Source of the DNA: Phycisphaerales bacterium
GTDB lineage: Bacteria; Planctomycetota; Phycisphaerae; Phycisphaerales; UBA1924
Length of the DNA: 64,000 nt
NCBI GenBank assembly: GCA_029260345.1
Contig: JAJDDK010000004.1
Location: forward strand, 372,001-436,000
Direction: 5' to 3'
Positions 1 to 64,000 of the stretch are shown here, piece after piece. The translations under genes were made by a program, and so were the position numbers. Within the stretch, counting starts at the first letter, position 1, and each line of letters opens with the position of its first letter. The notes beneath the pieces are model-generated. The model ran no database searches. It was not told the origin of the DNA and saw nothing but the letters and a program-made list of their open reading frames with translations.

Positions 1-30
1 AGCGGAGCGAGGTCGGGTGAGGGCCAAATC
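1..30 (+). repeat. Edge copy of the two-hairpin repeat, inside the mqnC frame
   Basis: Bases 13-27 (GGGTGAGGGCCAAAT) match the reverse complement of the tail of the repeat at 3594-3656. The preceding GGAGCGAGGTC resembles the second arm. The hairpin part is outside the window. The mqnC reading frame stays open through it. Confidence 0.5.
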
Positions 31-645
31 AATCCCCATTCCCCCTCCCCCCACGGCCACTACAAAGCCTTCATCTCCTGGCCCTTCCAGCGCGAAAACA
101 CCCCCCTCGGCCGCCTCAAGGAATGGGGCCAGCGCGAAGGCGAACTCGACCAGCCCTTCCCCGGCGACCTCGCCGCCTCCATTCGCGGCGACGGCGACCC
201 CAAAGCCCACCCGGAATTCGGACGGCGCCTGCGCATGGCCGGCGCAACCGACTACCTGCGCACGCAGGCCCTCTCGCGCCTGGTCCTCGACAACGTCTAT
301 TCGATCGGCGCTTCGTGGGTGACCATGGGCCCCCACATCGGACAGACCGCGCTCTTCTTCGGCGCCAACGACATGGGCTCCGTGATGATGGAAGAGAACG
401 TCGTCAGCAGCGCCGGCACGACCTACTGCCTGGACGAAGCTGTCCTTTGCCGCCTCATCCGCACCGCCGGCTTCACCCCGGCCCAGCGCGACAACGTCTA
501 CGACATCCTCCGCGTGCATGACACCACCGCCAGCCCCGACCTGAAAGTCAACGACTGGTCCGAGCACCGCACCAAGCGCCTGCACATCGAGAGCAAGGCG
601 GAGGTTGAGGCGAAGGTGGCGCTGAGTGTGACGGCGGGCACGTAG
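1..645 (+). CDS. mqnC: Cyclic dehypoxanthinyl futalosine synthase-like radical SAM enzyme (MqnC), 3' part
   Basis: The frame is open from base 1, so the start and the N-terminal radical-SAM CxxxCxxC region lie outside; 214 codons remain. The family signature is clear: AFISWPFQ followed about 50 residues later by a block containing GPHIGQTALFFGANDMGS and EENVVSSAGT, typical of MqnC/MqnE/CofH enzymes. MqnC cyclises dehypoxanthine futalosine in the futalosine route to menaquinone, in the cytoplasm. A futalosine hydrolase gene (21025-21738) lies in the same window, which supports the pathway call. Oddity: the first ~17 codons read as translated repeat DNA (Gly/Ser/Pro-rich) that shares 15 identical bases, GGGTGAGGGCCAAAT, with the intergenic repeats near 3.6 kb. 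MqnE is the main alternative. Confidence 0.85.
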   Translation, partial: SGARSGEGQINPHSPSPHGHYKAFISWPFQRENTPLGRLKEWGQREGELDQPFPGDLAASIRGDGDPKAHPEFGRRLRMAGATDYLRTQALSRLVLDNVYSIGASWVTMGPHIGQTALFFGANDMGSVMMEENVVSSAGTTYCLDEAVLCRLIRTAGFTPAQRDNVYDILRVHDTTASPDLKVNDWSEHRTKRLHIESKAEVEAKVALSVTAGT

Positions 646-664
646 TCTCGAAGTCCTCGACGCT

Positions 665-1585
665 TTATTGGTGAGGCGTCCACGGGCCAGACGGCGACCA
701 ATTCGTGTGAAACGATTGGCGATGAACGAGCGCGCTGATCGGCGGGCTGAGGAAGGCTGCGATGATATCGCCAAGTTCCTCGAAAGTTTCCGGCGCCTCA
801 GTGTTTCCCAGGCGGCGGCGAAACGCTTTCCACTGTGTCGCGTTTTGTGTATTGGCAAACATGGCTTCGCTGAGTCCGACCGGGTTGGATTCGATGGGTG
901 TGTCGCGTCGCTCGCAAGTCCTCCGGATCGCCTCACATAAAGTGCGGCCGTCAAACGATTGAGATTGTGCAAGCATCCATATGTCAAAGTAATCCTTCAT
1001 GCGGCTGTTGAGCATTCCAAATCGGAACATGATCTGGAGTTTCTCTGCAATGACGGTTTCGGGCGGATAGGCGTACAACCGTGGTCGCGGCATGTCGAAG
1101 AGTGTGGGATAGTCAATGCGTTTGGGTTTGGGTGTGACCTGATCGCCAAACCCAACATCAACTCGCATCGGAATGACGGCATTTCCCAGGGAAGCACGAA
1201 ACTCAATACGAATGCCTTGATATTCCGCTTGGTCAGCGATGCGTTCGGCGCTGATGTGCTCCAGGTCAAATGTCAGGCCGTCCTCAAACGGAATCTCACA
1301 AATGCCCCGGATGATTCGCTTCAGATTGTCGACGTCATTTCCCGTTTGACCAAGCAAGTCAATGTCTCGCGTCGGACGCGCGCTTGCAACATCCCAAGCT
1401 CGCAAAAGCAGGGCGCCTTTGAGCACGAAGGTGTCGGCCACCTGTGAAACCGAGAGACGGTAAAGAAAGCGTTCGAGCGCGTAGTGCTGCAAGACCTCAT
1501 TGAATGTGCGTCCGGACTCATGGGCTACGTTTTTGAGTCGTTGATGAATCGATGTCGAGATGTTTGTGGGTGATCGAAAATTCAT
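665..1585 (-). CDS. abiEii: AbiEii-family nucleotidyltransferase toxin
   Basis: 306 residues. A DNA-polymerase-beta-like nucleotidyltransferase core is visible: KGALLLRAW followed by RPTRDIDLLG (the metal-binding D-x-D motif), then AEKLQ and RMKDYFDIW, the set that marks AbiEii/DUF1814 toxins. In the characterised family the toxin transfers nucleotides to cellular RNA and halts growth when phage infection frees it from its AbiEi partner. The start overlaps the end of the upstream antitoxin gene by 4 bp (ATGA), so the pair should be translationally coupled. It sits between metabolic genes as a two-gene cassette. No frameshift or loss of motif is seen, so it is probably active. Confidence 0.88.
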   Translation of the reverse strand: MNFRSPTNISTSIHQRLKNVAHESGRTFNEVLQHYALERFLYRLSVSQVADTFVLKGALLLRAWDVASARPTRDIDLLGQTGNDVDNLKRIIRGICEIPFEDGLTFDLEHISAERIADQAEYQGIRIEFRASLGNAVIPMRVDVGFGDQVTPKPKRIDYPTLFDMPRPRLYAYPPETVIAEKLQIMFRFGMLNSRMKDYFDIWMLAQSQSFDGRTLCEAIRRTCERRDTPIESNPVGLSEAMFANTQNATQWKAFRRRLGNTEAPETFEELGDIIAAFLSPPISALVHRQSFHTNWSPSGPWTPHQ

Positions 1586-2202
1586 GTCAGAGACTCAAGG
1601 TACGGTCGCATGATTCGCGCCACGCGATTGATTTCTGCATAGCGGAATAGCTCCGAAACGTTGATGCGTTGGCGATTCCGATAGAGGCGCAGCGCTTCAA
1701 TGGCAACGTCGAGTCCTATCTTGTTTCGAAACTTGAAGCAGTCAGCAAGCGTTTTCTCAGCGCAAAAGACTTGAAGTTGAAAACGGTCAATCGGGCGATT
1801 TTCAATTCCGTCGGTCATCGATCTCCCGCTGAATCGGAATATCCGAATCGGCGGATGTTGGAGTTCAGGCGTCCAAGCGCCGGGCGGGAGCGCAATATCA
1901 ACAGCGTGCGGGATCTGCGTGGTTATTTCATGAAGGGCAAGGGCTGAGATAAGACATATGACTCCTTGGGGAACACGAGCCGCGACGGTGAGAAGATCGG
2001 GGTCTGAGATCGGGTCCGCGCTTGCCAGTCGATACACGCCTCGTGAGATCGTGACGAGGAGTCTCTGGTCCCGCATTTGATAGAGCGTTCGCGGATGAAT
2101 GCCCTCCGAGATGGCGTCCTTGGTGCGCAGTGTTCCGCCGTGCCCCCGAAAGACGTCAATTGCACGCTGGATCTGATCGCTCTGGACGTGTTTGTTGTCC
2201 AT
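1582..2202 (-). CDS. abiEi: AbiEi-family antitoxin / transcriptional regulator
   Basis: About 206 residues: an N-terminal winged helix (QRAIDVFRGHGG ... GIHPRTLYQMRD ... SRGVYRLA) followed by the AbiEi C-terminal domain (ICLISALALHEIT, then AEKTLADCFKFR). Such proteins repress their own operon and neutralise AbiEii. The ATG at 2202 is preceded by TGAGGAT about 10 nt upstream. An in-frame TTG at 2232 would add 10 residues but has no ribosome site and lies almost at the predicted transcription start, so the ATG is preferred. The sequence here is visibly richer in A/T than most neighbours, which fits a transferred defence cassette. Confidence 0.85.
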   Translation of the reverse strand: MDNKHVQSDQIQRAIDVFRGHGGTLRTKDAISEGIHPRTLYQMRDQRLLVTISRGVYRLASADPISDPDLLTVAARVPQGVICLISALALHEITTQIPHAVDIALPPGAWTPELQHPPIRIFRFSGRSMTDGIENRPIDRFQLQVFCAEKTLADCFKFRNKIGLDVAIEALRLYRNRQRINVSELFRYAEINRVARIMRPYLESLT

Positions 2203-2241
2203 GGGGATAATATCCTCATTGTTTATCGACAAATATAGAGG

Positions 2242-2272
2242 ATTCTATCCAGCCTGTAGGCGCGTATATCAA
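2242..2272 (-). promoter_or_regulatory. Candidate promoter of the abiEi-abiEii operon
   Basis: On the minus strand TTGATA (2272-2267) is followed by TAGAAT (2247-2242) with a 19-bp spacer, longer than ideal. It would start transcription about 33 nt before the abiEi ATG at 2202. It lies in the divergent region shared with arsR. Confidence 0.35.
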
Positions 2273-2291
2273 ACTTTGTTGCCGTTCGAGC

Positions 2292-2319
2292 TTGACTGTT
2301 CATCCAAAGTGAGAATAAT
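2292..2319 (+). promoter_or_regulatory. Candidate arsR promoter (leaderless)
   Basis: TTGACT (2292-2297), a 16-bp spacer and AATAAT (2314-2319). Initiation 6-8 bases downstream would fall at about 2326, immediately at the arsR ATG (2327). No Shine-Dalgarno sequence precedes that ATG, so a leaderless transcript is likely. Confidence 0.5.
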
Positions 2320-2335
2320 TCGATAAATGTCGAAT
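2318..2335. promoter_or_regulatory. Candidate ArsR operator palindrome over the start codon
   Basis: ATTCGA-TAAATG-TCGAAT is a perfect 6-bp inverted repeat. Its 6-nt centre contains the arsR ATG, and its left arm touches the -10 box. ArsR-family repressors bind such dyads and release them on As(III) binding. Site identity is inference from position and symmetry. Confidence 0.5.
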
Positions 2336-2692
2336 CATCGAACCATCGACGAAAACCGCATCGCTGACCTCTGCAAGGCCCTTTCAAGCCCGCACCGGGT
2401 CCGCATCCTCAGCACCCTCCTCTCCTGTTGCGGCTCAGCCTGCGCCACGGACGAGGAGTTCGCCGCGTGCGTGGGTGACATCGCCCAGGGCCTCGGCGTC
2501 TCGCCCTCGACCGTCTCCCACCACGTCAAGGAGCTGCGCCTCGCCGGCCTGATCCAGTGCAATCGCAACGGCCAGCGCATCGAGTGCTGCGTGGACCCCG
2601 CCGTCCTCAATTTTCTTCACGAATTCACCACCCAACTTATGCAGCAGGCCGCGAACAGCCCGGTCTGCATCTGCAAGGAGCCTTCACCATGA
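2327..2692 (+). CDS. arsR: ArsR-family metal-sensing transcriptional repressor
   Basis: 121 residues with a winged helix-turn-helix: LCKALSSPHRVRILSTLL, then the recognition helix region VSPSTVSHHVKELRLAGLI. Cysteines cluster in the first half (SCCGSACAT, AACVGD) and at the end (PVCICKEP), suitable for As(III) thiol coordination, but the usual ELCVCDL-type site is not seen, so the sensing residues differ from the textbook set. The gene overlaps arsM by 4 bp, and AAGGAG 8 nt upstream of the arsM ATG serves the second gene. The partner gene and the operator at its own start indicate an arsenic-responsive, self-regulated operon. Confidence 0.88.
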   Translation: MSNHRTIDENRIADLCKALSSPHRVRILSTLLSCCGSACATDEEFAACVGDIAQGLGVSPSTVSHHVKELRLAGLIQCNRNGQRIECCVDPAVLNFLHEFTTQLMQQAANSPVCICKEPSP

Positions 2693-3495
2693 CCACCGCC
2701 CCCAACACCACCGAGCAGGACGCCGTCCGCAACGCCGTACGCGATCGCTACGGCGCCATCGTCCGTGAAGAAGCCGAAAGCTGCTGCGGCCCCGGTTGCT
2801 GCTCCGGCGGTCACGTCTCCCCTGCCGCTGTCGGCGCCGCAACACTCGGTTACACCGCTGACGACATCGCCGATCTCCCCGAAGGCGCTGACCTCGGCCT
2901 CGGGTGCGGCAACCCCACTGCCATCGCCGCGCTGAAGCCCGGCGAAACCGTGCTGGACCTCGGCAGCGGCGCCGGCATCGACTGCTTCATCGCCGCCAAA
3001 CGCGTCGGCCCGAGCGGCAAAGCCATCGGCATCGACATGACGCCCGACATGATCACACAGTCACGCGCGCACGCCGCCAAAGCGGGCTTCACCAACGTGG
3101 ACTTCCGTCTCGGCGAGATCGAAGCGATGCCAGTCGCGGATGGAACAGTCGATGTGATTCTCTCCAACTGCGTGATCAATCTGTCGCCGGATAAGCCGCG
3201 CGTGTTCGCGGAATCCTTCCGCGCCCTCAAGCGCGGCGGGCGCCTCGCCATCTCCGACATCGTCGCGACGGACGAAATCCCAGACAAGATTCGCAAAGAA
3301 CTCGAATTGCTCACCGGCTGCATCTCCGGCGCCGCGCGCGTTGAAGAATTGAAGGCAATGCTCAAAGACGCCGGCTTCAACAACATCGTGGTTGATGTCG
3401 ACGAGAAGAGCCGCGACTTCATCAAAGACTGGTCGCCCGAATCCGGCGCGCACTACTACGTCACCTCAGCCAAGATCACCGCGACAAAGCCATAA
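2689..3495 (+). CDS. arsM: Arsenite S-adenosylmethionine methyltransferase
   Basis: 268 residues. The SAM-binding motif LDLGSGAGIDCF lies near residue 89. The cysteines known to bind As(III) in ArsM enzymes are recognisable as GCGNP (C73), SNCVIN (C161) and TGCISGA (C211), with an additional N-terminal cysteine knot SCCGPGCC (32-38) typical of bacterial ArsM. The enzyme methylates arsenite to mono-, di- and trimethyl species in the cytoplasm. The start is the ATG overlapping the arsR stop (ATGA), with AAGGAG 8 nt before it. An open frame extends upstream through arsR but has no support. No arsB, acr3 or arsC is adjacent, so this is a stand-alone biotransformation operon. Confidence 0.93.
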   Translation: MTTAPNTTEQDAVRNAVRDRYGAIVREEAESCCGPGCCSGGHVSPAAVGAATLGYTADDIADLPEGADLGLGCGNPTAIAALKPGETVLDLGSGAGIDCFIAAKRVGPSGKAIGIDMTPDMITQSRAHAAKAGFTNVDFRLGEIEAMPVADGTVDVILSNCVINLSPDKPRVFAESFRALKRGGRLAISDIVATDEIPDKIRKELELLTGCISGAARVEELKAMLKDAGFNNIVVDVDEKSRDFIKDWSPESGAHYYVTSAKITATKP

Positions 3496-3548
3496 CCCTT
3501 CTCCCCCTGGGAGAAGGTGGTCCGCCGCAGGCGGATCGGATGAGGGCC
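3495..3548 (+). repeat. Two-hairpin repeat unit B
   Basis: Stem 1 CTTCTCCC-cct-GGGAGAAG (3498-3516), stem 2 TCCGCC-gca-GGCGGA (3521-3535), then the tail GGATGAGGGCC. It directly follows the arsM stop codon and could also end its transcript. Confidence 0.75.
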
Positions 3549-3598
3549 GAGTGTTCGTTGCTGATCTTCAGTTGGGGCAGGAACAAGGAAATGAATTT

Positions 3599-3656
3599 GG
3601 CCCTCACCCGGCGGCGCTGCGCTTCGCCGACCTCTCCCAGGGGGAGAGGTGGGAAT
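3599..3656 (-). repeat. Two-hairpin repeat unit C (inverted)
   Basis: Read on the minus strand: stem 1 CCTCTCCC-cct-GGGAGAGG, a GC-rich second arm, then the tail GGGTGAGGGCC. Its tail is the closest match to the copy at the window start. Confidence 0.7.
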
Positions 3657-3708
3657 CCCTTCTCCCCCTGGGAGAAGGTGGCATCGCGCAGCGATGACGG
3701 ATGAGGGT
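3657..3708 (+). repeat. Two-hairpin repeat unit D
   Basis: Stem 1 CTTCTCCC-cct-GGGAGAAG (3659-3677) is identical to unit B. Stem 2 is CATCGC-gca-GCGATG (3682-3696): a different sequence from unit B but still perfectly paired, with the same GCA loop. The tail is GGATGAGGG. Confidence 0.75.
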
Positions 3709-3846
3709 CGCAGTTTCTCCTCCTCCCTCGCCCCGCGGGGGAGGACACAGGAGGGGGCTCCTCCGTCTACCACTTCTCCAAATCTCAAACGTGAACAGCG
3801 AAATCGAGGCAAAGAGAAGGGAGTGGTTCTATAGCCCTCCCCCTCC

Positions 3847-3869
3847 CCCCTCCCGCAAGGCGGGAGGGG
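3847..3869. repeat. Perfect 10-bp GC hairpin
   Basis: CCCCTCCCGC-aag-GCGGGAGGGG. It resembles stem 1 of the repeat family but lacks the second stem and the GATGAGGG tail. Confidence 0.6.
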
Positions 3870-3971
3870 AAATCGAGTGAAACTCGAATGCTCAACCGTG
3901 GCTCTCTCGCTCCGCGAGCGAACCACGCCACCCCGTACTCCCCTCCGTCTTCCTCCGCGTACAAACTCTAC

Positions 3972-4991
3972 TCATCCCGCCAACATCTCATCAAACACCG
4001 CCGCATACGTCCGCGGCTTGATCTGCTCAAACCCATACCCATCAAACTGCGGAATCGTCATCTCCACGGCTTCCGTGCGCTCCATGCCGTCGCTCTGCGC
4101 TTTCACCATCGCATCGCGGAGAATCTCAAAATACTGGCGCTGCTCAGTGATGCCCGCTTTCCCCATGACCTCGCCGTGACCGGGGATCACCACGGTCTCG
4201 TCATCGCACAATTCCAGCATCGCATCGCATGAGCGCATCCATCCCGCGCTGGTCGCGCCCGCGTTCATGTCGATGAACGGGTGCAGCCGGTTGAAGCACA
4301 AGTCGCCGGTGTGCATCAGATTTAACTCAGGAATAAACACAATCGCGTCGTTGTCCGTGTGACCAGCGCCGGGATGGCGCAATTGCACGGTCAGCTCGCC
4401 AACTTTGATCTCGTGCTCATCCTGAAACGTTTCCGTCGGTTTGAACTCTGACGCCTTCATGTTCGGGAGCAGATCAAAGAACTGCGCGATGTCCCCCGAT
4501 CCGGTCTTGGCGCCACCCGGGCCGTGCGCCTGCTCACGCATCTGATTCAGCATGCGCTCTTCCATCGCTTCGCCGCTTGACTCGATCCGTTTGATCGTGC
4601 CAACCGCCCATGCTTCGATCCGCTCGGAGGCATTCCGCTGTGCGATCAGCGGCAGGTTGTTCGTAAACGCGTGGTTACCACCCACGTGATCGCCATGGTG
4701 GTGCGTATTGACGACGGCCGTCAGCGTTGCGCCGTACACCTGCTTCGATTCACGGCGCAGCGTCAATCCGTACCCGATGTTCTTGCAATCGACGAGCACC
4801 GCTTCATCGCCGGACATCACCAAAAGCGCATTCCCGCCAGCGCCGAACGCCGCCAAGGCGGCTTCGCCGACCGGTTTCCAGTCGTAGAACGTGCCCCAGC
4901 GCCCCGGCTGGGCAAACGCCGGCCAACCCATGGCCCCGCTCGCCGCCGCCCCAATCGCTAGGCCCGTGAACTCTCGTCGCGTCAGATTCAT
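3972..4991 (-). CDS. Tat-exported metallo-beta-lactamase-fold hydrolase
   Basis: 339 residues. The N-terminus MNLTRREFTGLAIGAAAS is a twin-arginine signal (RRxF plus hydrophobic stretch), and the next residues GWPAFAQP suggest cleavage after AFA. The fold's metal ligands are visible: HHHGDHVGG, then HPGAGHTDND, HTGD and PGHG. These bind two metals, usually zinc, in a hydrolase folded before export to the periplasm. The substrate is not deducible; quorum-quenching-like or beta-lactamase-like roles are possible. The start at 4991 is chosen because it opens the Tat signal; the longer in-frame extension to 5093 runs through a repeat element. It is divergent from efp. Confidence 0.85.
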   Translation of the reverse strand: MNLTRREFTGLAIGAAASGAMGWPAFAQPGRWGTFYDWKPVGEAALAAFGAGGNALLVMSGDEAVLVDCKNIGYGLTLRRESKQVYGATLTAVVNTHHHGDHVGGNHAFTNNLPLIAQRNASERIEAWAVGTIKRIESSGEAMEERMLNQMREQAHGPGGAKTGSGDIAQFFDLLPNMKASEFKPTETFQDEHEIKVGELTVQLRHPGAGHTDNDAIVFIPELNLMHTGDLCFNRLHPFIDMNAGATSAGWMRSCDAMLELCDDETVVIPGHGEVMGKAGITEQRQYFEILRDAMVKAQSDGMERTEAVEMTIPQFDGYGFEQIKPRTYAAVFDEMLAG

Positions 4992-5028
4992 GCCGATGAT
5001 CTCCGTCCGGTCAGTCGTCGCTTCTCTC

Positions 5029-5060
5029 CCTCTCCCGTCGGGAGAGGCCGGGGTGAGGGG
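5029..5060 (+). repeat. Short copy of the hairpin repeat upstream of the hydrolase gene
   Basis: Stem CCTCTCCC-gtc-GGGAGAGG (5029-5047) followed by the tail GGGGTGAGGGG. The second stem is missing. It lies in the divergent region between the metallo-hydrolase and efp. Confidence 0.65.
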
Positions 5061-5172
5061 TTCTCGCCGTTCCAACCCCTCAAAAAACTTCACTTCCCTC
5101 TATACCGCCGAATCCCCGCACGCGCGGCTACAATCCGCCCCTTCACCGAGAGAGATCAGGAAAACACACCCC

Positions 5173-5727
5173 ATGAAAGCGAATGATTTAAAGCCCGGCA
5201 TGGCCGTCACCCTCGATGGGCAGCTCTTTGCCGTCGTCAAGACCGATCACGTCAAGCCCGGCAAGGGCCCGGCGTACGTGCAGGCCAAACTCAAGAACCT
5301 CATGACCGGTTCGCACATTGAGAAGCGCCTCGGCTCCTCCGACACGGTGGACAGCGCCACCCTCGACCGGCGCACGTGCGAATACCTGTACGACGACGGC
5401 AGCGGCTCCGTTTTCATGGACGCAGAGACGTTTGACCAGTTCACCCTCGACGCCGACACGCTCGGCGACAGCAAGCTGTACCTCACGCCGAATCTTCAGA
5501 TCACGATTCAATTCCACGGTTCGCGCCCGGTGAACTTCGAGCTTCCCGCATCGATCGAAATGAAGGTCATCGAAACGCCGCCCGGCATCAAAGGCGCCAC
5601 GGTCACCAACCAGCTCAAGGAAGCCACGCTGGAGACCGGCCTGAAGACGCGCGTGCCCGCGTTCATCAACGAAGGCGAAGTCATCCGCATTTCGTCAACC
5701 AGTGGCGAGTACCAGTCGCGAGCCTGA
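5173..5727 (+). CDS. efp: Elongation factor P
   Basis: 184 residues, the normal EF-P length. It has a KOW-like N-terminal domain (MKANDLKPGMAVTLDGQLF) and the loop HVKPGKGPAYVQAKLKN, with Lys31 at the position that is lysylated or otherwise modified in many bacteria. The C-terminal OB domain includes ETPPGIKGATVTNQLKEATLETG. EF-P binds ribosomes stalled at polyproline runs and promotes peptide bond formation; several proteins in this window (SecA tail, pilus proteins) are proline-rich. A possible -10 box TACAAT lies at 5129-5134 but no good -35 goes with it. The GNAT gene follows 21 bp downstream. Confidence 0.96.
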   Translation: MKANDLKPGMAVTLDGQLFAVVKTDHVKPGKGPAYVQAKLKNLMTGSHIEKRLGSSDTVDSATLDRRTCEYLYDDGSGSVFMDAETFDQFTLDADTLGDSKLYLTPNLQITIQFHGSRPVNFELPASIEMKVIETPPGIKGATVTNQLKEATLETGLKTRVPAFINEGEVIRISSTSGEYQSRA

Positions 5728-5748
5728 GTTTCCGATCGGAGTCCCACC

Positions 5749-6213
5749 ATGGCCGACGTTGTCGTCGATCAAATCGATCCCAAGGACACGGCGACCATTG
5801 TGCACCTGAACAATCAGGTGTTCCGGCCTGAGCGCGACGCCGATTTCTTTGAACGTCGTTTGCGCAATCGCGTCAATCCGCTCGTCATGGTTGCGCGCAT
5901 CAAGACCGACGCCGTCGGCTTCTTCATCGGCATGGAGCTCAAACCATCCGTGTTCTTCGCCTGGCTCGTCGGCGTGCTCCCCGATGCGCGTCGCGGCGGC
6001 ATCGCCAGCCAGCTCATGCGCTCCGCCGGTGAATGGGCCAAAGAACGCGGCTACCGCTCCATCCGTTTCGAATGCACCAACCGCCACCGCGCCATGATGC
6101 ACTTCGGCATCGCCGAAGACTACGAAATCATCGGCATCCGCTGGGACCCGGACCGAGGCGAGAACCTGCTCATTTTCGAGCAGTCCCTCTCCACCTCAAT
6201 CTCTGACGATTGA
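5749..6213 (+). CDS. GNAT-family N-acetyltransferase
   Basis: 154 residues with the GNAT acetyl-CoA site: WLVGVLPDARRGGIASQLM (motif A, the R/Q-x-x-G-x-G/A loop) and the downstream beta-strand RSIRFECTNRHRAMMHFGIAEDYEIIGI (motif B). The substrate is unknown. It follows efp by 21 bp in the same direction, so co-transcription is likely, and it converges on secA across a 200-bp repeat-bearing gap. A ribosomal-protein acetyltransferase role is conceivable but unproven. Confidence 0.82.
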   Translation: MADVVVDQIDPKDTATIVHLNNQVFRPERDADFFERRLRNRVNPLVMVARIKTDAVGFFIGMELKPSVFFAWLVGVLPDARRGGIASQLMRSAGEWAKERGYRSIRFECTNRHRAMMHFGIAEDYEIIGIRWDPDRGENLLIFEQSLSTSISDD

Positions 6214-6230
6214 TCGCATACGGGTCTCGT

Positions 6231-6252
6231 GTGCCACTGCTCTTGAGCAGTG
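6231..6252. repeat. Short dyad repeat, copy 1
   Basis: CACTGCTC-TT-GAGCAGTG (6235-6252), preceded by GTGC. It lies between the converging GNAT and secA genes. It has no T-run, so any terminator role is uncertain. Confidence 0.7.
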
Positions 6253-6342
6253 CCCTCGTCTTTTGAGTCCGGGCGCCGTGCGACGCCGAGTGGCACGATC
6301 AGCGTCGCACATCACAAACCTCGTCAGTCAACCTTGTGAAGC

Positions 6343-6364
6343 GTGCCACTGCTCTTGAGCAGTG
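6343..6364. repeat. Short dyad repeat, copy 2
   Basis: Identical dyad at 6347-6364, with identical GTGC 5' flank, 112 bp after copy 1. GTGGCAC, a reverse-complement fragment, lies between them at about 6288. Confidence 0.7.
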
Positions 6365-6414
6365 TCTTCGTCAATGGGCATGCGTGTCACAGCACTCAAC
6401 CAGTGCACTACAGA

Positions 6415-9400
6415 TCACTCTGCGTCCCCACCACCCGGACGACCACAGCATTTCTTGTACTTCTGCCCTGAGCCGCACGGGCACGCATCGTTGCGCCCGA
6501 TCTTCGACTCACCTTCATCACCCGTTGACGGTCCGTTCGAAGCCTCAGGCGCTTTGGCAGGCGCCGGCGCAGGCCGGGGCGCCGGTCGCGGCGAATCAAG
6601 ACCCGGACCCGTGAACGACGAAGCGCCCGCCGCTTGCATCACCGACTGTGCCGCCGTCTGTCGAGGCGGCGCCGGCGCCTGAGCCGGCGCATTCGTAGCT
6701 TGTCGTTGTGGCGGCGCACCCGCCGGAGCCCCAGCCTCTAAGCGCCCGCCACCCTGCGGCGGCTGCTGCGGAGCCTGTTGCGGCGCTTGCTGTGGCGCCA
6801 CGCGTGGCGACAACTTCAGCTTGAACAAGTAATCCGTCACACGATCGCGCACCAAACGTTCGAACTGCTCGAACTGACGCGAACCCTCACGCTTATATTC
6901 GATCCGCGGATCAAGCTGGCTGAATGATCGGAAACCGATCGCATCGCGCAACTGATCCATCGAATACAGGTGATCCTTCCACGCCGGGTCCAGCACTTCC
7001 AGAAGAATCAAACGCTCAAGCTGCACCATCTCGCCGCGCAGCGTGCCTTCGACGAGCGAGTGAATCGCATCGAGCCGCGCCTGCCCCTTGGCCCTTCGAA
7101 TGCGGTCGGGAAGTTCGATATCCAGTCGGTCACGCACGTGCGTCTCGAGCCGATCCAGATCCTCCGCCAGCGCCTGCGCGTCAGCAATCTCCTGCTCCAG
7201 ACGTCCCGACTCAATGAACTCACGCGACGCCTTCAAGAGATCCTCACGAATCTGTTGCGGCATCTTCGTGCGAATGATCGACTCATCCCAGCCCATGTCG
7301 TAGCGACGATTCGCCCACTGCACGAACTGCCTCGCCGCAGTCTCCGGGTTCTGGCGCATCGTCGCCATCGTCAGTTCAAGTGAGAACGTGACCGGATGCT
7401 CAACCTCGCGCTCCTTGTACGCATCGCGAGCGGCGTCGATCACCATCTCGATGACGTCTTCCTGCTCTTCTGCATCCTTGATCGCGTCCAGCGAAAGGTC
7501 CGCGTTGAACTTGTCCTTCGCCCACCGAATGAGCATCGTCGGGCCGTAATCCGGCACAAGAAATTCTTCAATGGTGGAGAGATCGGCCGCGTCGATGCGC
7601 ACCTCAGCAGCCTCAACCAAGCGATCCGAAATCTCGCGCCGCGACAATTCACGCGCCTCGCTTGGCTTGATCTCAACGCCAAACTGCGATGTGGCCCAAT
7701 TCGCCAGGTGCGTGACGTCGTAATCTTCGGCCTCGCCGTCCTCCGGCATGTATTCGCCGATCGTTACGTCGATCATCTGCCTCGCCTCTTCCTTGGCGAT
7801 CTGGCGGATGCGCGCAAACGTGTCTTCGCGATCGCGCCGGCGGATCTTTTCCATCGGGATTGACGTCTTCAGCAGTTCGCTGGCGCGTTCTGCGATGCGC
7901 TCCGCCGCGTGATCCGGCGCCAGGTAGCGGCTCACCGAATCCACCGCAGAGTCTTCGATGTAATCGAAGATCAACCCCTTGATGTCGCGCCCTTCCAGCA
8001 CGCGCTGCCGCTGCCCGTAGAACGACTGACGCTGGTGCTCCATGATCTCGTCGTATTCGAGAATCTGCTTGCGCCATTGGAAGTTGCGCTCTTCCACCTT
8101 GCGCTGGGCGCGCTCCACGCTCTTGGTGAGCATCGGATGCTCAATCGCATCGCCTTCCTTCATGCCAAGGCGCGACAGAATCTTTAAAGTTGTCTCACCC
8201 GCGAACATCTTCATCAGATCGTCGTCGAGACTGACGAAGAAGCGCGATGAACCGTTGTCGCCCTGACGCCCCGAACGGCCGCGAAGCTGATTATCGATCC
8301 GGCGCGACTCGTGCCGCTCCGTGCCGATCACGTGCAGCCCGCCCATTTCTTCGACGTTGTTGAACCAGCGCAGGCGATGCAGCGCAAAGCGGCCGTGCCC
8401 GTCTAGCTCTGATCGAAGCTCGTCGGCGCTCATGCGATCGACGCGCTTCTGATCCAGCCACGTGTGCTGGAACGCCCAGTGGCGCAGCAATTGCAATTCG
8501 ACATCCTGAGACGACATCGCTTCGACGTCACCCTTGGAAAGCCCAAGCTCCTTCGTTGCGATCTTGCGGTACACCTTGTCGCGCAACTCCTCATCGCTCG
8601 CATCCACGGTTAGTTCGCGCGGCGCCAGCCCGCGGCGCAACCAGTGGTCCAGCAACTGCTCGCGCGTCACTTTGGCGAGTTTGATGTCGGTGCCGCGACC
8701 GGCCATGTTCGTGGCGATCATTACGGCGCCAAGCTGACCGGCGTTCTCAATGATGTGCGCCTCGCGCTCGTGCTGCTTCGCGTTGAGCACCTCATGCTTG
8801 ATCGTGTGCTTCTTGGACAGCATGTCCGCAAGAGTTTCACTCTTTTCAACGCTCGTCGTGCCGACCAGCACCGGCTGGCCGAGGTTGTGCATCGCCTCGA
8901 TCTCATCCACGATCGCAACCCACTTGTCCTTACCAACGAGGTAGACAAGGTCGTTGAAGTCGGCGCGCTGCACCGGAACATTCGTCGGAATCACGACCAC
9001 GTCAAGGCCGTAAATATCGTGGAATTCCTGCGCTTCTGTATCCGCCGTGCCGGTCATGCCCGCCAGGCGCTGATACATCTTGTAGAAGTTCTGGATCGTC
9101 ACTGTCGCGACGGTCTGCGTCTCCTGCTTGATCGGCACGCCCTCTTTGGATTCGATCGCCTGGTGCAAACCGTCCGACCACTGACGCCCGACCTGCAAGC
9201 GTCCCGTGAACGCATCCACGATGACGACGGCCGGCTCCTTCTGCCCCGTCTGCGGGTTGTCCTGCGGCACCACCACGTAATCACGATCACGCATGTACAC
9301 CGTGTGCGCCCGAATCGCCTGCTCCAGAAGGTGCGGCATGTCCACGTTGTCACCAACGTAGAACGAACCTAGCCCGGACTGACGCTGCGCTTCTTCAATA

Positions 9401-10647
9401 CCCGCGTGCGTCAGGTGCGCTTGCTTCTTGTCAATCTCCACTTCGTAGTACTGAATGAAGCGATCACGCTCCGCCTCCAGGCCGGGCAACTCCGCACGAA
9501 GGCGGTCCAGCTCCTGCTTCAGCGGCGGAATCTTGGACTTGTCGCGCGCATTGCGAATGTCGCCCTCAAGACCCTTGATGCGCTTCAGGCACGCCTGCAC
9601 GCCTTCATCCTTGCCGTTCCACGGGCCCTGCTTCTCAACAAGGTGGCGTGAAATACGATCCGCAAGGTCATAGCGCGGCTGATCCTCGTGTGCGGCGCCG
9701 GAAATAATCAGCGGCGTGCGCGCTTCATCAATCAGAATCGAGTCCACTTCGTCAACGACCGCAAACTCGCGCTGCTTCTGCACCTGCTGCTCAACGGAGC
9801 GTTTCATGTTGTCGCGCAGGTAATCAAAACCGAACTCGCTCGTTGTGCCGTACACCACGTCGCACAAATACATGTGCCGCTTGACCTGCTCCGGCTGACG
9901 GTGCGGCGAATGAATCGCGCCAACCGTCATGCCGACCGCGCGGAAGAACGGGGAGACCCAATCCCGGTCGCGCTGCACCAGATACTCGTTCACGGTCACG
10001 ACATGGCATGACAGGCCTTCGAGGGCCGCGAGGTAGCACGCCAGCGGCGCGACAATCGTCTTGCCTTCGCCCGTCTTCATTTCCGCGATCTTGCCCTGAT
10101 AGAGCACCATCGCGCCGATGAGCTGCACATCGAACGGCCGCGCCCGGAACGGTGGGCGACTCACGGGATACAACTCGCGCACCGCGTCGTAGATTTCAAC
10201 CGGGATATCGAGCTGCTGCCAGCCCGCGATTGGCTCCGTTTCTCCGAGATAATCCCCCATGGGTTCGGCGGGCGCCGTCGCATCCATCGCCTCGAGCGTT
10301 TGCTCGTAGAGCGCCCGCACGTTCGCCGGGAACTTTTCCAGATCAACCGCGTCGCGGTGTTTCGGGTTGAAAATGTTGCGAATGCCGACGTTGCGGTCCA
10401 TCGCCTCACGAGCCACCGCAAACGCTTCAATCAGCACTTCAGTCGCCTTTTCGCCGCCGCTGATTCGATCGCGAAAGCTCTGCGTCTTGGCGCGAAGCTC
10501 GGCGTCCGTCAATCGGCGCATCTCAGGCTCAAGCGAACCGATCGCCTCCACCCGCGAGGTGTAGCGCTTCACGAAACGTTCGTTCCGCGTGCCGAACATG
10601 ACCCGAAGCAACGGGCCGACCACAGGGATGTCGTGTGTCTTCTGCAT
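6415..10647 (-). CDS. secA: Protein translocase ATPase SecA, enlarged form
   Basis: 1410 residues against about 850-900 in most bacteria. Conserved parts: Walker A MKTGEGKT (190-197), [17 protein letters not shown] (297-312), [10 protein letters not shown] (529-538), [10 protein letters not shown] (646-655), [17 protein letters not shown] (775-791), and the C-terminal zinc site [13 protein letters not shown] (1389-1401). Extra segments relative to E. coli SecA lie at about 89-165 (before the first motor motif), 335-400 (coiled-coil-like), 657-766, and 970-1180; the last carries three W-A-x3-F/Y repeats. A Pro/Gln/Ala linker (1281-1380) tethers the zinc tail. SecA drives preproteins through SecYEG, and several exported proteins are encoded here. 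The start ATG at 10647 gives the usual short N-terminus. Confidence 0.97.
7207..7722 (-). other. Triplicated W-A-x3-[FY] module inside SecA
   Basis: Residues ~976-1147 contain NWATSQFG (W984), RWAKDKFN (W1042) and QWANRRYD (W1111), each followed by a helical stretch with similar hydrophobic spacing (e.g. [35 protein letters not shown]). The copies are 58 and 69 residues apart. The module lies within the helical scaffold region and is absent from standard SecA. Confidence 0.65.
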
Positions 10648-10830
10648 GATGCTTTTCTTTCAAAGGATGATCGGCGTCTCGTCGTGATCCTCGCCGCGAG
10701 AGCGTCCTCAGAACGCAATGCGCAAGGCGCCCGGAACACACGGGGCCGATCGTTTTCATTATTTGTTTGAGAGGTCCGGAATCGTCAGCCACATTGCTCG
10801 CAATCGTTTGATCGCAAGCCTCACACGGAA

Positions 10831-11181
10831 TCAGGCCCGTGCCGGCGGCGGCAGATTCAACAGACCAGCGACGACATCAGCTTCAAACAGCGAAGATGTC
10901 GCGCGATGCGGCGACGCGTAAATATGCGCCGCGTCCGGATGAGCCCAGGCCGTGGCCTGATGCTCAGCAAGCGTCGAATACGCAACGAGTTCGATGCCGG
11001 CGATGGCGTACGCCTCCGCCTGCATCGTGCGAAGTGCACGAGCCGCCCGTTCCCCGGCGCGGCCGCCCTCTCCCGTCGCCGGCAAACTCGCCAGCGCCGT
11101 CGCCAGCAAAAGAGCCAGCGTCCACCCGCTCATCGCTGAACGGGCCGGGCGGAAACCGGATTGGAATGACGAATCTCGCAT
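10831..11181 (-). CDS. Small exported protein, function unknown
   Basis: 116 residues from the ATG at 11181 (AAGG 6 nt upstream), or 100 from the ATG at 11133. A hydrophobic segment GWTLALLLATALASLPA looks like a signal peptide or single membrane anchor; the rest is Ala-rich with no recognised domain. It is divergent from birA, whose ATG is 118 bp away, and lies 183 bp upstream of secA on the same strand. The frame stays open farther upstream, but that part is antisense to birA and is not credible. Whether it is translated is uncertain. Confidence 0.42.
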   Translation of the reverse strand: MRDSSFQSGFRPARSAMSGWTLALLLATALASLPATGEGGRAGERAARALRTMQAEAYAIAGIELVAYSTLAEHQATAWAHPDAAHIYASPHRATSSLFEADVVAGLLNLPPPARA

Positions 11182-11299
11182 TTCGACCTTGGGAGTATCG
11201 ACCCCTGCCCCGCCTGCGGCAAGCCCGGACCGGAAAAACCGTCGCCGATCGCGGGAAAGACCCCCGGCCAGACTTCCATACGATAAGCCGGTTGACCAC

Positions 11300-12082
11300 A
11301 TGACGAGCCGCTCAAACCATATCACGACGGACCTGCCCATCGAGCGGCACGACTCCCTGGACTCCACCAGCCTCCACGCCCGCAGCCTCGTCAAATCGGG
11401 CCAGATTGACGGTCCCCGCGTCATCGTCGCCGCCACCCAGACCGGCGGCGTCGGCCGCTTCGGCCGCGCCTGGGCCAGCCCAAAGGGTGGCCTCTGGTGC
11501 ACACTCATCTGGCCGATGGAGGGCGACCTCGAACCGATGCTCAGCGGCCTCGGCCTGCGGCTCGGTCTCGCATGTCTTCGCACGATCGACGAAGCGCTCG
11601 CAGACCAAAGCGTCGAAGCGATCGTTCAAATGAAGTGGCCGAACGACGTTTTTGTGAACAGCAAGAAAGTGCTGGGACTTCTCGCCGAGACGCTCGGCCA
11701 CGACGGAGTGAATTTCGTTCTTGTTGGTGTCGGCATCAATGGCGATTGTGCCGCATCCGAATTGCCCGAAGCCTTGCGCCAAAGCGCAACGACGATGCGC
11801 GAAATAACCGGCCGGCGCATCGATTTGGAGCAGCTGCTCGCGAGACTCTGCGACCAACTACGCGAAGCCCTTAGAACTGAAGGCGTATCACCCGAACTCA
11901 TCGCAACGATCAATCAGCGTTTGTATGGAATCGGCGATCCCGCGTCAGTGCGGCTTCCTAACAACGACTCAAAATCTGGAATGCTCGTCAAACTCAACTC
12001 ATCCGGCTGCGTCGTGCTCAATGTCAACGGCGAGGAATGGACCGCGCCTGCGGGCGCTGAATTGAGCCACACGAACGCCTGA
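11300..12082 (+). CDS. birA: Biotin--[acetyl-CoA carboxylase] ligase
   Basis: 260 residues. Signatures of the biotin protein ligase catalytic domain: TQTGGVGRFGRAWASPKGG (biotinyl-AMP loop), LWCTLIWP, VQMKWPNDVFV, KKVLGLLAE and LVGVGING, ending with a small SH3-like C-terminal domain. There is no N-terminal helix-turn-helix, so it is the non-regulatory class that only attaches biotin to carboxylase carrier protein. The ATG at 11300 is used; an open frame reaching back to 10994 is low-complexity and overlaps the divergent ORF. Its stop codon abuts that of the converging universal stress gene with no base between. Confidence 0.93.
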   Translation: MTSRSNHITTDLPIERHDSLDSTSLHARSLVKSGQIDGPRVIVAATQTGGVGRFGRAWASPKGGLWCTLIWPMEGDLEPMLSGLGLRLGLACLRTIDEALADQSVEAIVQMKWPNDVFVNSKKVLGLLAETLGHDGVNFVLVGVGINGDCAASELPEALRQSATTMREITGRRIDLEQLLARLCDQLREALRTEGVSPELIATINQRLYGIGDPASVRLPNNDSKSGMLVKLNSSGCVVLNVNGEEWTAPAGAELSHTNA

Positions 12083-12919
12083 TCAATGCACCAAAATCAC
12101 CGGCGCTCCCACATGCGACAGCACATGCGCCGTCGTCCCGCCGAAACCGAAAAACAACTGGTGCAGCCACGAATCCGGATACGCCCCCATCACCAGCACC
12201 GCATCGCTGGCCGCTTTGCAGGCGCGCTCGATCTGCTCCGCCTCGCTCTTGCCCTTGGCGGCGTAACACACGACGTCCGCCTCGGGCGCCAGTTCCGCGG
12301 CTCGCGATTTCGATTCGTCCGCCGTCAGGTCGCTGCTCTCCGCCGCGAGCAGTGACAGCGGCCACTTCGTCGTCGCCGCCATCTCTCTCGCAAAATCAAC
12401 CGCGCGCTTTGAAACACTCGATCCATCAAACACGCCCAGCACGCGGCTCACCGCTTTGGCCGGTCCGCTCGCGACCAGCACCGGACACGGTGATTTCTTG
12501 ATCAGCGAACGCGCCGACGACCCGATCCCTGCGCGCGAGAATCGCCCCTTCATGCCGATCGCGATGAGGTCATCTGCCGCGGCGAGATCCACCAGCGTCG
12601 GAATGAGCAGCCCCACCTCAATCGCATTGGAATATGAAATGCCCTGCGCTTTGCACAGCGCTTCCTGATCGCGAAAGAACTTTTCAAACCGCTTTCGCTC
12701 AGCCGCTTCCTCTTCACGGGCCGCGTCGTCAAAGTCCGCCATCGCCGGCGCCGCGTCCACGCCAGCCACGCTCTCGGCAATGATCGGCGGCGGCACCGGC
12801 TCCAGCACATGCACGCCCATGATGGAAGCGCCCAGCGATTTCGCCAGTTCGACACTGTGCGTGAACGCGTCCTGCGCCATCTCGGATCCGTCGAAAGCGA
12901 CGATGATGCGTTTGATCAT
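12083..12919 (-). CDS. Tandem-domain universal stress protein
   Basis: 278 residues holding two Usp domains. The first opens with IKRIIVAFDGSEMAQDAF and ends with GMKGRFSRAGIGSSARSLIKKSPCPVLVA, carrying the G-x2-G-x9-G-S ATP-binding pattern. The second (VLGVFDGSSVSKRAVDFA ... APVILVH) has MGAYPDSWLHQLFFG in that place and lacks the canonical pattern, so it may not bind ATP. The ATG at 12919 is preceded by AGAGGAG at about 10 nt; the 14-residue upstream extension has no such site. The protein is cytoplasmic and its role is stress adaptation in general; no specific partner is visible. Confidence 0.9.
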   Translation of the reverse strand: MIKRIIVAFDGSEMAQDAFTHSVELAKSLGASIMGVHVLEPVPPPIIAESVAGVDAAPAMADFDDAAREEEAAERKRFEKFFRDQEALCKAQGISYSNAIEVGLLIPTLVDLAAADDLIAIGMKGRFSRAGIGSSARSLIKKSPCPVLVASGPAKAVSRVLGVFDGSSVSKRAVDFAREMAATTKWPLSLLAAESSDLTADESKSRAAELAPEADVVCYAAKGKSEAEQIERACKAASDAVLVMGAYPDSWLHQLFFGFGGTTAHVLSHVGAPVILVH

Positions 12920-13017
12920 TGCTGGGTCACTCCTCTGGAAACAGCGCTGCGAGCGGCGCATCAGCTCAGTGCGGTCATGATACGGCGCCCGAGGCTACGA
13001 TCCCGCGCGGAAAACAA

Positions 13018-14181
13018 ATGATCAAACTGCTCTTCGACATCGCGCTGTGGCTGATTGCAGGATTGTGGTGGGTGACGGCGATTCGCAACGCCATCCAGGC
13101 GCGCCGGCTCCCTTCCCTTCCTTTGGCGCCTTCGCCGGCGCTGCCCACGCCTCGCGTCGCCGTCGTCATCGCCTCGCGCGATGACGCGGGGCATGTGCGA
13201 CAGGCAGTCGAATCATTTCTTTCGCAGGAACAGATCGATCTTCAGTTGATTGTCGTCGACGACCGGTCCGTCGATCGCACCGGCGAAGTGCTTCGCGCCG
13301 CCGCAGAGGGTGATGCGCGCCTGACGCCCGTTCGTATCGACACCCTTCCGGACGGCTGGCTCGGCAAATGCCATGCGCTGCACACCGGCGCCAAATGCGC
13401 CGACGCTGACTGGATTCTTTTCGCCGATGCGGACACCACTCTCGCCACGCCAGACGTGGTGCGAAGAGCCGTCGATGTCGCACGCGACAGCGGCGCCGAT
13501 CATGTCGGTCTCTTCCCACGCCTTCCTGCGCAAACCGTTCCATCACGCGCGCTGGCATGCCTTTTCTTTCTCGGCGTGACGGATCGGATCAGGCGCATCA
13601 ATCTGGATCGCCCGCGCGCGTACTTTGGCGTCGGCGCCTTCAACCTGGTGCGTGCAGAAACCTATCGCGAATTCGGCGGTCACGAACCACTGAAGATGGA
13701 AGTGCTGGACGATGTGCACATGGGTTTGCTCATCAAACGCGCCGGCGGTCAATCGCTCGTTCTGCTTGCGCTTGACGATGTGGCGACGACGTGGGGACGC
13801 ACATTGCGTCAAACCGTCGGCGTTCTCGAAAAGAACATGTTCGCGTGCTTTCAATATCGCGTGACATGGCTGATCGCTGCGATCGTGGCGATGCTTTCTG
13901 TCTGGAGCGTCGCGGCGTTCGGGCCGCTGCTCTGGCTGGCGACGGGTCATTGGGCAGCGCTGGTCGCTTTTGCCGGGCTCGCCGCGCACGGCGTTTCCGG
14001 CATGGTCATCGCAAGGCGATTCCGCTTCAGGAAATGGAACGGGCTGCTGGCGCCGTTCATGGTCCCGGTCATCATGTACGCCGCTTTACGCTCCGCTTTT
14101 CTCACCATCCGCCAGCGCGGCGTGCACTGGCGAGACACGTTTTATCCCCTCGCCGACCTTCGGGCTGGTCGCTTTCGGTAG
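13018..14181 (+). CDS. Membrane glycosyltransferase family 2 (HpnB-like)
   Basis: 387 residues. An N-terminal membrane helix (LLFDIALWLIAGLWWVTAI) precedes a GT-A domain: VVIASRDDAGHVRQAVESF, LIVVDDRSVDRTGEVL, LFADADTTL (DxD), then the acceptor region with MEVLDDVHMGLLIKRAGG. Three or so C-terminal helices follow (LIAAIVAMLSVWSVAAFG onward). The layout matches the hopanoid-associated glycosyltransferase HpnB group, but no hopanoid genes are adjacent, so the acceptor is unknown. The ATG at 13018 has a weak ribosome site (GGAAAA). Confidence 0.82.
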   Translation: MIKLLFDIALWLIAGLWWVTAIRNAIQARRLPSLPLAPSPALPTPRVAVVIASRDDAGHVRQAVESFLSQEQIDLQLIVVDDRSVDRTGEVLRAAAEGDARLTPVRIDTLPDGWLGKCHALHTGAKCADADWILFADADTTLATPDVVRRAVDVARDSGADHVGLFPRLPAQTVPSRALACLFFLGVTDRIRRINLDRPRAYFGVGAFNLVRAETYREFGGHEPLKMEVLDDVHMGLLIKRAGGQSLVLLALDDVATTWGRTLRQTVGVLEKNMFACFQYRVTWLIAAIVAMLSVWSVAAFGPLLWLATGHWAALVAFAGLAAHGVSGMVIARRFRFRKWNGLLAPFMVPVIMYAALRSAFLTIRQRGVHWRDTFYPLADLRAGRFR

Positions 14182-14279
14182 GATCGAGCGGAACATTCGC
14201 GGTGCAATTGCCGAATACATGCAATGCGATCGCCGCGCGTGCGTTTCACGAGTGATCGCGTGACCCGTGGACCAGCCGC

Positions 14280-15800
14280 ATGCCGATGCAAACCGCCAGA
14301 CCGACCGCCTCGCTCAACCCCATCACGCGGGCGGATTTCGGACCCGATGAAGCGCGGCATCTGCTCTGGCACGCCGGGTTCGGCGGTGATCCATTCGACA
14401 TTTCAACGGCCATCGACCTTGGACCCGAAGACGCCGTCGATCGTTTGCTCGATGTGCCCGGTGCCAATGGTGTTGACACGTCCAAGTTTCGTGGCGACAT
14501 CGTTCGCGAATGGACTGACGCCGAAGAAGAACAACTCCGCCGTGCCCGCCAGCGCCGCAATGAAAACACCCTCGCGCGTTTTCGCGAAATGCGTCAGGAG
14601 ATGCAGCGCAACGACCGGCGCCAGTTCGCCGAACTGCAGGCCTGGTGGCTCGAAGTCCTCGCGACGACAGCGCACCCATTGCAAGAGAAGATGACGCTCT
14701 TCTGGCACGGCCACTTCGCCACCAGCTATCGAGGCGTTGAGAACAGCTACCACCTGCTCTTGCAAAACCAGCTCTTTCGCGAGCATGCCGTTGGCAAGTT
14801 CGACACATTGCTTTACGGCATCGTGCGCGATCCGGCCATACTCGCCTACCTCAACAACAACCGCTCCAACAAACGCGAACCGAATGAAAACCTCGCCCGC
14901 GAACTTATGGAGCTTTTCAGCCTCGGCGTCGGCAACTACACCGAGCGCGACATCAAAGAAGGCGCCCGCGCCCTCACCGGGTACACCTTCGAAGGCAATC
15001 AGTTCGTCTTCCGCGATGAATGGCACGACGACAACACCAAGAACATTCTCGGCGTGCGCGGCCCCATCAACGGCGATGATTTCGTCACCGCCATCCTTCG
15101 ACAGCCCGCATGCGCCCGATTCCTGGCGCTCAAGCTCTATCGCTTCTTCGTCGCCGATGTCTCCGACGATCCGAAACAGATCCCCGATAATGTGACGCTC
15201 GTGATCGGACACATGGCAAGCGCATTGCGGCGAGACCGCTACGACGTCAAGCCCGTGTTGCGCGAACTGTTTCTCTCCGAGCATTTCTACGACCCCGCCA
15301 ACATGGCCGGGCGGATCAAGTCCCCGGTCGAACTCATTGCTGGCGCCACGCGCTCGCTCGATCTTCCAGTTGGTTTTCACATCGCGATGGTGCGCATGCT
15401 CGATGCCATGGGGCAGGAATTGTTCCGCCCGCCGAGTGTCGCCGGCTGGGACGGCGGGCGATCCTGGATCAACACCTCCACGATCTACGCGCGGCAGAAT
15501 GCGCTCGCGCTCATGCTTGCCGGCGGTCGGCGCAATCCGCAGCAGCGTCAGCAGTTCGCGGCTGGTTACGACCCGCGCACCGTCATTCCGAATGGCATGA
15601 CGATGAGTGGTGACGAATTCGCTACTGCGATGTTGCGCCATGCGCTGGGTCCGATTGGTGATGCGTCAAACCCCATCGGCGCAGCGCGGCTGGAGTCGTT
15701 GCAGGAATTCCTGGAAACGATCGGTCCAAACTTCGGTCGCGAAGCCGCCGTCGGCGTCATCGCACTGATCACCGCCATGCCGGAGTACCAATTGTGTTAA
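14280..15800 (+). CDS. DUF1800 family protein
   Basis: 506 residues. Typical DUF1800 signatures: HLLWHAGFGGDP near the N-terminus, MTLFWHGHFATS, ENLARELMELFSLGVGNY, and GARALTGYTF. The family is very common in planctomycetes, nearly always next to a DUF1501 gene, as here (22 bp downstream). The function is unestablished; exported or surface roles have been suggested. No clear signal peptide is seen on this protein, unlike its partner. A second in-frame ATG two codons in is an alternative start. Confidence 0.92.
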   Translation: MPMQTARPTASLNPITRADFGPDEARHLLWHAGFGGDPFDISTAIDLGPEDAVDRLLDVPGANGVDTSKFRGDIVREWTDAEEEQLRRARQRRNENTLARFREMRQEMQRNDRRQFAELQAWWLEVLATTAHPLQEKMTLFWHGHFATSYRGVENSYHLLLQNQLFREHAVGKFDTLLYGIVRDPAILAYLNNNRSNKREPNENLARELMELFSLGVGNYTERDIKEGARALTGYTFEGNQFVFRDEWHDDNTKNILGVRGPINGDDFVTAILRQPACARFLALKLYRFFVADVSDDPKQIPDNVTLVIGHMASALRRDRYDVKPVLRELFLSEHFYDPANMAGRIKSPVELIAGATRSLDLPVGFHIAMVRMLDAMGQELFRPPSVAGWDGGRSWINTSTIYARQNALALMLAGGRRNPQQRQQFAAGYDPRTVIPNGMTMSGDEFATAMLRHALGPIGDASNPIGAARLESLQEFLETIGPNFGREAAVGVIALITAMPEYQLC

Positions 15801-15822
15801 TCACGGCGCCGGAGCATTCATC

Positions 15823-17103
15823 ATGAGTTGCGATTGCCACGACACGCCGTTCACCCGCCGCCTGTTCCTCCAGCGCGGCGTGACGCTTGCCTCCAGCGCC
15901 GCCACGATCCCCCTCTTCCTGCAGCGCTCCGCGTTCGCGATGACCAACTGGGACATGGCGCTCTCATTTCAACCCGGCGTGCCCGAAGAGCGCATCCTCG
16001 TCGTCGTGCAACTCGCCGGCGGCAATGACGGGCTCAACACCGTCGTCCCGTATTCGTTGAGTCAGTACTACGATGCGCGCCGATCCATCGCGATTCCCGA
16101 GCGCGAGGCGCTGGCGCTCGGCTCCACAGGCCTGGGATTTCATCCAAAGCTGGCTGGTTTGAAATCGCTGTACGACGAGGGTCTCGTTTCCGTCGTTCAA
16201 GGCGTCGGCTACCCGAACCCGAATCGTTCTCACTTCAAATCCATGGACATCTGGCACACCGCAGACACCGCCGGCACCGGTCGCGGCTGGCTGGGTCGCT
16301 ATTTCGACAACGAATGCAGCGGATCGCCGCAACCCGATATCGGCGTCGCCGTCGGCAGCGAAGCGCCGCTCGCCATGCAGGGCAAGCAAGTGCGCCCGGT
16401 GAGTTTCGACAATCCGGACGCATTCACGTGGCGAGCCGCCGAAGCTCACGAACGCCTTTCCGATGCGTACGACGACATCGTTGAAACGCCCGTGCCGGCT
16501 GGCGTGTCGCCGGACTCCAGCGCGGCGTTTCTCATGCGCACCGCGCTGGATGCGCGCGTGACCAGCGATCAGGTCCGCCGCGCGGTTGAATCCCGATCCA
16601 GTGTCAATTACCCGCGCACAGAACTGGCCAATCAGCTGCGCATGGTCGCGGCGATGATTCGTGGCGGCATGGCGACGCGCGTCTACTACGTCACGCTTTC
16701 CGGCTTTGATACGCATGCCGGACAGGGCGCCGCCAACGGACGGCATGCCAATCAGCTCGCACAAGTGGGCGATGCGATGCGCGCGTTTGTGTCCGATCTC
16801 AAAGCAACCGGTGACGATGCGCGCACGATGACGATGATCTTCAGCGAGTTTGGCCGGCGCGTCAGCCAGAACGCCTCCGGCGGCACCGATCACGGCGCCG
16901 CGGCGCCTGCGTTTCTGATTGGTCCGATGGTCCATCCCGGCGTGCTTGGGAATCATCCGTCACTCACCGATCTTGATCAGGGCGATCTCAAGTACGGCAT
17001 TGATTTCCGAAGTCTGTACACGACAGTCCTTGACCGCTGGATGGGCGCCGACGCCCGCGCCGTGCTTGGACGTCGCTATTCCATTCTCAAAGTGATTCGC
17101 TGA
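15823..17103 (+). CDS. DUF1501 family Tat-exported protein
   Basis: 426 residues. The N-terminus TRRLFLQRGVTLASSAATIPL is a twin-arginine signal. The body has VVVQLAGGNDGLNTVVPY, HPKLAGLKSLYDEGLVSVVQGVGYPNPNRSHF and FSEFGRRVSQN-x4-TDHG, the alkaline-phosphatase/sulfatase-like metal-site layout of DUF1501. It is the obligatory partner of the DUF1800 gene 22 bp upstream. A GGAG ribosome site precedes the ATG. Likely periplasmic; enzymatic activity unknown. Confidence 0.93.
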   Translation: MSCDCHDTPFTRRLFLQRGVTLASSAATIPLFLQRSAFAMTNWDMALSFQPGVPEERILVVVQLAGGNDGLNTVVPYSLSQYYDARRSIAIPEREALALGSTGLGFHPKLAGLKSLYDEGLVSVVQGVGYPNPNRSHFKSMDIWHTADTAGTGRGWLGRYFDNECSGSPQPDIGVAVGSEAPLAMQGKQVRPVSFDNPDAFTWRAAEAHERLSDAYDDIVETPVPAGVSPDSSAAFLMRTALDARVTSDQVRRAVESRSSVNYPRTELANQLRMVAAMIRGGMATRVYYVTLSGFDTHAGQGAANGRHANQLAQVGDAMRAFVSDLKATGDDARTMTMIFSEFGRRVSQNASGGTDHGAAAPAFLIGPMVHPGVLGNHPSLTDLDQGDLKYGIDFRSLYTTVLDRWMGADARAVLGRRYSILKVIR

Positions 17104-17141
17104 AGCGTCGGTCTCGCTCCTCAAATTGCGGCTTGCGTTGA

Positions 17142-17196
17142 AATGTAGCATCGGCTACATTCGCAGCGTCATGCGGGCGCATTCTGTCGCGCCCGC
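17142..17196. repeat. Two successive hairpins upstream of the outer-membrane protein gene
   Basis: AATGTAGC-ATCG-GCTACATT (17142-17161) and GCGGGCGC-attctgtc-GCGCCCGC (17173-17196). Both stems are perfect 8-bp pairings. No T-run follows either. They could be a terminator for the DUF1501 transcript, an operator, or structures in the next gene's leader. Confidence 0.55.
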
Positions 17197-17218
17197 CGTC
17201 GCAAAGCGAGGTTGAATC

Positions 17219-18064
17219 ATGCGAATGTCTTCGTGCGCGATCGTTGCGCTCATGGTTGTCGGTGTGCCCAATGCGTTCGCGCAAGGCAATGCGCCGGAAA
17301 CGCCGTCAGGCGTCGAGCCGGCGCTTGTGGATGAGAAGAAGTCACGCCTGTTCTGGAATCCGGCGCCGATTGACGAGCCCCTCGTCACCGACCGGCCGGA
17401 CTTCACCGAAAGCACTGAAGCCGTGCCGCTCGGGCGATTCCAATTTGAAGGCGGCTACACCTACACCGACGGCGGCGATTCGAAAACGCACAACACGCCG
17501 GAGCTGCTTTTGCGCATCGGCGTGTTCGAAGGCGTTGAGCTGCGCATCGGCTGGCCGAATTTCGCGACGATTGAAGACCCCGCCGGAGGCGCCGATGGCC
17601 TCGAAGACCTGAGCCTCGGCGTCAAAGTCAAACTGGTTGAACAGGATGGCCTCGTCCCGAACTTCGGCGTGATTGGTGAAGTGTCAATCCCGACCGGCTC
17701 AAGTGATCTTTCCAGCGACGGCGTGGACCCCGCGATCAAACTCTTGTGGTCGTACGACCTCAATGATCGTCTTTCAATCGGCGGCAACGTGAACTTCGCC
17801 AGCGTGACGGAGAACGACGATCGATTCTTCCAAGGCGCGGCGTCCGTCGCGCTCGGTATCTCCATCACCGAACGCGTCGGCTCCTACCTTGAGTACTACG
17901 GCTTCTATCCAGCCACCGACGGCTCCGGCCCCGCGCACTACCTCAACGGCGGTGTGACGTATCTCATCAACAACAATTTCCAACTCGACGCCCGCGTCGG
18001 TTTCGGCTTGAACGATCGCGCTGATGACTTCTTCACCGGCGCCGGTTTCGCCGTGCGCTTCTAA
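17219..18064 (+). CDS. Outer-membrane beta-barrel protein (Phenol_MetA_deg/transporter-like)
   Basis: 281 residues with a signal peptide (CAIVALMVVGVPNAFAQ). The mature start carries LVTDRPDFTESTEAVPLGRFQFEGG, the opening typical of the MetA-pathway/transporter-like barrel family. Alternating amphipathic strands follow (e.g. LSIGGNVNFASV, QLDARVGFGLNDR), and the terminal residue is Phe (FAVRF), the usual outer-membrane assembly signal. It probably sits in the outer membrane as a channel or structural barrel. It may be co-transcribed with the DUF1800/DUF1501 pair, but hairpins lie between. Confidence 0.8.
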   Translation: MRMSSCAIVALMVVGVPNAFAQGNAPETPSGVEPALVDEKKSRLFWNPAPIDEPLVTDRPDFTESTEAVPLGRFQFEGGYTYTDGGDSKTHNTPELLLRIGVFEGVELRIGWPNFATIEDPAGGADGLEDLSLGVKVKLVEQDGLVPNFGVIGEVSIPTGSSDLSSDGVDPAIKLLWSYDLNDRLSIGGNVNFASVTENDDRFFQGAASVALGISITERVGSYLEYYGFYPATDGSGPAHYLNGGVTYLINNNFQLDARVGFGLNDRADDFFTGAGFAVRF

Positions 18065-18113
18065 CCCCTCTCCCCACGGGAGAGGATGTCACTCCGAAAG
18101 GGATGACAGGTGA
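18065..18113 (+). repeat. Two-hairpin repeat unit H
   Basis: Stem 1 CCTCTCCC-cac-GGGAGAGG (18067-18085). The second hairpin begins TGTCA and closes TGACA around a GAAA loop, followed by the tail GGTGAG. Same architecture as the cluster near 3.6 kb. It lies directly after the barrel gene's stop codon. Confidence 0.65.
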
Positions 18114-18184
18114 GCGCTTCCCATCGACCCCTTCTCCAACTCTCGTCATCTCATGGCGCCGAATCAGTCGCTGCGGCGCCCCAC

Positions 18185-18943
18185 TCAATCTTCCTTCTTC
18201 ATAATGAACAGATAATTAAACCCGCGCAAGAAAAAGTTCTCCTCCACCGCCGTCTTGCGCCAGTTGCCGCGCTTCAGTTTCTGATTCTTGCGCACGACGC
18301 AGATGATGTCCGCCGCGTTGAAATGCTTTCGCATGAGCGCGAACAGCTCAAATCCGATTGGTTCGAAGCTTGGCAGCGGCGGCTTGCGTTTGCGGAACGA
18401 ATCTGACACGTACAAGCCCATATAACGCCGGTTTTTCAGGATCCGGTGCGTTTCCGCGATCACTTTCGCCATCGCGTTGTAGTACGCCGCGCCATCGCCT
18501 TCCAGCGCATCGAGTTTGCCGATGCACGCAGGATCGTCGGAATAATCAATGTGCGTCGAGTACGGCGGATCGATGAAAACAAAATCCGCCGACGCATCAT
18601 CCAGCGGGATCGCGCGGGCGTCCGCTTTCCGAATGTCATCGCGCGACGGCGCTAGGTCAAAACCCATTCCCTTGCGATCCAAATCTTTGGCCACGTCAAT
18701 CGTCGTGCCGCTGCCGCACATCGGATCGACGATCACATCGCCAGGTCGCGTGTAGCGTTGCAGCAACTGCCAGATCACCCAGCTCGGCGTGGCGCCGACG
18801 TAATTCTTGTCGCCTTGGATTCTCGTGCCGTAGTGCTGGCTGGGGTACTCCCACAGCGTGGTCGGAAACACCGACAGCGGCGGCTTGCGAAATGGTTCAC
18901 GCCGGCGGCGCGGCTCCCCACGCGGACCTGAACGATCAGTCAT
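18185..18943 (-). CDS. DNA methyltransferase (N4/N6 amino-methylase fold)
   Basis: 252 residues. The SAM-binding motif DPMCGSGTTIDVA (motif I) precedes the catalytic motif IDPPYSTHIDY (DPPY, motif IV), with GDVIVDPMCGSG also matching RNA/DNA N-methylases of the PF01555 type. A basic N-terminus (RSGPRGEPRRRREPFRKPP) could bind nucleic acid. There is no restriction enzyme or target-recognition extension nearby, so it is an orphan methylase; it lies in an overlapping operon with nrnA and ribF. Target (DNA or RNA) cannot be told from the sequence. Confidence 0.78.
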   Translation of the reverse strand: MTDRSGPRGEPRRRREPFRKPPLSVFPTTLWEYPSQHYGTRIQGDKNYVGATPSWVIWQLLQRYTRPGDVIVDPMCGSGTTIDVAKDLDRKGMGFDLAPSRDDIRKADARAIPLDDASADFVFIDPPYSTHIDYSDDPACIGKLDALEGDGAAYYNAMAKVIAETHRILKNRRYMGLYVSDSFRKRKPPLPSFEPIGFELFALMRKHFNAADIICVVRKNQKLKRGNWRKTAVEENFFLRGFNYLFIMKKED

Positions 18944-19980
18944 GACACGGCGTCCTGAAGGGCCGCGATGACGCGCGCCTTCGCTTCACCAATCGGCAGT
19001 TCAAGCCGCGCGCCCGCCGCTTGCGCATGCCCGCCTCCGCCAATCGTGCGCGCCACCTGGTTCACATCCACCGTTGCAACGGCGCCTTCGCCCGTCTTGC
19101 TGCGGAAACTGATCTTGGTGCGCGACTCGCCGACTTCCGTCAAACACGCGCCGACGCGCACCGGCGCCATGGTCAGCAGCATGTCGGTGAGTCCGCCCGC
19201 TTCATTCATATTGGCGTCGCACTCTTTCAAGTCATTGAGCGTGAGGGCGATCACGGCGATCTGGTCGGATGAATGCAGCTCCATCGACGTCAGCGCTCGG
19301 GCGATGAGGCGCAGCCGCCCCGGCTTGTCCATCTGTTCGGTCAAGCGAAACAGCCGCGCATGATCGGCGCCCGCTTCAAGGAGTTCCGACGCAAGCCGCA
19401 GCGCATCTGGCGTGACGTTGGAATGCCGGAACCACCCCGTGTCCGTCGCCAATCCCAGATACAGCGGCTCAGCAATTTCCTTTGGAAGTTCATCGACGCG
19501 ATCGACACACAACAAAATGCGGCACAACTCCGCAATCGTCTGGCACACGGCCGCCGCGCCGGTTTCGATGTGCCGCACCGCTGCCGTTGTCGCGTCGCCA
19601 TGCAAATGATGATCAATCACCATCGTTTTTTCCGTGCGCGGCTCAAGCCACGCGCGCACCTTGGAGAGCTGCGACCATGAACCCGTGTCTGAGATCACAA
19701 TCCAATCCGGGTTGCTCGGGATGAGATCCAGATTCGGCTCATCGCCGAGTTGAATCACATGCGTTCCGCCCACGATCGGGTCAAAACGCTTCGTCCACGC
19801 GCCCGCGTACACCGGCGTCGCTTTGATTCCGAGTTGTTTCAGCGTGCGCGCCAGCGCGAGCGTGCCGCCGAGGGCGTCCCCGTCGAGCTTTTCATGCGTG
19901 AGCAGCACGACGTTTTTCGCGTCGCGCAACCGTTCGGCGATGCGCTCAAGTGTGACATTGGTCATCCACGCATCGCTCAT
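18940..19980 (-). CDS. nrnA: DHH/DHHA1 phosphoesterase, NrnA-like oligoribonuclease/pAp phosphatase
   Basis: 346 residues. Motifs in order: THEKLDGDALGG (metal site I), VISDTGSWSQL (site II), VIDHHLHGD (the DHH motif), LATDTGWFRHSN, and the C-terminal DHHA1 signature GGGGHAQAAGARL. NrnA degrades short RNAs to mononucleotides and dephosphorylates pAp using Mn2+. The usual THxNPDGDA is changed to THEKLDGDA. It overlaps the downstream methylase by 4 bp and the upstream ribF by 4 bp (both ATGA), so the three genes form a tightly coupled operon. Confidence 0.9.
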   Translation of the reverse strand: MSDAWMTNVTLERIAERLRDAKNVVLLTHEKLDGDALGGTLALARTLKQLGIKATPVYAGAWTKRFDPIVGGTHVIQLGDEPNLDLIPSNPDWIVISDTGSWSQLSKVRAWLEPRTEKTMVIDHHLHGDATTAAVRHIETGAAAVCQTIAELCRILLCVDRVDELPKEIAEPLYLGLATDTGWFRHSNVTPDALRLASELLEAGADHARLFRLTEQMDKPGRLRLIARALTSMELHSSDQIAVIALTLNDLKECDANMNEAGGLTDMLLTMAPVRVGACLTEVGESRTKISFRSKTGEGAVATVDVNQVARTIGGGGHAQAAGARLELPIGEAKARVIAALQDAVS

Positions 19981-20927
19981 GAGCAGGCCCCGATCGCTCG
20001 GATTGTGTTCGTATGCTCGTCAAAGATGTCGCGCGTTCTGGCGACATCATGTTCAATCTGTTCGATCAGCGCATCGAGATTCGTATAAGTGAGCTGTTCT
20101 CGCAGCCACGTCAAGAATGTCACGCGAATGGTCCATCCATAGTTAAGTGGTTCGCCGTCTATGGCGCCGTCCCAGTCCAGCAGGTACGCCTCCACCGCGC
20201 GCGGGCGATCGCCGAACGTCGGCTTTGATCCCACACTGATCGCGGCGGCGCACGTCGTCCCATCAGGCAGCGTCGCGACTCCGGCGTACACGCCATCCGC
20301 CGGCGGCATCGAATCCACTTCGATGTTTGCCGTCGGGAAGCCAAGCTCGCGCCCGCGCTGATCGCCACGAACGACTTCGCCCATCAATTCATAGTTTCGC
20401 CCAAGCACGCAGCGCGCATCAGCGATGCGCCCATGGCTAAGCAGCCACCGCGCCAATGTGCTGGACGCCGGCACAAGCGACAGATCATTCAGCGCCACAT
20501 CCTGCTGCGGCACGACGATCGTTTCGAATCCATACTCATCGCCGAGAGCGCGAAGCGTCTCGACGTCCCCGGCGCGTGCCCGTCCGAAACGGAAGTCCGG
20601 CCCTTCCACCCATACTGCCGGCGCGAACTCCGCCATCATTCGTTCGACAAAAGCGCGCGGCTCAAGACCAAGCATTTCCGGCGTCGGCGCCAGTTGCACG
20701 GCCTCGTTCGCGCCGCCTTTGAGCAACAATTCTTCACGCAGGCGCCAGTTGGTGAGGCGCGCCGGCGCCGCGTCTGGTCGCAGCGTCGTCATCGGATGCG
20801 GGAAGAACGCCAGCGCGACGACGCGTCCGGAGTCGCCGACCGCCGCCCGAGCCGCCTGCAAAAGCGCGGCGTGTCCGACGTGGACGCCGTCAAAACTGCC
20901 AATCGTGATCGCCGTGGATGGTGGCAT
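19977..20927 (-). CDS. ribF: Bifunctional riboflavin kinase / FAD synthetase
   Basis: 316 residues. The N-terminal nucleotidyltransferase half has ITIGSFDGVHVGHAALL and ALAFFPHPMTTLRPD; the C-terminal riboflavin kinase half has GRNYELMGEVVRGDQRG, LGFPTANIEV and ADGVYAGVA. It phosphorylates riboflavin to FMN and adenylates FMN to FAD. The ATG at 20927 places the nucleotidyltransferase motif at the N-terminus as in the family; the frame stays open to 21155 but overlaps the divergent mqnB. It is the first gene of the ribF-nrnA-methylase operon. Confidence 0.94.
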   Translation of the reverse strand: MPPSTAITIGSFDGVHVGHAALLQAARAAVGDSGRVVALAFFPHPMTTLRPDAAPARLTNWRLREELLLKGGANEAVQLAPTPEMLGLEPRAFVERMMAEFAPAVWVEGPDFRFGRARAGDVETLRALGDEYGFETIVVPQQDVALNDLSLVPASSTLARWLLSHGRIADARCVLGRNYELMGEVVRGDQRGRELGFPTANIEVDSMPPADGVYAGVATLPDGTTCAAAISVGSKPTFGDRPRAVEAYLLDWDGAIDGEPLNYGWTIRVTFLTWLREQLTYTNLDALIEQIEHDVARTRDIFDEHTNTIRAIGACS

Positions 20928-21024
20928 GAACCCGAACCCTAGCCGCCGTGGATGCTCCCCGCCACGCGCGGCTGGGCGAGACGCCACCCGCCCTCTCGAC
21001 CGCAGTTCTCGTAGTCTTTCACGC

Positions 21025-21738
21025 ATGGCCGCACTTCTTGAGCCTTGGAACGCGCGCGGAAGCATCCTGCTCGCCGTCGCGGCGCCGCGCGAAGCGGATG
21101 CGGCGCTCGCCGGGCTCGGCGCCACCGCTGCGCGCGCTGAAACATGGAAACCCATCCCCGTCGGTCAACGATTCGAGTTGATCCTCACCGGCGTCGGCAA
21201 GGCGAACGCCAGCGGCGCTATGGCTCGCGCACTCGATCCATCCCGGGTGTCGCTCGTGCTGAATCTCGGAATCGGCGGCGTGTTTCCCGGGAACGATCTG
21301 CCCATCGGGTCATCCGTGGTTGGGACATCCAGTGTCTTTGCGGACGAAGGAATTCAATCGCCACAGGGCTTTCAAGATGTCGGGAGCATTGGCTTCCCGC
21401 CATTCCCCGAAGGAGCCATGGCGGCGACCGGCGATCCCGACGTCATCCAAGCGCTCGAATCGATCACCGATCAGCGCGGCGTGATTGCAACCGTCTCAAC
21501 GTGTTCCGCAACCGATGCGCTGGCGCACGAGATCAGTTCTCGGACGGGCGCCGTGGTTGAAGCGATGGAAGGCGCCGCCATCGGGCTGGCCGCCGCGTGG
21601 GTCAATCGCATCACTGGCGCGTCCGTTCCGTTCGCGGAGCTGCGCGTGATCAGCAACACGACGGGCGACCGTCAATCACAACGATGGGACCTTGACCAGG
21701 CGTTTCAACGCCTCACCGAACTCGTCTCACAACTCTGA
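21025..21738 (+). CDS. mqnB: Futalosine hydrolase
   Basis: 237 residues of the nucleoside phosphorylase/hydrolase fold. LTGVGKANASGAMARAL, VLNLGIGGVFPG, STCSATDALA and VVEAMEGAAIGLAA followed by ELRVISNTTGDR are the futalosine hydrolase pattern (compare MTA/SAH nucleosidases, which lack the ISNTTGDR version). It releases hypoxanthine from futalosine to give dehypoxanthine futalosine, the substrate of MqnC, whose gene end is at the left edge of this window. The ATG at 21025 is 97 bp from the divergent ribF start. Confidence 0.92.
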   Translation: MAALLEPWNARGSILLAVAAPREADAALAGLGATAARAETWKPIPVGQRFELILTGVGKANASGAMARALDPSRVSLVLNLGIGGVFPGNDLPIGSSVVGTSSVFADEGIQSPQGFQDVGSIGFPPFPEGAMAATGDPDVIQALESITDQRGVIATVSTCSATDALAHEISSRTGAVVEAMEGAAIGLAAAWVNRITGASVPFAELRVISNTTGDRQSQRWDLDQAFQRLTELVSQL

Positions 21739-21931
21739 TCCCGTTTTTTCCGGACGCCGCTGAAGCAGACGCGCCGACTGCGCGGTTTGGGGAGCTTTTC
21801 GCACGCTTCGCCTGTTCCGCCCGGATCAACCAGCCCCACCTCACGGCCGATGAAGAACCGCAGTGTTCAGCGCTGGCGGCGTCGGCGCGCGTGGTTCGCC
21901 TTCAGTCCGACCGGCAAGAGCGAGTGCAACA

Positions 21932-23155
21932 ATGGCCTTCGGGATGATGAATTCGGGCACAGCGCCCATTGCGATCGAGTTTGGAGTCGGATCGCTCAAG
22001 GCGCTGCAACTGACGCCGGGCGATCCCCCGACGCTGGTCGCCGCTGCCTGCATCGAAACGCCCGAGGACGTTCGCCGCGATCACGACGCCCGGCTCGCCT
22101 ACCAATGCGAAAACGTCGGCAAGCTGCTCAAGAACTCCGGGTTCAAGGGCAAGAAGGTCATTTGCTCGATCCCCGCGCCTTTCACCCTTGTGCAGCACAT
22201 TCAGGTGCAGAAGAGCGAAGGGCTGAACATGGCCGACCAGGTCATGAGCCACCTGCAATCGCAATTGCACTGCGACCCGACGCGCGTCGTCGTGCGTCAT
22301 GTGGAAGTCGGCGAAGTCAGCCGCGCCGGTGGCTCGCGCACGGAAGTCATTTGCTTTGCCGTGGCCCGCGACATGGTCATGCGCATCATGAACGCGCTGC
22401 GCGCCTCAAAGTTTGAAGTCATTGGGCTGCACTCCGAACACATCGCCCTCGCTCGCGCGTTTGATCATGTGACCAAGCGCGCCTCCGACAGCGAACTCAC
22501 CAGCATGTACCTCGACCTCGGCGTCGGGACCACGAAAATCGTTCTTGCGCATGGTCGCGACATCGTGTTCGCCAAGACGATTCACGTCGCCGGGGTGGAC
22601 CTCGATACGTCCATCGCGCGTGAATTGAAGTGCGACCTCGCCGAAGCGCGCGCTCGTCGACTGGCGATGGGGCGCGACATGCCCGCGCCGACCAAACCGA
22701 AACAGGCCCCGGCCACGATCGGTTCCATGAGCAAGTCAGCCGCCGACGAGGCGCCCGCCGAAGGTGAATCCGTCGCTGTGATTGAAGATCGCCGCGTCGG
22801 CGCCACCGCCGTCGGCATGACCGCGCCGGTGCGCACGGACGATGACGCGATTGAAAAGCCGCTCGAAGGGCCAACCAGCGCGCTGGCGGCGGAGGTGTCC
22901 ATGTGCCTGCGCTATCACGAACGATTGTTCCCCGACCATCCGGTTGGGCGCGCCGTGTTCGTCGGTGGCGAAGCCCGCGACCTGGCCTTGTGTCAGCGCA
23001 TCGCCAAGCTGCTGCGCGTGCCAGCGCAAATCGCCGACCCGCTCACGTGCGTGGAGAAGACCGGAAAAGAACCCATGCGCCACATTGATCTTGGCGCCCC
23101 TCAGCCCGGCTGGACGGTGCCGTTCGGCCTGAGTTTCTCGCCGCGCAACCTGTGA
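21932..23155 (+). CDS. pilM: Type IV pilus assembly actin-like ATPase PilM
   Basis: 407 residues. Actin-fold features: IAIEFGVGSLKALQL (phosphate 1), MYLDLGVGTTKIVLA (phosphate 2) and GRAVFVGGEARDLALCQRIA (adenosine motif). A low-complexity stretch (about 255-300) interrupts the second half. PilM binds the cytoplasmic tail of PilN and links the inner-membrane platform to the pilus motor. The ATG at 21932 (MAFGMMNSG) is the best of several close starts; two other ATGs follow within 15 bases. It is the first gene of a five-gene operon. Confidence 0.88.
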   Translation: MAFGMMNSGTAPIAIEFGVGSLKALQLTPGDPPTLVAAACIETPEDVRRDHDARLAYQCENVGKLLKNSGFKGKKVICSIPAPFTLVQHIQVQKSEGLNMADQVMSHLQSQLHCDPTRVVVRHVEVGEVSRAGGSRTEVICFAVARDMVMRIMNALRASKFEVIGLHSEHIALARAFDHVTKRASDSELTSMYLDLGVGTTKIVLAHGRDIVFAKTIHVAGVDLDTSIARELKCDLAEARARRLAMGRDMPAPTKPKQAPATIGSMSKSAADEAPAEGESVAVIEDRRVGATAVGMTAPVRTDDDAIEKPLEGPTSALAAEVSMCLRYHERLFPDHPVGRAVFVGGEARDLALCQRIAKLLRVPAQIADPLTCVEKTGKEPMRHIDLGAPQPGWTVPFGLSFSPRNL

Positions 23156-23199
23156 ACCGGAAAGGCGGCCTCTGTGGCGCCGCCCGGGAGAGATGAGTC

Positions 23200-24003
23200 A
23201 TGTTCGATCGTGCCAAACAACCCGACTCCGTCAACACAAGCTTCCTTCCGGAAGACTATGTGGTGCGCAAGGCGGAGAACCGCACCAACCTCGTCTGCCT
23301 GACGCTCTTCTCGATCGTCATCTTCGGCGTGGTCGCGGCGTTCTTCGTGACCAATCGCCAGTGGTCCACTGTGAAGGACCAGCAGGAAAGCATCAACGTG
23401 CGCTACACGAAAGCAGCGCAGCAGATCGAGCAGCTCAAGACGCTGGAGTCGCAGAAGGACCAGATGCTCTCCAAGGCAGAGCTCACCACGGCGCTCATCG
23501 AGAAAGCCCCGCGCTCCTTGCTCATGGCGGATCTGATCAATCGCATGCCCGAGCGTTTGGCGCTGCTGGAGTTTGATCTCACCAGCAAGCGATTGGACTC
23601 CGGCGCTTCACGCCGCAACGCACCGCCGACCAAGCCCAAGAGCCTCGCGGGCCGCAATCGCAATTCGCGCAAGACGGCGGAAGCAGAAGAAGCCGAAGTC
23701 GCGCGTCCGACGCCGCCGAGGTACCAGACCAATCTCGTGCTCATTGGCGTGGCGCCGAGCCACGAGGACGTGTCGTCGTATCTCGCACAATTGCAGCAGT
23801 CCGAGCTTCTGGTCAATGTTGATTTGAAGTTCAGTGAGTTCACGATTCTCGACAATCGTCAACTCATCAAGTTCCGGATCGAAGCGACGCTCAACAACTC
23901 AGCTGATGCACGACGCATCGAGCCGTTGACGGCGTCGCGCGCGGGTCTCTTCGGTTCCGGCGAAGCCGTCGCCGATGCCGACGACCACGAGGAGGAGAAC
24001 TGA
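23200..24003 (+). CDS. pilN: PilN-like inner-membrane alignment protein
   Basis: 267 residues. A cytoplasmic N-terminus with FLPEDYVVRKAENRTNL, where PilN carries its PilM-binding segment (typically NLLPxR), is followed by one membrane helix (about 31-51) and a coiled coil (52-105). A charged low-complexity linker (about 128-165) leads to a ferredoxin-like C-terminal domain (TNLVLIGVAP ... FRIEATL). GGGAGAGA-type ribosome site before the ATG; 44 bp from pilM. With PilO it forms the periplasmic coupling ring. Position between pilM and pilO makes the call firm although sequence similarity in this family is weak. Confidence 0.8.
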   Translation: MFDRAKQPDSVNTSFLPEDYVVRKAENRTNLVCLTLFSIVIFGVVAAFFVTNRQWSTVKDQQESINVRYTKAAQQIEQLKTLESQKDQMLSKAELTTALIEKAPRSLLMADLINRMPERLALLEFDLTSKRLDSGASRRNAPPTKPKSLAGRNRNSRKTAEAEEAEVARPTPPRYQTNLVLIGVAPSHEDVSSYLAQLQQSELLVNVDLKFSEFTILDNRQLIKFRIEATLNNSADARRIEPLTASRAGLFGSGEAVADADDHEEEN

Positions 24004-24004
24004 C

Positions 24005-24550
24005 ATGCGTTTCGGACTCCGAGAAGTCATTTTCCTTTTCGTGCTCCTCGCGGTGCCGACCGCGTCGTTCTGGTTCGTCTTTCGACCCCAGAACGATGAG
24101 ATCGAGCAGGCGCGTCAGGAGATCGCCCACAAAGAAGAGATGTTGCGCAAACTCTCTGAAGTGACCGAGCAAACCGAGGACCTCGCCGCGCTCAACACCG
24201 AGATCGGCAAGGCGATCGAACTCATCGAATCACGCCTACCAACCGCGAAGGAAGTGGACGTCGTTTTGACTCAGGTCGCGGAAATCGCCAAAGGGCGCAA
24301 GCTGAGCCTCGAGAAGGTCAAGTCGGACAAGCCCGTGACGGCGGCGGCGTACATGGAGCAGCCGCTGAACATGATCATCACCGGCGACTTCGAAGGTTTC
24401 TACAGCTTCTTGCTTGACCTCGAACAGCTTGAACGAATCACGCGCGTGCCGAACCTCAAGATCGAACGCTCGCGCGATCAGGACGGCGCCATGTCAGCGG
24501 AATTCACGCTCAGCATTTACTTCGAAGCGACGGACGGAGGCCAGTCATGA
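24005..24550 (+). CDS. pilO: PilO-like inner-membrane alignment protein
   Basis: 181 residues: a membrane helix at 8-27 (VIFLFVLLAVPTASFWFVF), a coiled coil (28-75), then a PilO-type ferredoxin fold with the characteristic FEGFYSFLLDLEQLERITRV stretch. It starts one base after the pilN stop codon. PilN-PilO heterodimers set the periplasmic scaffold of the pilus machine. Its stop overlaps the next start by 4 bp (ATGA). Confidence 0.85.
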   Translation: MRFGLREVIFLFVLLAVPTASFWFVFRPQNDEIEQARQEIAHKEEMLRKLSEVTEQTEDLAALNTEIGKAIELIESRLPTAKEVDVVLTQVAEIAKGRKLSLEKVKSDKPVTAAAYMEQPLNMIITGDFEGFYSFLLDLEQLERITRVPNLKIERSRDQDGAMSAEFTLSIYFEATDGGQS

Positions 24551-25227
24551 GTAGCGCCGATCCCCGCGAATCCAGCGGTGTTTTCCTGCCCACACTCGGC
24601 GCCGATGACTCGACGCCGGATCCCATGAACGAATCCGCCGAAAACTCCGGTGGTTTGATCGGCGTTGGCGCGGATCTTCCGACCGGCCAGTCGTCGCGTG
24701 CGCGCGTGTCCACCGGCACCCTGATTCTGTTGCTGGTGGTCGTCGTCGCCGGTGGCGTGCTGTACATCATGCGCCAGTTTGGTCTGGGCACGCGCCTTGA
24801 ATTAGTCGACGTCAAGATTGACTATCCGATCGATGGACCTCGCACTGACACCGAACAGCACGAGCGTGTGCTGGCGGCGCTGCGCGACAGCTCCGTCGCG
24901 GTGCAGGTGCCGCTGGAGGAAGTGAAGAAGAACCCCTTCCAGCTTGGCATGAAGAAAGATGAAGCCTCGCCCGAGCCGGCGTCGACGTCTCCGTATGACC
25001 GTGAAGCGGCCGAGCGCGCCCGCCGCCAGCAGTTGATTCGCAACACGTTCGAGTCACTCGAACTGAACAGTGTAGTTGGCGGCTCCATGCCGATTGCGCG
25101 CATCAGTGGCGAAAACGTGCGCGTCGGTGACCGCGTCAAGGACTTGTTCGTCGTGAGCTCCATTCGCGGCCGTTCGGTTGAGCTCGTCGCGGATGGCGAA
25201 GTGTACACCTTGACGATGAGCAACTGA
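24547..25227 (+). CDS. PilP/GspC-like periplasmic linker with membrane anchor
   Basis: 226 residues: about 55 cytoplasmic residues, one membrane helix (57-76), a linker, then a small beta domain (VVGGSMPIARISGENVRVGDRVKDL ... VELVADGEVYTLTM) that resembles the PilP/GspC homology region which docks the inner-membrane platform to a secretin. Unlike classical PilP it is not a lipoprotein but is anchored by a helix, as GspC is. It overlaps pilO by 4 bp and precedes pilB by 20 bp, so its place in the PilMNOP unit is clear. Confidence 0.65.
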   Translation: MSSADPRESSGVFLPTLGADDSTPDPMNESAENSGGLIGVGADLPTGQSSRARVSTGTLILLLVVVVAGGVLYIMRQFGLGTRLELVDVKIDYPIDGPRTDTEQHERVLAALRDSSVAVQVPLEEVKKNPFQLGMKKDEASPEPASTSPYDREAAERARRQQLIRNTFESLELNSVVGGSMPIARISGENVRVGDRVKDLFVVSSIRGRSVELVADGEVYTLTMSN

Positions 25228-25247
25228 GCCCATCCGCGGAGCGAACC

Positions 25248-27182
25248 ATGGGCAAGTACGACCTCGACGAACTGCTGTCTGAACTGGGCGTTTCTGAATC
25301 GACACCCGCGGCGCCGACGCCTGCGTCAACTCCGGAACCGGCGCCGGCGCCCATGCCGACGAGCGCCGAGTCAACTGAGGCGCAAGCGCCAGTCGCGGGC
25401 GCGCCAAAGCTCGGCGGTGAAGCGTTTCGATCAATCTACACGCCCGACGATGACGACACCGCCACGCGCGGTTCGACCGACATCGGCGAACTGCTGATCC
25501 AGCGCGGCGCCGTCACGGCGCAACAGCTCACGCTCGGTCAAACCGTGCTCAAGCAGTCGCCGGGGCATCGCCTCGTTGATGTGCTCCTGGATCAGGATGA
25601 CGTAAATCGCAACGCCGTGCAGACCATCGTCGCAGAGCACGCCGGACTGCCTTTTGAACGACTCAATCGTGACGACATCGACGCCGCAGTCGAAGGCAAG
25701 TTGCTTCAGCGGCTCACTATCCCGTTCGCCAAACAGCATGGCGTGCTTCCGCTGCGCATTGAAGGCGATCGTGTCGTGATCGGCGCCGTGCGCCCGGATG
25801 ACGTGTTCCTGCTGGATGACGTGCGCCGGCGCGTCGGCATGGCGGCGCTCACCGTGGTTGTGGTGTCGCCGGATGATGTCAACGCCGTGCTTGAACACTT
25901 CGGCGGCGGCGCCGTCGGCGATGACGTCGATATTGACGACATTCTTGGCGACATCGATGAAGACGACGTGCAGGTGCACGATCACTCCATCGATGAGGTC
26001 GATCTTGAGAAGCAGGCCGGTGAATCGCCGGTCATTCGCTATGTGAACTACATCCTTCAGACCGCCGCGAAGGAAGGCGCCAGCGATATCCACATTGAGC
26101 CGGGCGAGAAAAAGCTCAAAGTGCGCTTTCGTGTTGACGGCGTGATGTTTGAAGCCATGCAGCCGCCCAAGGCCATGGCCGCGGCCATCACGTCGCGTCT
26201 GAAGATCATGGGCAACCTGGATATTTCCGAGCGCCGCCTGCCGCAGGATGGCCGCATCCGCGCGACGATCCAGAGCCGGCGTCTCGACTTGCGACTCTCG
26301 ACCTTGCCGACGCCCAACGGCGAGAAGTGTGTGCTCCGTATCCTTGATACACGCAGCATTCACGTAGATCTTCAGGATCTGGGATTCGATGAGCGAACGC
26401 TGTCGATCTGGCAGCGTCAGATTGAAGAGCCGCACGGCATCATTCTGGTGACGGGTCCCACGGGTTCAGGTAAAACGACGACGCTGTACGCGTCGCTGCG
26501 CCAAATGGATAAGCAGCGGCTCAATATCTCCACGGTCGAAGACCCGATTGAATATCACCTTGATGGTGTGACACAAACGCAGATGCACGAAAAGATCGGG
26601 ATGACGTTTGCGCGTGCCCTCAAGGCGCTGCTGCGTCAGGATCCCGACGTCATCATGCTCGGCGAAATTCGTGACCACGAAACAGCGCACACGGCGGTGC
26701 AGGCGGCGCTGACGGGCCACTTGGTGCTATCGACGTTGCACACGAACGATGCGCCGTCGTCCATCACGCGACTGGTGAACATCGGGCTTGAGCCGTTCCT
26801 GGTTGGCGCCGCGGTGAATGCGGTGCTGGCGCAGCGACTGGTGCGGCGCATCTGCGAACACTGCAAAGAGCAGGACAAGCCGACGGAAGAGATGGCGGAG
26901 TTCCTGGAAATGAACGGCCTCGCCGCGGAATCCATGTTCAAGGGCACTGGCTGTGATCGGTGTCGCAACACCGGATACTCGGGCCGCGTCGGCATTTATG
27001 AAATGCTGGTGACGGACGATCAGTTGCGCGACGTGATTGCACGCAATCCAAACGTCTCCGAGTTTCGACGCATGTGCATCGAGCGCGGCATGACTTCACT
27101 GCGGCAGGATGGGCTTTCCAAGGCGGCGCAGGGACGCACGACCGTGCAGGAAGTGCTGCGCGTCACCGAATCCAACGCGTAA
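25248..27182 (+). CDS. pilB: PilB/GspE-family assembly ATPase
   Basis: 644 residues. The order is: short N-terminal motif (KYDLDELLSELG), Pro/Ala-rich linker, MshEN-like domain (about 80-225), a very acidic spacer (about 226-255), then the secretion ATPase core with Walker A TGPTGSGKTTT (about 403), Asp box, Walker B LRQDPDVIMLGEIRD, His box TGHLVLSTLHTND, and the zinc-binding CEHC ... CDRC pair. It powers pilin extraction and extension. It closes the pilM-pilB operon and converges on the gspC-like gene, whose stop is 2 bp away. A second, shorter GspE-type ATPase is encoded at 35863-37539. Confidence 0.92.
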   Translation: MGKYDLDELLSELGVSESTPAAPTPASTPEPAPAPMPTSAESTEAQAPVAGAPKLGGEAFRSIYTPDDDDTATRGSTDIGELLIQRGAVTAQQLTLGQTVLKQSPGHRLVDVLLDQDDVNRNAVQTIVAEHAGLPFERLNRDDIDAAVEGKLLQRLTIPFAKQHGVLPLRIEGDRVVIGAVRPDDVFLLDDVRRRVGMAALTVVVVSPDDVNAVLEHFGGGAVGDDVDIDDILGDIDEDDVQVHDHSIDEVDLEKQAGESPVIRYVNYILQTAAKEGASDIHIEPGEKKLKVRFRVDGVMFEAMQPPKAMAAAITSRLKIMGNLDISERRLPQDGRIRATIQSRRLDLRLSTLPTPNGEKCVLRILDTRSIHVDLQDLGFDERTLSIWQRQIEEPHGIILVTGPTGSGKTTTLYASLRQMDKQRLNISTVEDPIEYHLDGVTQTQMHEKIGMTFARALKALLRQDPDVIMLGEIRDHETAHTAVQAALTGHLVLSTLHTNDAPSSITRLVNIGLEPFLVGAAVNAVLAQRLVRRICEHCKEQDKPTEEMAEFLEMNGLAAESMFKGTGCDRCRNTGYSGRVGIYEMLVTDDQLRDVIARNPNVSEFRRMCIERGMTSLRQDGLSKAAQGRTTVQEVLRVTESNA

Positions 27183-27184
27183 CG

Positions 27185-28246
27185 TCAGGATGGCGGCTTT
27201 GAGCGATCGGGGCGGAATTGTTTCGCGCGCCCGCCGCCCCCGGTTTCGCCCGGTCCGCTGTTCGTTGACATCATCTTGAGAAGTTCCGCGAGGCCATCCG
27301 GCGCCGCGGGAATGGCTTCCGGCGCTGCGTCTTCAGTTGCGGCTGCAACGACAGGCGCGTCTTCTTGCGCCGCCAGCGCGAGCAGTTCTTCAATTTCAGC
27401 AGGACTGACCCCGGCTTCGGTCAGTTCGCGGCGCAACTGCTCAGGTGTCATTGACATGACGATGACGCTTGGTTTCAACACCGGAATGGCGGACCCATTG
27501 GCTTGCGTCGTGACTTGCGCAGCCTCTGCGGCGAGTGTGTACATCGCGAGTTGCACATTCAGGTCAGCACGCGAGAGGATCACGCGCTTGCCGATATCGT
27601 CGATCGCGAGAACGGCCCATTCTTCTTCGCCAAAGGTTTCGCCAACGCGCCGAGGCTTGGCGCCGTTCTTGTTTTGATCTTTCACATTGCCGATCAGCGC
27701 CACCGGGCCTGACTTTGTGCGGTACACGCCACGCAAGCGCAGGTCTTTGAGATCCTTCTGAATTGCGACGGGCGGTGATTCAGTGATCGGGATGGCGTCG
27801 AAGGGCGTCAACGAGGTTGCGGCGCCGGGCTTCGCATTCGCGGCGGCCAGATTTGCTGCGACAGTCGCGGGATCGTCTTCTGAGCTTGCTGTGTCCTCGG
27901 GATCGGTTTCCGAACTCGTGCCCGGTCGCTGCGCCACCGCCTGGCGCCACGGTTCACGATCCGGGGCGAAAATGTTGCCGGCGCCAGCGACATCCGCGAG
28001 TAATGACTCACGATCGGCGAGCGACACCAGCGGCGCCGCATTCCGCGGAATGCGCGTCACGGCCGTGGATTCGTCGAGCTTTGGTGACGGGAGCGGTCGC
28101 AGCATGGCCCATGAGGCGACGGCGACGCCGAACAGCAGCGCTGCGGCGCCAGCGCGCATGGCCCATGTGGATGCATCGGCGCCGGTCACGCCGGCGCGCC
28201 GCAACCGGGCGGCGGGCAAAGTGGAATTGATTGATTCACGTTGCAC
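27185..28246 (-). CDS. gspC: GspC-like T2SS linker protein
   Basis: 353 residues from a GTG start at 28246, which has AGGGGG about 9 nt upstream; an ATG at 28300 lies deeper in the preceding gene and lacks such a site. A single membrane helix (30-48) is followed by an acidic, low-complexity periplasmic linker and a small beta domain (LKDLRLRGVYRTKSGPVALIGN ... VILSRADL) resembling the GspC homology region that binds GspD. The C-terminal part has MTPEQLRRELTEAGVSPAEIEELL, a helical hairpin, then disorder. Last gene of the T2SS operon; GspC usually comes first. The call rests on topology, context and the HR-like domain. Confidence 0.6.
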   Translation of the reverse strand: MQRESINSTLPAARLRRAGVTGADASTWAMRAGAAALLFGVAVASWAMLRPLPSPKLDESTAVTRIPRNAAPLVSLADRESLLADVAGAGNIFAPDREPWRQAVAQRPGTSSETDPEDTASSEDDPATVAANLAAANAKPGAATSLTPFDAIPITESPPVAIQKDLKDLRLRGVYRTKSGPVALIGNVKDQNKNGAKPRRVGETFGEEEWAVLAIDDIGKRVILSRADLNVQLAMYTLAAEAAQVTTQANGSAIPVLKPSVIVMSMTPEQLRRELTEAGVSPAEIEELLALAAQEDAPVVAAATEDAAPEAIPAAPDGLAELLKMMSTNSGPGETGGGGRAKQFRPDRSKPPS

Positions 28247-28835
28247 TTTCGGCGCCCCCTGTGGTGATGAGCGCGAGCGCTTCGAGGTCGATATCCACAT
28301 CGAGTTTCGTCACGGGTGTGCGCCTCGGGCCGATCACTTGCACGCGCGACACATGGCACCACGCATCGGGCATGTTCTCAAGTCGATCCACCATGGCGAA
28401 CAGCTCTTCGGTGGATTCCACCGCGATTGTGATTTGAAGGCCGATCACACGCACCGGTTGGTTTTCGACGGGTGTACGCACACTCGGCGCACTCGTGGCG
28501 ACCAGTGTGACGCCAAGATCATCGACAATAGAGTTGATCCGGCGCGTGAGCTGCGCGTTGGCGAGCTCCGCCGTCGGCGCCGCGATGAGGCGCGATCGCG
28601 CGGTTTGCCACGCTTCGATCGCATCCTGCTGGGCGCGCTCCCAGTCGTCGGCGGCGTTGATGAACTGCCGCATTTCCGCAACGAGCGTTGCCTGCTGTGC
28701 ATACTGAACACGGGTGGACGTTGTCGCGCTGTCGATGGCCGTGTCGTCCGCGCTTAAGCGATCGAGCACAACCAGCCCGCCGACGATGGCGACGAGCGCG
28801 ACGAGGATAGTGGTTCGTTTGCGTTCGGCGGTCAT
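28236..28835 (-). CDS. gspM: GspM/PilO-like T2SS inner-membrane protein
   Basis: 199 residues: one N-terminal membrane helix (8-25), a helical segment with coiled-coil features (about 45-90), and a ferredoxin-like C-terminal domain (RVIGLQITIAVESTEELFAMVDRLENM). The topology is that of GspM/PilO. Its start overlaps gspL by 4 bp and its end overlaps the gspC-like gene by 11 bp. In T2SS, GspM stabilises GspL in the inner-membrane platform. Confidence 0.75.
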   Translation of the reverse strand: MTAERKRTTILVALVAIVGGLVVLDRLSADDTAIDSATTSTRVQYAQQATLVAEMRQFINAADDWERAQQDAIEAWQTARSRLIAAPTAELANAQLTRRINSIVDDLGVTLVATSAPSVRTPVENQPVRVIGLQITIAVESTEELFAMVDRLENMPDAWCHVSRVQVIGPRRTPVTKLDVDIDLEALALITTGGAESAT

Positions 28836-30067
28836 TGTGTCCCTCCCGCCGCGGTGCGCTCGGCGCGCATTTCGAAGATGGACCAGCCCGCTTCGGGGCT
28901 TGGCATGAGCGGACCGGTGCGCCGTGCGGATGACAGAATCGGGCTGTCTTCGAGTCGTTGCAGCACCGCGCCGGCGTCGTCCGCTTCGCCGCTGATGGTC
29001 ACGCCGCGCGCGTCAACGAGCATGCGATACAGGAACCCTTCGCTGGAAAGGGCGGCTTGCGCTTCGGCCATCACCGGCATGGCGGGTCGCCAGCGGGAGA
29101 TTGGTTCACGCACACCTTCGTTCAACAAGGAGGCAAGGCGTTCCGTGTTGTTGCGCACGGAGCGTACGCGCTGGTACTCATCGGTGAGTGCCATTTGCTC
29201 GGCGCGAAGATTCGCAAGGCCGGTTTTGAGCCTCGCATCGAAAATCATGGGGGCGCCGATCAGTAATCCGGCGGCAAGCAGCGCGGCGGCGGCCGGCGCC
29301 AGCCATTCGGCGCGGCGGGTTGCGACAGCGCCGCTCATCGGCGCAAAGGCATGCGGCGCAACCAGTGGCGCCACGCCGCCCGCGACGGCGACGTCAACAC
29401 CGGAAACTGTGTTTGCAGTTCGCGCACTGGATTGCTTCGGCAGCGTCACGGTGATGGCGTCATTCACTGAAGAATCAACAGCGTCGCCAATCGAAACCGG
29501 CAGGCCGTAACGCAATGAATGGCGCACCGACTCAACCTCATCAATCGGCTCAATGACGGTCGCATGCACATGCTCTTGGAGTCCAAGCCCAAGCATCGCC
29601 ATGTGCGGGGAAAGCACCGCGCCCGCGTCGATCCCCGTCGCATCCTCAATCGCATGCAGCCACGGTTCAGCGACCTTTCGACGAATGGCAACAAGCCGGC
29701 CTGCGGCTGCTTGCTGTTCATCGTCGTAGATATTGAGCAGGCCGACCATGGCGTCGTCGCTGGTCATCGGGAGCAGGCGATCGATGGATTGCACCAATTC
29801 GTCGCGCGCACTCGCCCATTGTTTCGTCGTGAGAGCGATCGGGCGCACGGCGCACCAGGCGCTGGGCACGGTGAGCGTGAGACGTTTCACGCCGCTCGCC
29901 AGTGGCCGCAACGCGCTGCGCCGTTTGTCTGGCGTAAGCGACAGAAATCGTTCGATTGATGTGGAATCCAGCACACGGGCGCCGACGGGTCCGAGGCGCA
30001 GGCGGGCGGCATGCAGGTCGTCACCGACGATGCAGCAGGACAGGATGGTGCGGGGCGGAATCAACAT
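28832..30067 (-). CDS. gspL: GspL-like T2SS protein (actin-like plus PilN-like domains)
   Basis: 411 residues. A degenerate actin-like cytoplasmic domain (about 1-245) precedes one membrane helix (255-275) and a coiled coil plus ferredoxin-like periplasmic domain (GFLYRMLVDARGVTISGEADDAGAV). This is the PilM+PilN fusion layout that defines GspL, which ties the GspE ATPase to the membrane platform. The phosphate motifs of a true actin ATPase are weak (SCCIVGDDLHAARLRL), as in GspL. It lies between gspK and gspM, where the family is normally found. Confidence 0.82.
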   Translation of the reverse strand: MLIPPRTILSCCIVGDDLHAARLRLGPVGARVLDSTSIERFLSLTPDKRRSALRPLASGVKRLTLTVPSAWCAVRPIALTTKQWASARDELVQSIDRLLPMTSDDAMVGLLNIYDDEQQAAAGRLVAIRRKVAEPWLHAIEDATGIDAGAVLSPHMAMLGLGLQEHVHATVIEPIDEVESVRHSLRYGLPVSIGDAVDSSVNDAITVTLPKQSSARTANTVSGVDVAVAGGVAPLVAPHAFAPMSGAVATRRAEWLAPAAAALLAAGLLIGAPMIFDARLKTGLANLRAEQMALTDEYQRVRSVRNNTERLASLLNEGVREPISRWRPAMPVMAEAQAALSSEGFLYRMLVDARGVTISGEADDAGAVLQRLEDSPILSSARRTGPLMPSPEAGWSIFEMRAERTAAGGTQ

Positions 30068-30092
30068 GAATTCGTACTCAAGCGTAGCCTCG

Positions 30093-31172
30093 TCAGTTTC
30101 GCGGAATCATGCGAATTCCCAGGATCTGCACGCCGTGATTGTCGTCGATGGAGGCGTCCACACGGTACGCGGGGCCTTCGCCGACGGGCTCAAGCCGCAG
30201 CATGATGAGGGAGCCGGGTTTGAATCGGAGGACTTCCTCTGCGTCGCTCGCCAAAGCGCCCAGCGCTTCATCGAGCGTTTCCTCCGTCAGCCCCCCACTG
30301 TCGCGCAGCGCGAGGATGCGCTGGGCGGCTTGCTCGCTCATGTCAGGGGCGCTGAGCAGCACTGCTCGCGATGCGGTGTGCACGTGAATCTTGCCATCAC
30401 CGACCAGCGTGAGATCGGATTGAATCTCATCGAGCACATCGCGTGACATGGAAGGCAGGAACAGCAGTTCTTCGATGGTTTGCAGTTGACCGTTGCGCGG
30501 CGTGATGTTGTGGCGCACGTACGTTTCGCGCTCGGCGCCGCGCGTGCGCGGGAGGTTGTCTTCGTCGCGCCAGTCGAGCAGTTCATGTGCGATGGACGAC
30601 GCCCGGAGCGTATCGAGGCCAACCGCGCGGAAATACCGCACCAGCTGATCCTCTTCCGCAGTGTTCAGATTGATGCCGCCGGTCGAATCAGACAACGTCA
30701 CGAGGAACTCGCGGTTATTCAGTCGGATGCGCATCACATTGCGCGGCAAGCCACGATCACGCAGGGCCGTCAATGGGCCGCCCCGTTTGATGATGGTTGA
30801 GCCGCGCTGCGAGACGCTTCCTGAACCGTCCTCGTCTTGGGGTTGATTGCGCAGCAAGCCGCGAACGAGTTCGCGCATCTCTGGCGGCATTTCGGGGAGT
30901 TCTGATTCATCGAGATCCGCTGCGGCGCCGCTGGAGGACGAACTGCCGCCACCGATGACGTCCGTCTCCTGTTTGGCGTCGGCCGTGAGGCTGGCGAGCA
31001 CGATGGTGGCGGCGCTCAAGGCGTCACGCTCGGCCGAGGCGTGCGCGCGCATGGTGGACGCTTCCACCGTGGCTGAGCGCACGGCGACCGCGCCCTGTAT
31101 TGCGAGGGCGAAGGTGGCGCTGGCGACCACGAGCACAATCAGGAGCGCGAAGGCGCGGCGACGAACAGCCAT
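30093..31172 (-). CDS. gspK: GspK minor pseudopilin
   Basis: 359 residues. A type III leader MAVRRRA and hydrophobic helix FALLIVLVVASATFALAIQ open the protein. The body has LSDSTGGINLNTAEEDQLVRYF, LLDWRDEDNLPRTRGAER and a second helix-hairpin-helix region (ASRAVLLSAPDMSEQAAQRILALRD), all typical of GspK. As in the family, there is no Glu at position +5. The residue before the predicted cleavage site is Ala rather than Gly. It caps the pseudopilus tip with GspI and GspJ. The start overlaps the end of gspJ by 34 bp. Confidence 0.9.
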   Translation of the reverse strand: MAVRRRAFALLIVLVVASATFALAIQGAVAVRSATVEASTMRAHASAERDALSAATIVLASLTADAKQETDVIGGGSSSSSGAAADLDESELPEMPPEMRELVRGLLRNQPQDEDGSGSVSQRGSTIIKRGGPLTALRDRGLPRNVMRIRLNNREFLVTLSDSTGGINLNTAEEDQLVRYFRAVGLDTLRASSIAHELLDWRDEDNLPRTRGAERETYVRHNITPRNGQLQTIEELLFLPSMSRDVLDEIQSDLTLVGDGKIHVHTASRAVLLSAPDMSEQAAQRILALRDSGGLTEETLDEALGALASDAEEVLRFKPGSLIMLRLEPVGEGPAYRVDASIDDNHGVQILGIRMIPRN

Positions 31173-31903
31173 GCGATCTCATCTCCTTCAATGGTTCCAG
31201 TGAGTCGCCCGGCGCGCAAGGGATTTTCGTTCTCGTCTTGCGCACGCGCTCGCTCGGCGGCGGCGTTCAAGTCATCAAGGCCCTGGCTTGAAACCGTGAC
31301 GGCGGCGCCGACGCCAACTTCCTCACCTCGTTCAAGCGGAACCCACCGCGCCGGTTCATCGCTTGACGACGTCGCGGACGGGTCGTCCCATCGTTCCCAG
31401 CGCAGCGCGGACGCGTCTTTAAGCAGCGTGAGCGATTTTGATTGACCACCGCCTGAGGCGCCGCTCGTGCTGACGGCGACGCGCGGATCGGTGACAGGTG
31501 ATTCTTCGTATTCGAGTGAAAAGGTGGCGTCTTCGCCGGCGAGGTATCCGCCGCGGCGCTCAATGCGGTACACGACACGCACCATCGGCGCTTCATGGAA
31601 GAAGATCGGCGTGGTGGTGATGAACGACAGCCGTTCATCCGTAAGTGCGATCGCCGGGGCGTCGTCCTCGCCGAGCGCGATGCTCAGGACGCGCGATTTC
31701 CATTGCTGGTCGATCAGTCCGACGGCGCGCTCCACGCGCAGTCCGCTTTGGTGCGAGGCGTTCTCGATCGCCCAACTGCGCGTTTGCGACCACAGCGCCG
31801 CAACAAGGGTTGAGATCGACGCCATCACGGTCATGGCCAAGATGACTTCCAGCAGCGTCATGGCGCGACGACACTTCGTCGAATTGGTGCGAAGCAATGT
31901 CAT
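31139..31903 (-). CDS. gspJ: GspJ minor pseudopilin
   Basis: 254 residues from the ATG at 31903, which overlaps gspI by 4 bp. The prepilin motif is RRA-MTLLEVILAM followed by a hydrophobic helix; Glu at +5 is present but the residue at -1 is Ala. The rest is a beta-rich domain with an acidic tail, as in GspJ, and the gene stands between gspI and gspK. It overlaps gspK by 34 bp in a different frame. An upstream extension of the frame to 32041 is antisense-like and unsupported. Confidence 0.85.
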   Translation of the reverse strand: MTLLRTNSTKCRRAMTLLEVILAMTVMASISTLVAALWSQTRSWAIENASHQSGLRVERAVGLIDQQWKSRVLSIALGEDDAPAIALTDERLSFITTTPIFFHEAPMVRVVYRIERRGGYLAGEDATFSLEYEESPVTDPRVAVSTSGASGGGQSKSLTLLKDASALRWERWDDPSATSSSDEPARWVPLERGEEVGVGAAVTVSSQGLDDLNAAAERARAQDENENPLRAGRLTGTIEGDEIAWLFVAAPSRS

Positions 31904-32307
31904 GACGTGCGGCTCGGCGGCAGCGGACGGAACACGACCACGGTGCGATCTTCGATGGTCACGGTGTATTGCTGCACGGGAATGGATGCGGCATTGACGT
32001 TGTCGCCAACGGCCGGCGCCACTCCACGCTGAGAAATGCATTCGAACGGCATGCCGGCATGCTCGCCGCGCCAGATGATGCGGGCGACGTCGCCCTCGGC
32101 GTCGCGTTCGACAATGGGCTCCGGTAGCAAACGGCTCGTGGCGAGCGTGAGGACATCATCGATGGCGCGTTCAACGCGCTGCGCTTCGGCGACGGCGCGG
32201 CCGGCGCGCAGGCCATTGAGCCGCAGTTGCAGGCAGGCAACCACAAACGAGGAAAGGATGATCAGAGCGATCACCGCTTCGAGCAAGGTAAAGCCGCGGG
32301 TGCGCAC
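31900..32307 (-). CDS. gspI: GspI minor pseudopilin
   Basis: 135 residues from a GTG at 32307. GAAGG lies 8 nt upstream of that GTG, the start falls 4 nt after the gspD stop, and the leader then reads MRTRG before FTLLEAVIALIILSSF, the classic prepilin-peptidase site with Gly at -1 and Glu at +5. An in-frame ATG at 32385 would add 26 residues inside gspD and is less likely. GspI starts assembly of the pseudopilus tip complex with GspJ and GspK. Confidence 0.85.
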   Translation of the reverse strand: MRTRGFTLLEAVIALIILSSFVVACLQLRLNGLRAGRAVAEAQRVERAIDDVLTLATSRLLPEPIVERDAEGDVARIIWRGEHAGMPFECISQRGVAPAVGDNVNAASIPVQQYTVTIEDRTVVVFRPLPPSRTS

Positions 32308-32311
32308 GGGA

Positions 32312-34588
32312 TCAACCTTCGCCCTCACCGGGCGTCCAGGCGGCGAGGCCGCTGAGGAAATGCGCCACGGCTTCCGATTCCGCATCCTTGGAAGGAATCG
32401 CCGAGGCGAGGCGATTCAGTTCGCCGCGGCGTGTGGGCGTCAGCGGTGCACCCTCTGGCTCTTCAATTGGGGTTCGTGTGGTGCGATCCTGCGGCGCGAC
32501 GTGCGCGAACGCGTTCTCAAATTCCTCGAGCGCGCTTGACGCATCCGCCGTGCGCAACACGTCGGGGATTGGCGCCACGAAGCGTCGGAGCGCATCGCGC
32601 AGGCCGTAGGAGCTTTGCAGGAAATCGCCGACCACGAGGTTGGTCTCACGCGGGTCATTGACGATGTTCGGTGTGATGGCCAGCAACAATTCGGTGCGCT
32701 GGTTTTCGATGCGTTGACTCTGGAACGCCAGGCCAATGCCGGGAATGTCGCCGAGAATGGGAATGCGACTGTTTCGATCCGTGGCGCGTGTTTCGATGGC
32801 GCCGCCGATGAGGACGGTCATGCCGTGCGGCACGGTGACGACGGTCTCCGCAATGCGCGTGGTAAATGTTGGTGAGTCGATGCCGCTCGAGGTCGTGGGC
32901 ACGGCGTCCGTGACTTCAAGTTTGATCGTCATCGTCACTTCGCCGGATTCGTTGATCTTCGGCGTGACGCCCAGGATGATGCCGGTGTCGCGATATTCAA
33001 CTTCGTTGCGCACGCCGGACGACCCGTCGATCTGTGTCGTTGAGTCCACCTGCGAACTGATGATTGGCACTTCCTGACCAACTTTAAGTGACGCTTCGGA
33101 GTTGTCGCGCACGAATGTGCTCGGGGCTGACAGCAGCGAGACATTGCTCTTGGTCTTGAGCGCTTCCAGGACGGCGAAGCCGCTGGTGCCGAGGAAGACG
33201 GCGGTTCCCGCCGGGTTTGCCGGGGCAAACTGCGAGAGCGTTCCGGCGAGATCGAGAAGGCCGCCGCCGACTTCGGTGCTGAGGAAGTACTCAACGCCGT
33301 ATTCAAGGCTGTCGGATAGATTCACTTCCGCGATCACAGCCTGCAACTGCACCTGCTGACGCGGGCGATCGATGCGCTCGATCATGCCCATGATGTCGGC
33401 GTAGTCCGCCGGCGTGGCGAGCATGAGCAAGAGTTCCTCTTCGACGGAGACGACGAGGCGCATGCGGTTGTCAGTTGGATCCGCCGGATTCTGCTCAATG
33501 CGACCGGTGTAGTACGCCTCCAAGAGGTTCTTCAACTCCGTCGGATTCATGTGCTGGATGTGATAAAGGTACTGGTGGCGCTGCGGCATCTCAGGCGACT
33601 GATCCACCATGCGCACCCATTCTTCGAGCATGGGCTGCAACGTCGCATCGCGACTGATGACCATCAATCGACGCGTGCGCGGCACCGGCACGAAGGATGC
33701 CAGCGCATCACCGCCGCTGGAGAGATTCGTCTGTTGCACCATCGCATCCAGCGCGCGAACGGCGTCAAGCGGCGTTTGATGCGCGAGCTCAAAGGTCCAG
33801 ATTTCCACACCGTCGAAGGCGGGCTTGTCGAGCGCGCGAATGAGTTCGCCGAGCCGGTTGAGTTGCGCGATCGAATCAGCGACGAGCAACATGCGCCCGG
33901 CGACCATTGACACGCCGCCGGGGGAAAGCAGCAGCTTCACGGCTTCGCCCGCCTGCTGCGGAGCGACGTATTGGAGTGGGAACACGCGCACGCCGGGGCG
34001 CTCAGACGGGTTGGCTGATCGGGCGGTGAGGATCGGCGCCGCGGTGGAGCCGGCGCGGTTCTTCAGAGATCGAACCACGAGCGTGTCGCCGCGATTCTCG
34101 ATGGACCACCCGTGCACGATGGCGAGCGCATCGAGCAAGTCGAAGAGATCCTGCGTCGACAGATCATCTTCCACTTCGAGCGTGATCTGTCCGTTGACTT
34201 CCGGGTCGATGATGAAATTACGGCCAAGCAGTTCACCGATGACGACGCGCAGCGCGTCCTTGGCGTCGAGCTGATTGAACGCGACGCTGATGGGGCGTGC
34301 GTCGTTCGGACCGTCGCCGATGATTTGCGGGCCGACGCGTTCGACGCCCTGAGCGCGAGCGGCGACGCGCTGTTTCGCAAGCAGCGCTGTTTGGGCGTAG
34401 CCGTCGGCGGGGCCGCCCATCGCGGAGACCATTTCAACGCGCGGCCGTTGGCTGGGCGGCGTGTTGCGGCCGATGGGCGCCGGCATCGACGCAGAATTAT
34501 GCTTCGGTTGTTTGGGCTGCGAGGAGCACGCGACCAGTGCCAGGCCGGCGGCCAGTGTCAGTCCGATGATGGTGACGTTTCGGTTCAT
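32312..34588 (-). CDS. gspD: T2SS outer-membrane secretin GspD
   Basis: 758 residues. A lipoprotein signal (LTLAAGLALVAC, Cys21) targets it to the outer membrane. N-domains follow: ISVAFNQLDAKDALRVVIGELLGRNFIIDP (N0/N1-like), two more KH-like N modules (VRVFPLQYVAPQQAGEAVKLL; HQTPLDAVRALDAMV; YLYHIQHMNPTELKNLL), then the secretin domain with QVQLQAVIAEVNL, VGQEVPIISSQ, TVPHGMTVLIGGAI and RIPILGDIPGIG. CGAGGAG lies 6 nt before the ATG. A serine/proline-rich tail extends beyond the secretin domain. It forms the exit channel for folded proteins and might also serve the neighbouring pilus genes. Confidence 0.94.
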   Translation of the reverse strand: MNRNVTIIGLTLAAGLALVACSSQPKQPKHNSASMPAPIGRNTPPSQRPRVEMVSAMGGPADGYAQTALLAKQRVAARAQGVERVGPQIIGDGPNDARPISVAFNQLDAKDALRVVIGELLGRNFIIDPEVNGQITLEVEDDLSTQDLFDLLDALAIVHGWSIENRGDTLVVRSLKNRAGSTAAPILTARSANPSERPGVRVFPLQYVAPQQAGEAVKLLLSPGGVSMVAGRMLLVADSIAQLNRLGELIRALDKPAFDGVEIWTFELAHQTPLDAVRALDAMVQQTNLSSGGDALASFVPVPRTRRLMVISRDATLQPMLEEWVRMVDQSPEMPQRHQYLYHIQHMNPTELKNLLEAYYTGRIEQNPADPTDNRMRLVVSVEEELLLMLATPADYADIMGMIERIDRPRQQVQLQAVIAEVNLSDSLEYGVEYFLSTEVGGGLLDLAGTLSQFAPANPAGTAVFLGTSGFAVLEALKTKSNVSLLSAPSTFVRDNSEASLKVGQEVPIISSQVDSTTQIDGSSGVRNEVEYRDTGIILGVTPKINESGEVTMTIKLEVTDAVPTTSSGIDSPTFTTRIAETVVTVPHGMTVLIGGAIETRATDRNSRIPILGDIPGIGLAFQSQRIENQRTELLLAITPNIVNDPRETNLVVGDFLQSSYGLRDALRRFVAPIPDVLRTADASSALEEFENAFAHVAPQDRTTRTPIEEPEGAPLTPTRRGELNRLASAIPSKDAESEAVAHFLSGLAAWTPGEGEG

Positions 34589-34648
34589 AGCGGTCTCCTC
34601 GATTCCACCGAGTTCACGGGCGAAGCGCCCGCCGCACGAGGCGATTTC

Positions 34649-35866
34649 TTACCCAAGCGCACTGATGTCGTTTATCGACAACATGCCTGAAATCAGGCTA
34701 TAGACAATCCAACCGACCACCGTGGCCAGGCAGAGAATGATGGCAGGCCCCATGAGAGTGAGCAGCCGATCGGCCGATTGCTCTTGCTGTTCGGCGCAGA
34801 GGGCGGATGCCTGCCGCAGGGCTCCGACTAAATCGCCACTGCGGGCGCCGATTCGCACCAGCGCATCCGCTTCTGGGGGCAGGACTTTCCGTTCATGGAG
34901 GGCATCGCCTGGCTCCTGGCCTTCGCGAACGGCCTTTGCCGCGGATGCGAGACGATCCGCGATCGTTGGGCTGGTCACCGCGCCGTGGGCCTGTTCGAGC
35001 CCGGCAAGCAGGTCGCCGCCCCCTTCGAGCATCGTCGCGACGGTGTCGGCGATGACGGCGCCTTGTGAGAGGGCGATCAGATCGCGCGCAATGGGCAGCC
35101 GCAGAAGGATTCGATCCAGGCGGCGACGGAACGCGGGCGAAAGGTCAGACGGCTTGATCGCGAGAGCCGCGATTCCGGCGATGATCAGCGGCGGGATGAT
35201 CCAGATGAGCCACTTGGACGCCGCCAGCGTGATCTTGGTTGGCAATGGCAGCTCGGCGCCGGCCGACTGAAGCGTTTCGGCGAATTGCGGGATGACGACG
35301 GTGGTCAGGATCCAGACCGCGCCGATGGAAGCGAGTGTGAGAATCGCGGGATAGGTGAGCTTGCCGACGATGGTGCGGCGCAGACGCTCGCGCGATTCGA
35401 TGGATTTCTCAATGAGTTCGACGCAGTGTTTGAGGCGGCCGGATTCATGGCCGACACGCAGCAGCGCGAGGTGTTGCGGTCGAACGAGGCCGGAAGTTTC
35501 ATTCACGGCGTCCGCGAGTGAAGCGCCGGAGCGCAGCGCCTCGAGCGTCGTGCGGCAGGCGCGGTCGCAGGCGGCGTTCGGGGCAAGCTCCACCATCGTG
35601 GACATGGCTTGTTCGATCGGCACACTCGCGGTGAGCATGCGGCGTAGCGTCTGAAAGAACCAGATGACGTCTTTGCGCTTGATGGCGTCGCGCTTGCGGC
35701 GGAGGCGCAGCGCCGGCAAGCCGCGATCGGACTTGAGTTCGATGACGATGAGGCCTTTGTCGCGCAGTGAGGAACGCACGGTCTCGGCGCTGGCCCCTTC
35801 GAGCGCGCCGGTGACGACGGCGCCGCCCGCGCCGGCGGGGATCGCTTTGTAGGTGAACGTCGTCAT
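34649..35866 (-). CDS. gspF: T2SS inner-membrane platform protein GspF
   Basis: 405 residues with two T2SSF domains separated by membrane helices (about 183-205, 222-242 and 378-398). Signatures include VIWFFQTLRRMLTASVPIEQAM, LLRVGHESGRLKHCVELI and KLTYPAILTLASIG in the first half, and the repeated pattern ALVRIGARSGDLVGALRQAS in the second. It is the rotor-like platform that couples GspE to pseudopilin assembly. The start overlaps gspE by 4 bp. A paralogous PilC is encoded at 45942-47168. Confidence 0.93.
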   Translation of the reverse strand: MTTFTYKAIPAGAGGAVVTGALEGASAETVRSSLRDKGLIVIELKSDRGLPALRLRRKRDAIKRKDVIWFFQTLRRMLTASVPIEQAMSTMVELAPNAACDRACRTTLEALRSGASLADAVNETSGLVRPQHLALLRVGHESGRLKHCVELIEKSIESRERLRRTIVGKLTYPAILTLASIGAVWILTTVVIPQFAETLQSAGAELPLPTKITLAASKWLIWIIPPLIIAGIAALAIKPSDLSPAFRRRLDRILLRLPIARDLIALSQGAVIADTVATMLEGGGDLLAGLEQAHGAVTSPTIADRLASAAKAVREGQEPGDALHERKVLPPEADALVRIGARSGDLVGALRQASALCAEQQEQSADRLLTLMGPAIILCLATVVGWIVYSLISGMLSINDISALG

Positions 35867-37539
35867 GCGTCACCGTCCATCACGTCTGGCAGGCCGAGCA
35901 CACGCTGGATCTCGGCTTCATCGGTTTGGCCATCGCAGATGAGTTCGTCAGCGCGTTCGCGCATGGTGCGATAGCCGCTGGCGAGGAGGAGTTCGCGGAG
36001 CTTGCGCTCATCGGCGCCGTCGACGATGGCGCGTTTGACGGCGGGCGCGAGGCTGCTTTGTTCCATCAGCGCGATGCGGCCCTTGTAGCCGAGGCCCTTG
36101 CAGATGTCGCAGTCATCACGCTTGGCCGGGTCGTTCTTGCATGACGAACAGACGCGGCGAATGAGGCGCTGCGCGGTGACGCCCTCAACGACAGCGTTCA
36201 CGAGGTACGGCTCGACACCCATGTCGATGAGACGCACAAATGTGCCGGGCACATCATTCGTGTGCAACGTCGAAAGGACCATGTGACCGGTGAGCGCGGC
36301 TTGAAACGCCATCTGCGCCGTTTCCGCATCGCGGATTTCGCCGATCAGCACCACGTCAGGATCGTGACGCAACACGTTTCGCAATGTGCCGCTGAAGGTG
36401 AGGCCGATCGACGGATTCACCTGAATCTGATTCACCCCGTCCATTGCATATTCGACGGGATCTTCGACGGTGATGATCTTGCGTTCATGGTTCACGATTT
36501 TGCGCAACAGCGCATACAGCGTGGTCGTTTTTCCTGAACCGGTGGGCCCGGTGATCAGCAGGATGCCGTGGCTGCGATTGGTCGTGCGCATCAGCCAGTC
36601 GACTTGTGTCTCCGCGAAGCCGAGGGACGTCAGGTCAATCTCGCCAAGTTTCTGGCGGTCTTGCAAACGCAGCACCGCGTCTTGCCCGTACAGCGTGGGC
36701 ACGAGGCTGACGCGGAGATCAACCATTCGGCCGCGGAGGCGCATGCGGATGCGACCGTCCTGGGCGCGGCGGCGCTCGGCGATGTCCAGTTCGGACATGA
36801 TCTTCAAACGACACAGCAAGGCTTCGTACTGGCGCAAGGGTGGCGGCGGCTGATCGATCAGCATGCCGTCCACGCGCATGCGCAACGAAACACGCTTGTC
36901 GAATCGTTCGAGGTGAACGTCGGAAGCGCCAAGTTCCATGGCGCGTTCAATGGTTTGGTTGAAGAAACGAATGACGGGCGCTTCGCTCGCCATGTCGCGC
37001 AGTTGCGAGACTTCCGCCGCGACGTCGATCGCGTCGTCGACGTCCACGCCGGGGCGGTCGTGTTCGGTTTGTGCCGTTTCCTGAAGGACGGACTGAATGT
37101 CTTTTTGCGTGCCGACGGCGTATTCAACATCGCCGGTGAGCAGTCCGGAAAGCGAGCGCAGCACATCGCGTTCGGACGGGTCGGCCGCGATGACGAGCGT
37201 GGATGGCGCGCCGTCTTCGCTCGCCGCGGGTCGTTCGATGATCAGCACGTTGTTGGCGCGCATGAACTCGCGCGGCGCCTGTTCGCTGACCACGGGCGTC
37301 TCATCGTCGCGCTTCCAGCGCGGGCACGCGCACGACTCAGCCAGCCGATCCGCGATGATCTCTTCACTGAGCAGGCCAAGTTCGACGATCGCGCGCACGA
37401 CAGTCTGCCCATTCTGGCGGGCGACTTCTTGCGCTAAGCGCGCATCAACATCCGTGAGATCGCCGCTTTCAACGACGGCGCGCAAGAACGCCCCGCCATC
37501 AAGGCGCAACACGGATCGAGTTGATGCGGCTCCGATCAT
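35863..37539 (-). CDS. gspE: T2SS assembly ATPase GspE
   Basis: 558 residues: an N-terminal MshEN-like region, DVHLERFDKRVSLRMRVDG (N2 domain), Walker A TGPTGSGKTTT (about 331), ITVEDPVEY, Walker B LRHDPDVVLIGEIRD, His box TGHMVLSTLHTND and the tetracysteine zinc motif CSSC ... CDIC. ATGA overlaps link it to gspG upstream and gspF downstream. It shares its core with the PilB-like ATPase at 25248-27182 but lacks that protein's acidic spacer, so the two are distinct motors. Confidence 0.94.
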   Translation of the reverse strand: MIGAASTRSVLRLDGGAFLRAVVESGDLTDVDARLAQEVARQNGQTVVRAIVELGLLSEEIIADRLAESCACPRWKRDDETPVVSEQAPREFMRANNVLIIERPAASEDGAPSTLVIAADPSERDVLRSLSGLLTGDVEYAVGTQKDIQSVLQETAQTEHDRPGVDVDDAIDVAAEVSQLRDMASEAPVIRFFNQTIERAMELGASDVHLERFDKRVSLRMRVDGMLIDQPPPPLRQYEALLCRLKIMSELDIAERRRAQDGRIRMRLRGRMVDLRVSLVPTLYGQDAVLRLQDRQKLGEIDLTSLGFAETQVDWLMRTTNRSHGILLITGPTGSGKTTTLYALLRKIVNHERKIITVEDPVEYAMDGVNQIQVNPSIGLTFSGTLRNVLRHDPDVVLIGEIRDAETAQMAFQAALTGHMVLSTLHTNDVPGTFVRLIDMGVEPYLVNAVVEGVTAQRLIRRVCSSCKNDPAKRDDCDICKGLGYKGRIALMEQSSLAPAVKRAIVDGADERKLRELLLASGYRTMRERADELICDGQTDEAEIQRVLGLPDVMDGDA

Positions 37540-37982
37540 GACGTTCGGTTGTCAATGTCTGCGTTGTCGTTGTCGCCGCCGGGCGATCCATCGGCGCCGA
37601 ATGACTTCACGATAAAGCGACTGTTCTCGCCAATTTCGTAGGTGAAGTCGCGCCCCCACCCGTCCTTTGGCACAAAGTCCTTTTCGGTGTAAGGGCCGTC
37701 CCAGGTGTCTTCAGGAATGTCCTGCGGACGCTCGACGAGCGCCATCAATCCTTCCTGCGCCGTCGGGTAACGGCCGACATCGAGGTTGAATCGTTCGACG
37801 GCGCTGGCGAGCATTTCGACCTGCACCTTGGTCGTGCGCACCTTGTTCTTGCCGAGAATGCCGGTGAGGCGGGGCGCCACGAGTGCGGCCAGCAAGCCCA
37901 TCAACACCAGCACAATGATCATTTCCAGCAGCGAGAAGCCGCGGGCGCGGGCACGCCGCGCGCTGGTCAACGTGTCATTCAT
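37536..37982 (-). CDS. gspG: Major pseudopilin GspG
   Basis: 148 residues. Leader ARARG, then FSLLEMIIVLVLMGLLAALVAPRL with Gly -1 and Glu +5, followed by the GspG body: VQVEMLASAVERFNLDVGRYPTAQEGLMALVERP, WDGPYTEKDFVPKDGWGRDFTYE, and a Ca-site-like C-terminus with FGADGSPGGDNDNADI. These are diagnostic for the calcium-binding major pseudopilin. Overlaps gspH and gspE by 4 bp each. Confidence 0.96.
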   Translation of the reverse strand: MNDTLTSARRARARGFSLLEMIIVLVLMGLLAALVAPRLTGILGKNKVRTTKVQVEMLASAVERFNLDVGRYPTAQEGLMALVERPQDIPEDTWDGPYTEKDFVPKDGWGRDFTYEIGENSRFIVKSFGADGSPGGDNDNADIDNRTS

Positions 37983-38476
37983 CCTGCGGAATCCTCCGTG
38001 AGACGGTGTGCCGCCGGAACTCCGCCGACGGGATCAAAAGCGATTTCCCACATTCTACTTGGCGCTTCTCTGGATCGGAACGACAGACGGCTCTGGGCGG
38101 TTCGCCCGCGAATGTCGAACGTGAGCGCAATGTTTTCGATGTCGTTTCCGTTTGAATCAAGCAGCGCCAGCGGCCAGTTGGCCAGTGTGCGAAGTTCGTC
38201 CTGGTGGCGCACAAGCAGTGTGTTCTTGGCGGCGGTGAGTTCGACGTTGACGGTGCGTCCGGTGCGGATGGCGTCGAGCCGCGCTGCGCTGAGGGTGGTG
38301 GCGAGTTCACCAAGGGAGCGCTGCTCGCGCCCGGCGCCGGCGTTGCGGGTGACGGCGGGGGCGACGAGGCCGACGGCCATGCCCATGAGAACCAGTACGA
38401 CGATGAGTTCGAGGAGAGAGAAGGCGCGGATGCGCCGCGCGCGGAGTGGAATGCCAGTCCGCAGGGGACGATTCAT
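37979..38476 (-). CDS. gspH: Minor pseudopilin GspH
   Basis: 165 residues from the ATG at 38476. The leader ends ARRIRA, then FSLLELIVVLVLMGMAVGLVAP: Glu +5 is present, with Ala in place of Gly at -1. The body is a GspH-type beta domain (LATTLSAARLDAIRTGRTVNVEL). First gene of the T2SS operon in transcription order. The frame is open upstream to 38677 but that stretch overlaps a different small ORF and has no supporting features. Confidence 0.87.
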   Translation of the reverse strand: MNRPLRTGIPLRARRIRAFSLLELIVVLVLMGMAVGLVAPAVTRNAGAGREQRSLGELATTLSAARLDAIRTGRTVNVELTAAKNTLLVRHQDELRTLANWPLALLDSNGNDIENIALTFDIRGRTAQSRLSFRSREAPSRMWEIAFDPVGGVPAAHRLTEDSAG

Positions 38477-38607
38477 CGACGCCGCGCCTGAGCGAAGCGA
38501 AGACGCGGATCGTTGGTGGTTGATTGGCGCCGTTTGATCCGGACCTTCACTCGCTTGCGCTTGCTCAGATCCGGCGTCTTTGTGACGAATTTCATTTGTT
38601 CGGCCAT
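38473..38607 (-). CDS. Possible small basic protein ahead of gspH
   Basis: 44 residues starting MAEQMKFVTKTPDLSKRKR and rich in Arg/Lys with no acidic cluster; its stop codon overlaps the gspH ATG, the same coupling used throughout the operon. It could be a short leader cistron for the T2SS operon or chance. The composition (14 or so Arg/Lys) would suit nucleic-acid or membrane-surface binding. No family is recognised. Confidence 0.33.
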   Translation of the reverse strand: MAEQMKFVTKTPDLSKRKRVKVRIKRRQSTTNDPRLRFAQARRR

Positions 38608-38673
38608 CGCACAACTCGGAGAGCTGTGCCACCCGGCGCCGATCCCACCGGTCAACGTGTCTTCGTGCGCAGG

Positions 38674-39453
38674 TCATGGGGTGTTTTCGAATCGGCTGCG
38701 ATCGCTGAGGATCGCCACCGCGTCGCGCGTGTTCACGACGCCGTCGTTGTTGACGTCGGCGCGGGCGGCGATGGATTGGGAGACGCCGCGCCGGGCGCCG
38801 GCCATCACGCGCAGCACAAGCGCGGCGTCGTACTTGTCGATCTTGCCGTCGCTATTCACATCGGGATTGCCCTGGCCGGACCCGCCGCCACCGTCGCCGC
38901 CGCCATCGCCACCACCATCACCGCCGCCGGGCGCGGCGATGCCAAGGGTGAGGTCGAAGGGAATGCTCGGGCCGGGGGCGCCGGGGAATGGCGGAGCGCC
39001 GGGGATGTTGATGGGGAACTGGAACGTTGGTTCGCTGGTGCGGAAGACGTACGTGATGACTTCGCTGTTGTTCTGGCGCGTGGGCACGATGTCCAGGCGA
39101 ATGGTGTCGGCGCTGGAGTCAAAGAACTGGAATCGAACCGCATCTCCAACGGCCGGGCCTTCCTTTTCGTTTGTCGAGGGATCATCGCCGAAGACGATCA
39201 TGTCCCACGCGAGCGGGTCGGGCTGCGAGGACGTGAACGTATAGAGCCCGATGATCTGCGAGCCGAAGAACGCCGCGACCTGGTCGCCGGGTTCGGGCGT
39301 TGGGGCGCCGTTGGCCGCAAGGAGCTGCCCGTCGAGCTGTTCGACGATGTCCGTCGCGGGCTGCACGTCGTTGAACTGCGCCGATGCAGTCGTGGCGAGC
39401 GCCGCGGTGATCGCGAGCGAAAGAACCTGAGACGGTGAAGCGTTGCGCAGCAT
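38674..39453 (-). CDS. Secreted protein with C-terminal type I dockerin
   Basis: 259 residues. Signal peptide QVLSLAITAALATTASAQ, a beta-rich domain of unknown type (residues about 27-175), a Gly/Asp linker of GGGD repeats, then a two-loop dockerin: DVNSDGKIDKYDAALVLRVM and DVNNDGVVNTRDAVAIL, each with the Asp/Asn ligands of an EF-hand-like calcium loop. Dockerins bind cohesins, but planctomycetes carry many outside cellulosomes. The gene is just upstream of the T2SS operon and on the same strand, making it a candidate substrate. Confidence 0.85.
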   Translation of the reverse strand: MLRNASPSQVLSLAITAALATTASAQFNDVQPATDIVEQLDGQLLAANGAPTPEPGDQVAAFFGSQIIGLYTFTSSQPDPLAWDMIVFGDDPSTNEKEGPAVGDAVRFQFFDSSADTIRLDIVPTRQNNSEVITYVFRTSEPTFQFPINIPGAPPFPGAPGPSIPFDLTLGIAAPGGGDGGGDGGGDGGGGSGQGNPDVNSDGKIDKYDAALVLRVMAGARRGVSQSIAARADVNNDGVVNTRDAVAILSDRSRFENTP

Positions 39454-39516
39454 GTGATCTCTCCGAAACGGCGGGCCGGGGCTCAACGCTAGGCCCGAAA
39501 TCATGCGAGGCACAAT

Positions 39517-39553
39517 CGAAAACGGGGACTCGCGCGTCAGCGCAAGCCCCCGT
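39517..39553 (-). terminator. Rho-independent-like terminator after the Ig-repeat exoprotein gene
   Basis: On the minus strand ACGGGG (39553-39548) pairs with CCCCGT (39527-39522) around an inner GCGC hairpin, followed by TTTTC. It lies 35 bp past the stop codon of the 39588-43634 gene. Confidence 0.55.
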
Positions 39554-39587
39554 GAAGCGTTCAGAATCAACTAGCGAGCGTCATTGC

Positions 39588-42500
39588 TCACTTGTGCAGG
39601 AACAGAGCCTGGCCCTGCTCGATTTCCTCAGCGTCGCCACCGGCGGAGCTGAACGTGCGAATTGTCACGTTCGAGTTGCTCGTACGGTTGAAGATGATGA
39701 GGAAGTCGGAGGCGTTCGTCTGCAGGAAGTTCAGCAGGTTGGTGCTGCTGACCGGCGACGTGACGAGCGCCCAGCCCAGGGTGACGTTGTTGTCCGGGAA
39801 CGAGCCGGTGCCGGTCAGCGCCGTGAACACGGTGCTGGCGGTGATGGCCGGACCGAACTGGAAGACGCCGATGCGGCCGTTGCCTTCGCTGTTGAAGACG
39901 CCGGTGGCGTAACCGCCCGTGATGGCGCGGATGTTGTCACCGGTCTTCACGCCCGTGCTGTTGAGCACGAAGCTGAAGAAGCCGAGGCAGCGGCTGGAGA
40001 TGACGATACCGTCGAAACGCTCATCGTCGTCGTCGGCGGCCGTCCACATGCCGTCGTTGTTCTCGTCGTAGAAGAAGACGAACTGGTCAAGCGGGTGCGT
40101 GGAGGCAAGCGTCGTGCCGGTGACGATGTTCGTCACGCCGGCGGGCGCGAGCACCGCGTTGTTGGTCGCCTGCCAGCCGCTGTTGCGGTCATCGGCGAGC
40201 GCGTTCCAGCCCTCGAAAAGGCTCTGCATGCCGATGTTGGCGAGGTTGGGATTGAAGACGAGGTTGGCGTCAGAGTTGAACGGATCGCTCTGACGGTTCA
40301 GGCCGGCGAACGTGATCGGGCCAAGGAGGTCGATCGCGTTGAGCATGCTGGACACTGGGTAGCGCTTCCCGTTGGGAAGTTCGATCACGATGATGACCGG
40401 CCAGCCATTGGCGTTGAGGCGGTCATTGAACGCGCTGATCGGCGCGGTCATGTGCAACAGGTAGCTTCCGTCTTCACCAGAGACGACCGCGCTGGAGAGC
40501 AGCGGAGCGCCGAAGATTTCGTAGCCATCGTCGAACAGGTCAGCCGAGTTGCCCTCGTCGGAGCGCAGCACGTCCCAGCCGATGCGGATGGTGCCCTGCG
40601 AGATGCTCGCGTTGGGCGTGCCCGAACCGGTCAGGAATGAGCCCGAGCCAGTGAAGGTCACGTTGTTGAGGTTGTTGGCGTTGATGTTGACGCTGATGAC
40701 GGCGTCAGGGAATTCTTCGTCGTCCTTGTAGTTGCTGAAGTACATGTACGCGCCGTCCACGATGATGTACAGGTTGGCTTCCAGGCCGAGCAGACGATTT
40801 GTGATCGCCTGAATCGAGTAGAAGCCGGCTTCGGTCGAATCATCAAGCGTGACGCGAACGCCGCCCATGGTGAACGAAGCGCTCTTGGCGACCGGGACAC
40901 CGATCATGCCGAACACCTTGGTGCCGGACGGAACGGTGGACTCACCATCGATGTCGGTGATGACACCGGCGATGTCCATGACGGCCATGAACTCACCGTC
41001 CGAGTTGGGCTGCGGCACGGCGCGGGCGTCCCACGAGTCATCCATTTCCGCGACTGCGGCCATGGTGCCGTCCGCGGAGCTGATGCGCATCGTCGGGTCG
41101 CTGATGTCGCCGCCGAGGTAGGTGATCTCGACCACTTCGGTGATGCCGACGAGGTCGGTCGGGAACGTCAGGGTGATGACGTTGCCGTCGAGATCAACAG
41201 CCGTCGGGTTGCCGACGCCTTCGATTTCCCAATCGCTGGTCGTGCCTTCGGTGCCGACCTTGATGTCGCGGCTGAAGGTCATGGTGACCGTGGTCGCGAA
41301 ACCTTCGTCGTCCTCGCCGCCGAGGAACGCTGAGAAGATCTCGTTGCCGTTGATGTCGGACTGGAGCAGCACGTACGGGGCGCTGGCGTCGAGGACGGTC
41401 AGCTCAGGCGCGCCGGAGAGGCCGCTGCCGGGGTACATGTTGCCAGCGCCGTCGAAGACACTGTTGGGCGACACGATCGTGAAGGGCAGACCCGGCATGA
41501 AACCGCCGCCGGAGTTGTCCTGCATGACCAGGATGCTGTCGCTATCGCCGCTGATGGTGTCGAAATCACCTTCCATGAAGCGATCGTTCGGGCCGTTGCC
41601 CCAGCGGAACGCTTCTTCGATGATGTTCGTCGCGCCACCTTCGGTGTCGTCGATCGGCTCGTTGTAGATGATGAAGGCGGTGTTGTTGTTGTCGCTGTCG
41701 CCGACTTCGTCGTCCTGCTCGGACGGCTTCTGCATGCCGCCGGAGACGTTGTCACCGGTGGAGAACTCAACGCGAGCCGCGACCGGCGGGGCGCCGTCGA
41801 AGGGCTGCTCGTCAACGTCGTCTTCAAACGCGTTGCTGTTGGCGTCAGCGATGCCGGCGTCGGCAGCAATGATTTCGATGTCAGCAAACGCTTCGTCGAA
41901 CGTGCCGGGCATTGCTTCGCCATCGGTGTCGGAACCGCCGGACATGCCGTCGTTGTCCCAGTCCACCATGGAGGAATCGAAAGCGATGATCAGGCAGTTG
42001 TTCTGCATGAGACGACCGCCGTCGGCGTCCTCATCACCAAGGCTGAAGCCGGTGATGGTGTCCTGGAACATGTCGGAGTCATCGCCTTCGGTGGTGACTT
42101 CAGCTTCGTTCGCGTCGTCCAGCGGATCGGTGATGCCGAGGGCGAGGTTCTCAAGGAAGAGGGCGAACGGGTACACCGTCTGGTCAACCTTGGTGAAGAT
42201 GAAGCCGTCTTCATCGATGTCGGCAATGTTCAGCGGCTCGGAGAAGTACAGACCAAAGCCGTCAATCACGCCGTCGCCATTGGCGTCAACGGTGAAGACG
42301 TCGCTGGTGACGGTCGGGTTGATGCCGTCGTCGAGGTCCGCGGTGCCTTCGCCGTCGAAGTCGGTGCCGAGGATGTCCACCGGCGGGGCGCCGGCCATGG
42401 AGTCACCCATGATCTCGAACAGTTCATCGTCATCGTCGAAGAGGCCGAGGCCGTCTGCGCCGATGCCGGAGGTGCCGCCGAAGAGGCCGACGTCCAGAAG

Positions 42501-43634
42501 GACGCAGCTCGCATCCTCCGGATCGAGCGCGGCGTCGGTGACGTTGTAATCACCTTCGGGATCGTCGCCGCCCGCGAGGGCGATGGAGTAGAACGCCGCG
42601 GCGCCGGGATCAGACAGAGCGCCGGAGAACTTCACGCGAATCGCGTTGTCAATCGAGAGACCTTCGTTATCGAAGGCGACGATCCACTCAGCGCTGACGA
42701 TGGTCGGCGCCGAAACAGCTTCCACCTGAACGCCGACCTGCATGTCGGCAACATTCTCAGCGAGGTCAACGATGTCGTCGTTGGTCGTGCCGCCGTTGTC
42801 GGGCAGCGCGATGCGGACGAATTGCCCAATGGACGGAGCGAGGTTTTCCTGGCCGCCTGCAATCGCGAACTGCATCGCAACGCCGTTGCTGGTCGCCACG
42901 ATGGTCGGGTTGCCGGGGAAGGCCAAAGCCGCGAAAGCCGCGTATACGCCGCCGATGGTTGTAGATGACTCGAAGCTGGTGTTGTCCAAGTTGCCGAGCG
43001 TCGAGTTCGTTTCAATTTCATCATCGAAAACGAAGATGATTCGCGTATCGCCGTCGCGCAAGACCTGGGTCAGGACGGGACCGTCCTGGTCAGGCGTGAT
43101 GGTCTGATCAGCGACGACGTCGTCGAGGTCAAGCAGCGTGTCCACGCCGTTGCCGCTCAGGTCGTTCACGACCACACCGATGCGTACGCCAGTGGCGATG
43201 CCGCCGCCTGAAACATTGATCACACCGACAAAGCTATTTGCGGTATTGATCGCTGTGTTGAGAGCGCCGCCCAGCGGAACCGCCGAGAAGTCAATGGTCG
43301 CCGAAAGGGCGCCGCCGCCGTCGGCGCTGTCGGCGCCGCCATTGACGCTGTCAAACACGCCGACGGCCTGCGTCATGCCATTGGCGTCGTGGATGAAGAC
43401 GACGACGTCAATGTCCACTTGATCGAGGGCGTTGAACGGTGCGCCGGACGTAGAAATGTCTACGGCCGTGGTGTTTGGGCCGGCAACGGCCATGTTGTTA
43501 AACACGGGTGCGTCGACATCGATCCCGCCGGTGGTGAACATCGTCGTGTTCGGGTCAATGTTCTGCGCGTAGGCGCCGAACGGCAACAAGGCTGCCGCCG
43601 CCGCACCCACAAGCATTGCTGTGTAGCGCCTCAT
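39588..43634 (-). CDS. Giant acidic secreted protein with Ig-like (SwmB/Big_5-type) repeats
   Basis: 1348 residues. Signal peptide to AYA-QN (residue 24); an ATG at 43634 with AAGGA 9 nt upstream is the start. About five related units are seen at about 185-300, 309-440, 439-610, 615-750 and 752-885; each opens with P-x-V/I and has a strand such as IIFVFDDEI, IRVKFSGAL, FGLYFSEPLN, FIIYNEPID or VTMTFSRDI. Acidic loops such as DANGDGVIDGF, DDDDE and DEDADGG should bind calcium. A carboxypeptidase-regulatory-like module (about 888-960) and a C-terminal domain with GWNALADDRNSGW and LGWALVTSPV follow. It resembles surface-layer or adhesin proteins; likely exported by Sec and released or displayed, perhaps through the adjacent T2SS. 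No enzyme motif is visible. Confidence 0.82.
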   Translation of the reverse strand: MRRYTAMLVGAAAAALLPFGAYAQNIDPNTTMFTTGGIDVDAPVFNNMAVAGPNTTAVDISTSGAPFNALDQVDIDVVVFIHDANGMTQAVGVFDSVNGGADSADGGGALSATIDFSAVPLGGALNTAINTANSFVGVINVSGGGIATGVRIGVVVNDLSGNGVDTLLDLDDVVADQTITPDQDGPVLTQVLRDGDTRIIFVFDDEIETNSTLGNLDNTSFESSTTIGGVYAAFAALAFPGNPTIVATSNGVAMQFAIAGGQENLAPSIGQFVRIALPDNGGTTNDDIVDLAENVADMQVGVQVEAVSAPTIVSAEWIVAFDNEGLSIDNAIRVKFSGALSDPGAAAFYSIALAGGDDPEGDYNVTDAALDPEDASCVLLDVGLFGGTSGIGADGLGLFDDDDELFEIMGDSMAGAPPVDILGTDFDGEGTADLDDGINPTVTSDVFTVDANGDGVIDGFGLYFSEPLNIADIDEDGFIFTKVDQTVYPFALFLENLALGITDPLDDANEAEVTTEGDDSDMFQDTITGFSLGDEDADGGRLMQNNCLIIAFDSSMVDWDNDGMSGGSDTDGEAMPGTFDEAFADIEIIAADAGIADANSNAFEDDVDEQPFDGAPPVAARVEFSTGDNVSGGMQKPSEQDDEVGDSDNNNTAFIIYNEPIDDTEGGATNIIEEAFRWGNGPNDRFMEGDFDTISGDSDSILVMQDNSGGGFMPGLPFTIVSPNSVFDGAGNMYPGSGLSGAPELTVLDASAPYVLLQSDINGNEIFSAFLGGEDDEGFATTVTMTFSRDIKVGTEGTTSDWEIEGVGNPTAVDLDGNVITLTFPTDLVGITEVVEITYLGGDISDPTMRISSADGTMAAVAEMDDSWDARAVPQPNSDGEFMAVMDIAGVITDIDGESTVPSGTKVFGMIGVPVAKSASFTMGGVRVTLDDSTEAGFYSIQAITNRLLGLEANLYIIVDGAYMYFSNYKDDEEFPDAVISVNINANNLNNVTFTGSGSFLTGSGTPNASISQGTIRIGWDVLRSDEGNSADLFDDGYEIFGAPLLSSAVVSGEDGSYLLHMTAPISAFNDRLNANGWPVIIVIELPNGKRYPVSSMLNAIDLLGPITFAGLNRQSDPFNSDANLVFNPNLANIGMQSLFEGWNALADDRNSGWQATNNAVLAPAGVTNIVTGTTLASTHPLDQFVFFYDENNDGMWTAADDDDERFDGIVISSRCLGFFSFVLNSTGVKTGDNIRAITGGYATGVFNSEGNGRIGVFQFGPAITASTVFTALTGTGSFPDNNVTLGWALVTSPVSSTNLLNFLQTNASDFLIIFNRTSNSNVTIRTFSSAGGDAEEIEQGQALFLHK

Positions 43635-44181
43635 GAACTTGGTTCCTTTCCTCTCGTGCACGATTGGTTGATCCTGTGAACGTTCTGGAAGAATGACGGG
43701 CTCGACGAGCTTCGTCGCCGGACTCGCCCCTGTGTCTGCATGCGGCGACGGTCGCCACACACCTAATGTCGTCTTTGACGTGGGCCGCGAAGCATTGCTT
43801 CTGGCCCGGTCGTAGTTCTCCAACTTCCTTCTCCTCGATCCCCAAATTGGCGCGGAACGAAACCGCGCCATGGCCGGTGTATCGGACCTATCAGAAGCTA
43901 GCGTTCGCTTTTCTTCGCCGCAAGCGGCGAAAAGTCTGAGAATCCGAGAGCAGCGGCTCCCGTTTCGGGCTTCGCGGCGAAGGAAGGTGACGTCCCAACG
44001 TTCCCGCGATTCTGGATTTACGTCGAGGCCTCCATCGGCTCAAAGGCTTCAGAGGCCACAATCTTTGCGCATTGTGTCCGAGAGAAGGCCCCGGACGCGT
44101 CCTCGAAAGCGATGATTTTCGGTCTTTGTTGGCGGGTTATCGGACGATTTGGGGAAAATGACCCTAATTATCGGTCCGAGT
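43635..44181. other. Intergenic leader region of the giant exoprotein gene
   Basis: 547 bp between the LuxR-type gene and the exoprotein start, both read leftward. Frames that cross it are low-complexity and unsupported. I see no clear -10/-35 pair, hairpin terminator or RNA gene. It must hold the exoprotein promoter and perhaps a long 5' leader. Confidence 0.5.
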
Positions 44182-44523
44182 TCACACGCGGCGGGTGGTC
44201 GCGGCGCCGCCCCGATCCAGGGCGCGCGGCGAGCGGTACGCATCAATAAGAGAGCCAAGCGCGAGGCGGATCAGGTCGCTCTTGCGGCCGGCGCCAAGTT
44301 TCGAATGAATTCGGGACAAGTGCGTTCGCAGGGTGGCGACGGAGACGCAGAGGCGGTCAGCGATTTCTTCGTTGCTGCCGCCCTCGCAGACGGAAAAGAG
44401 GACGTCGAGTTCTCGGTCGGTCAATAAAGGAAGGCGATCGGCGAGCCAGGCGCGCTCCGATCCGTCCAGCCGAGTGGCGGAACCTCCCGCCATCGGGTTG
44501 GTTGACGAACCGGGTTGAACCAT
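44182..44523 (-). CDS. LuxR-type helix-turn-helix regulator without receiver domain
   Basis: 113 residues from the ATG at 44523, with GAGAGG 4 nt before it. The only recognisable domain is a LuxR/FixJ-type HTH (33-90): LLTDRELDVLFSVCEGGSNEEIADRL, then VSVATLRTHLSRIHSKLGAGRKSDL. There is no phospho-receiver or ligand domain, so activity is set by abundance or an unknown partner. It is divergent from pilT (276 bp apart) and directly upstream of the giant exoprotein gene, so it may control either set. Confidence 0.85.
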   Translation of the reverse strand: MVQPGSSTNPMAGGSATRLDGSERAWLADRLPLLTDRELDVLFSVCEGGSNEEIADRLCVSVATLRTHLSRIHSKLGAGRKSDLIRLALGSLIDAYRSPRALDRGGAATTRRV

Positions 44524-44799
44524 TGACCTCTCCCCCTCTTGGGCTGATTTCGGGGTGAATCGCGCCCAAACCACTGTCTCCGCAACGCTTGTGCAAATCC
44601 GGCGCCAGAACGGCGCGGCCCGCACAACCCGCGCGGTCGGAATGATTCACGCTTCGCCAGAGTCATCAGCCGCGCCAAACGTGCCGATTGCTCTGCAGCG
44701 AGCCGGACCGTCCCCGGTCTGGTCGAGGGATTGGAGTATTTCGGCGTTGACCCGCTCGGGGACGGGTGGGCTCGCTGGATTTTCAGGAGCGAGGCCGAG

Positions 44800-45855
44800 A
44801 TGAAGATCGATCAGATCCTCCACACCGCGCACGAAGCTGATGCGTCTGACATTCACATCGTTGCGGGCCATCCGCCCGTGATGCGCGTTCATACGGTGAT
44901 GACGCCGATGGACTTTCCGGTCCTCACGCCGGAAACGACGCGAGCGATGCTGGAAGAGATTGCGTCGCCGCCGGCGGTGAAGCAGTTCGACGATTTGTTC
45001 GACTCGGACTTTTCCTACGCGGTTGATGATCTCGGTCGTTACCGCGTGAACGCGCACATGCAGCGCGGCTGCGTGGCGCTGACGATGCGAGCGATCAAGA
45101 GCAAAGTTCCGCCGCTGGCGGCGTTGAATCTTCCCGACGTGATTGCGAGGCTCACGTATTTGCCGCGCGGGCTGGTGCTCGTGACGGGTGATACGGGTTC
45201 GGGTAAGTCCACGACGCTCGCCGCGATGATCCAGTCGATGAACGAGCGCTACCGCAAGCACATCATCACGCTGGAAGACCCGGTCGAATATGCGTTTGAA
45301 TCGAACCGGTGTCTGGTGGAGCAGCGTGAACTCGGCGCTGATATGCCGAGCTTTTCGTCAGGACTGAAGCACGCGTTGCGTCAGGACCCTGACATCATCC
45401 TCGTCGGTGAAATGCGAGACCTTGAAACGACTGCGCTGGCCATCACGGCGGCGGAAACCGGTCACCTGGTCTTGAGCACGTTGCATACGGTCAACGCGTC
45501 ACAGACAGTGGAACGAATCATTGATATGTATCCGGCGTCGCAGCAGAATCAGATTCGCTCGATGCTGGCCAACACGCTGCAGGCCGTGGTGTCGCAGACG
45601 TTGTTCTCACGCATTGATGAGCCCGGCATGTGCCCGGCGGTTGAGATTCTGCTGTGTACGCCCGCCGTGCGCAACATCATCCGCGAAGCTCGCGCGTTTG
45701 AAATTCCGAACGTGATTGAGACGAACCGCGCCATCGGCATGACGACGCTCGACTCTGCGATTGCCGAGCTCTACTTCAACGGCATGATCAGTCGTGAGGA
45801 TGCGATCGCTCAGGCGGCGTTCCCTGACAAGATCGAACGACAACTGGCGGCGTAA
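44800..45855 (+). CDS. pilT: Type IV pilus retraction ATPase PilT
   Basis: 351 residues. PilT-specific features: DASDIHIVAGHPPVMRV near the N-terminus, Walker A TGDTGSGKSTT (about 129-139), ITLEDPVEY, Walker B LRQDPDIILVGEMRD, His box TGHLVLSTLHT, and the retraction motif variant AVRNIIREAR. It lacks the CxxC zinc site of PilB/GspE. AGGAG lies about 10 nt before the ATG. It pulls pilin subunits back into the membrane for twitching or DNA uptake. Its presence shows that the pilM-pilB set is a retractile pilus and not merely a second T2SS. Confidence 0.95.
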   Translation: MKIDQILHTAHEADASDIHIVAGHPPVMRVHTVMTPMDFPVLTPETTRAMLEEIASPPAVKQFDDLFDSDFSYAVDDLGRYRVNAHMQRGCVALTMRAIKSKVPPLAALNLPDVIARLTYLPRGLVLVTGDTGSGKSTTLAAMIQSMNERYRKHIITLEDPVEYAFESNRCLVEQRELGADMPSFSSGLKHALRQDPDIILVGEMRDLETTALAITAAETGHLVLSTLHTVNASQTVERIIDMYPASQQNQIRSMLANTLQAVVSQTLFSRIDEPGMCPAVEILLCTPAVRNIIREARAFEIPNVIETNRAIGMTTLDSAIAELYFNGMISREDAIAQAAFPDKIERQLAA

Positions 45856-45941
45856 GACGGAATTGGTGCAGCGGGCGCCCGGGCCCGTTCGAATGACAAG
45901 TGACGTCCGCCGCGCAGGCGTGAGTGAGGAATGGGTCAGGC

Positions 45942-47168
45942 ATGCCGAATTACCGCTATCAGGTGAAGGGAAACGACGGACAGATTTCCGTCGGCATGAT
46001 TGCGGCGGACAACGCGACGGCCGCGGCCAACGCGTTGCGCGCGCAGGGCAATCACGTGCTCGATCTGGGCGCTGTCGCGGCTGACGCGGCGGCGGGCGGT
46101 TTGGCGGATCGGTTGCGCCAGCTCAACGCCGGCAAGCCGAACATGAAGCACGTGCTGGATTTCACGACCCAGCTTGCGGTCATGATTCGCGCCGGCATTA
46201 ACCTGCGCATGGCGCTTGAGGGCATTGCGGATCAGAGCACGCACGTTGGTTTCAAGCGCATCATTCAAGGCATGAAAGCGGACGTGGAGTCCGGCAAGCA
46301 GTTTTCAGAAGCAATCGCACGGCATCCGAAGTTGTTCGGGCCGCTATATGTGAACATGGTGCGAGCCGCGGAAGTGTCGGGTTCGTTCGGCAAGATGCTG
46401 GATCGCATCGCCATGAACCTCGCGCAGCAGATCGAGACCAAGAAAATGGTCATCGGCGCGATGATTTATCCCGGCGTGATCGGCACGATGGCGATCGGCG
46501 TGACGGTCTTCCTGCTGACGTTCGTGCTGCCGAAGTTCGGCGCGGTGTTCGAGGGCAAGGAAGATGCGCTGCCGTGGGCGACGACGTTCCTGATGGGATT
46601 GTCCGCGTTCATGGTGGCGAACTGGCCGCTGCTGGTCGGTTTCCTGTTCGCGTCGGCGATTGGTTTCTTCTTCTTCCTGAAGACGGAGATGGGCGCCTTC
46701 TGGTGGGACCGCATGAAACTGCGGGCGCCGGTCTTTCGCGTGATGTTCCGTTCGCTGTACATCAGCCGCGGCTTGCAGACGATGGGCGAGCTGATCAACG
46801 CGGGTGTGCCGATGCTCGACACGATTGCGATCACCGGCGACATCAGCGGCAACCGTTTGTACAAGCGGTTGTGGGGCACGGTGTTCGCGGCGGTGAAAGA
46901 AGGCAAGAAGATCGCGATGCCGCTGACGAAGAGCACGCTCTTCCCCAAAGCGGTGGTGCAGATGATCTCCGCGGGTGAGGAGTCCGGTAAGCTCGGTGAA
47001 GTTCTTGACGAGATATCGGTCTTCTACGCGAAGCAGTTGCGCGACAACATCAAGGCGGTCACCTCGATGATTGAACCGATCATGATCATTGTGATGGGTT
47101 CGATCGTTGGATTCATCGCCATGGCGATCATCCTGCCTATCTTCAAGATGAGTCAGATCGTCAGCTAA
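45942..47168 (+). CDS. pilC: Type IV pilus inner-membrane platform protein PilC
   Basis: 408 residues with two T2SSF domains and three membrane helices. Motifs: HVLDFTTQLAVMIRAGINLRMALEGI, HPKLFGPLYVNMVRAAEVSGSFGKML, ISRGLQTMGELINAGVPMLDTI and VVQMISAGEESGKLGEVLDEI. It bridges PilB/PilT to pilin assembly. The ATG at 45942 (MPNYRYQVKGNDG) matches the family N-terminus; a GTG 18 bases earlier is possible. It follows pilT by 86 bp. Confidence 0.93.
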   Translation: MPNYRYQVKGNDGQISVGMIAADNATAAANALRAQGNHVLDLGAVAADAAAGGLADRLRQLNAGKPNMKHVLDFTTQLAVMIRAGINLRMALEGIADQSTHVGFKRIIQGMKADVESGKQFSEAIARHPKLFGPLYVNMVRAAEVSGSFGKMLDRIAMNLAQQIETKKMVIGAMIYPGVIGTMAIGVTVFLLTFVLPKFGAVFEGKEDALPWATTFLMGLSAFMVANWPLLVGFLFASAIGFFFFLKTEMGAFWWDRMKLRAPVFRVMFRSLYISRGLQTMGELINAGVPMLDTIAITGDISGNRLYKRLWGTVFAAVKEGKKIAMPLTKSTLFPKAVVQMISAGEESGKLGEVLDEISVFYAKQLRDNIKAVTSMIEPIMIIVMGSIVGFIAMAIILPIFKMSQIVS

Positions 47169-47188
47169 CCGATGGAAACATGGGCGGG

Positions 47189-47256
47189 CCGGCTCGTCCA
47201 CGAGCCGGTCGACGTCCGTGGACTTTTCGGCGTCAACCGGGCCGAAGACGGCCCGG
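47189..47256. repeat. Pair of GC hairpins between pilC and the pilV-like gene
   Basis: CCGGCTCG-tcca-CGAGCCGG (47189-47208) and CCGGGCCG-aaga-CGGCCCGG (47237-47256), both perfect 8-bp stems with 4-nt loops. No T-run. They may attenuate transcription into the minor pilin genes. Confidence 0.6.
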
Positions 47257-47288
47257 CTCGCTTGGAGTCTTTCATCAGGAGCGCGGCG

Positions 47289-48008
47289 ATGCGAATTCGT
47301 TCAACACATCCCGCTCGAGCCGGCGCGGGCTTCACACTCATCGAGACGGCCTTGGCGACCGTCATCATTGCGGTGGGGGTGCTTGCGCTGATGGAATCGC
47401 ACCAGACTTTCCTCCGCACGAATGCGTGGTCCACGCACACCTCAACCGCGACCTTGCTCGCCAATGAAGTGCGCGAAATGACACGGCATTACCCGCGGCA
47501 CGACAGTTTCTCCGGCGGCATCTACTTTGAGGATCAGGAAAATCACACGGGCTTCCGAGGCTGGGGACCGGAGCTCAATGAAGTCTTGCCGGAACTGTTT
47601 GACGATCTTGATGATTTTGATGGCGTCGTGTTTGGCGACGCCGCGGCGGCTGACTTGCCGGGTCCGATCGCGACAGTGGGCGGCGTGCTGATGCGCTTCC
47701 CCGGTCCGATCAACGCGTTCAGTGAAGTGATTCCTGAGACGTTGTGGTCGGGCGTGACCGCCGTGGATGGCGACGACGAGACATTGCCGCTGCAGGGCTG
47801 GACGCAGTACGTGCAGGTGGACAAGGTCGATCCGCTCGACTTCACGACGACGATCGCGGACGACTATTTCGAAGCCGCGTTCGGCGGAACGCCGGAGCGG
47901 CGCGTGGACAATTTCCCGGTGCGCGTCACGGTGTGGACACTGTTCCAGGGAAACTATGACACTGAAGCGCGCATCATTGCGCGGCATACGTGGGTCGCTC
48001 CGGAGTGA
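47289..48008 (+). CDS. Prepilin-like minor pilin (PilV/GspI type)
   Basis: 239 residues. The leader RAGAG precedes FTLIETALATVIIAVGVLALME, with Gly -1 and Glu +5, a canonical prepilin-peptidase site. The remaining part is acidic and beta-rich with no further domain. The ATG at 47289 has AGGAG 8 nt upstream; an in-frame ATG at 47172 lies before two hairpins and would bury the leader. It heads a three-gene minor-pilin operon; minor pilins prime pilus assembly. Confidence 0.82.
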   Translation: MRIRSTHPARAGAGFTLIETALATVIIAVGVLALMESHQTFLRTNAWSTHTSTATLLANEVREMTRHYPRHDSFSGGIYFEDQENHTGFRGWGPELNEVLPELFDDLDDFDGVVFGDAAAADLPGPIATVGGVLMRFPGPINAFSEVIPETLWSGVTAVDGDDETLPLQGWTQYVQVDKVDPLDFTTTIADDYFEAAFGGTPERRVDNFPVRVTVWTLFQGNYDTEARIIARHTWVAPE

Positions 48009-48013
48009 CCGCA

Positions 48014-50731
48014 ATGCGACGACTCAACGGCTGGATCATTCGCAACCGCAGCGCGTGCTGGAGCGAGGAACGAGGATTCGACGCCATGCGACGAACCACG
48101 ACAACCCCACGACGCCGACGATCGTTGCGCACCCGGCGCGGCGTAATCAGCGTCTTGGCCATGATGTTCATGGTGCTGTTCGGCTCACTTGCCGCGGCCA
48201 TGGCGATTGTGAGCAAAGGCAACCTGCGCACGGCGCAAACGCACTTGCGCGTCTCGGGCGCGCTGGGCGCCGTGGACGCCGGTCTGGAGATGGCGTCCGG
48301 ACGATTGCGAATCGCGTCCGGCCAGATGCGCGTCTGGAAAGGCGAGATCGACGCGACCTACGCGATGAAGCTCTGGAACGGGACGTACTCCGAAGCGGAC
48401 GGCCCGGTGGTCGATGCGGAAGGCGATGCGCTTTCAACGGGCGTGCGCGACTTGATCGCGGCCCTGCACCCGGAAGAAGACGACGCCGGAACCGTGAGCA
48501 TTGAGACGGAGTTCACGGCGCAGGATTCGTGGCTCGTCACCGAGCCGATCGTGCTTGAGAGCGTGAACGGACAGGTCGCTACCGCGTTTCAGATTACGTA
48601 TGTGCCGGTCGAGTTGAACGACATCAACCGGCTTGGCGTGCGCGTGGTGGTCACGGGCTTCTCGTGGGACTTTGCGTCCGAACAGTGGACGCGTCGCACA
48701 GCGCAGCAGCTCTATGTGCTTGGCAAGAGTCCGCGGCAGGCGGTGCTCGGGCCGAGCAAGATCATGATCGGCAAGAACGTGCAGGTGAACGGTCCGCTTG
48801 GCGCCCGTTTCGTCGGCGTGGAGCATGTTGAGGGTCACCCGCTCGTCGTGAACAGTGACTTTTTCGGCTTGGACGAAGTCCTCGACGACAAGCTTCAGGA
48901 CTTTTACGACGCCGTGCTGGCGACGGATCAGGACGGCGACAACCGACTGCGCCTGCTTCATGTCATTGAAGACGACATGGTCGGAACGCTCGCGACGACG
49001 TACTACGACGACGGCTCCGGCGGCAGTGAGAATGGCATGATCACCGACTTCACGGGTGATGGCATGCTCGATGAATTTGACATCTTTCTGAAGCACTTTG
49101 ACGACAACGCCGACGGTCGCGTGGCGCTTTCGGATTTGCTTCGCGCTGGCACAGCGCACGAAGGCCTGACCGCGGAATTCGACAATATTGATGAGGATCT
49201 GGCGCTGCTGATCGACGGCGCGCGGCCGGATCGCAACGGCGATGGGAAGGTCGATGCGCGTGACACCGCGCTTGGTTACCGCGACGGCGTGATGGATCGG
49301 CGCGATCGGTACGCGAAACTCCGCGGCCAGGCGCTGTTCAAAGCGCAGCGCGACGATTGGGAAGATCAGGAAGACGGTTTCGGTTCGCCGATCGGCGACT
49401 ATCAGCAGTTCATTCAAGGCGCGATCACGGCGGATGGTGAAGATCCGGTGATCTTCAACGCCAGTGATGAGATTCTCCCAAACATCAACGCGGACACGTT
49501 TGATGTGGCGCAAACTGATCTTGGCGCCGCAGCGGATGGCGCGCCGTTCGCCTCACAGGCAGGGCTGGCCTGGGTGTGGGACTCAGTGACGAACGGCGAC
49601 GGCGTCGTGACCGGCCAGACGCTGAATCCGGTGTTTCACAGCGGCGACGACGAGAGTGATTTCGACGTCATCGTGGAGCCGGCGCCACTCACGGCCCCGG
49701 CGCCGGTGGATTGGTACCAGCGCCCGGTGATTCGCAACAAAGTATTCAAGAACGTGGTGATTCCGTCAGGGACGAACGCGCTCTTTGAGAATTGCACGTT
49801 CGTTGGTGTGACGCGCGTGCAGACGCACATCGACAACACGCATGTGTCGTGGCAGTTCTATGGCGTGCAGAATGCGGACGGGTCGCTGGCGTATCCGCCA
49901 TTGCCGGCGGAGAGCGAAGCGCAGCTCGACAATGACTACTTCCCGGATGACGGCAGCATCATCGTGCCCGACGGGTTTGATGTGCCGCGACTGGAAGTGT
50001 CCGGCGTGCCGTACGTCAACACGAAGCCGCTGTCGAACAACATTCGCTTTCACGACTGCACGTTCATCGGCTCCGTCGTGGCGGACAAGCCGAACAACTA
50101 CACGCATGTGCGCAACAAGCTGCAGTTCACCGGCGCGACGAAGTTCGCGACCGAGCACCCCGATGAGCCGAGCAACCCGGCGCTGAATCCTGATTCCTCA
50201 GATCTCGCGGCGATCGAGAAGAGCTCCATGATGCTCCCCCACTATTCGGTGGACATCGGCGAGAACAACGCCAGCCCGGATCAGGACGTGAATTTGCATG
50301 GGCTGATTATCGCCGGCGTGCTCGACGTGCGCGGCAACACCGAAATCAACGGCGCGCTGCTGCTGACGTTTGAACCGACGCTGGCGGACCCTGCGCTGCA
50401 GCACTTTGGCGAGCCCGTCGGCAACCCGGCGGATTTCAACATCACGCTCGGGTACTTCGGCCCCTTGCAGGGCGATGCGGAAGGCCTGGCGCCGTTTGAA
50501 TACAACGGCGACATCATCGTCGGCTTTGACCTCGACGGCGACGGTCGTGTGGACACGGTCAGCCCCGGCGACGGCGGCACGCCCGTGCCATTCAACGGCT
50601 ACGGCCGCGTCGTGCTGAACTTTAATCCGGACCTTGTGATGCCGGATGGTCTCATCGCGCCGCTCAACATCGAAGCGATTCCGTTGTCCTACCACGAAGG
50701 ACGCATCATCGCGGAAGCGGGTGAAGAATGA
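48014..50731 (+). CDS. Large PilX-like pilus protein with EF-hand/dockerin-like loops
   Basis: 905 residues. A basic leader ending RTRRG precedes VISVLAMMFMVLFGSLAAAMAIV (44-66), like PilX/GspK minor pilins without Glu +5. The N-terminal helix region continues LRTAQTHLRVSGALGAVDAGLEMA. In the middle lie three calcium-loop motifs: DFTGDGMLDEFDIF and DDNADGRVALSDLL (nt ~49048-49140) and DRNGDGKVDARDTA (nt ~49228-49269). The second half has strand-loop repeats (VFKNVVIPSGTNALFENCTF) suggestive of a beta-helix. The ATG at 48014 has GGAG 9 nt upstream; an ATG at 48086 is an alternative. It may be a calcium-dependent tip adhesin like PilY1 in role, not in sequence. Confidence 0.7.
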   Translation: MRRLNGWIIRNRSACWSEERGFDAMRRTTTTPRRRRSLRTRRGVISVLAMMFMVLFGSLAAAMAIVSKGNLRTAQTHLRVSGALGAVDAGLEMASGRLRIASGQMRVWKGEIDATYAMKLWNGTYSEADGPVVDAEGDALSTGVRDLIAALHPEEDDAGTVSIETEFTAQDSWLVTEPIVLESVNGQVATAFQITYVPVELNDINRLGVRVVVTGFSWDFASEQWTRRTAQQLYVLGKSPRQAVLGPSKIMIGKNVQVNGPLGARFVGVEHVEGHPLVVNSDFFGLDEVLDDKLQDFYDAVLATDQDGDNRLRLLHVIEDDMVGTLATTYYDDGSGGSENGMITDFTGDGMLDEFDIFLKHFDDNADGRVALSDLLRAGTAHEGLTAEFDNIDEDLALLIDGARPDRNGDGKVDARDTALGYRDGVMDRRDRYAKLRGQALFKAQRDDWEDQEDGFGSPIGDYQQFIQGAITADGEDPVIFNASDEILPNINADTFDVAQTDLGAAADGAPFASQAGLAWVWDSVTNGDGVVTGQTLNPVFHSGDDESDFDVIVEPAPLTAPAPVDWYQRPVIRNKVFKNVVIPSGTNALFENCTFVGVTRVQTHIDNTHVSWQFYGVQNADGSLAYPPLPAESEAQLDNDYFPDDGSIIVPDGFDVPRLEVSGVPYVNTKPLSNNIRFHDCTFIGSVVADKPNNYTHVRNKLQFTGATKFATEHPDEPSNPALNPDSSDLAAIEKSSMMLPHYSVDIGENNASPDQDVNLHGLIIAGVLDVRGNTEINGALLLTFEPTLADPALQHFGEPVGNPADFNITLGYFGPLQGDAEGLAPFEYNGDIIVGFDLDGDGRVDTVSPGDGGTPVPFNGYGRVVLNFNPDLVMPDGLIAPLNIEAIPLSYHEGRIIAEAGEE

Positions 50732-51369
50732 TTCGCGCCACATCCATTCGACGAACAAGTCCGGCTCGGCGGCGCGGCTTCAGCATGATCGAAGTGCTGA
50801 TTGCGCTGACCATCAGCAGCACACTGCTCGCGGCGACGCTGGCGGCGCTGGATTCCTCGTTCAAGCAGTACAAGTCCACGACGGAGTCGGCGTCCACGCA
50901 CGTGGTGAGCCGCATCGTGATGCACCGGGTGCTGTCGATGCTGCGCACGGGCGTGGAGTTCGGCCCGTTCCCGGCGGATGTCTACAACACGAATCAGAAC
51001 CCGGTGGTGTCAGACTTCATCGAGTTCCTCAGCGAGCGCGATCTCGCGGCGGGGATGTCGCGCATCACGCGCATCGAATTGCGCCCCGGCGAAATCGAGA
51101 ACGGCCCCGGCGAACTGTGGTACGTCCTCATCGATGCGGATGCGGACGATCCGCTGATCATTGAAGAACGCCCGCTCATCCGCGGCGTGGTCGAAGTCTC
51201 CTTCACGCTGCACTACAACCGCCAGACCTTCGCGCTGGACCGGGCGACAGTGGACATGACGATCGAGCCCAATGATTCGCAGGACTTGCGTTTCGGAGCG
51301 ATCGCCGACCCCAGCGCCCCGCAGACAATCCGTCTGGTGGCATCGGCGGCGCCGCGACAGATGTTCTGA
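50728..51369 (+). CDS. Prepilin-like minor pilin (PilW/GspJ type)
   Basis: 213 residues. Leader SPARRRG, then FSMIEVLIALTISSTLLAATLAAL with Gly -1 and Glu +5. The rest resembles the PilW/GspJ group in size and beta content (IEFLSERDLAAGMSRITRIELRPG). It overlaps the large PilX-like gene by 4 bp (ATGA), so the two should be made together. It is the last gene of the minor-pilin operon and converges on a lipoprotein gene. Confidence 0.82.
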   Translation: MIRATSIRRTSPARRRGFSMIEVLIALTISSTLLAATLAALDSSFKQYKSTTESASTHVVSRIVMHRVLSMLRTGVEFGPFPADVYNTNQNPVVSDFIEFLSERDLAAGMSRITRIELRPGEIENGPGELWYVLIDADADDPLIIEERPLIRGVVEVSFTLHYNRQTFALDRATVDMTIEPNDSQDLRFGAIADPSAPQTIRLVASAAPRQMF

Positions 51370-51440
51370 GCACTGTCCTGATCCGGGCCTGGCGCCCTCG
51401 CGCCCCTGTGCCCACGGCGGCAACCGTCTCCAGAATCGGA

Positions 51441-52865
51441 CTAGCTCGTTGTGTTCGGAAAGAGGCCCAACTGACTGGCGAGGTCTCGCGGGTCGGGTGG
51501 ATCCTCATCGTCCGATGCTGGCTTGAAGAGGTCCCAATCAACGGCGCCTGTGTGTTGGGATGGTACGGCCTCCCGTAACGCGAGCAGCACTTCGTCAATT
51601 TGCGCAGTGTTGAGGATGCGGTTGTCTTCGTCCGTGATCTCACGTGAGAGAAGCTCCAGCAATTCCATGACGGTTGTTCGTCGGCCGCGCACACCAAAAT
51701 CGTTATTCTCTATCGCCGCAGCAAGCTCGATGGCATTCTGCACCACCAGTCGTGAACGAACGTCTTTCGACAACTGCTGAAGCGCGCCGTCCAGTTCAAG
51801 GGCCGCCGTGAGCGCCGGCGAGTCTTGATTCATGATCTTCGAGAATTCGCCGAAGGATTGATACACGGCGCTTTGCATCGCGTATTTGGAGGCGTCGAAT
51901 TCGGTTGAAATATTGATGACGAAGTACGTGTGATCACGGTACTGATCGCCTAGCACAACTGGCTTCCGTGCTCCACCGTCTTTACACTCCTGCGATTGCT
52001 TTTTTCCATTTACTTCTCTTGTGAAATAGAGCCGCTTGTCTTGTGGGTTCAGCACGAGGCGATCCCACGGGATTTCTTTTGATTCGGCGAGGTGAAATTC
52101 GGGCAGAATGACGCGTGTCCAATAGAACGGGCGCAAATTGCCGCGCTTGATGATCACGAGGTCGCCCTCTTGAAGATAAGCGCGGGTTGTGCTGGCGTTG
52201 TTTTTTGTGTTCGGATGGAGCGTTGCGTAATATCGAAACTCCGAATCATCCTGCGCACCAGAGAGCAGCGCTTGCCCGAGGGTGTTCAACAGGCTCAGCA
52301 CAGGGCTGCCCGCAGGTTGAATGGCGCCGCCAACCTGTGCGAGTCCATTCAACAGCGCTTTAATGCTTCTCGATTCGCTCCCATCAAGTTCGAGCATGTG
52401 GAGCTCAATGAGCACGCTGTCACCGTCATAGATGGTCGGGCCGTAAATTGGAAGCGACGAAAGACTCAAGAATTGGCCGGGTTTGCCGTTCTCGTGAGGG
52501 CGCACGTCGGCGGAATAGTAGATCACGCGCGCCCCGTTCTTGGCGTCGTTCGTGTAATCCACCGGATCGTTTCCAAACGGACGAACATTCGCGAGGATGA
52601 CGATCTCGCCACGGACGATGCCGTCCTCCCCAAAGCCTTCCTGAAATGCATGAATAAACGCGGTTTCGAGCGTCATTGAGATCGGATCATTGGGTTTGAT
52701 CTTTCGATCGTTCGCGACCGCGCTAATGAATTCATGATCGAGCGTCCATCCCGGCATGTTCGATTCAGGAACTGCCCAACGATGATCAATCGAACCTTCG
52801 TGTAACTGGGCGCATCCGGTGCAACAGAGAAAAATCAGCACGAAGCTACGCGGCACTGCGTTCAT
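51441..52865 (-). CDS. Large lipoprotein of unknown function
   Basis: 474 residues. The signal SFVLIFLCCTGC ends in a lipobox with Cys18. No catalytic motif is recognised. The middle contains ILANVRPFGNDP, an acidic beta-rich segment (DGDSVLIELHMLELDGSES), a glycine/alanine-rich loop and a SLBB-like stretch (YLQEGDLVIIKRGNLRPFYW). The C-terminal third is helical. Base composition is less GC-rich than its neighbours. It lies alone between the pilin operon and tRNA-Ala. Confidence 0.7.
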   Translation of the reverse strand: MNAVPRSFVLIFLCCTGCAQLHEGSIDHRWAVPESNMPGWTLDHEFISAVANDRKIKPNDPISMTLETAFIHAFQEGFGEDGIVRGEIVILANVRPFGNDPVDYTNDAKNGARVIYYSADVRPHENGKPGQFLSLSSLPIYGPTIYDGDSVLIELHMLELDGSESRSIKALLNGLAQVGGAIQPAGSPVLSLLNTLGQALLSGAQDDSEFRYYATLHPNTKNNASTTRAYLQEGDLVIIKRGNLRPFYWTRVILPEFHLAESKEIPWDRLVLNPQDKRLYFTREVNGKKQSQECKDGGARKPVVLGDQYRDHTYFVINISTEFDASKYAMQSAVYQSFGEFSKIMNQDSPALTAALELDGALQQLSKDVRSRLVVQNAIELAAAIENNDFGVRGRRTTVMELLELLSREITDEDNRILNTAQIDEVLLALREAVPSQHTGAVDWDLFKPASDDEDPPDPRDLASQLGLFPNTTS

Positions 52866-53297
52866 GGCGTGTCACCTATTGAGTGGTCCTTGATGTCGTC
52901 GAACTAATTATGAGCTTATCAAAGTTCAATGTGAGTTGGATCCGAAATGCTCTATGCGTGGTTGCACGCAACATGCTTGCACATAAATTGAGTCTGCGGG
53001 CCGACTTACGCCAACGCCGCCAGCGAAGTGGCAAGTCGTCACAAATCCAAGTCGAACGAGAGAACGCCGCGGCCGCATTCGCTGCGCCCGGCACAGCGAT
53101 GTCATCGCTAGGGAAGAACGTCGCCTTTGCAAATGCACTGCGAATTATGGGACTGGTGGCGAACTGGAACTCCTCGGTGCAGGGGCTTCAATCGAGTCGA
53201 TAGGTCGATGGCGTCGCGACCATCGCCCGTCGGGTGGTCGGCGCCGCGCGTGATTTCCAAGCCCCGCCCTGTGCCCCTATGATCTGCCCCGAAATGA
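52866..53297. other. Non-coding stretch before tRNA-Ala
   Basis: 432 bp. Short ORFs exist on both strands (e.g. 52883-53203 +) but have no ribosome site, domain or signal, so I call none. It should contain promoters for the lipoprotein gene and the tRNA. TTGCA occurs twice near 52960-52980, without clear function. Confidence 0.5.
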
Positions 53298-53370
53298 GGG
53301 GCGGTAGCTCAATTGGGAGAGCACTAGCTTTGCAAGCTAGGGGTTGCCGGTTCGATCCCGGTCCGCTCCA
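53298..53370 (+). tRNA. tRNA-Ala (anticodon UGC)
   Basis: A complete 73-nt cloverleaf. Acceptor GGGGCGG pairs with CCGCTCC, including the G3-U70 pair that is the alanine identity element. D-stem GCTC/GAGC, anticodon stem CTAGC/GCTAG around TTTGCAA (anticodon TGC), T-stem GCCGG/CCGGT around TTCGATC. Discriminator A73. The 3' CCA is not encoded (bases after 53370 are TTT). Confidence 0.97.
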
Positions 53371-53624
53371 TTTCGTGAGGGCTTCGACGGCCATGGCCGA
53401 GGCGTTTAGCGTAGTTGGCCCCCGGCTGGTGTCCCCATTTTTGAATTTGCGGCGCCAAACTCCCAAATGATTCCGATTTGATGTTGCGCCGGCGTGTTCG
53501 GCTCCGCCTTTCATTGAGGGTAGGCCGCGCGCAGCTTGGTTGTGTTGCGGTTTGTTCCACTCCATCGGTCGGCGCTCGTGCAGGGATGTCGCGCCGGCCA
53601 ATCTTGATTCCGAAGGATGAAGCA

Positions 53625-54017
53625 ATGAATGCAGCGTCCCCCGAACGCCGCCAGACCTTTGCCGGCACGGTGACCGGATGGCCGGACACGGTGGTGGGGC
53701 TCATGGCCAAACATCAGCGCAGCGAACCGGCGCCCAAGTCGGAGCGCACGCGCATCGCATTGAATAATTGCCGCGCCCTGGCCAGACGTGAGCGCGGCGC
53801 CCTTGAATTCGAAGTGACGGTGCGCGACATCTCACTGCACGGCCTTGGCTTTGATACGCGCGAAGCCATCGCGATCGGCCAGCAGTTCGTCGTGAGTTTT
53901 CCGACGACTGAGCAGCGCACGGCATGGCTGGTCGAAGTGCGGTGGACGAACGTGACGGATGATGTGACGCACGTCGGCGCCGAGATCATCAAGCAGACGT
54001 CGTGGAAGATGAAGTGA
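53625..54017 (+). CDS. PilZ-domain protein
   Basis: 130 residues. After a short N-terminal stretch, the PilZ-like beta barrel reads RTRIALNNCRALARRERGALEFEVTVRDISLHGLGFDTR ... GQQFVVSF ... WLVEVRWTNVTDDVTHVGAEII. The second half of the c-di-GMP motif (D/N-x-S-x-x-G) appears as DISLHGLG. The RxxxR half is represented only loosely by the basic segment around LARRER, so ligand binding is uncertain. AAGGA lies 8 nt before the ATG at 53625. PilZ proteins often tune pili and exopolysaccharide; the pilus locus ends 2 kb upstream. Confidence 0.75.
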   Translation: MNAASPERRQTFAGTVTGWPDTVVGLMAKHQRSEPAPKSERTRIALNNCRALARRERGALEFEVTVRDISLHGLGFDTREAIAIGQQFVVSFPTTEQRTAWLVEVRWTNVTDDVTHVGAEIIKQTSWKMK

Positions 54018-54148
54018 TGAGCCGCGACGATCAATCGACCTTGGTGTCGAATGGATCGCTGAAGTGCCTCACTTCGATGGCAGCGACGATTCGCGCGTTG
54101 ATGCAGAAGTATCAGTTGCCGTTGTTGAGGCGAAAGGCGCCGCGCGGC

Positions 54149-54436
54149 TTAGCTTTCAGGCGATTCTGCGAGATCGATCTTGATGGGATCGCAGCACGGA
54201 ACCATGCAAGCGCTTCCGCCTCCGCCCGTCAAACATCCAAAATACTCGGCCCATCGGGCAATACATGCGAAGCTACCGTCATCAGGGCACGGACTGACAC
54301 TATCGGGCGCGGTGTCTGCTCGCTGAATCGGGCCAGCGGACGCGGCGACAACGGCGCCGGTGATAACCCCGACAATCGCCAAGGCCGACGTGAGCCGCGC
54401 CGACATCGCGCGGCTGTTCGTGTTTCGTGTATGCAT
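54149..54436 (-). CDS. Small exported six-cysteine protein
   Basis: 95 residues. AGAGG sits 5 nt before the ATG. A signal peptide (LTSALAIVGVITGAVVAASAG) is followed by a short mature chain with cysteines at 50, 58, 68, 77, 81 and 82, suitable for three disulfides, and a Gly-rich hinge (TGGGGSAC). No family recognised. It is divergent from the sigma factor/kinase pair across 165 bp and ends 131 bp from the PilZ gene. A role as the target or sensor ligand of that pair is speculation. Confidence 0.6.
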   Translation of the reverse strand: MHTRNTNSRAMSARLTSALAIVGVITGAVVAASAGPIQRADTAPDSVSPCPDDGSFACIARWAEYFGCLTGGGGSACMVPCCDPIKIDLAESPES

Positions 54437-54601
54437 TTTTCCTCTTCCTTTCCGTCGAGACGTCGTGTCCCGCGAAAGAAAGAGGCGCCACGAAAGCCAT
54501 TGCGACCAATGACTTGTGATCGTTTCCGCACAAAAAGAACTCGATTCGATGAGCGCCGTCCGATATGCTCTGCGGCGGGGCAATCGGGGATTGGGGCGCC
54601 C

Positions 54602-55177
54602 ATGACGGATGAGCCGGATAAAAACATGCAACGCTTGCTTGAACTGGTGCGCGCGGGTGATCGCGACGCCGCGGCCAAGTTCGCGCTTGAGTTTTTTCCG
54701 GAGCTGCGCGCCCGGGTTCGTCACCGCATACCAAAATCAATACGTCGCGAATTGGATTCCGAAGATGCCGCGGCGAGCGCGGCGCGCCGTCTTGATGAAG
54801 CAGTTGCGACGGGGCGAATGCGGAGTGTGACCGAGGAAACACTCCAGGCGTATCTCGCTTCGTCGGCGCTGCATTCGATACAGGATCGCGCGCGATCAAT
54901 TCGATCGCGGTCTGCCCGTGAGCAGGAGCGCTCCCAAAAGTCAGAGGCCGTCGTCCCAGAAGTACAGCACGGTGAGACGTGGACCATGTTGAACACTTCC
55001 ACCATCAGCGCCGAAGATCGCGAGCTCTTGCGCCTCCTTGGCGCCGGTCTCGGGTATCGCGCGATCGCCGCGGCGATGGGGATGTCGGAAGCCAGCGTTC
55101 GCGCCCGTGTTTCGCGGGCGCGCCGCCATTTGGAGAAACTGGTCCGTGACGACACAGACACTGAATCTGACGACTGA
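54602..55177 (+). CDS. ECF-type RNA polymerase sigma factor
   Basis: 191 residues. Region 2 is recognisable in RIPKSIRRELDSEDAAASAARRL (compare the usual DSEDVVQ core), and region 4 in SAEDRELLRLLGAGLGYRAIAAAMGMSEASVRARVSRARRHLEKL. Planctomycete ECF groups with this look are typically encoded next to a Ser/Thr kinase, as here: the kinase gene starts 32 bp inside this one. There is no anti-sigma factor gene nearby, so control by the kinase (phosphorylation or binding) is the likely mode. The frame is open upstream to 54002, but that part is antisense to the small exported protein. Confidence 0.85.
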   Translation: MTDEPDKNMQRLLELVRAGDRDAAAKFALEFFPELRARVRHRIPKSIRRELDSEDAAASAARRLDEAVATGRMRSVTEETLQAYLASSALHSIQDRARSIRSRSAREQERSQKSEAVVPEVQHGETWTMLNTSTISAEDRELLRLLGAGLGYRAIAAAMGMSEASVRARVSRARRHLEKLVRDDTDTESDD

Positions 55178-56777
55178 TCAATCGGCGATTGTGGTCGCGC
55201 GCATCGTGGAAACGAATGGCGTGGCGCGCTTTTCCGAATTGCTGGCGGAGCGCCAGTGTTCCTCCGACGAAGAAATTGCGTCGCTGATCTATGCGGACGG
55301 GCGCGCTCGCATGGCGATCGGGCGCACGGCGGAGCTTTCCAACTATGCGTGCGTGCTGCCGCGCGGCATCGAGCGATCATTGACGCTGGACGCCGCGATT
55401 GATGTGTGTACGCAGTCGCTCATGGCGCAGGGCATGACGCTGGACGATGCAGTCAATGCGCTGATTAAAGCGCGGCCGGACTTGGGCCAGAGCATTGTTC
55501 GCGGCGCCTTACTTCACGAAATCATCAGCGCCAGTTTGCCGACGGCAATCACGACGTCACTGCTTGATGATCGTGATTTGCCCGCATCGTTTGGGCCAGA
55601 AATGCCGGACGGTCGCCTTCGCTACACGTTGTTGAAATCACTGGGTCGCGGCTCGTTTTCCGTCGTGTATCGAGCTCAAGATGAAGTGTTGTCTGGCGAA
55701 GACATGAATCAGGCGCTTGTGGCGATCAAAGTGCTGTCACAAAGCGTCGCTCCAAATGCGCGACACCGATTCAATCGCGAAGCTCAGCTCGCTCGGCGCG
55801 TGAGCCACGAAAACGTCGTGCGCGTTTTGGATCGCGGCGAGTTTCGCGACGATCTGTACATCGTTTATGAGCACATTGAAGGCGAGTCGCTGCGGCGCTG
55901 GGCGTCACAGGACGCCGATCGTTCGCGCGTGCGCGAAATGGTGCGCGTCATTACGCAAGCCGCGCAGGGATTGAGCGCCGTGCATGAAGTCGGTTTGTTG
56001 CATCGCGATATCAAGCCTGGCAACATCCTTGTGCGCAAGGACGGAACGGTGAAAGTCTGTGATCTTGGTTTGGCGGATGCGCCCGGCGTGCAGCCCGCTG
56101 ATGCGCTCACGGGCAACGTGGTGCTGATGGCGCCGGAGCGGCTCCTTCACGGCGATCAAGAATCTTCCGTTCGTAGCGACGTCTATTCACTCGGCGGCGT
56201 GCTGTACTGGCTGCTCACGGGCGAGTATCCGCTTGGTTGGCAGAAGATTGAGATTCGTCGAGCCGCCAAGCAAGGCCAAAAGCCAGTTTCACCCCGATCT
56301 ATCAATGCCGTCATCGATCGCGATCTTGAGTCTATCTGCATGAAGGCACTGGCGCTCGAGCCAGCAAAACGCTATGGATCGATGGATGCTTTTGCATCAG
56401 ACTTGCGCGCGTGGCTTGAGCACCGACCAGTGCATGCGCGACCGCGACGGGCAACGGGTCGAGCGCGATTGTGGGCACGGCGACAGCCAATCGCGGCGGC
56501 GTTTCTGACGCTGTTCCTGCTTGCGCTGGCCGGTGGTGCGGGCACGACTCTTTATTTGCTGGATGTTTCCGCGAATCGATTGGCGGAAGCCAATGCGCTG
56601 AAGAAACGAGCAGATGAAGTTGCGGCGGTCGGTAGCCTTATGGTTGATGCTTTGAAGAAGAATTTGGAGTCCGGCGCGTACTCAGAGGCTGAAATCGCTC
56701 GTGCGATGCAGAAGGACGTACAGTCCGTATTGGATGCAAACTCGGCAGAGTTGACGGCAGATCCTTCGGCGAACTGA
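55146..56777 (+). CDS. Transmembrane Ser/Thr protein kinase
   Basis: 543 residues from the GTG at 55146, which has GGAG about 10 nt upstream and overlaps the sigma gene by 32 bp. A helical N-terminal domain of about 150 residues has no recognised fold. The kinase domain (about 160-430) has G-loop LGRGSFSVVY, Lys195 in VAIKVL, catalytic LLHRDIKPGN (Asp288), metal-binding DLG (306-308) in place of DFG, and MAPE (328-331). One membrane helix (449-471) and a short outside tail rich in helices follow. Presumably it controls the sigma factor in response to an envelope signal. Confidence 0.87.
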   Translation: MTTQTLNLTTDQSAIVVARIVETNGVARFSELLAERQCSSDEEIASLIYADGRARMAIGRTAELSNYACVLPRGIERSLTLDAAIDVCTQSLMAQGMTLDDAVNALIKARPDLGQSIVRGALLHEIISASLPTAITTSLLDDRDLPASFGPEMPDGRLRYTLLKSLGRGSFSVVYRAQDEVLSGEDMNQALVAIKVLSQSVAPNARHRFNREAQLARRVSHENVVRVLDRGEFRDDLYIVYEHIEGESLRRWASQDADRSRVREMVRVITQAAQGLSAVHEVGLLHRDIKPGNILVRKDGTVKVCDLGLADAPGVQPADALTGNVVLMAPERLLHGDQESSVRSDVYSLGGVLYWLLTGEYPLGWQKIEIRRAAKQGQKPVSPRSINAVIDRDLESICMKALALEPAKRYGSMDAFASDLRAWLEHRPVHARPRRATGRARLWARRQPIAAAFLTLFLLALAGGAGTTLYLLDVSANRLAEANALKKRADEVAAVGSLMVDALKKNLESGAYSEAEIARAMQKDVQSVLDANSAELTADPSAN

Positions 56778-56784
56778 CCGTGGA

Positions 56785-58251
56785 TTAGAGCCGCTCCGCC
56801 GCCAGCGACGCCAGCTCTGAACGCTCGCTCTTGCGCATCGTCACGTGACCGGCGATGCCCAGGCCCTTCATCCGTTCAACGCTGTACGACAAACCATTCG
56901 ACGATGAATCCAGATACGGGTTGTCGATCTGTTCGATGTCGCCCGTCAGGACGATCTTCGTGCCTTCGCCGGCGCGGCTGATGATCGTCTTCACTTCGTG
57001 CGGCGTCAGGTTCTGCGCCTCATCCACAATCATGAAGACGTGCGGGATGGAACGGCCGCGAATGTACGTGAGCGCTTCGAGCACGAGGCGGCCATCGCCA
57101 AGCAAAGATTCAAGGCGCTGCTCGACGGAGCGCGATTCGGCTTGCTGGTTGAGCGAGCCGCGCGTGGAGAGCAGGTACTCGAGGTTGTCGAAGATGGGCT
57201 GCATCCACGCGGCGAGTTTCTCATCTTTTTCGCCGGGCAGGTAACCGATGTCGCGCCCCATGGGCATGATCGGTCTCGCGACGAGCAGTTTGTCGTAGCG
57301 CTCTTCCTTGAACACTTTGTGCATGCCCGCGGCCAGCGCCAGCAGTGTTTTGCCCGCGCCGGGGCCGCCGGTGAGGGTGACGAGTTTGAGATCGTCATCG
57401 AGCAGCAGGTCCAGCGCCATGGTCTGTTCGATGTTGCGGGCCAGCACGCCGAACGTCGGGCGGCGTGACGCGGTGACGGGGATCAGGTGATCGGTGTCTG
57501 CGAGGCGGCGGGCCAGGCCCGAGTGTGATTCATCCTGCGCATCGCGCAGCACGACGAACTGATTGGCGAAGACTTCGCGCGTGTAGCGTTCGCCTTCTTC
57601 TTCCGTGGTCAGGTACGGATTGAGTTTTTCGACGGGCAGCATGCGCTGGTCGTACATGTCGTTGATGAGTTCGCTTGAGACGTCCGTCGAAATGAAGCCG
57701 ACGAAGAGGCGATCCGCATCGACCTTTTGCGCTTCGAAGTCCTCGGTGGGGATGCCGAGTGAATCGCTCTTGATGCGAGCGTTCATGTCTTTGGTGATGA
57801 AGACGACGTTCTCGCCGCGCTTATGCAGGTCGTAGGCGACGGCGATGATGCGGTTGTCGGCGCCGCCGTCGCTGAGGATGGGCGGGCGATCCGGCTCGGA
57901 GGTGTCGATGCGGATGACGCCGGCTTTGTCGAATCGCGGGTCGCCCCAGCGGACGCCTTCGTTGAGTCGGCCGCGCTTGCGGAGGGCGTCGAGGCGGCGG
58001 ATGCACTGGCGGGAGTTGCGTGCGAGGTCGTCGTTGCCGCGCTTGAAGTTATCCAGTTCTTCGACGACGGTGAGCGGGATGACCACGTTGTGCTCTTTGA
58101 ACATGAAGAGCGCTTCGGGGTTGTGCAGCAGGACGTTGGTGTCGAGGACGAAGTTCTTGATTTCGGCCTTGGAGCCATTTGCCGAGGCTTGCTCCGGCGC
58201 GGCTTCGGATGACTCCGACTTCTGTTTGGTAGCGTTCTTCGTCCTGGTCAC
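56785..58251 (-). CDS. PIN-PhoH fusion ATPase (PhoH2/YlaK-like)
   Basis: 488 residues from a GTG at 58251, with GGGAGGAG 8 nt before it; the frame's ATG at 58383 overlaps the nif3 promoter region and has no such site. The N-terminal PIN ribonuclease domain has NFVLDTNVLLHNPEAL, and VFITKDMNARIKSDSLGI (its acidic residues). The C-terminal PhoH domain has Walker A LTGGPGAGKT, YLPGEKDEKLAAW and Walker B HVFMIVDEAQN. PhoH2 proteins unwind and cleave RNA. It converges on the kinase gene (7 bp apart). Confidence 0.92.
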   Translation of the reverse strand: MTRTKNATKQKSESSEAAPEQASANGSKAEIKNFVLDTNVLLHNPEALFMFKEHNVVIPLTVVEELDNFKRGNDDLARNSRQCIRRLDALRKRGRLNEGVRWGDPRFDKAGVIRIDTSEPDRPPILSDGGADNRIIAVAYDLHKRGENVVFITKDMNARIKSDSLGIPTEDFEAQKVDADRLFVGFISTDVSSELINDMYDQRMLPVEKLNPYLTTEEEGERYTREVFANQFVVLRDAQDESHSGLARRLADTDHLIPVTASRRPTFGVLARNIEQTMALDLLLDDDLKLVTLTGGPGAGKTLLALAAGMHKVFKEERYDKLLVARPIMPMGRDIGYLPGEKDEKLAAWMQPIFDNLEYLLSTRGSLNQQAESRSVEQRLESLLGDGRLVLEALTYIRGRSIPHVFMIVDEAQNLTPHEVKTIISRAGEGTKIVLTGDIEQIDNPYLDSSSNGLSYSVERMKGLGIAGHVTMRKSERSELASLAAERL

Positions 58252-58363
58252 GCGCGGCGCTCCTCCCTGAAGGGCGACGATGGACGATATGCCCGCTCGG
58301 CGTGATCCCCTCTCGCTTAGAGTGTATCGGCGGGCGGGCGTCCGCCAGTGAAGGAGATGCGCG

Positions 58364-59506
58364 ATGACGATCGCCGAACTCATGGAGTCCCTGGAGCGAA
58401 TTGCCCCCCTGGCTCACGCGGAGCCGTGGGACAACGCAGGGTTAATCGTTGGCGACCCGCAATGGGAATTGCGCGGCCCGGTCTTCCTCACCATCGATTT
58501 GACGGAAGAAGTGCTCGCGGAAGCCGTCAGCGCCGAATCCGGACTTGTCATTGCGTATCACCCGCCGATTTGGACCGCGATGAAGCGCATCACGAGCGCC
58601 GATGCAAAAGAACGCGTGTTGCTGGGCGCGTTGCGTGCGGGGCTTGCGATTTACAGCCCGCACACAGCGCTGGACGCCGCGCCGGGCGGGGTGACGGACT
58701 GGTTGTGCGACATGCTTTCGGTGGATGGTACGGGCGGGCGCACGCTGGGCGACCGACGAGCGCTGGCGCCGGGCCTTGAGCAACAACCATCACAAACTCA
58801 CAAGATCGTCACATTCGTTCCCGCGACGAATGTGGAAGCGGTGCGCAATGCGTTGGCGTCAGTCGGCGCGGGTGTAATCGGCGATTACACGCAGTGCTCG
58901 TTCACTTTGCAGGGCACGGGGACGTTCTTCGCCGGTGAAGGCACGAAGCCGAGCGTCGGCACACGCGGACAGCTTGAATCCGCCGATGAAGTGCGACTTG
59001 AGATGGTCTGCCCGAAGCGTTCACTGGCGCTGGCGGTCGAGATGCTGCGGCAATTCCATCCCTATGAAGAACCGGCGTTCGACATTTATGAACTCACGCC
59101 GAAGCTGCATCGGGACACGGGGGCCGGGCGGCGGATTACGCTGGATCACCCCGCGACGCCGCGTGAACTGGCGATGCGGCTCAAGAAGAATCTCGGTGTC
59201 GATGCGGTGAAGCTGGCGGCGGCGACGGACCAGCCGGTGTCGCGCATCGGCGTGTGCCCGGGCGCCGGGGCGGTGTTGCTGGATTCGGCGATGGCTGAGG
59301 AATGCGAGCTCTTCGTCACCGGCGAAATGCGGCATCACGAGGCTCTGGCGGCGGTCGCCAAGGGCTGCTCCATACTGCTGGCGGGGCATACGAACACGGA
59401 GCGTGGCTTTCTCCCCCACTACGCCAAGCGGATTTGCGAGGAATCACCGGGGGTGGACGTGCGGCCTGCGTCCTCGGATCGCACGCTCTTTCGGACGCTG
59501 TCCTAG
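58364..59506 (+). CDS. Nif3-like dinuclear metal-centre protein
   Basis: 380 residues. Metal-site signatures of the Nif3 family: WDNAGLIVGD, LVIAYHPPIW, YSPHTALDAAPGGVTDWL at the N-terminus, and LFVTGEMRHHEAL with LLAGHTNTERGFLP at the C-terminus. A PII-like domain of about 110 residues (KIVTFVPATNVEAVRNAL ... FHPYEEPAFDIYEL) is inserted in the middle, as in the longer bacterial members. A GAAGGAG ribosome site precedes the ATG. GTP cyclohydrolase type 2 and tRNA-modification roles have been proposed; function is not settled. It is divergent from the PhoH gene. Confidence 0.92.
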   Translation: MTIAELMESLERIAPLAHAEPWDNAGLIVGDPQWELRGPVFLTIDLTEEVLAEAVSAESGLVIAYHPPIWTAMKRITSADAKERVLLGALRAGLAIYSPHTALDAAPGGVTDWLCDMLSVDGTGGRTLGDRRALAPGLEQQPSQTHKIVTFVPATNVEAVRNALASVGAGVIGDYTQCSFTLQGTGTFFAGEGTKPSVGTRGQLESADEVRLEMVCPKRSLALAVEMLRQFHPYEEPAFDIYELTPKLHRDTGAGRRITLDHPATPRELAMRLKKNLGVDAVKLAAATDQPVSRIGVCPGAGAVLLDSAMAEECELFVTGEMRHHEALAAVAKGCSILLAGHTNTERGFLPHYAKRICEESPGVDVRPASSDRTLFRTLS

Positions 59507-59574
59507 TGTTGGGGGCAAAGTTTCTGGACGTGGAAAAAGCGATTACAGAACCCCGCGGGGTCCGGTCGATGTGA

Positions 59575-60360
59575 ATGGAACGAGTGGAGCGTGAAGACCG
59601 CCATATTGAGAAGATCGACGACGCCGCGCTGACGCGCCGGCGATTGATCGGTCTGGGTCTGGCGGCTGGCATGGCGGTGATGCTGCCGGCGTGTGCGGGC
59701 GGTCGTCGCAAACGCGGCGTCGCGGGCGCTCGACCGACCTGGCCGGGTCTGGAAGAGCCGCCACTCGATCACACCACCGTGACATCACCGCGTTCGACGT
59801 ACACGCGTCCGCCGGCGGTTCCAACACCTTCGCCGACGTTGCCGATTGCCGGTGTGATGCCGCGCTCGTCGTGGGCGCAGGGAGCGCCGGTCCCGTCGCG
59901 GATGAATTCGCTTGGTCGCGTGGATCGCATGACGGTGCACCACGACGGCATGCCGCCGGTGTGGTTGTCGAGCCGCCAGGACGTCGCATCGCGCATCGAT
60001 CAGATCCGCACGGCGCATCAGTCCAACGGCTGGGGCGACATTGGGTACCACTACATCGTGGACCCGTTCGGGCAGGTGTGGGAAGGCCGGCCGATTGCGT
60101 ACCAAGGCGCGCATGTGAAGGATCAGAACGAGCGCAATCTTGGTGTGCTGGTGCTGGGCAATTTTGAAGCGCAGCAACCGACCAGCGCGCAAGTCGCGGC
60201 GGTGGAGCGCTTCCTCGTCATGCAGATGCGCAACTACCGAGTGCCGGTGACGCGCGTGAATACGCACCGGGAGCTGGCGTCTACGCTGTGCCCCGGACGC
60301 AACATGCAATACGCCATGAACCAACTCCGCGGCGGCAGCGGCACGCTTGCTCGCGTGTGA
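59575..60360 (+). CDS. PGRP-type N-acetylmuramoyl-L-alanine amidase, exported
   Basis: 261 residues. The N-terminus LTRRRLIGLGLAAGMAVMLPAC resembles a Tat signal that also fits a lipobox (LPAC, Cys40). A Pro-rich linker leads to an amidase_2/PGRP domain: MTVHHDG (zinc His), GWGDIGYHYIVDPFGQVWEGRP, HVKDQNERNLGVLVLGNF, and VNTHRELASTLCPG (second zinc His and the Cys ligand). It cleaves the amide between MurNAc and the stem peptide, in the periplasm. It lies 68 bp after the nif3-like gene, perhaps co-transcribed. Confidence 0.9.
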   Translation: MERVEREDRHIEKIDDAALTRRRLIGLGLAAGMAVMLPACAGGRRKRGVAGARPTWPGLEEPPLDHTTVTSPRSTYTRPPAVPTPSPTLPIAGVMPRSSWAQGAPVPSRMNSLGRVDRMTVHHDGMPPVWLSSRQDVASRIDQIRTAHQSNGWGDIGYHYIVDPFGQVWEGRPIAYQGAHVKDQNERNLGVLVLGNFEAQQPTSAQVAAVERFLVMQMRNYRVPVTRVNTHRELASTLCPGRNMQYAMNQLRGGSGTLARV

Positions 60361-60460
60361 GTTGGGGGATTGAACGCGGAGGAAGACGGAGGGGTTGGAG
60401 GCGTGGCGCGTTGAACGCGTTTTGATGTTTTCGCGTTCATTGCGCTACCAGCGCTCAACC

Positions 60461-60482
60461 ATGCCCACGGGGACGTGGGCAT
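60461..60482. repeat. Short dyad with 4-nt loop
   Basis: ATGCCCACG-ggga-CGTGGGCAT, a perfect 9-bp stem. It is followed by GCCACCC and then an unusual C/T-rich tract (60520-60600). Same architecture as the dyads at 6235 and 47189. The gap 60361-60613 holds no other feature. Confidence 0.65.
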
Positions 60483-60613
60483 GCCACCCGGAGTTCATCC
60501 GCGTTCTTGTTCTTCCTCATTTCTCCTCTTCTCTCTTCTTCCCTCTTCTGCCCTCTTCCTTCCCCCCTCCTGTCCCCCTCTGTCTTCCTCCGCGTTCGAT
60601 CTAGAATGTGTTC

Positions 60614-60940
60614 ATGCATGATGAATCCGCCACCGGGAATGACTATTTCAAGTGTGACTTTTGCCGCCGCGCGTGGGCGGAGGATCGACCGATGGTTGAG
60701 GGGCATCAGGGGAGTTTGATTTGCGGGCCGTGTCTGACGGTCGCGTACACCGAGGTGGTGGCGCATGAGACGCCGAGCGTGGATCGCGTTGAGCATTGCA
60801 CGTTGTGTCTTGAAGAGCGCAATCAGCCGGGATGGCGCAGCCCGGCGTATGAGGAGTCGGTGGTGTGTCTGCGCTGCATCAAGCAAGGGGCGACGGTGTT
60901 TGAGAAGGACACCGAATACGACTGGTCGCGGCCAGAGTGA
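60614..60940 (+). CDS. Double zinc-ribbon protein, function unknown
   Basis: 108 residues with four CxxC pairs: CDFC (14-17), CGPC (37-40), CTLC (62-65) and CLRC (85-88). Each consecutive two form a treble-clef or ribbon-type zinc site, and the two halves (FKCDFCRRAWAEDR ... LICGPCL; HCTLCLEERNQPGW ... VVCLRCI) look like duplicated modules. There is no DNA-binding helix or enzyme motif. No ribosome site precedes the ATG, which follows a pyrimidine tract. A GTG two codons earlier is possible. Confidence 0.72.
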   Translation: MHDESATGNDYFKCDFCRRAWAEDRPMVEGHQGSLICGPCLTVAYTEVVAHETPSVDRVEHCTLCLEERNQPGWRSPAYEESVVCLRCIKQGATVFEKDTEYDWSRPE

Positions 60941-60980
60941 GGCGCGGTTGGGGGCGGTACGATTCACCATCGCGCGCAAG

Positions 60981-61024
60981 AAAGCACCGACTCCGTCAGG
61001 GGTGGTGCGGAGTCGGCGCTTTGG
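60981..61024. terminator. Bidirectional-type terminator hairpin after the zinc-ribbon gene
   Basis: AAAGC/GCTTT flanks CCGACTCCG (60987-60995) and CGGAGTCGG (61008-61016): about 14 paired bases with one mismatch, loop about 12 nt. T-run only 3-4 long. Confidence 0.6.
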
Positions 61025-61225
61025 AATGAGGAAAATAGGGAATAAGTGCGGCACGATCCGGACGTGTTAGGGGGGTGGCGGGAGTGCGCCAACGCCCGGA
61101 TCGCACATTGACAACGGTACGGTGATGTAAGTCTTGGGGGTATAGGAAGTTGACCCTATATCAACAGCATCGCAGCGCCGGGGCCGCCTTCGGCTTGGCG
61201 CGCTGCGACTTACTGAAAATTAGTG

Positions 61226-61254
61226 TTGACACGATATGTGTGGCAACATATATT
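61226..61254 (+). promoter_or_regulatory. marR promoter (leaderless)
   Basis: TTGACA (61226-61231), 17-bp spacer, TATATT (61249-61254): close to the sigma-70 consensus. Transcription would begin around 61260-61262, at the marR ATG (61261). No ribosome site fits between. The gap 60941-61260 otherwise holds only the terminator and a small dyad TATAGG-aagttgac-CCTATA (61141-61160). Confidence 0.7.
61234..61251. promoter_or_regulatory. Candidate MarR operator overlapping the -10 box
   Basis: ATATGT-gtggca-ACATAT, a perfect 6-bp inverted repeat with a 6-bp centre, between and over the -35/-10 boxes. Binding here would block RNA polymerase. A TTGCAACA element related to its GGCAACA half recurs at 61768-61790. 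Confidence 0.6.
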
Positions 61255-61260
61255 TCGGCC

Positions 61261-61743
61261 ATGCCCACGACGAATGGTCATTCACGGAATCTCCAGCACG
61301 AGGTCGGCAAGCGAGAGCCCTTTGCGCTGCTTGAGCAGGAGGCGTATCTGAACCTTGCCAGGACGTACTCGGTCCTCGGCGGGCAACTGGCGACGCTGTT
61401 TAAGGAGCATGGTGTTTCCGATCCGCAATACAACGCGTTGCGCATCATCGCCGGCGCCGGCCGCGATGGGATTCGCTCTGAAGAGATCGGCGATCGGATG
61501 GTGGCGCAGGATCCGGATACGACGCGGCTCATCGATCGCCTCATGAAAGCCGGTTTTGTCGATCGCGATCGAGACCCTGCCGACCGTCGGTGTGTGCTGG
61601 TGAAGGTCACGGCCAAGGGGCGTCGTTTGCTCGATCGGCTTCATGGCAAGGTTATCGCGGTTCATGAGGCGCAATTCGCGAGTCTGTCGCGCCGCGATCT
61701 GAAGCAGCTCAATGATCTTCTTTTTCGGGCGCGCCAGCCATGA
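61261..61743 (+). CDS. MarR-family transcriptional regulator
   Basis: 160 residues. The winged helix reads GVSDPQYNALRIIAGAGRDGIRSEEIGDRMVAQDPDTTRLIDRLMKAGFVDRDRDPADRRCVLVKVTAKGRRLLDRL, with the DRR wing typical of MarR. Helices at both ends give the dimer interface. The ATG at 61261 falls at the predicted transcription start. It probably represses itself and the exported hydrolase gene 113 bp downstream until a small ligand binds. Confidence 0.92.
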   Translation: MPTTNGHSRNLQHEVGKREPFALLEQEAYLNLARTYSVLGGQLATLFKEHGVSDPQYNALRIIAGAGRDGIRSEEIGDRMVAQDPDTTRLIDRLMKAGFVDRDRDPADRRCVLVKVTAKGRRLLDRLHGKVIAVHEAQFASLSRRDLKQLNDLLFRARQP

Positions 61744-61767
61744 GGCTTTTCTTACCGTCAAATAGTC

Positions 61768-61790
61768 GTTGCAACACATTTATTGCAACA
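61768..61790. promoter_or_regulatory. Possible second MarR-type site
   Basis: GTTGCAAC (61768-61775, a perfect palindrome) and a second TTGCAACA (61783-61790), with the TTGCAA cores 14 bp apart. They lie between marR and the exported hydrolase gene and resemble the GGCAACA half-site upstream of marR. Confidence 0.4.
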
Positions 61791-61856
61791 TCACTCTCAC
61801 GCGAGGCGCCGGGGCGGCGTCCGCACATGCAGGTCACCAATTCAGGAGCTCTCACC

Positions 61857-62636
61857 ATGACACGCACACGCATCACCGGAACATTTCTCGCACTGTCACT
61901 GGCCGCTGGTCTCGGCGTTATCGCCGCGAACCAATTCGGTGGTTCGACCGCCATCGCGCAATATGAGACAAAGAAAGAGTCAACAAAGCAGGCGGATACA
62001 GGGTCGCTTGGCCTTTTGACGCCGCAGAATTCGACACTGCTGCTGATCGACTATCAGCCGCAAATGATCTTCGGCGTACATTCGCATGATCGGCAATTGC
62101 TGCGGAACAATGTGGAGGGGCTGGCGAAAGCCGCGAAGACCTTCGGCGTGCCGACCGTGCTGACCACCGTCGCGGCAGAGAGTTTCTCTGGTCCGATGAT
62201 CTCGGAGATTGTCGACGTGTTTCCGGATCACACGCTGTACGACCGCACCAGCATGAACACGTGGGACGACAAGCGCGTGGTCGCCGAGATCGCCAAGGCG
62301 AGTCGGCCCAAGCTCATCATCGGCGCCCTGTGGACGGAAGTCTGCATGGTGATGCCGACACTTGAAGCGATTGAAGATGGCTATGACGTGTACATCGTGA
62401 CGGACGCATCCGGCGGCACGAGCAAGGAAGCCCACGACATGGCCGTGTTGCGGTTGGTGCAGGCGGGCGCGATTCCCGTCACTTGGCAGCAAGTGATGTT
62501 GGAGTGGCAACGCGACTGGGCGAACACGGGCACGTATGAAGCCGTGACGGGCATTGCGCGGGAGCACTCGGGCGCGTATGGCGTCGGCATTGATTACGCC
62601 TACGACATGTTCGGCGCCAAAGAGAGCGGGCACTGA
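61857..62636 (+). CDS. Exported isochorismatase-fold cysteine hydrolase (YcaC-like)
   Basis: 259 residues. A signal segment (TGTFLALSLAAGLGVIAANQFG ...) leads to the isochorismatase core: STLLLIDYQPQMIFG (Asp65), VPTVLTTVAAESFSGP, TLYDRTSMNTWDD and LIIGALWTEVCMVMP with the nucleophile Cys163. The spacing of 98 residues between the Asp and Cys matches YcaC. The substrate is unknown. Export of this fold is unusual, as most members are cytoplasmic. AGGAG lies 9 nt before the ATG at 61857; an open frame from 61740 is unsupported. A strong terminator follows. Confidence 0.88.
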   Translation: MTRTRITGTFLALSLAAGLGVIAANQFGGSTAIAQYETKKESTKQADTGSLGLLTPQNSTLLLIDYQPQMIFGVHSHDRQLLRNNVEGLAKAAKTFGVPTVLTTVAAESFSGPMISEIVDVFPDHTLYDRTSMNTWDDKRVVAEIAKASRPKLIIGALWTEVCMVMPTLEAIEDGYDVYIVTDASGGTSKEAHDMAVLRLVQAGAIPVTWQQVMLEWQRDWANTGTYEAVTGIAREHSGAYGVGIDYAYDMFGAKESGH

Positions 62637-62654
62637 TTGACGGAACACTTGCGT

Positions 62655-62688
62655 CGCGGCGTCCAGGAATGGACGCCGCGGCTTTTTT
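62655..62688 (+). terminator. Rho-independent terminator
   Basis: CGCGGCGTCCA-ggaa-TGGACGCCGCG, 11 perfect base pairs closed by a GNRA-type loop, followed by GC and six Ts. It ends the marR-hydrolase transcript. Confidence 0.93.
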
Positions 62689-62720
62689 CATTTGCATTCT
62701 TCCTCATCAGGAGCGCGGTT

Positions 62721-64000
62721 ATGAAACACATCGCACACACTCTTCGGTCACTATTGTTGGTCGCGGCGGCGTTGTCTCCGGCGGTGGCCCTCGCCCAGCC
62801 GGCGGATCTAGTACTGGTCAACGGACTCGTCACGACGATGAACGAGGCGCAGCCGCAAGCCGAAGCGTTTGCGATGCGCGATGGTGTGTTTGTCGCGGTT
62901 GGCGATGTGGCTGGCGTGCGTGAGTTTATTGGGCCTGATACGCGCGTCATTGACGCCAGCGGCAAGCGCGTGATTCCCGGCCTCATTGACAGTCATACCC
63001 ATGCCGTGCGCGGCGGGCGCTTCTACAACCTGGAATTGCGTTGGGATGGTGTGCTATCGCTTGAGCGAGGGCTTGACATGATTGGTGTGCAGGCGAAGCG
63101 CACGCCGCACGGCCAATGGGTGCGTGTGATTGGCGGCTGGTCGCCGTATCAGTTTGAAGAGCGCCGGATGCCGACTATTGACGAACTCAATGTCGCGGCG
63201 CCGGACACGCCGGTGTTTGTGCTGTTTCTGTATTCACAGGGGTTTCTGAATCGCGCGGGGGTCGAGGCGCTGGGGCTTGATGAAGACTCGATCCCCCCTG
63301 CCGGCGGTCGGTATGAGTTCATTGACGGCGGCGCCATTCTGCACGCGGAGCCTGATCCAACGATCCTCTACAAAACGATTGCGCGATTGCCCGGACTGTC
63401 GCCTGCGGACCAAGTCAACAGCACGATGCACTTCTTTCGGGAACTCAGTCGGTTCGGTTTGACGAGTGTGATTGACGCCGGCGGCGGTGGCCATCTGTTC
63501 CCGAATGATTACGGCGGGAGTCTCGCGCTCGCTGATCAGGGCGAGTTGCCGATTCGCATCAGCTATTACCTCTTTCCGCAGCGGCCAGGCGCCGAATTCG
63601 AGGATTTCACGCAGTGGACGCGCGAGTATGGGGCCGGGCGCAATGGCGATGCGTCGCACGAGCATGGGTTTGAGCTTGAAGGCGCCGGTGAGTTTCTCGT
63701 GTGGTCGGCGGGCGACTTCGAGAACTTCATGTCGAACCGACCAGAATTGAGTGATCGTGCACAGTGGCGGAGCCAGTTGCACGACGTGACGGAGCTGATG
63801 GTGCAAGAGCAATGGCCGCTGCGTATCCATGCGACGTACGGCGAATCCATCGCGCAGATTCTGGATGTCTTCGAAGCAGTGAAATACGAGCAAGACCGGT
63901 TTGTGCCTCGCTGGGCGATTGATCATGCGGAAACGGCGACACGAGATGAGCTAGAGCGCATCAAGGCATTGGGCGGCGGGGTGGCGATTCAGAATCGCAT
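62721..64000 (+). CDS. Exported YtcJ-like amidohydrolase (3' end outside window)
   Basis: The frame is open from the ATG at 62721 (AGGAG 8 nt upstream) through the window end, 426 complete codons. Signal peptide RSLLLVAAALSPAVALAQ. The amidohydrolase_3 pattern starts with ADLVLVNGLVTTMNEAQPQAEAFAM, DGVFVAVGD, and the metal motif VIPGLIDSHTHAVRGG (HxH). Later come ELSRFGLTSVIDAGGGG, WPLRIHATYGESI and WAIDHAETATRDELERIKALGGGVAIQ, the third and fourth metal-site strands. Members hydrolyse C-N bonds in amides or cyclic ureas; the substrate here is unknown. It begins after a terminator, so it has its own promoter. Confidence 0.9.
   Translation, partial: MKHIAHTLRSLLLVAAALSPAVALAQPADLVLVNGLVTTMNEAQPQAEAFAMRDGVFVAVGDVAGVREFIGPDTRVIDASGKRVIPGLIDSHTHAVRGGRFYNLELRWDGVLSLERGLDMIGVQAKRTPHGQWVRVIGGWSPYQFEERRMPTIDELNVAAPDTPVFVLFLYSQGFLNRAGVEALGLDEDSIPPAGGRYEFIDGGAILHAEPDPTILYKTIARLPGLSPADQVNSTMHFFRELSRFGLTSVIDAGGGGHLFPNDYGGSLALADQGELPIRISYYLFPQRPGAEFEDFTQWTREYGAGRNGDASHEHGFELEGAGEFLVWSAGDFENFMSNRPELSDRAQWRSQLHDVTELMVQEQWPLRIHATYGESIAQILDVFEAVKYEQDRFVPRWAIDHAETATRDELERIKALGGGVAIQNR

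Follow-up and report, generated by a model that had tools for sequence, protein, structure and literature searches.

A type II secretion operon nested in a pilus locus, and a pilus motor probably exchanged behind a retained PilQ pore in Phycisphaerales

Gene content and conservation of the locus

The window, a stretch of 64,000 bp (bases 372,001-436,000 of contig C4 in a Phycisphaerales genome of 3.40 Mb in 8 contigs), harbors two blocks of pilus genes on the plus strand, pilMNOPB at 21.9-27.2 kb and PilT, PilC and pilin genes at 44.8-51.4 kb. Between the blocks, on the opposite strand, lie an 11-gene run of type II secretion system (T2SS) genes without a peptidase gene, two genes for exported-looking proteins and a regulator gene, and both parts of this layout agree with the initial annotation. 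The pilus genes of the window (PilM, N, O, P, B, T and C with the minor pilins) are referred to here as motor W. Pfam and NCBIfam matches support PilM, PilN, PilO and a PilB/GspE ATPase in the left block, GspD, F, E, G, K and M of the T2SS, and, in the right block, PilT and PilC together with one protein that begins with the N-terminal motif of pilins; the calls of PilP, GspC, GspL, GspH and GspJ are weaker. The genes are as follows:

21025..21738, plus: phosphorylase-family gene, usual left neighbour of pilM in most fetched regions
21932..23155, plus: pilM (PF11104 32.7 bits, over cut-off; TIGR01175 64 bits, below its cut-off)
23200..24003, plus: pilN (PF05137 29.8 bits)
24005..24550, plus: pilO (PF04350 68.1 bits)
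24547..25227, plus: pilP, with a putative C-terminal HR-like secretin-docking domain (by position and hhalign to other PilPs)
25248..27182, plus: pilB, extension ATPase with MshEN domain (PF00437 475 bits, PF05157 58 bits)
27185..28159, minus: putative gspC, HR-like domain (T2SSC in 2 of 7 alignment members; hhalign to W_PilP 91.7%)
28236..28835, minus: gspM (PF10741 26.5 bits)
28832..30067, minus: gspL (by position and size; no family match; conserved in relatives)
30093..31172, minus: gspK (PF21687 47.3 bits)
31139..31861, minus: gspJ (by position; pilin-like start by eye; no family match; conserved in relatives)
31900..32307, minus: gspI (N_methyl 22.8 bits on a longer frame)
32312..34588, minus: gspD, T2SS secretin (PF00263 146 bits, N0 domain 36 bits)
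34649..35866, minus: gspF (PF00482 131.5 bits)
35863..37512, minus: gspE (PF00437 395 bits; tree)
37536..37982, minus: gspG, major pseudopilin (PF08334 103 bits)
37979..38476, minus: gspH (N_methyl just under cut-off; position, size, pilin-like start, conservation)
38674..39453, minus: exported-looking protein with dockerin type I domain (PF00404 39.8 bits), candidate substrate
39588..43616, minus: 1342-aa acidic exported-looking protein, candidate substrate
44182..44625, minus: LuxR-type HTH regulator (type judged by eye; matched in 7 relatives)
44800..45855, plus: pilT, retraction ATPase (TIGR01420 441 bits, over its cut-off)
45942..47168, plus: pilC, platform (PF00482 192 bits)
47289..48008, plus: minor pilin (N_methyl below cut-off)
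48161..50731, plus: large pilin-locus protein, no family match, found in both clades
50785..51369, plus: minor pilin (N_methyl 30.6 bits on the longer frame 50728-51369)

PilM, PilN and PilO of the window each exceed their Pfam cut-off. GspD reaches 315 bits with TIGR02517, below its cut-off of 351, and W_PilB stays below cut-off with both the GspE (609 bits) and the PilB (600.5 bits) models of NCBIfam, while joining the other PilB (Q_PilB, see below) in the ATPase tree. Neither PilP nor GspC of the window has a family match over cut-off; a single E. coli GspC compared with three profiles gave no match, and nothing relevant emerged when the alignments of PilP and GspC were searched as profiles against the PDB. 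The name PilP rests on position and mutual similarity, because the Pfam PilP family is matched neither by W_PilP nor by its counterpart beside PilQ on contig C6 (Q_PilP, described below). T2SSB and T2SSC match instead, the former in 13 of the 16 members of the W_PilP alignment, with the window's own protein not among the matches listed. In hhalign comparisons, W_PilP reaches 97.7% with Q_PilP and 99.1% with the outgroup PilP, compared with the 91.7% to W_GspC.

Comparison with relatives (Phycisphaerales or Planctomycetota MAGs; family set of 163 genomes) revealed that the nesting is real and kept in part of the family. The PilB-T2SS junction is present in 10 genomes (in one of which, G165, GspL, GspM and GspC were undetected), the T2SS-PilT junction in 8 and both in 6, the window included. 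As 6 genomes share both junctions, an assembly artefact, which the initial annotation had allowed for, is ruled out. Among pilM regions fetched from relatives, PilMNOPB stand together in 20 of 20, with the T2SS beside PilB in 3 and absent there in 17; pilTC forms a separate locus without T2SS in all five clade-I regions (for clade I, see below). In G160, PilMNOPB is on one contig and the T2SS on another, each in a different gene neighbourhood; no T2SS was found within 11 kb beside PilB in G187, the nearest relative, and in G109 and G086 the first labelled genes next to the phosphorylase gene belong to the T2SS, with no pilus genes between. A GspD ortholog (E<=1e-60) occurs in 21 of 163 family genomes, of which 18 have a full Q-type PilB (the ATPase of the C6 locus), G262 a partial one, and G170 and G175 none. 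The nesting is a conserved local state of the genome group that keeps both pilus motors. G170 belongs to clade I and yielded no PilM of either type, yet on its contig C52 (L270) this T2SS is accompanied by its two neighbours, which may represent transfer, retention or contamination.

The T2SS probably exports these two operon neighbours, which are candidate substrates by co-conservation. The dockerin protein was matched in 15 relatives, and weakly in G086 and G109, and the 1342-aa protein, which has no Pfam or NCBIfam match, was matched beside the T2SS in 11 relatives.

Secretins, motors and trees in the window genome

The initial annotation counted one secretin, which holds for the locus (GspD only) and fails for the genome, where four were found; the genome-wide search that it proposed for a second secretin, pilA and pilD also returned a PilA-like pilin on contig C6 and one peptidase. 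The part-for-part duplication that it described is real and wider than claimed, with 13 T2SSE-family matches over cut-off and 12 T2SSF domains, corresponding to 6 platform proteins. Its suggestion of a shared prepilin peptidase is likely, given one A24 match in the genome, at C6:634 kb, with both domains (PF06750 and PF01478).

A single copy of PilQ is located at C6:726 kb, its best NCBIfam model being PilQ (203 bits, below cut-off), ahead of the GspD model (189). The initial annotation had counted a complete separate pilus locus as evidence against its own reading and, taken literally, this is what C6:717-736 kb contains, with pilins, PilMNOP, PilQ, PilB and PilC. In order of transcription, the locus begins with a HEAT-repeat protein (script label TPR9138), a PilA-like pilin, two small genes and a second pilin, continues with PilM, PilN, PilO, PilP, PilQ and a repeat protein (by eye), and ends with a histidine kinase, a response regulator (by eye), HD-GYP, STAS, PilB and PilC. 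The set beside PilQ is referred to as motor Q. An MshEN domain, which binds c-di-GMP, is present in the PilBs of both motors, while HD-GYP belongs to the Q locus and PilT adjoins W only; it is therefore plausible that W and Q are regulated differently.

Other loci of the genome carry related parts. A second T2SS-like set is split over C4:126-155 kb. Another filament locus (L032, C6:655-670 kb) encodes PilT, PilC, two PilB-like ATPases and some five large proteins that start like pilins (by eye), and neither PilMNO nor a secretin appeared in the 20 kb examined. At C6:22-27 kb (L037:8392-13118), a gene for a PilT-like ATPase precedes those for a divergent member of the T2SSE family and another long protein, an arrangement unlike the other loci. 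An 1115-aa secretin-domain protein (G000:C6:81852-85415, L004; also L038:10275-13622) stands beside STAS-like and kinase-like genes (by eye), and no pilus neighbours of it were seen in the window genome. All 24 family genomes compared for secretins have 4-10 of them, and in 15 of the 24, the window genome not being one of these, a secretin domain lies inside a frame of 3,500-4,800 codons (for example G184:C1:3459886-3460383, G003:C13:317863 and G030:C1:2542301), which may be a giant secretin or a fused gene.

Trees of the ATPases and platform proteins, which were quick trees with several long branches flagged, separated the T2SS from the pili. W_PilB and Q_PilB are sisters (98), and W_PilC joins Q_PilC (99), whereas GspE groups with the T2SS ATPases of G086 and G109 (100) and GspF with proteins of the same two genomes (88). 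Since GspE and GspF group with T2SS proteins, and PilB and PilC with pilus ones, the T2SS did not arise by copying of the neighbouring pilus; this candidate explanation was rejected, and the suggestion of the initial annotation that the T2SS was built from the pilus is not borne out. Moreover, the outgroup Q-type PilBs (partial sequences in this tree) fall with the Q-type PilBs of the family, which implies that the split between W and Q PilB predates the family.

The initial annotation also proposed that the pilus shares a secretin with the T2SS, that is, that the window pilus borrows the GspD of a T2SS built or inserted within its locus. This would agree with GspD being the sole secretin of the locus and with the adjoining of T2SS and pilus blocks in 10 and 8 genomes. 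Nevertheless, the W pilus occurs in most relatives in the absence of this T2SS (of 61 genomes, each from another genus, 54 have W_PilM, whereas the GspD ortholog is in 21 of 163), W_PilP compares better with PilP than with GspC, the ATPase and platform trees keep the two machines apart, and a PilQ stands with pilins elsewhere in the genome, all of which makes such borrowing very improbable. Secretin sharing is likely to be between the two pilus motors rather than between T2SS and pilus, and the secretin of the window pilus is most likely the C6 PilQ, not the nested GspD.

Pore and motors across the family

Of the 163 family genomes, 158 have PilQ, and none of the 112 good-quality ones lacks it; G187 and Planctomycetota isolate J020 have identical PilQ proteins. 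Q-type PilB was found in 21 of 163 at no less than 737 bits, plus G262 in part. Among 61 genomes of different genera, all with PilQ, 41 have W only, 13 both motors, 3 Q only (G086, G188 and G203) and 4 neither PilM (G153, G167, G170 and G200), where W only means W_PilM present and no Q-type PilB, and includes G175. The four genomes with PilQ and neither PilM imply that PilQ can persist without either motor.

The species tree was built from rpoB and rpoC of 30 to 32 family genomes (G174 and G192, with partial rpoB, were kept in a quick version and dropped in a careful one; for the count of T2SS changes on it, G086 was scored as T2SS-bearing and G203 was left out). It contains a clade I (100/100) of 9 W-only genomes and two with neither motor (G153 and G170). 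All family genomes of this tree outside clade I have a Q-type PilB except G175, which carries W and is placed among the Q-bearing genomes. These genomes, clade II, group with an SH-aLRT of 93 in the quick version of the species tree and are not resolved as a clade in the careful one; their PilQs receive 100 in the PilQ tree rooted on GspD and 97 in the midpoint-rooted PilQ tree. The W-only PilQs form one clade (94) under midpoint rooting, not under rooting on the distant GspD. As the PilQ tree mirrors the main groups of the rpoB-rpoC tree, a single PilQ lineage seems to have been passed down through all motor states.

A scan of named genomes with a Q-type PilM profile found 29 loci, a sample from which outgroup PilQ loci without PilM would be missed because the profile was of Q-type PilM. 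In 13 of the more distant loci (32-36% identity), PilQ falls outside the family, a position that rests on the midpoint-rooted PilQ tree and not on a genome tree. Outgroup loci that are long enough have the order pilin-PilM-N-O-P-PilQ, most of them also with HD-GYP and PilB. The pilin-to-PilQ distance is 2.8-3.7 kb in Q-type loci and 0.2-0.5 kb in 9 of the 10 clade-I loci with a labelled pilin, the frames overlapping in the remaining one; three further clade-I loci have no pilin label. None of the 13 clade-I PilQ loci has a Q-type PilM, PilN, PilO, PilP or HD-GYP match, and when these five proteins were compared by tblastn with the gap in nine clade-I loci, the best E value was 0.17. The interval from pilin to PilQ thus lacks PilM, PilN, PilO and the greater part of PilP in the ten examined loci without the Q motor. 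Among the loci compared, the Q-module kinase and STAS genes are confined to Q-type loci, and its response regulator has five weak matches outside Q-type loci, none at a clade-I PilQ locus.

Translation of the gap in nine clade-I loci revealed an open reading frame of 70-90 residues with one hydrophobic stretch and a common core (by eye). A profile of these nine ORFs, searched against 43,969 ORFs of 311 loci, gave 32 matches at E<=1, of which 16 are in clade-I PilQ loci (the nine seeds and seven others) and 16 at the N-termini of outgroup PilPs; two of the latter carry no PilP label, yet lie between PilO and PilQ. The ORF is thus present in 16 of 21 clade-I genomes (seven of the 12 non-seed genomes) and absent in 5 of 21. 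In hhalign it reaches 97.5% with the outgroup PilP, over the N-terminal part only, and it does not include the C-terminal domain of PilP; it is referred to here as a PilP stump. The profile did not match clade-II PilPs, hhalign to the sister-clade PilP gave 1.1%, and the member compared with Pfam had no match. An example is L154:8109-8372, with equivalents in 15 other genomes.

The outgroup gene order, the missing genes and the PilP stump together argue for a deletion that removed the Q motor and spared the pore, and we infer that Q is most likely ancestral and was lost around PilQ in clade I. The opposite course, a gain of the Q motor in clade II by insertion between pilin and PilQ, fits the change counts (2) as well as loss does, and other outgroup states may be hidden because the outgroup loci were found through Q-type PilM. 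It is nevertheless improbable given that the outgroup loci have the same gene order and that clade I holds the PilP stump.

If Q was deleted in clade I, the question arises of what drives PilQ there. W is the sole set with a PilM at E<=1e-8 in W-only genomes, apart from a weak further match in G177, and in G184 only 1.8 kb separates the pilin-PilQ block from W pilT-pilC, which follows it downstream on the same strand. The C-terminal domain of Neisseria PilP binds the N0 domain of PilQ, as described in PMC3441751. Likeness of this N0 domain to twelve outgroup PilQs (L305, on a long branch, was left out) is 0.695 in clade I vs 0.699 in both-motor genomes, while N1 is less conserved in clade I (0.385 vs 0.414). 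The sole PilM set, the closeness of W_PilP to PilP rather than GspC, the retained N0 domain and the linkage in G184 suggest that the W motor drives PilQ in W-only genomes.

Alternatively, there might be two separate pili, Q using PilQ, and W using another secretin (e.g. the 1115-aa protein at C6:83 kb) or none. Secretins of the 1115-aa class, assigned by score and frame length rather than by tree, do occur in 23 of 24 family genomes. However, the member in the window genome neighbours STAS-like and kinase-like genes rather than pilus genes (by eye), W-only genomes keep PilQ and pilins though the Q motor is gone, and G184 joins PilQ to W pilTC. Two separate pili therefore appear unlikely, though less so than the gain of Q in clade II.

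An exchange of motors and its relation to known systems

The reading preferred here, with a probability of about 0.7, is that the pilus pore and pilins were retained while the motor was exchanged, and that the window genome keeps both motors with one PilQ. What weighs most against it are the four genomes with PilQ and neither motor, and the manner in which the outgroup loci were detected and placed. In the ancestors, the Q motor would have been encoded beside the pilins and PilQ. One half of the family would then have lost it by deletion, leaving pilins, PilP stump and PilQ, with W alone driving the pore; in the other half, which includes the window genome, both motors would persist with one PilQ. 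The W motor of the window would be the inner-membrane part of a type IVa-like pilus that takes its pore and main pilins from the genes at C6:717-736 kb. W_PilP would dock on PilQ through its HR-like domain, both motors would use the same pore in the window genome, and the single prepilin peptidase would serve all systems, while the T2SS would work separately with its own GspC-GspD. More tentatively, W, with its retraction ATPase, and Q, with its signalling genes, may dock by turns on one PilQ and its pilins, the dual state having let the motors be exchanged, and the stump may have been kept by selection as a membrane microprotein with a continuing role at the pore; we hold this to be possible, with the odds somewhat against it.

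Read in this way, genomes with the old motor, with both and with the new one would form a natural series that shows how a membrane-spanning machine swaps half its parts while the other half stays. The account names a docking pair, two PilPs and one PilQ N0 domain, and brings to light a conserved small ORF in front of pilQ. It also indicates that shared parts should not be assumed for a T2SS merely because it lies within a pilus locus. Among the matches listed, titles and abstracts on planctomycete or Phycisphaerae pili, PilQ, filament evolution and shared secretins contained no such pilus motor exchange.

As in type IVa pili, the genes of which are usually spread over several loci according to PMC6668835, all core parts are encoded in the window genome, at several loci. 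Unlike the type IVa pilus, two inner-membrane motors are found for one PilQ and, in most relatives examined, the pore outlived its own motor. In another planctomycete, Planctopirus limnophila, three putative pilQ genes have been deleted (PMC11958385). The T2SS resembles other type II secretion systems in its 11 genes in one run, its own GspC-like protein and GspD, and its adjacent candidate substrates, and differs from them in having no peptidase gene in the run and in its position between two pilus blocks. Separate secretins for T2SS and type IV pilus are presented as the rule for E. coli in PMC2649431. A prepilin peptidase common to both systems is likewise described (PMC6668835), and the single peptidase for several systems here is expected and nothing new. 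The closest parallel is the type IV pilus of Thermus thermophilus, for which PMC13039148 reports one PilQ serving more than one filament, with one machinery and two pili. One PilQ would have more than one user in both cases; in Thermus, however, there is one machinery, whereas the single PilQ of the window genome seems to be shared by two sets of motor proteins.
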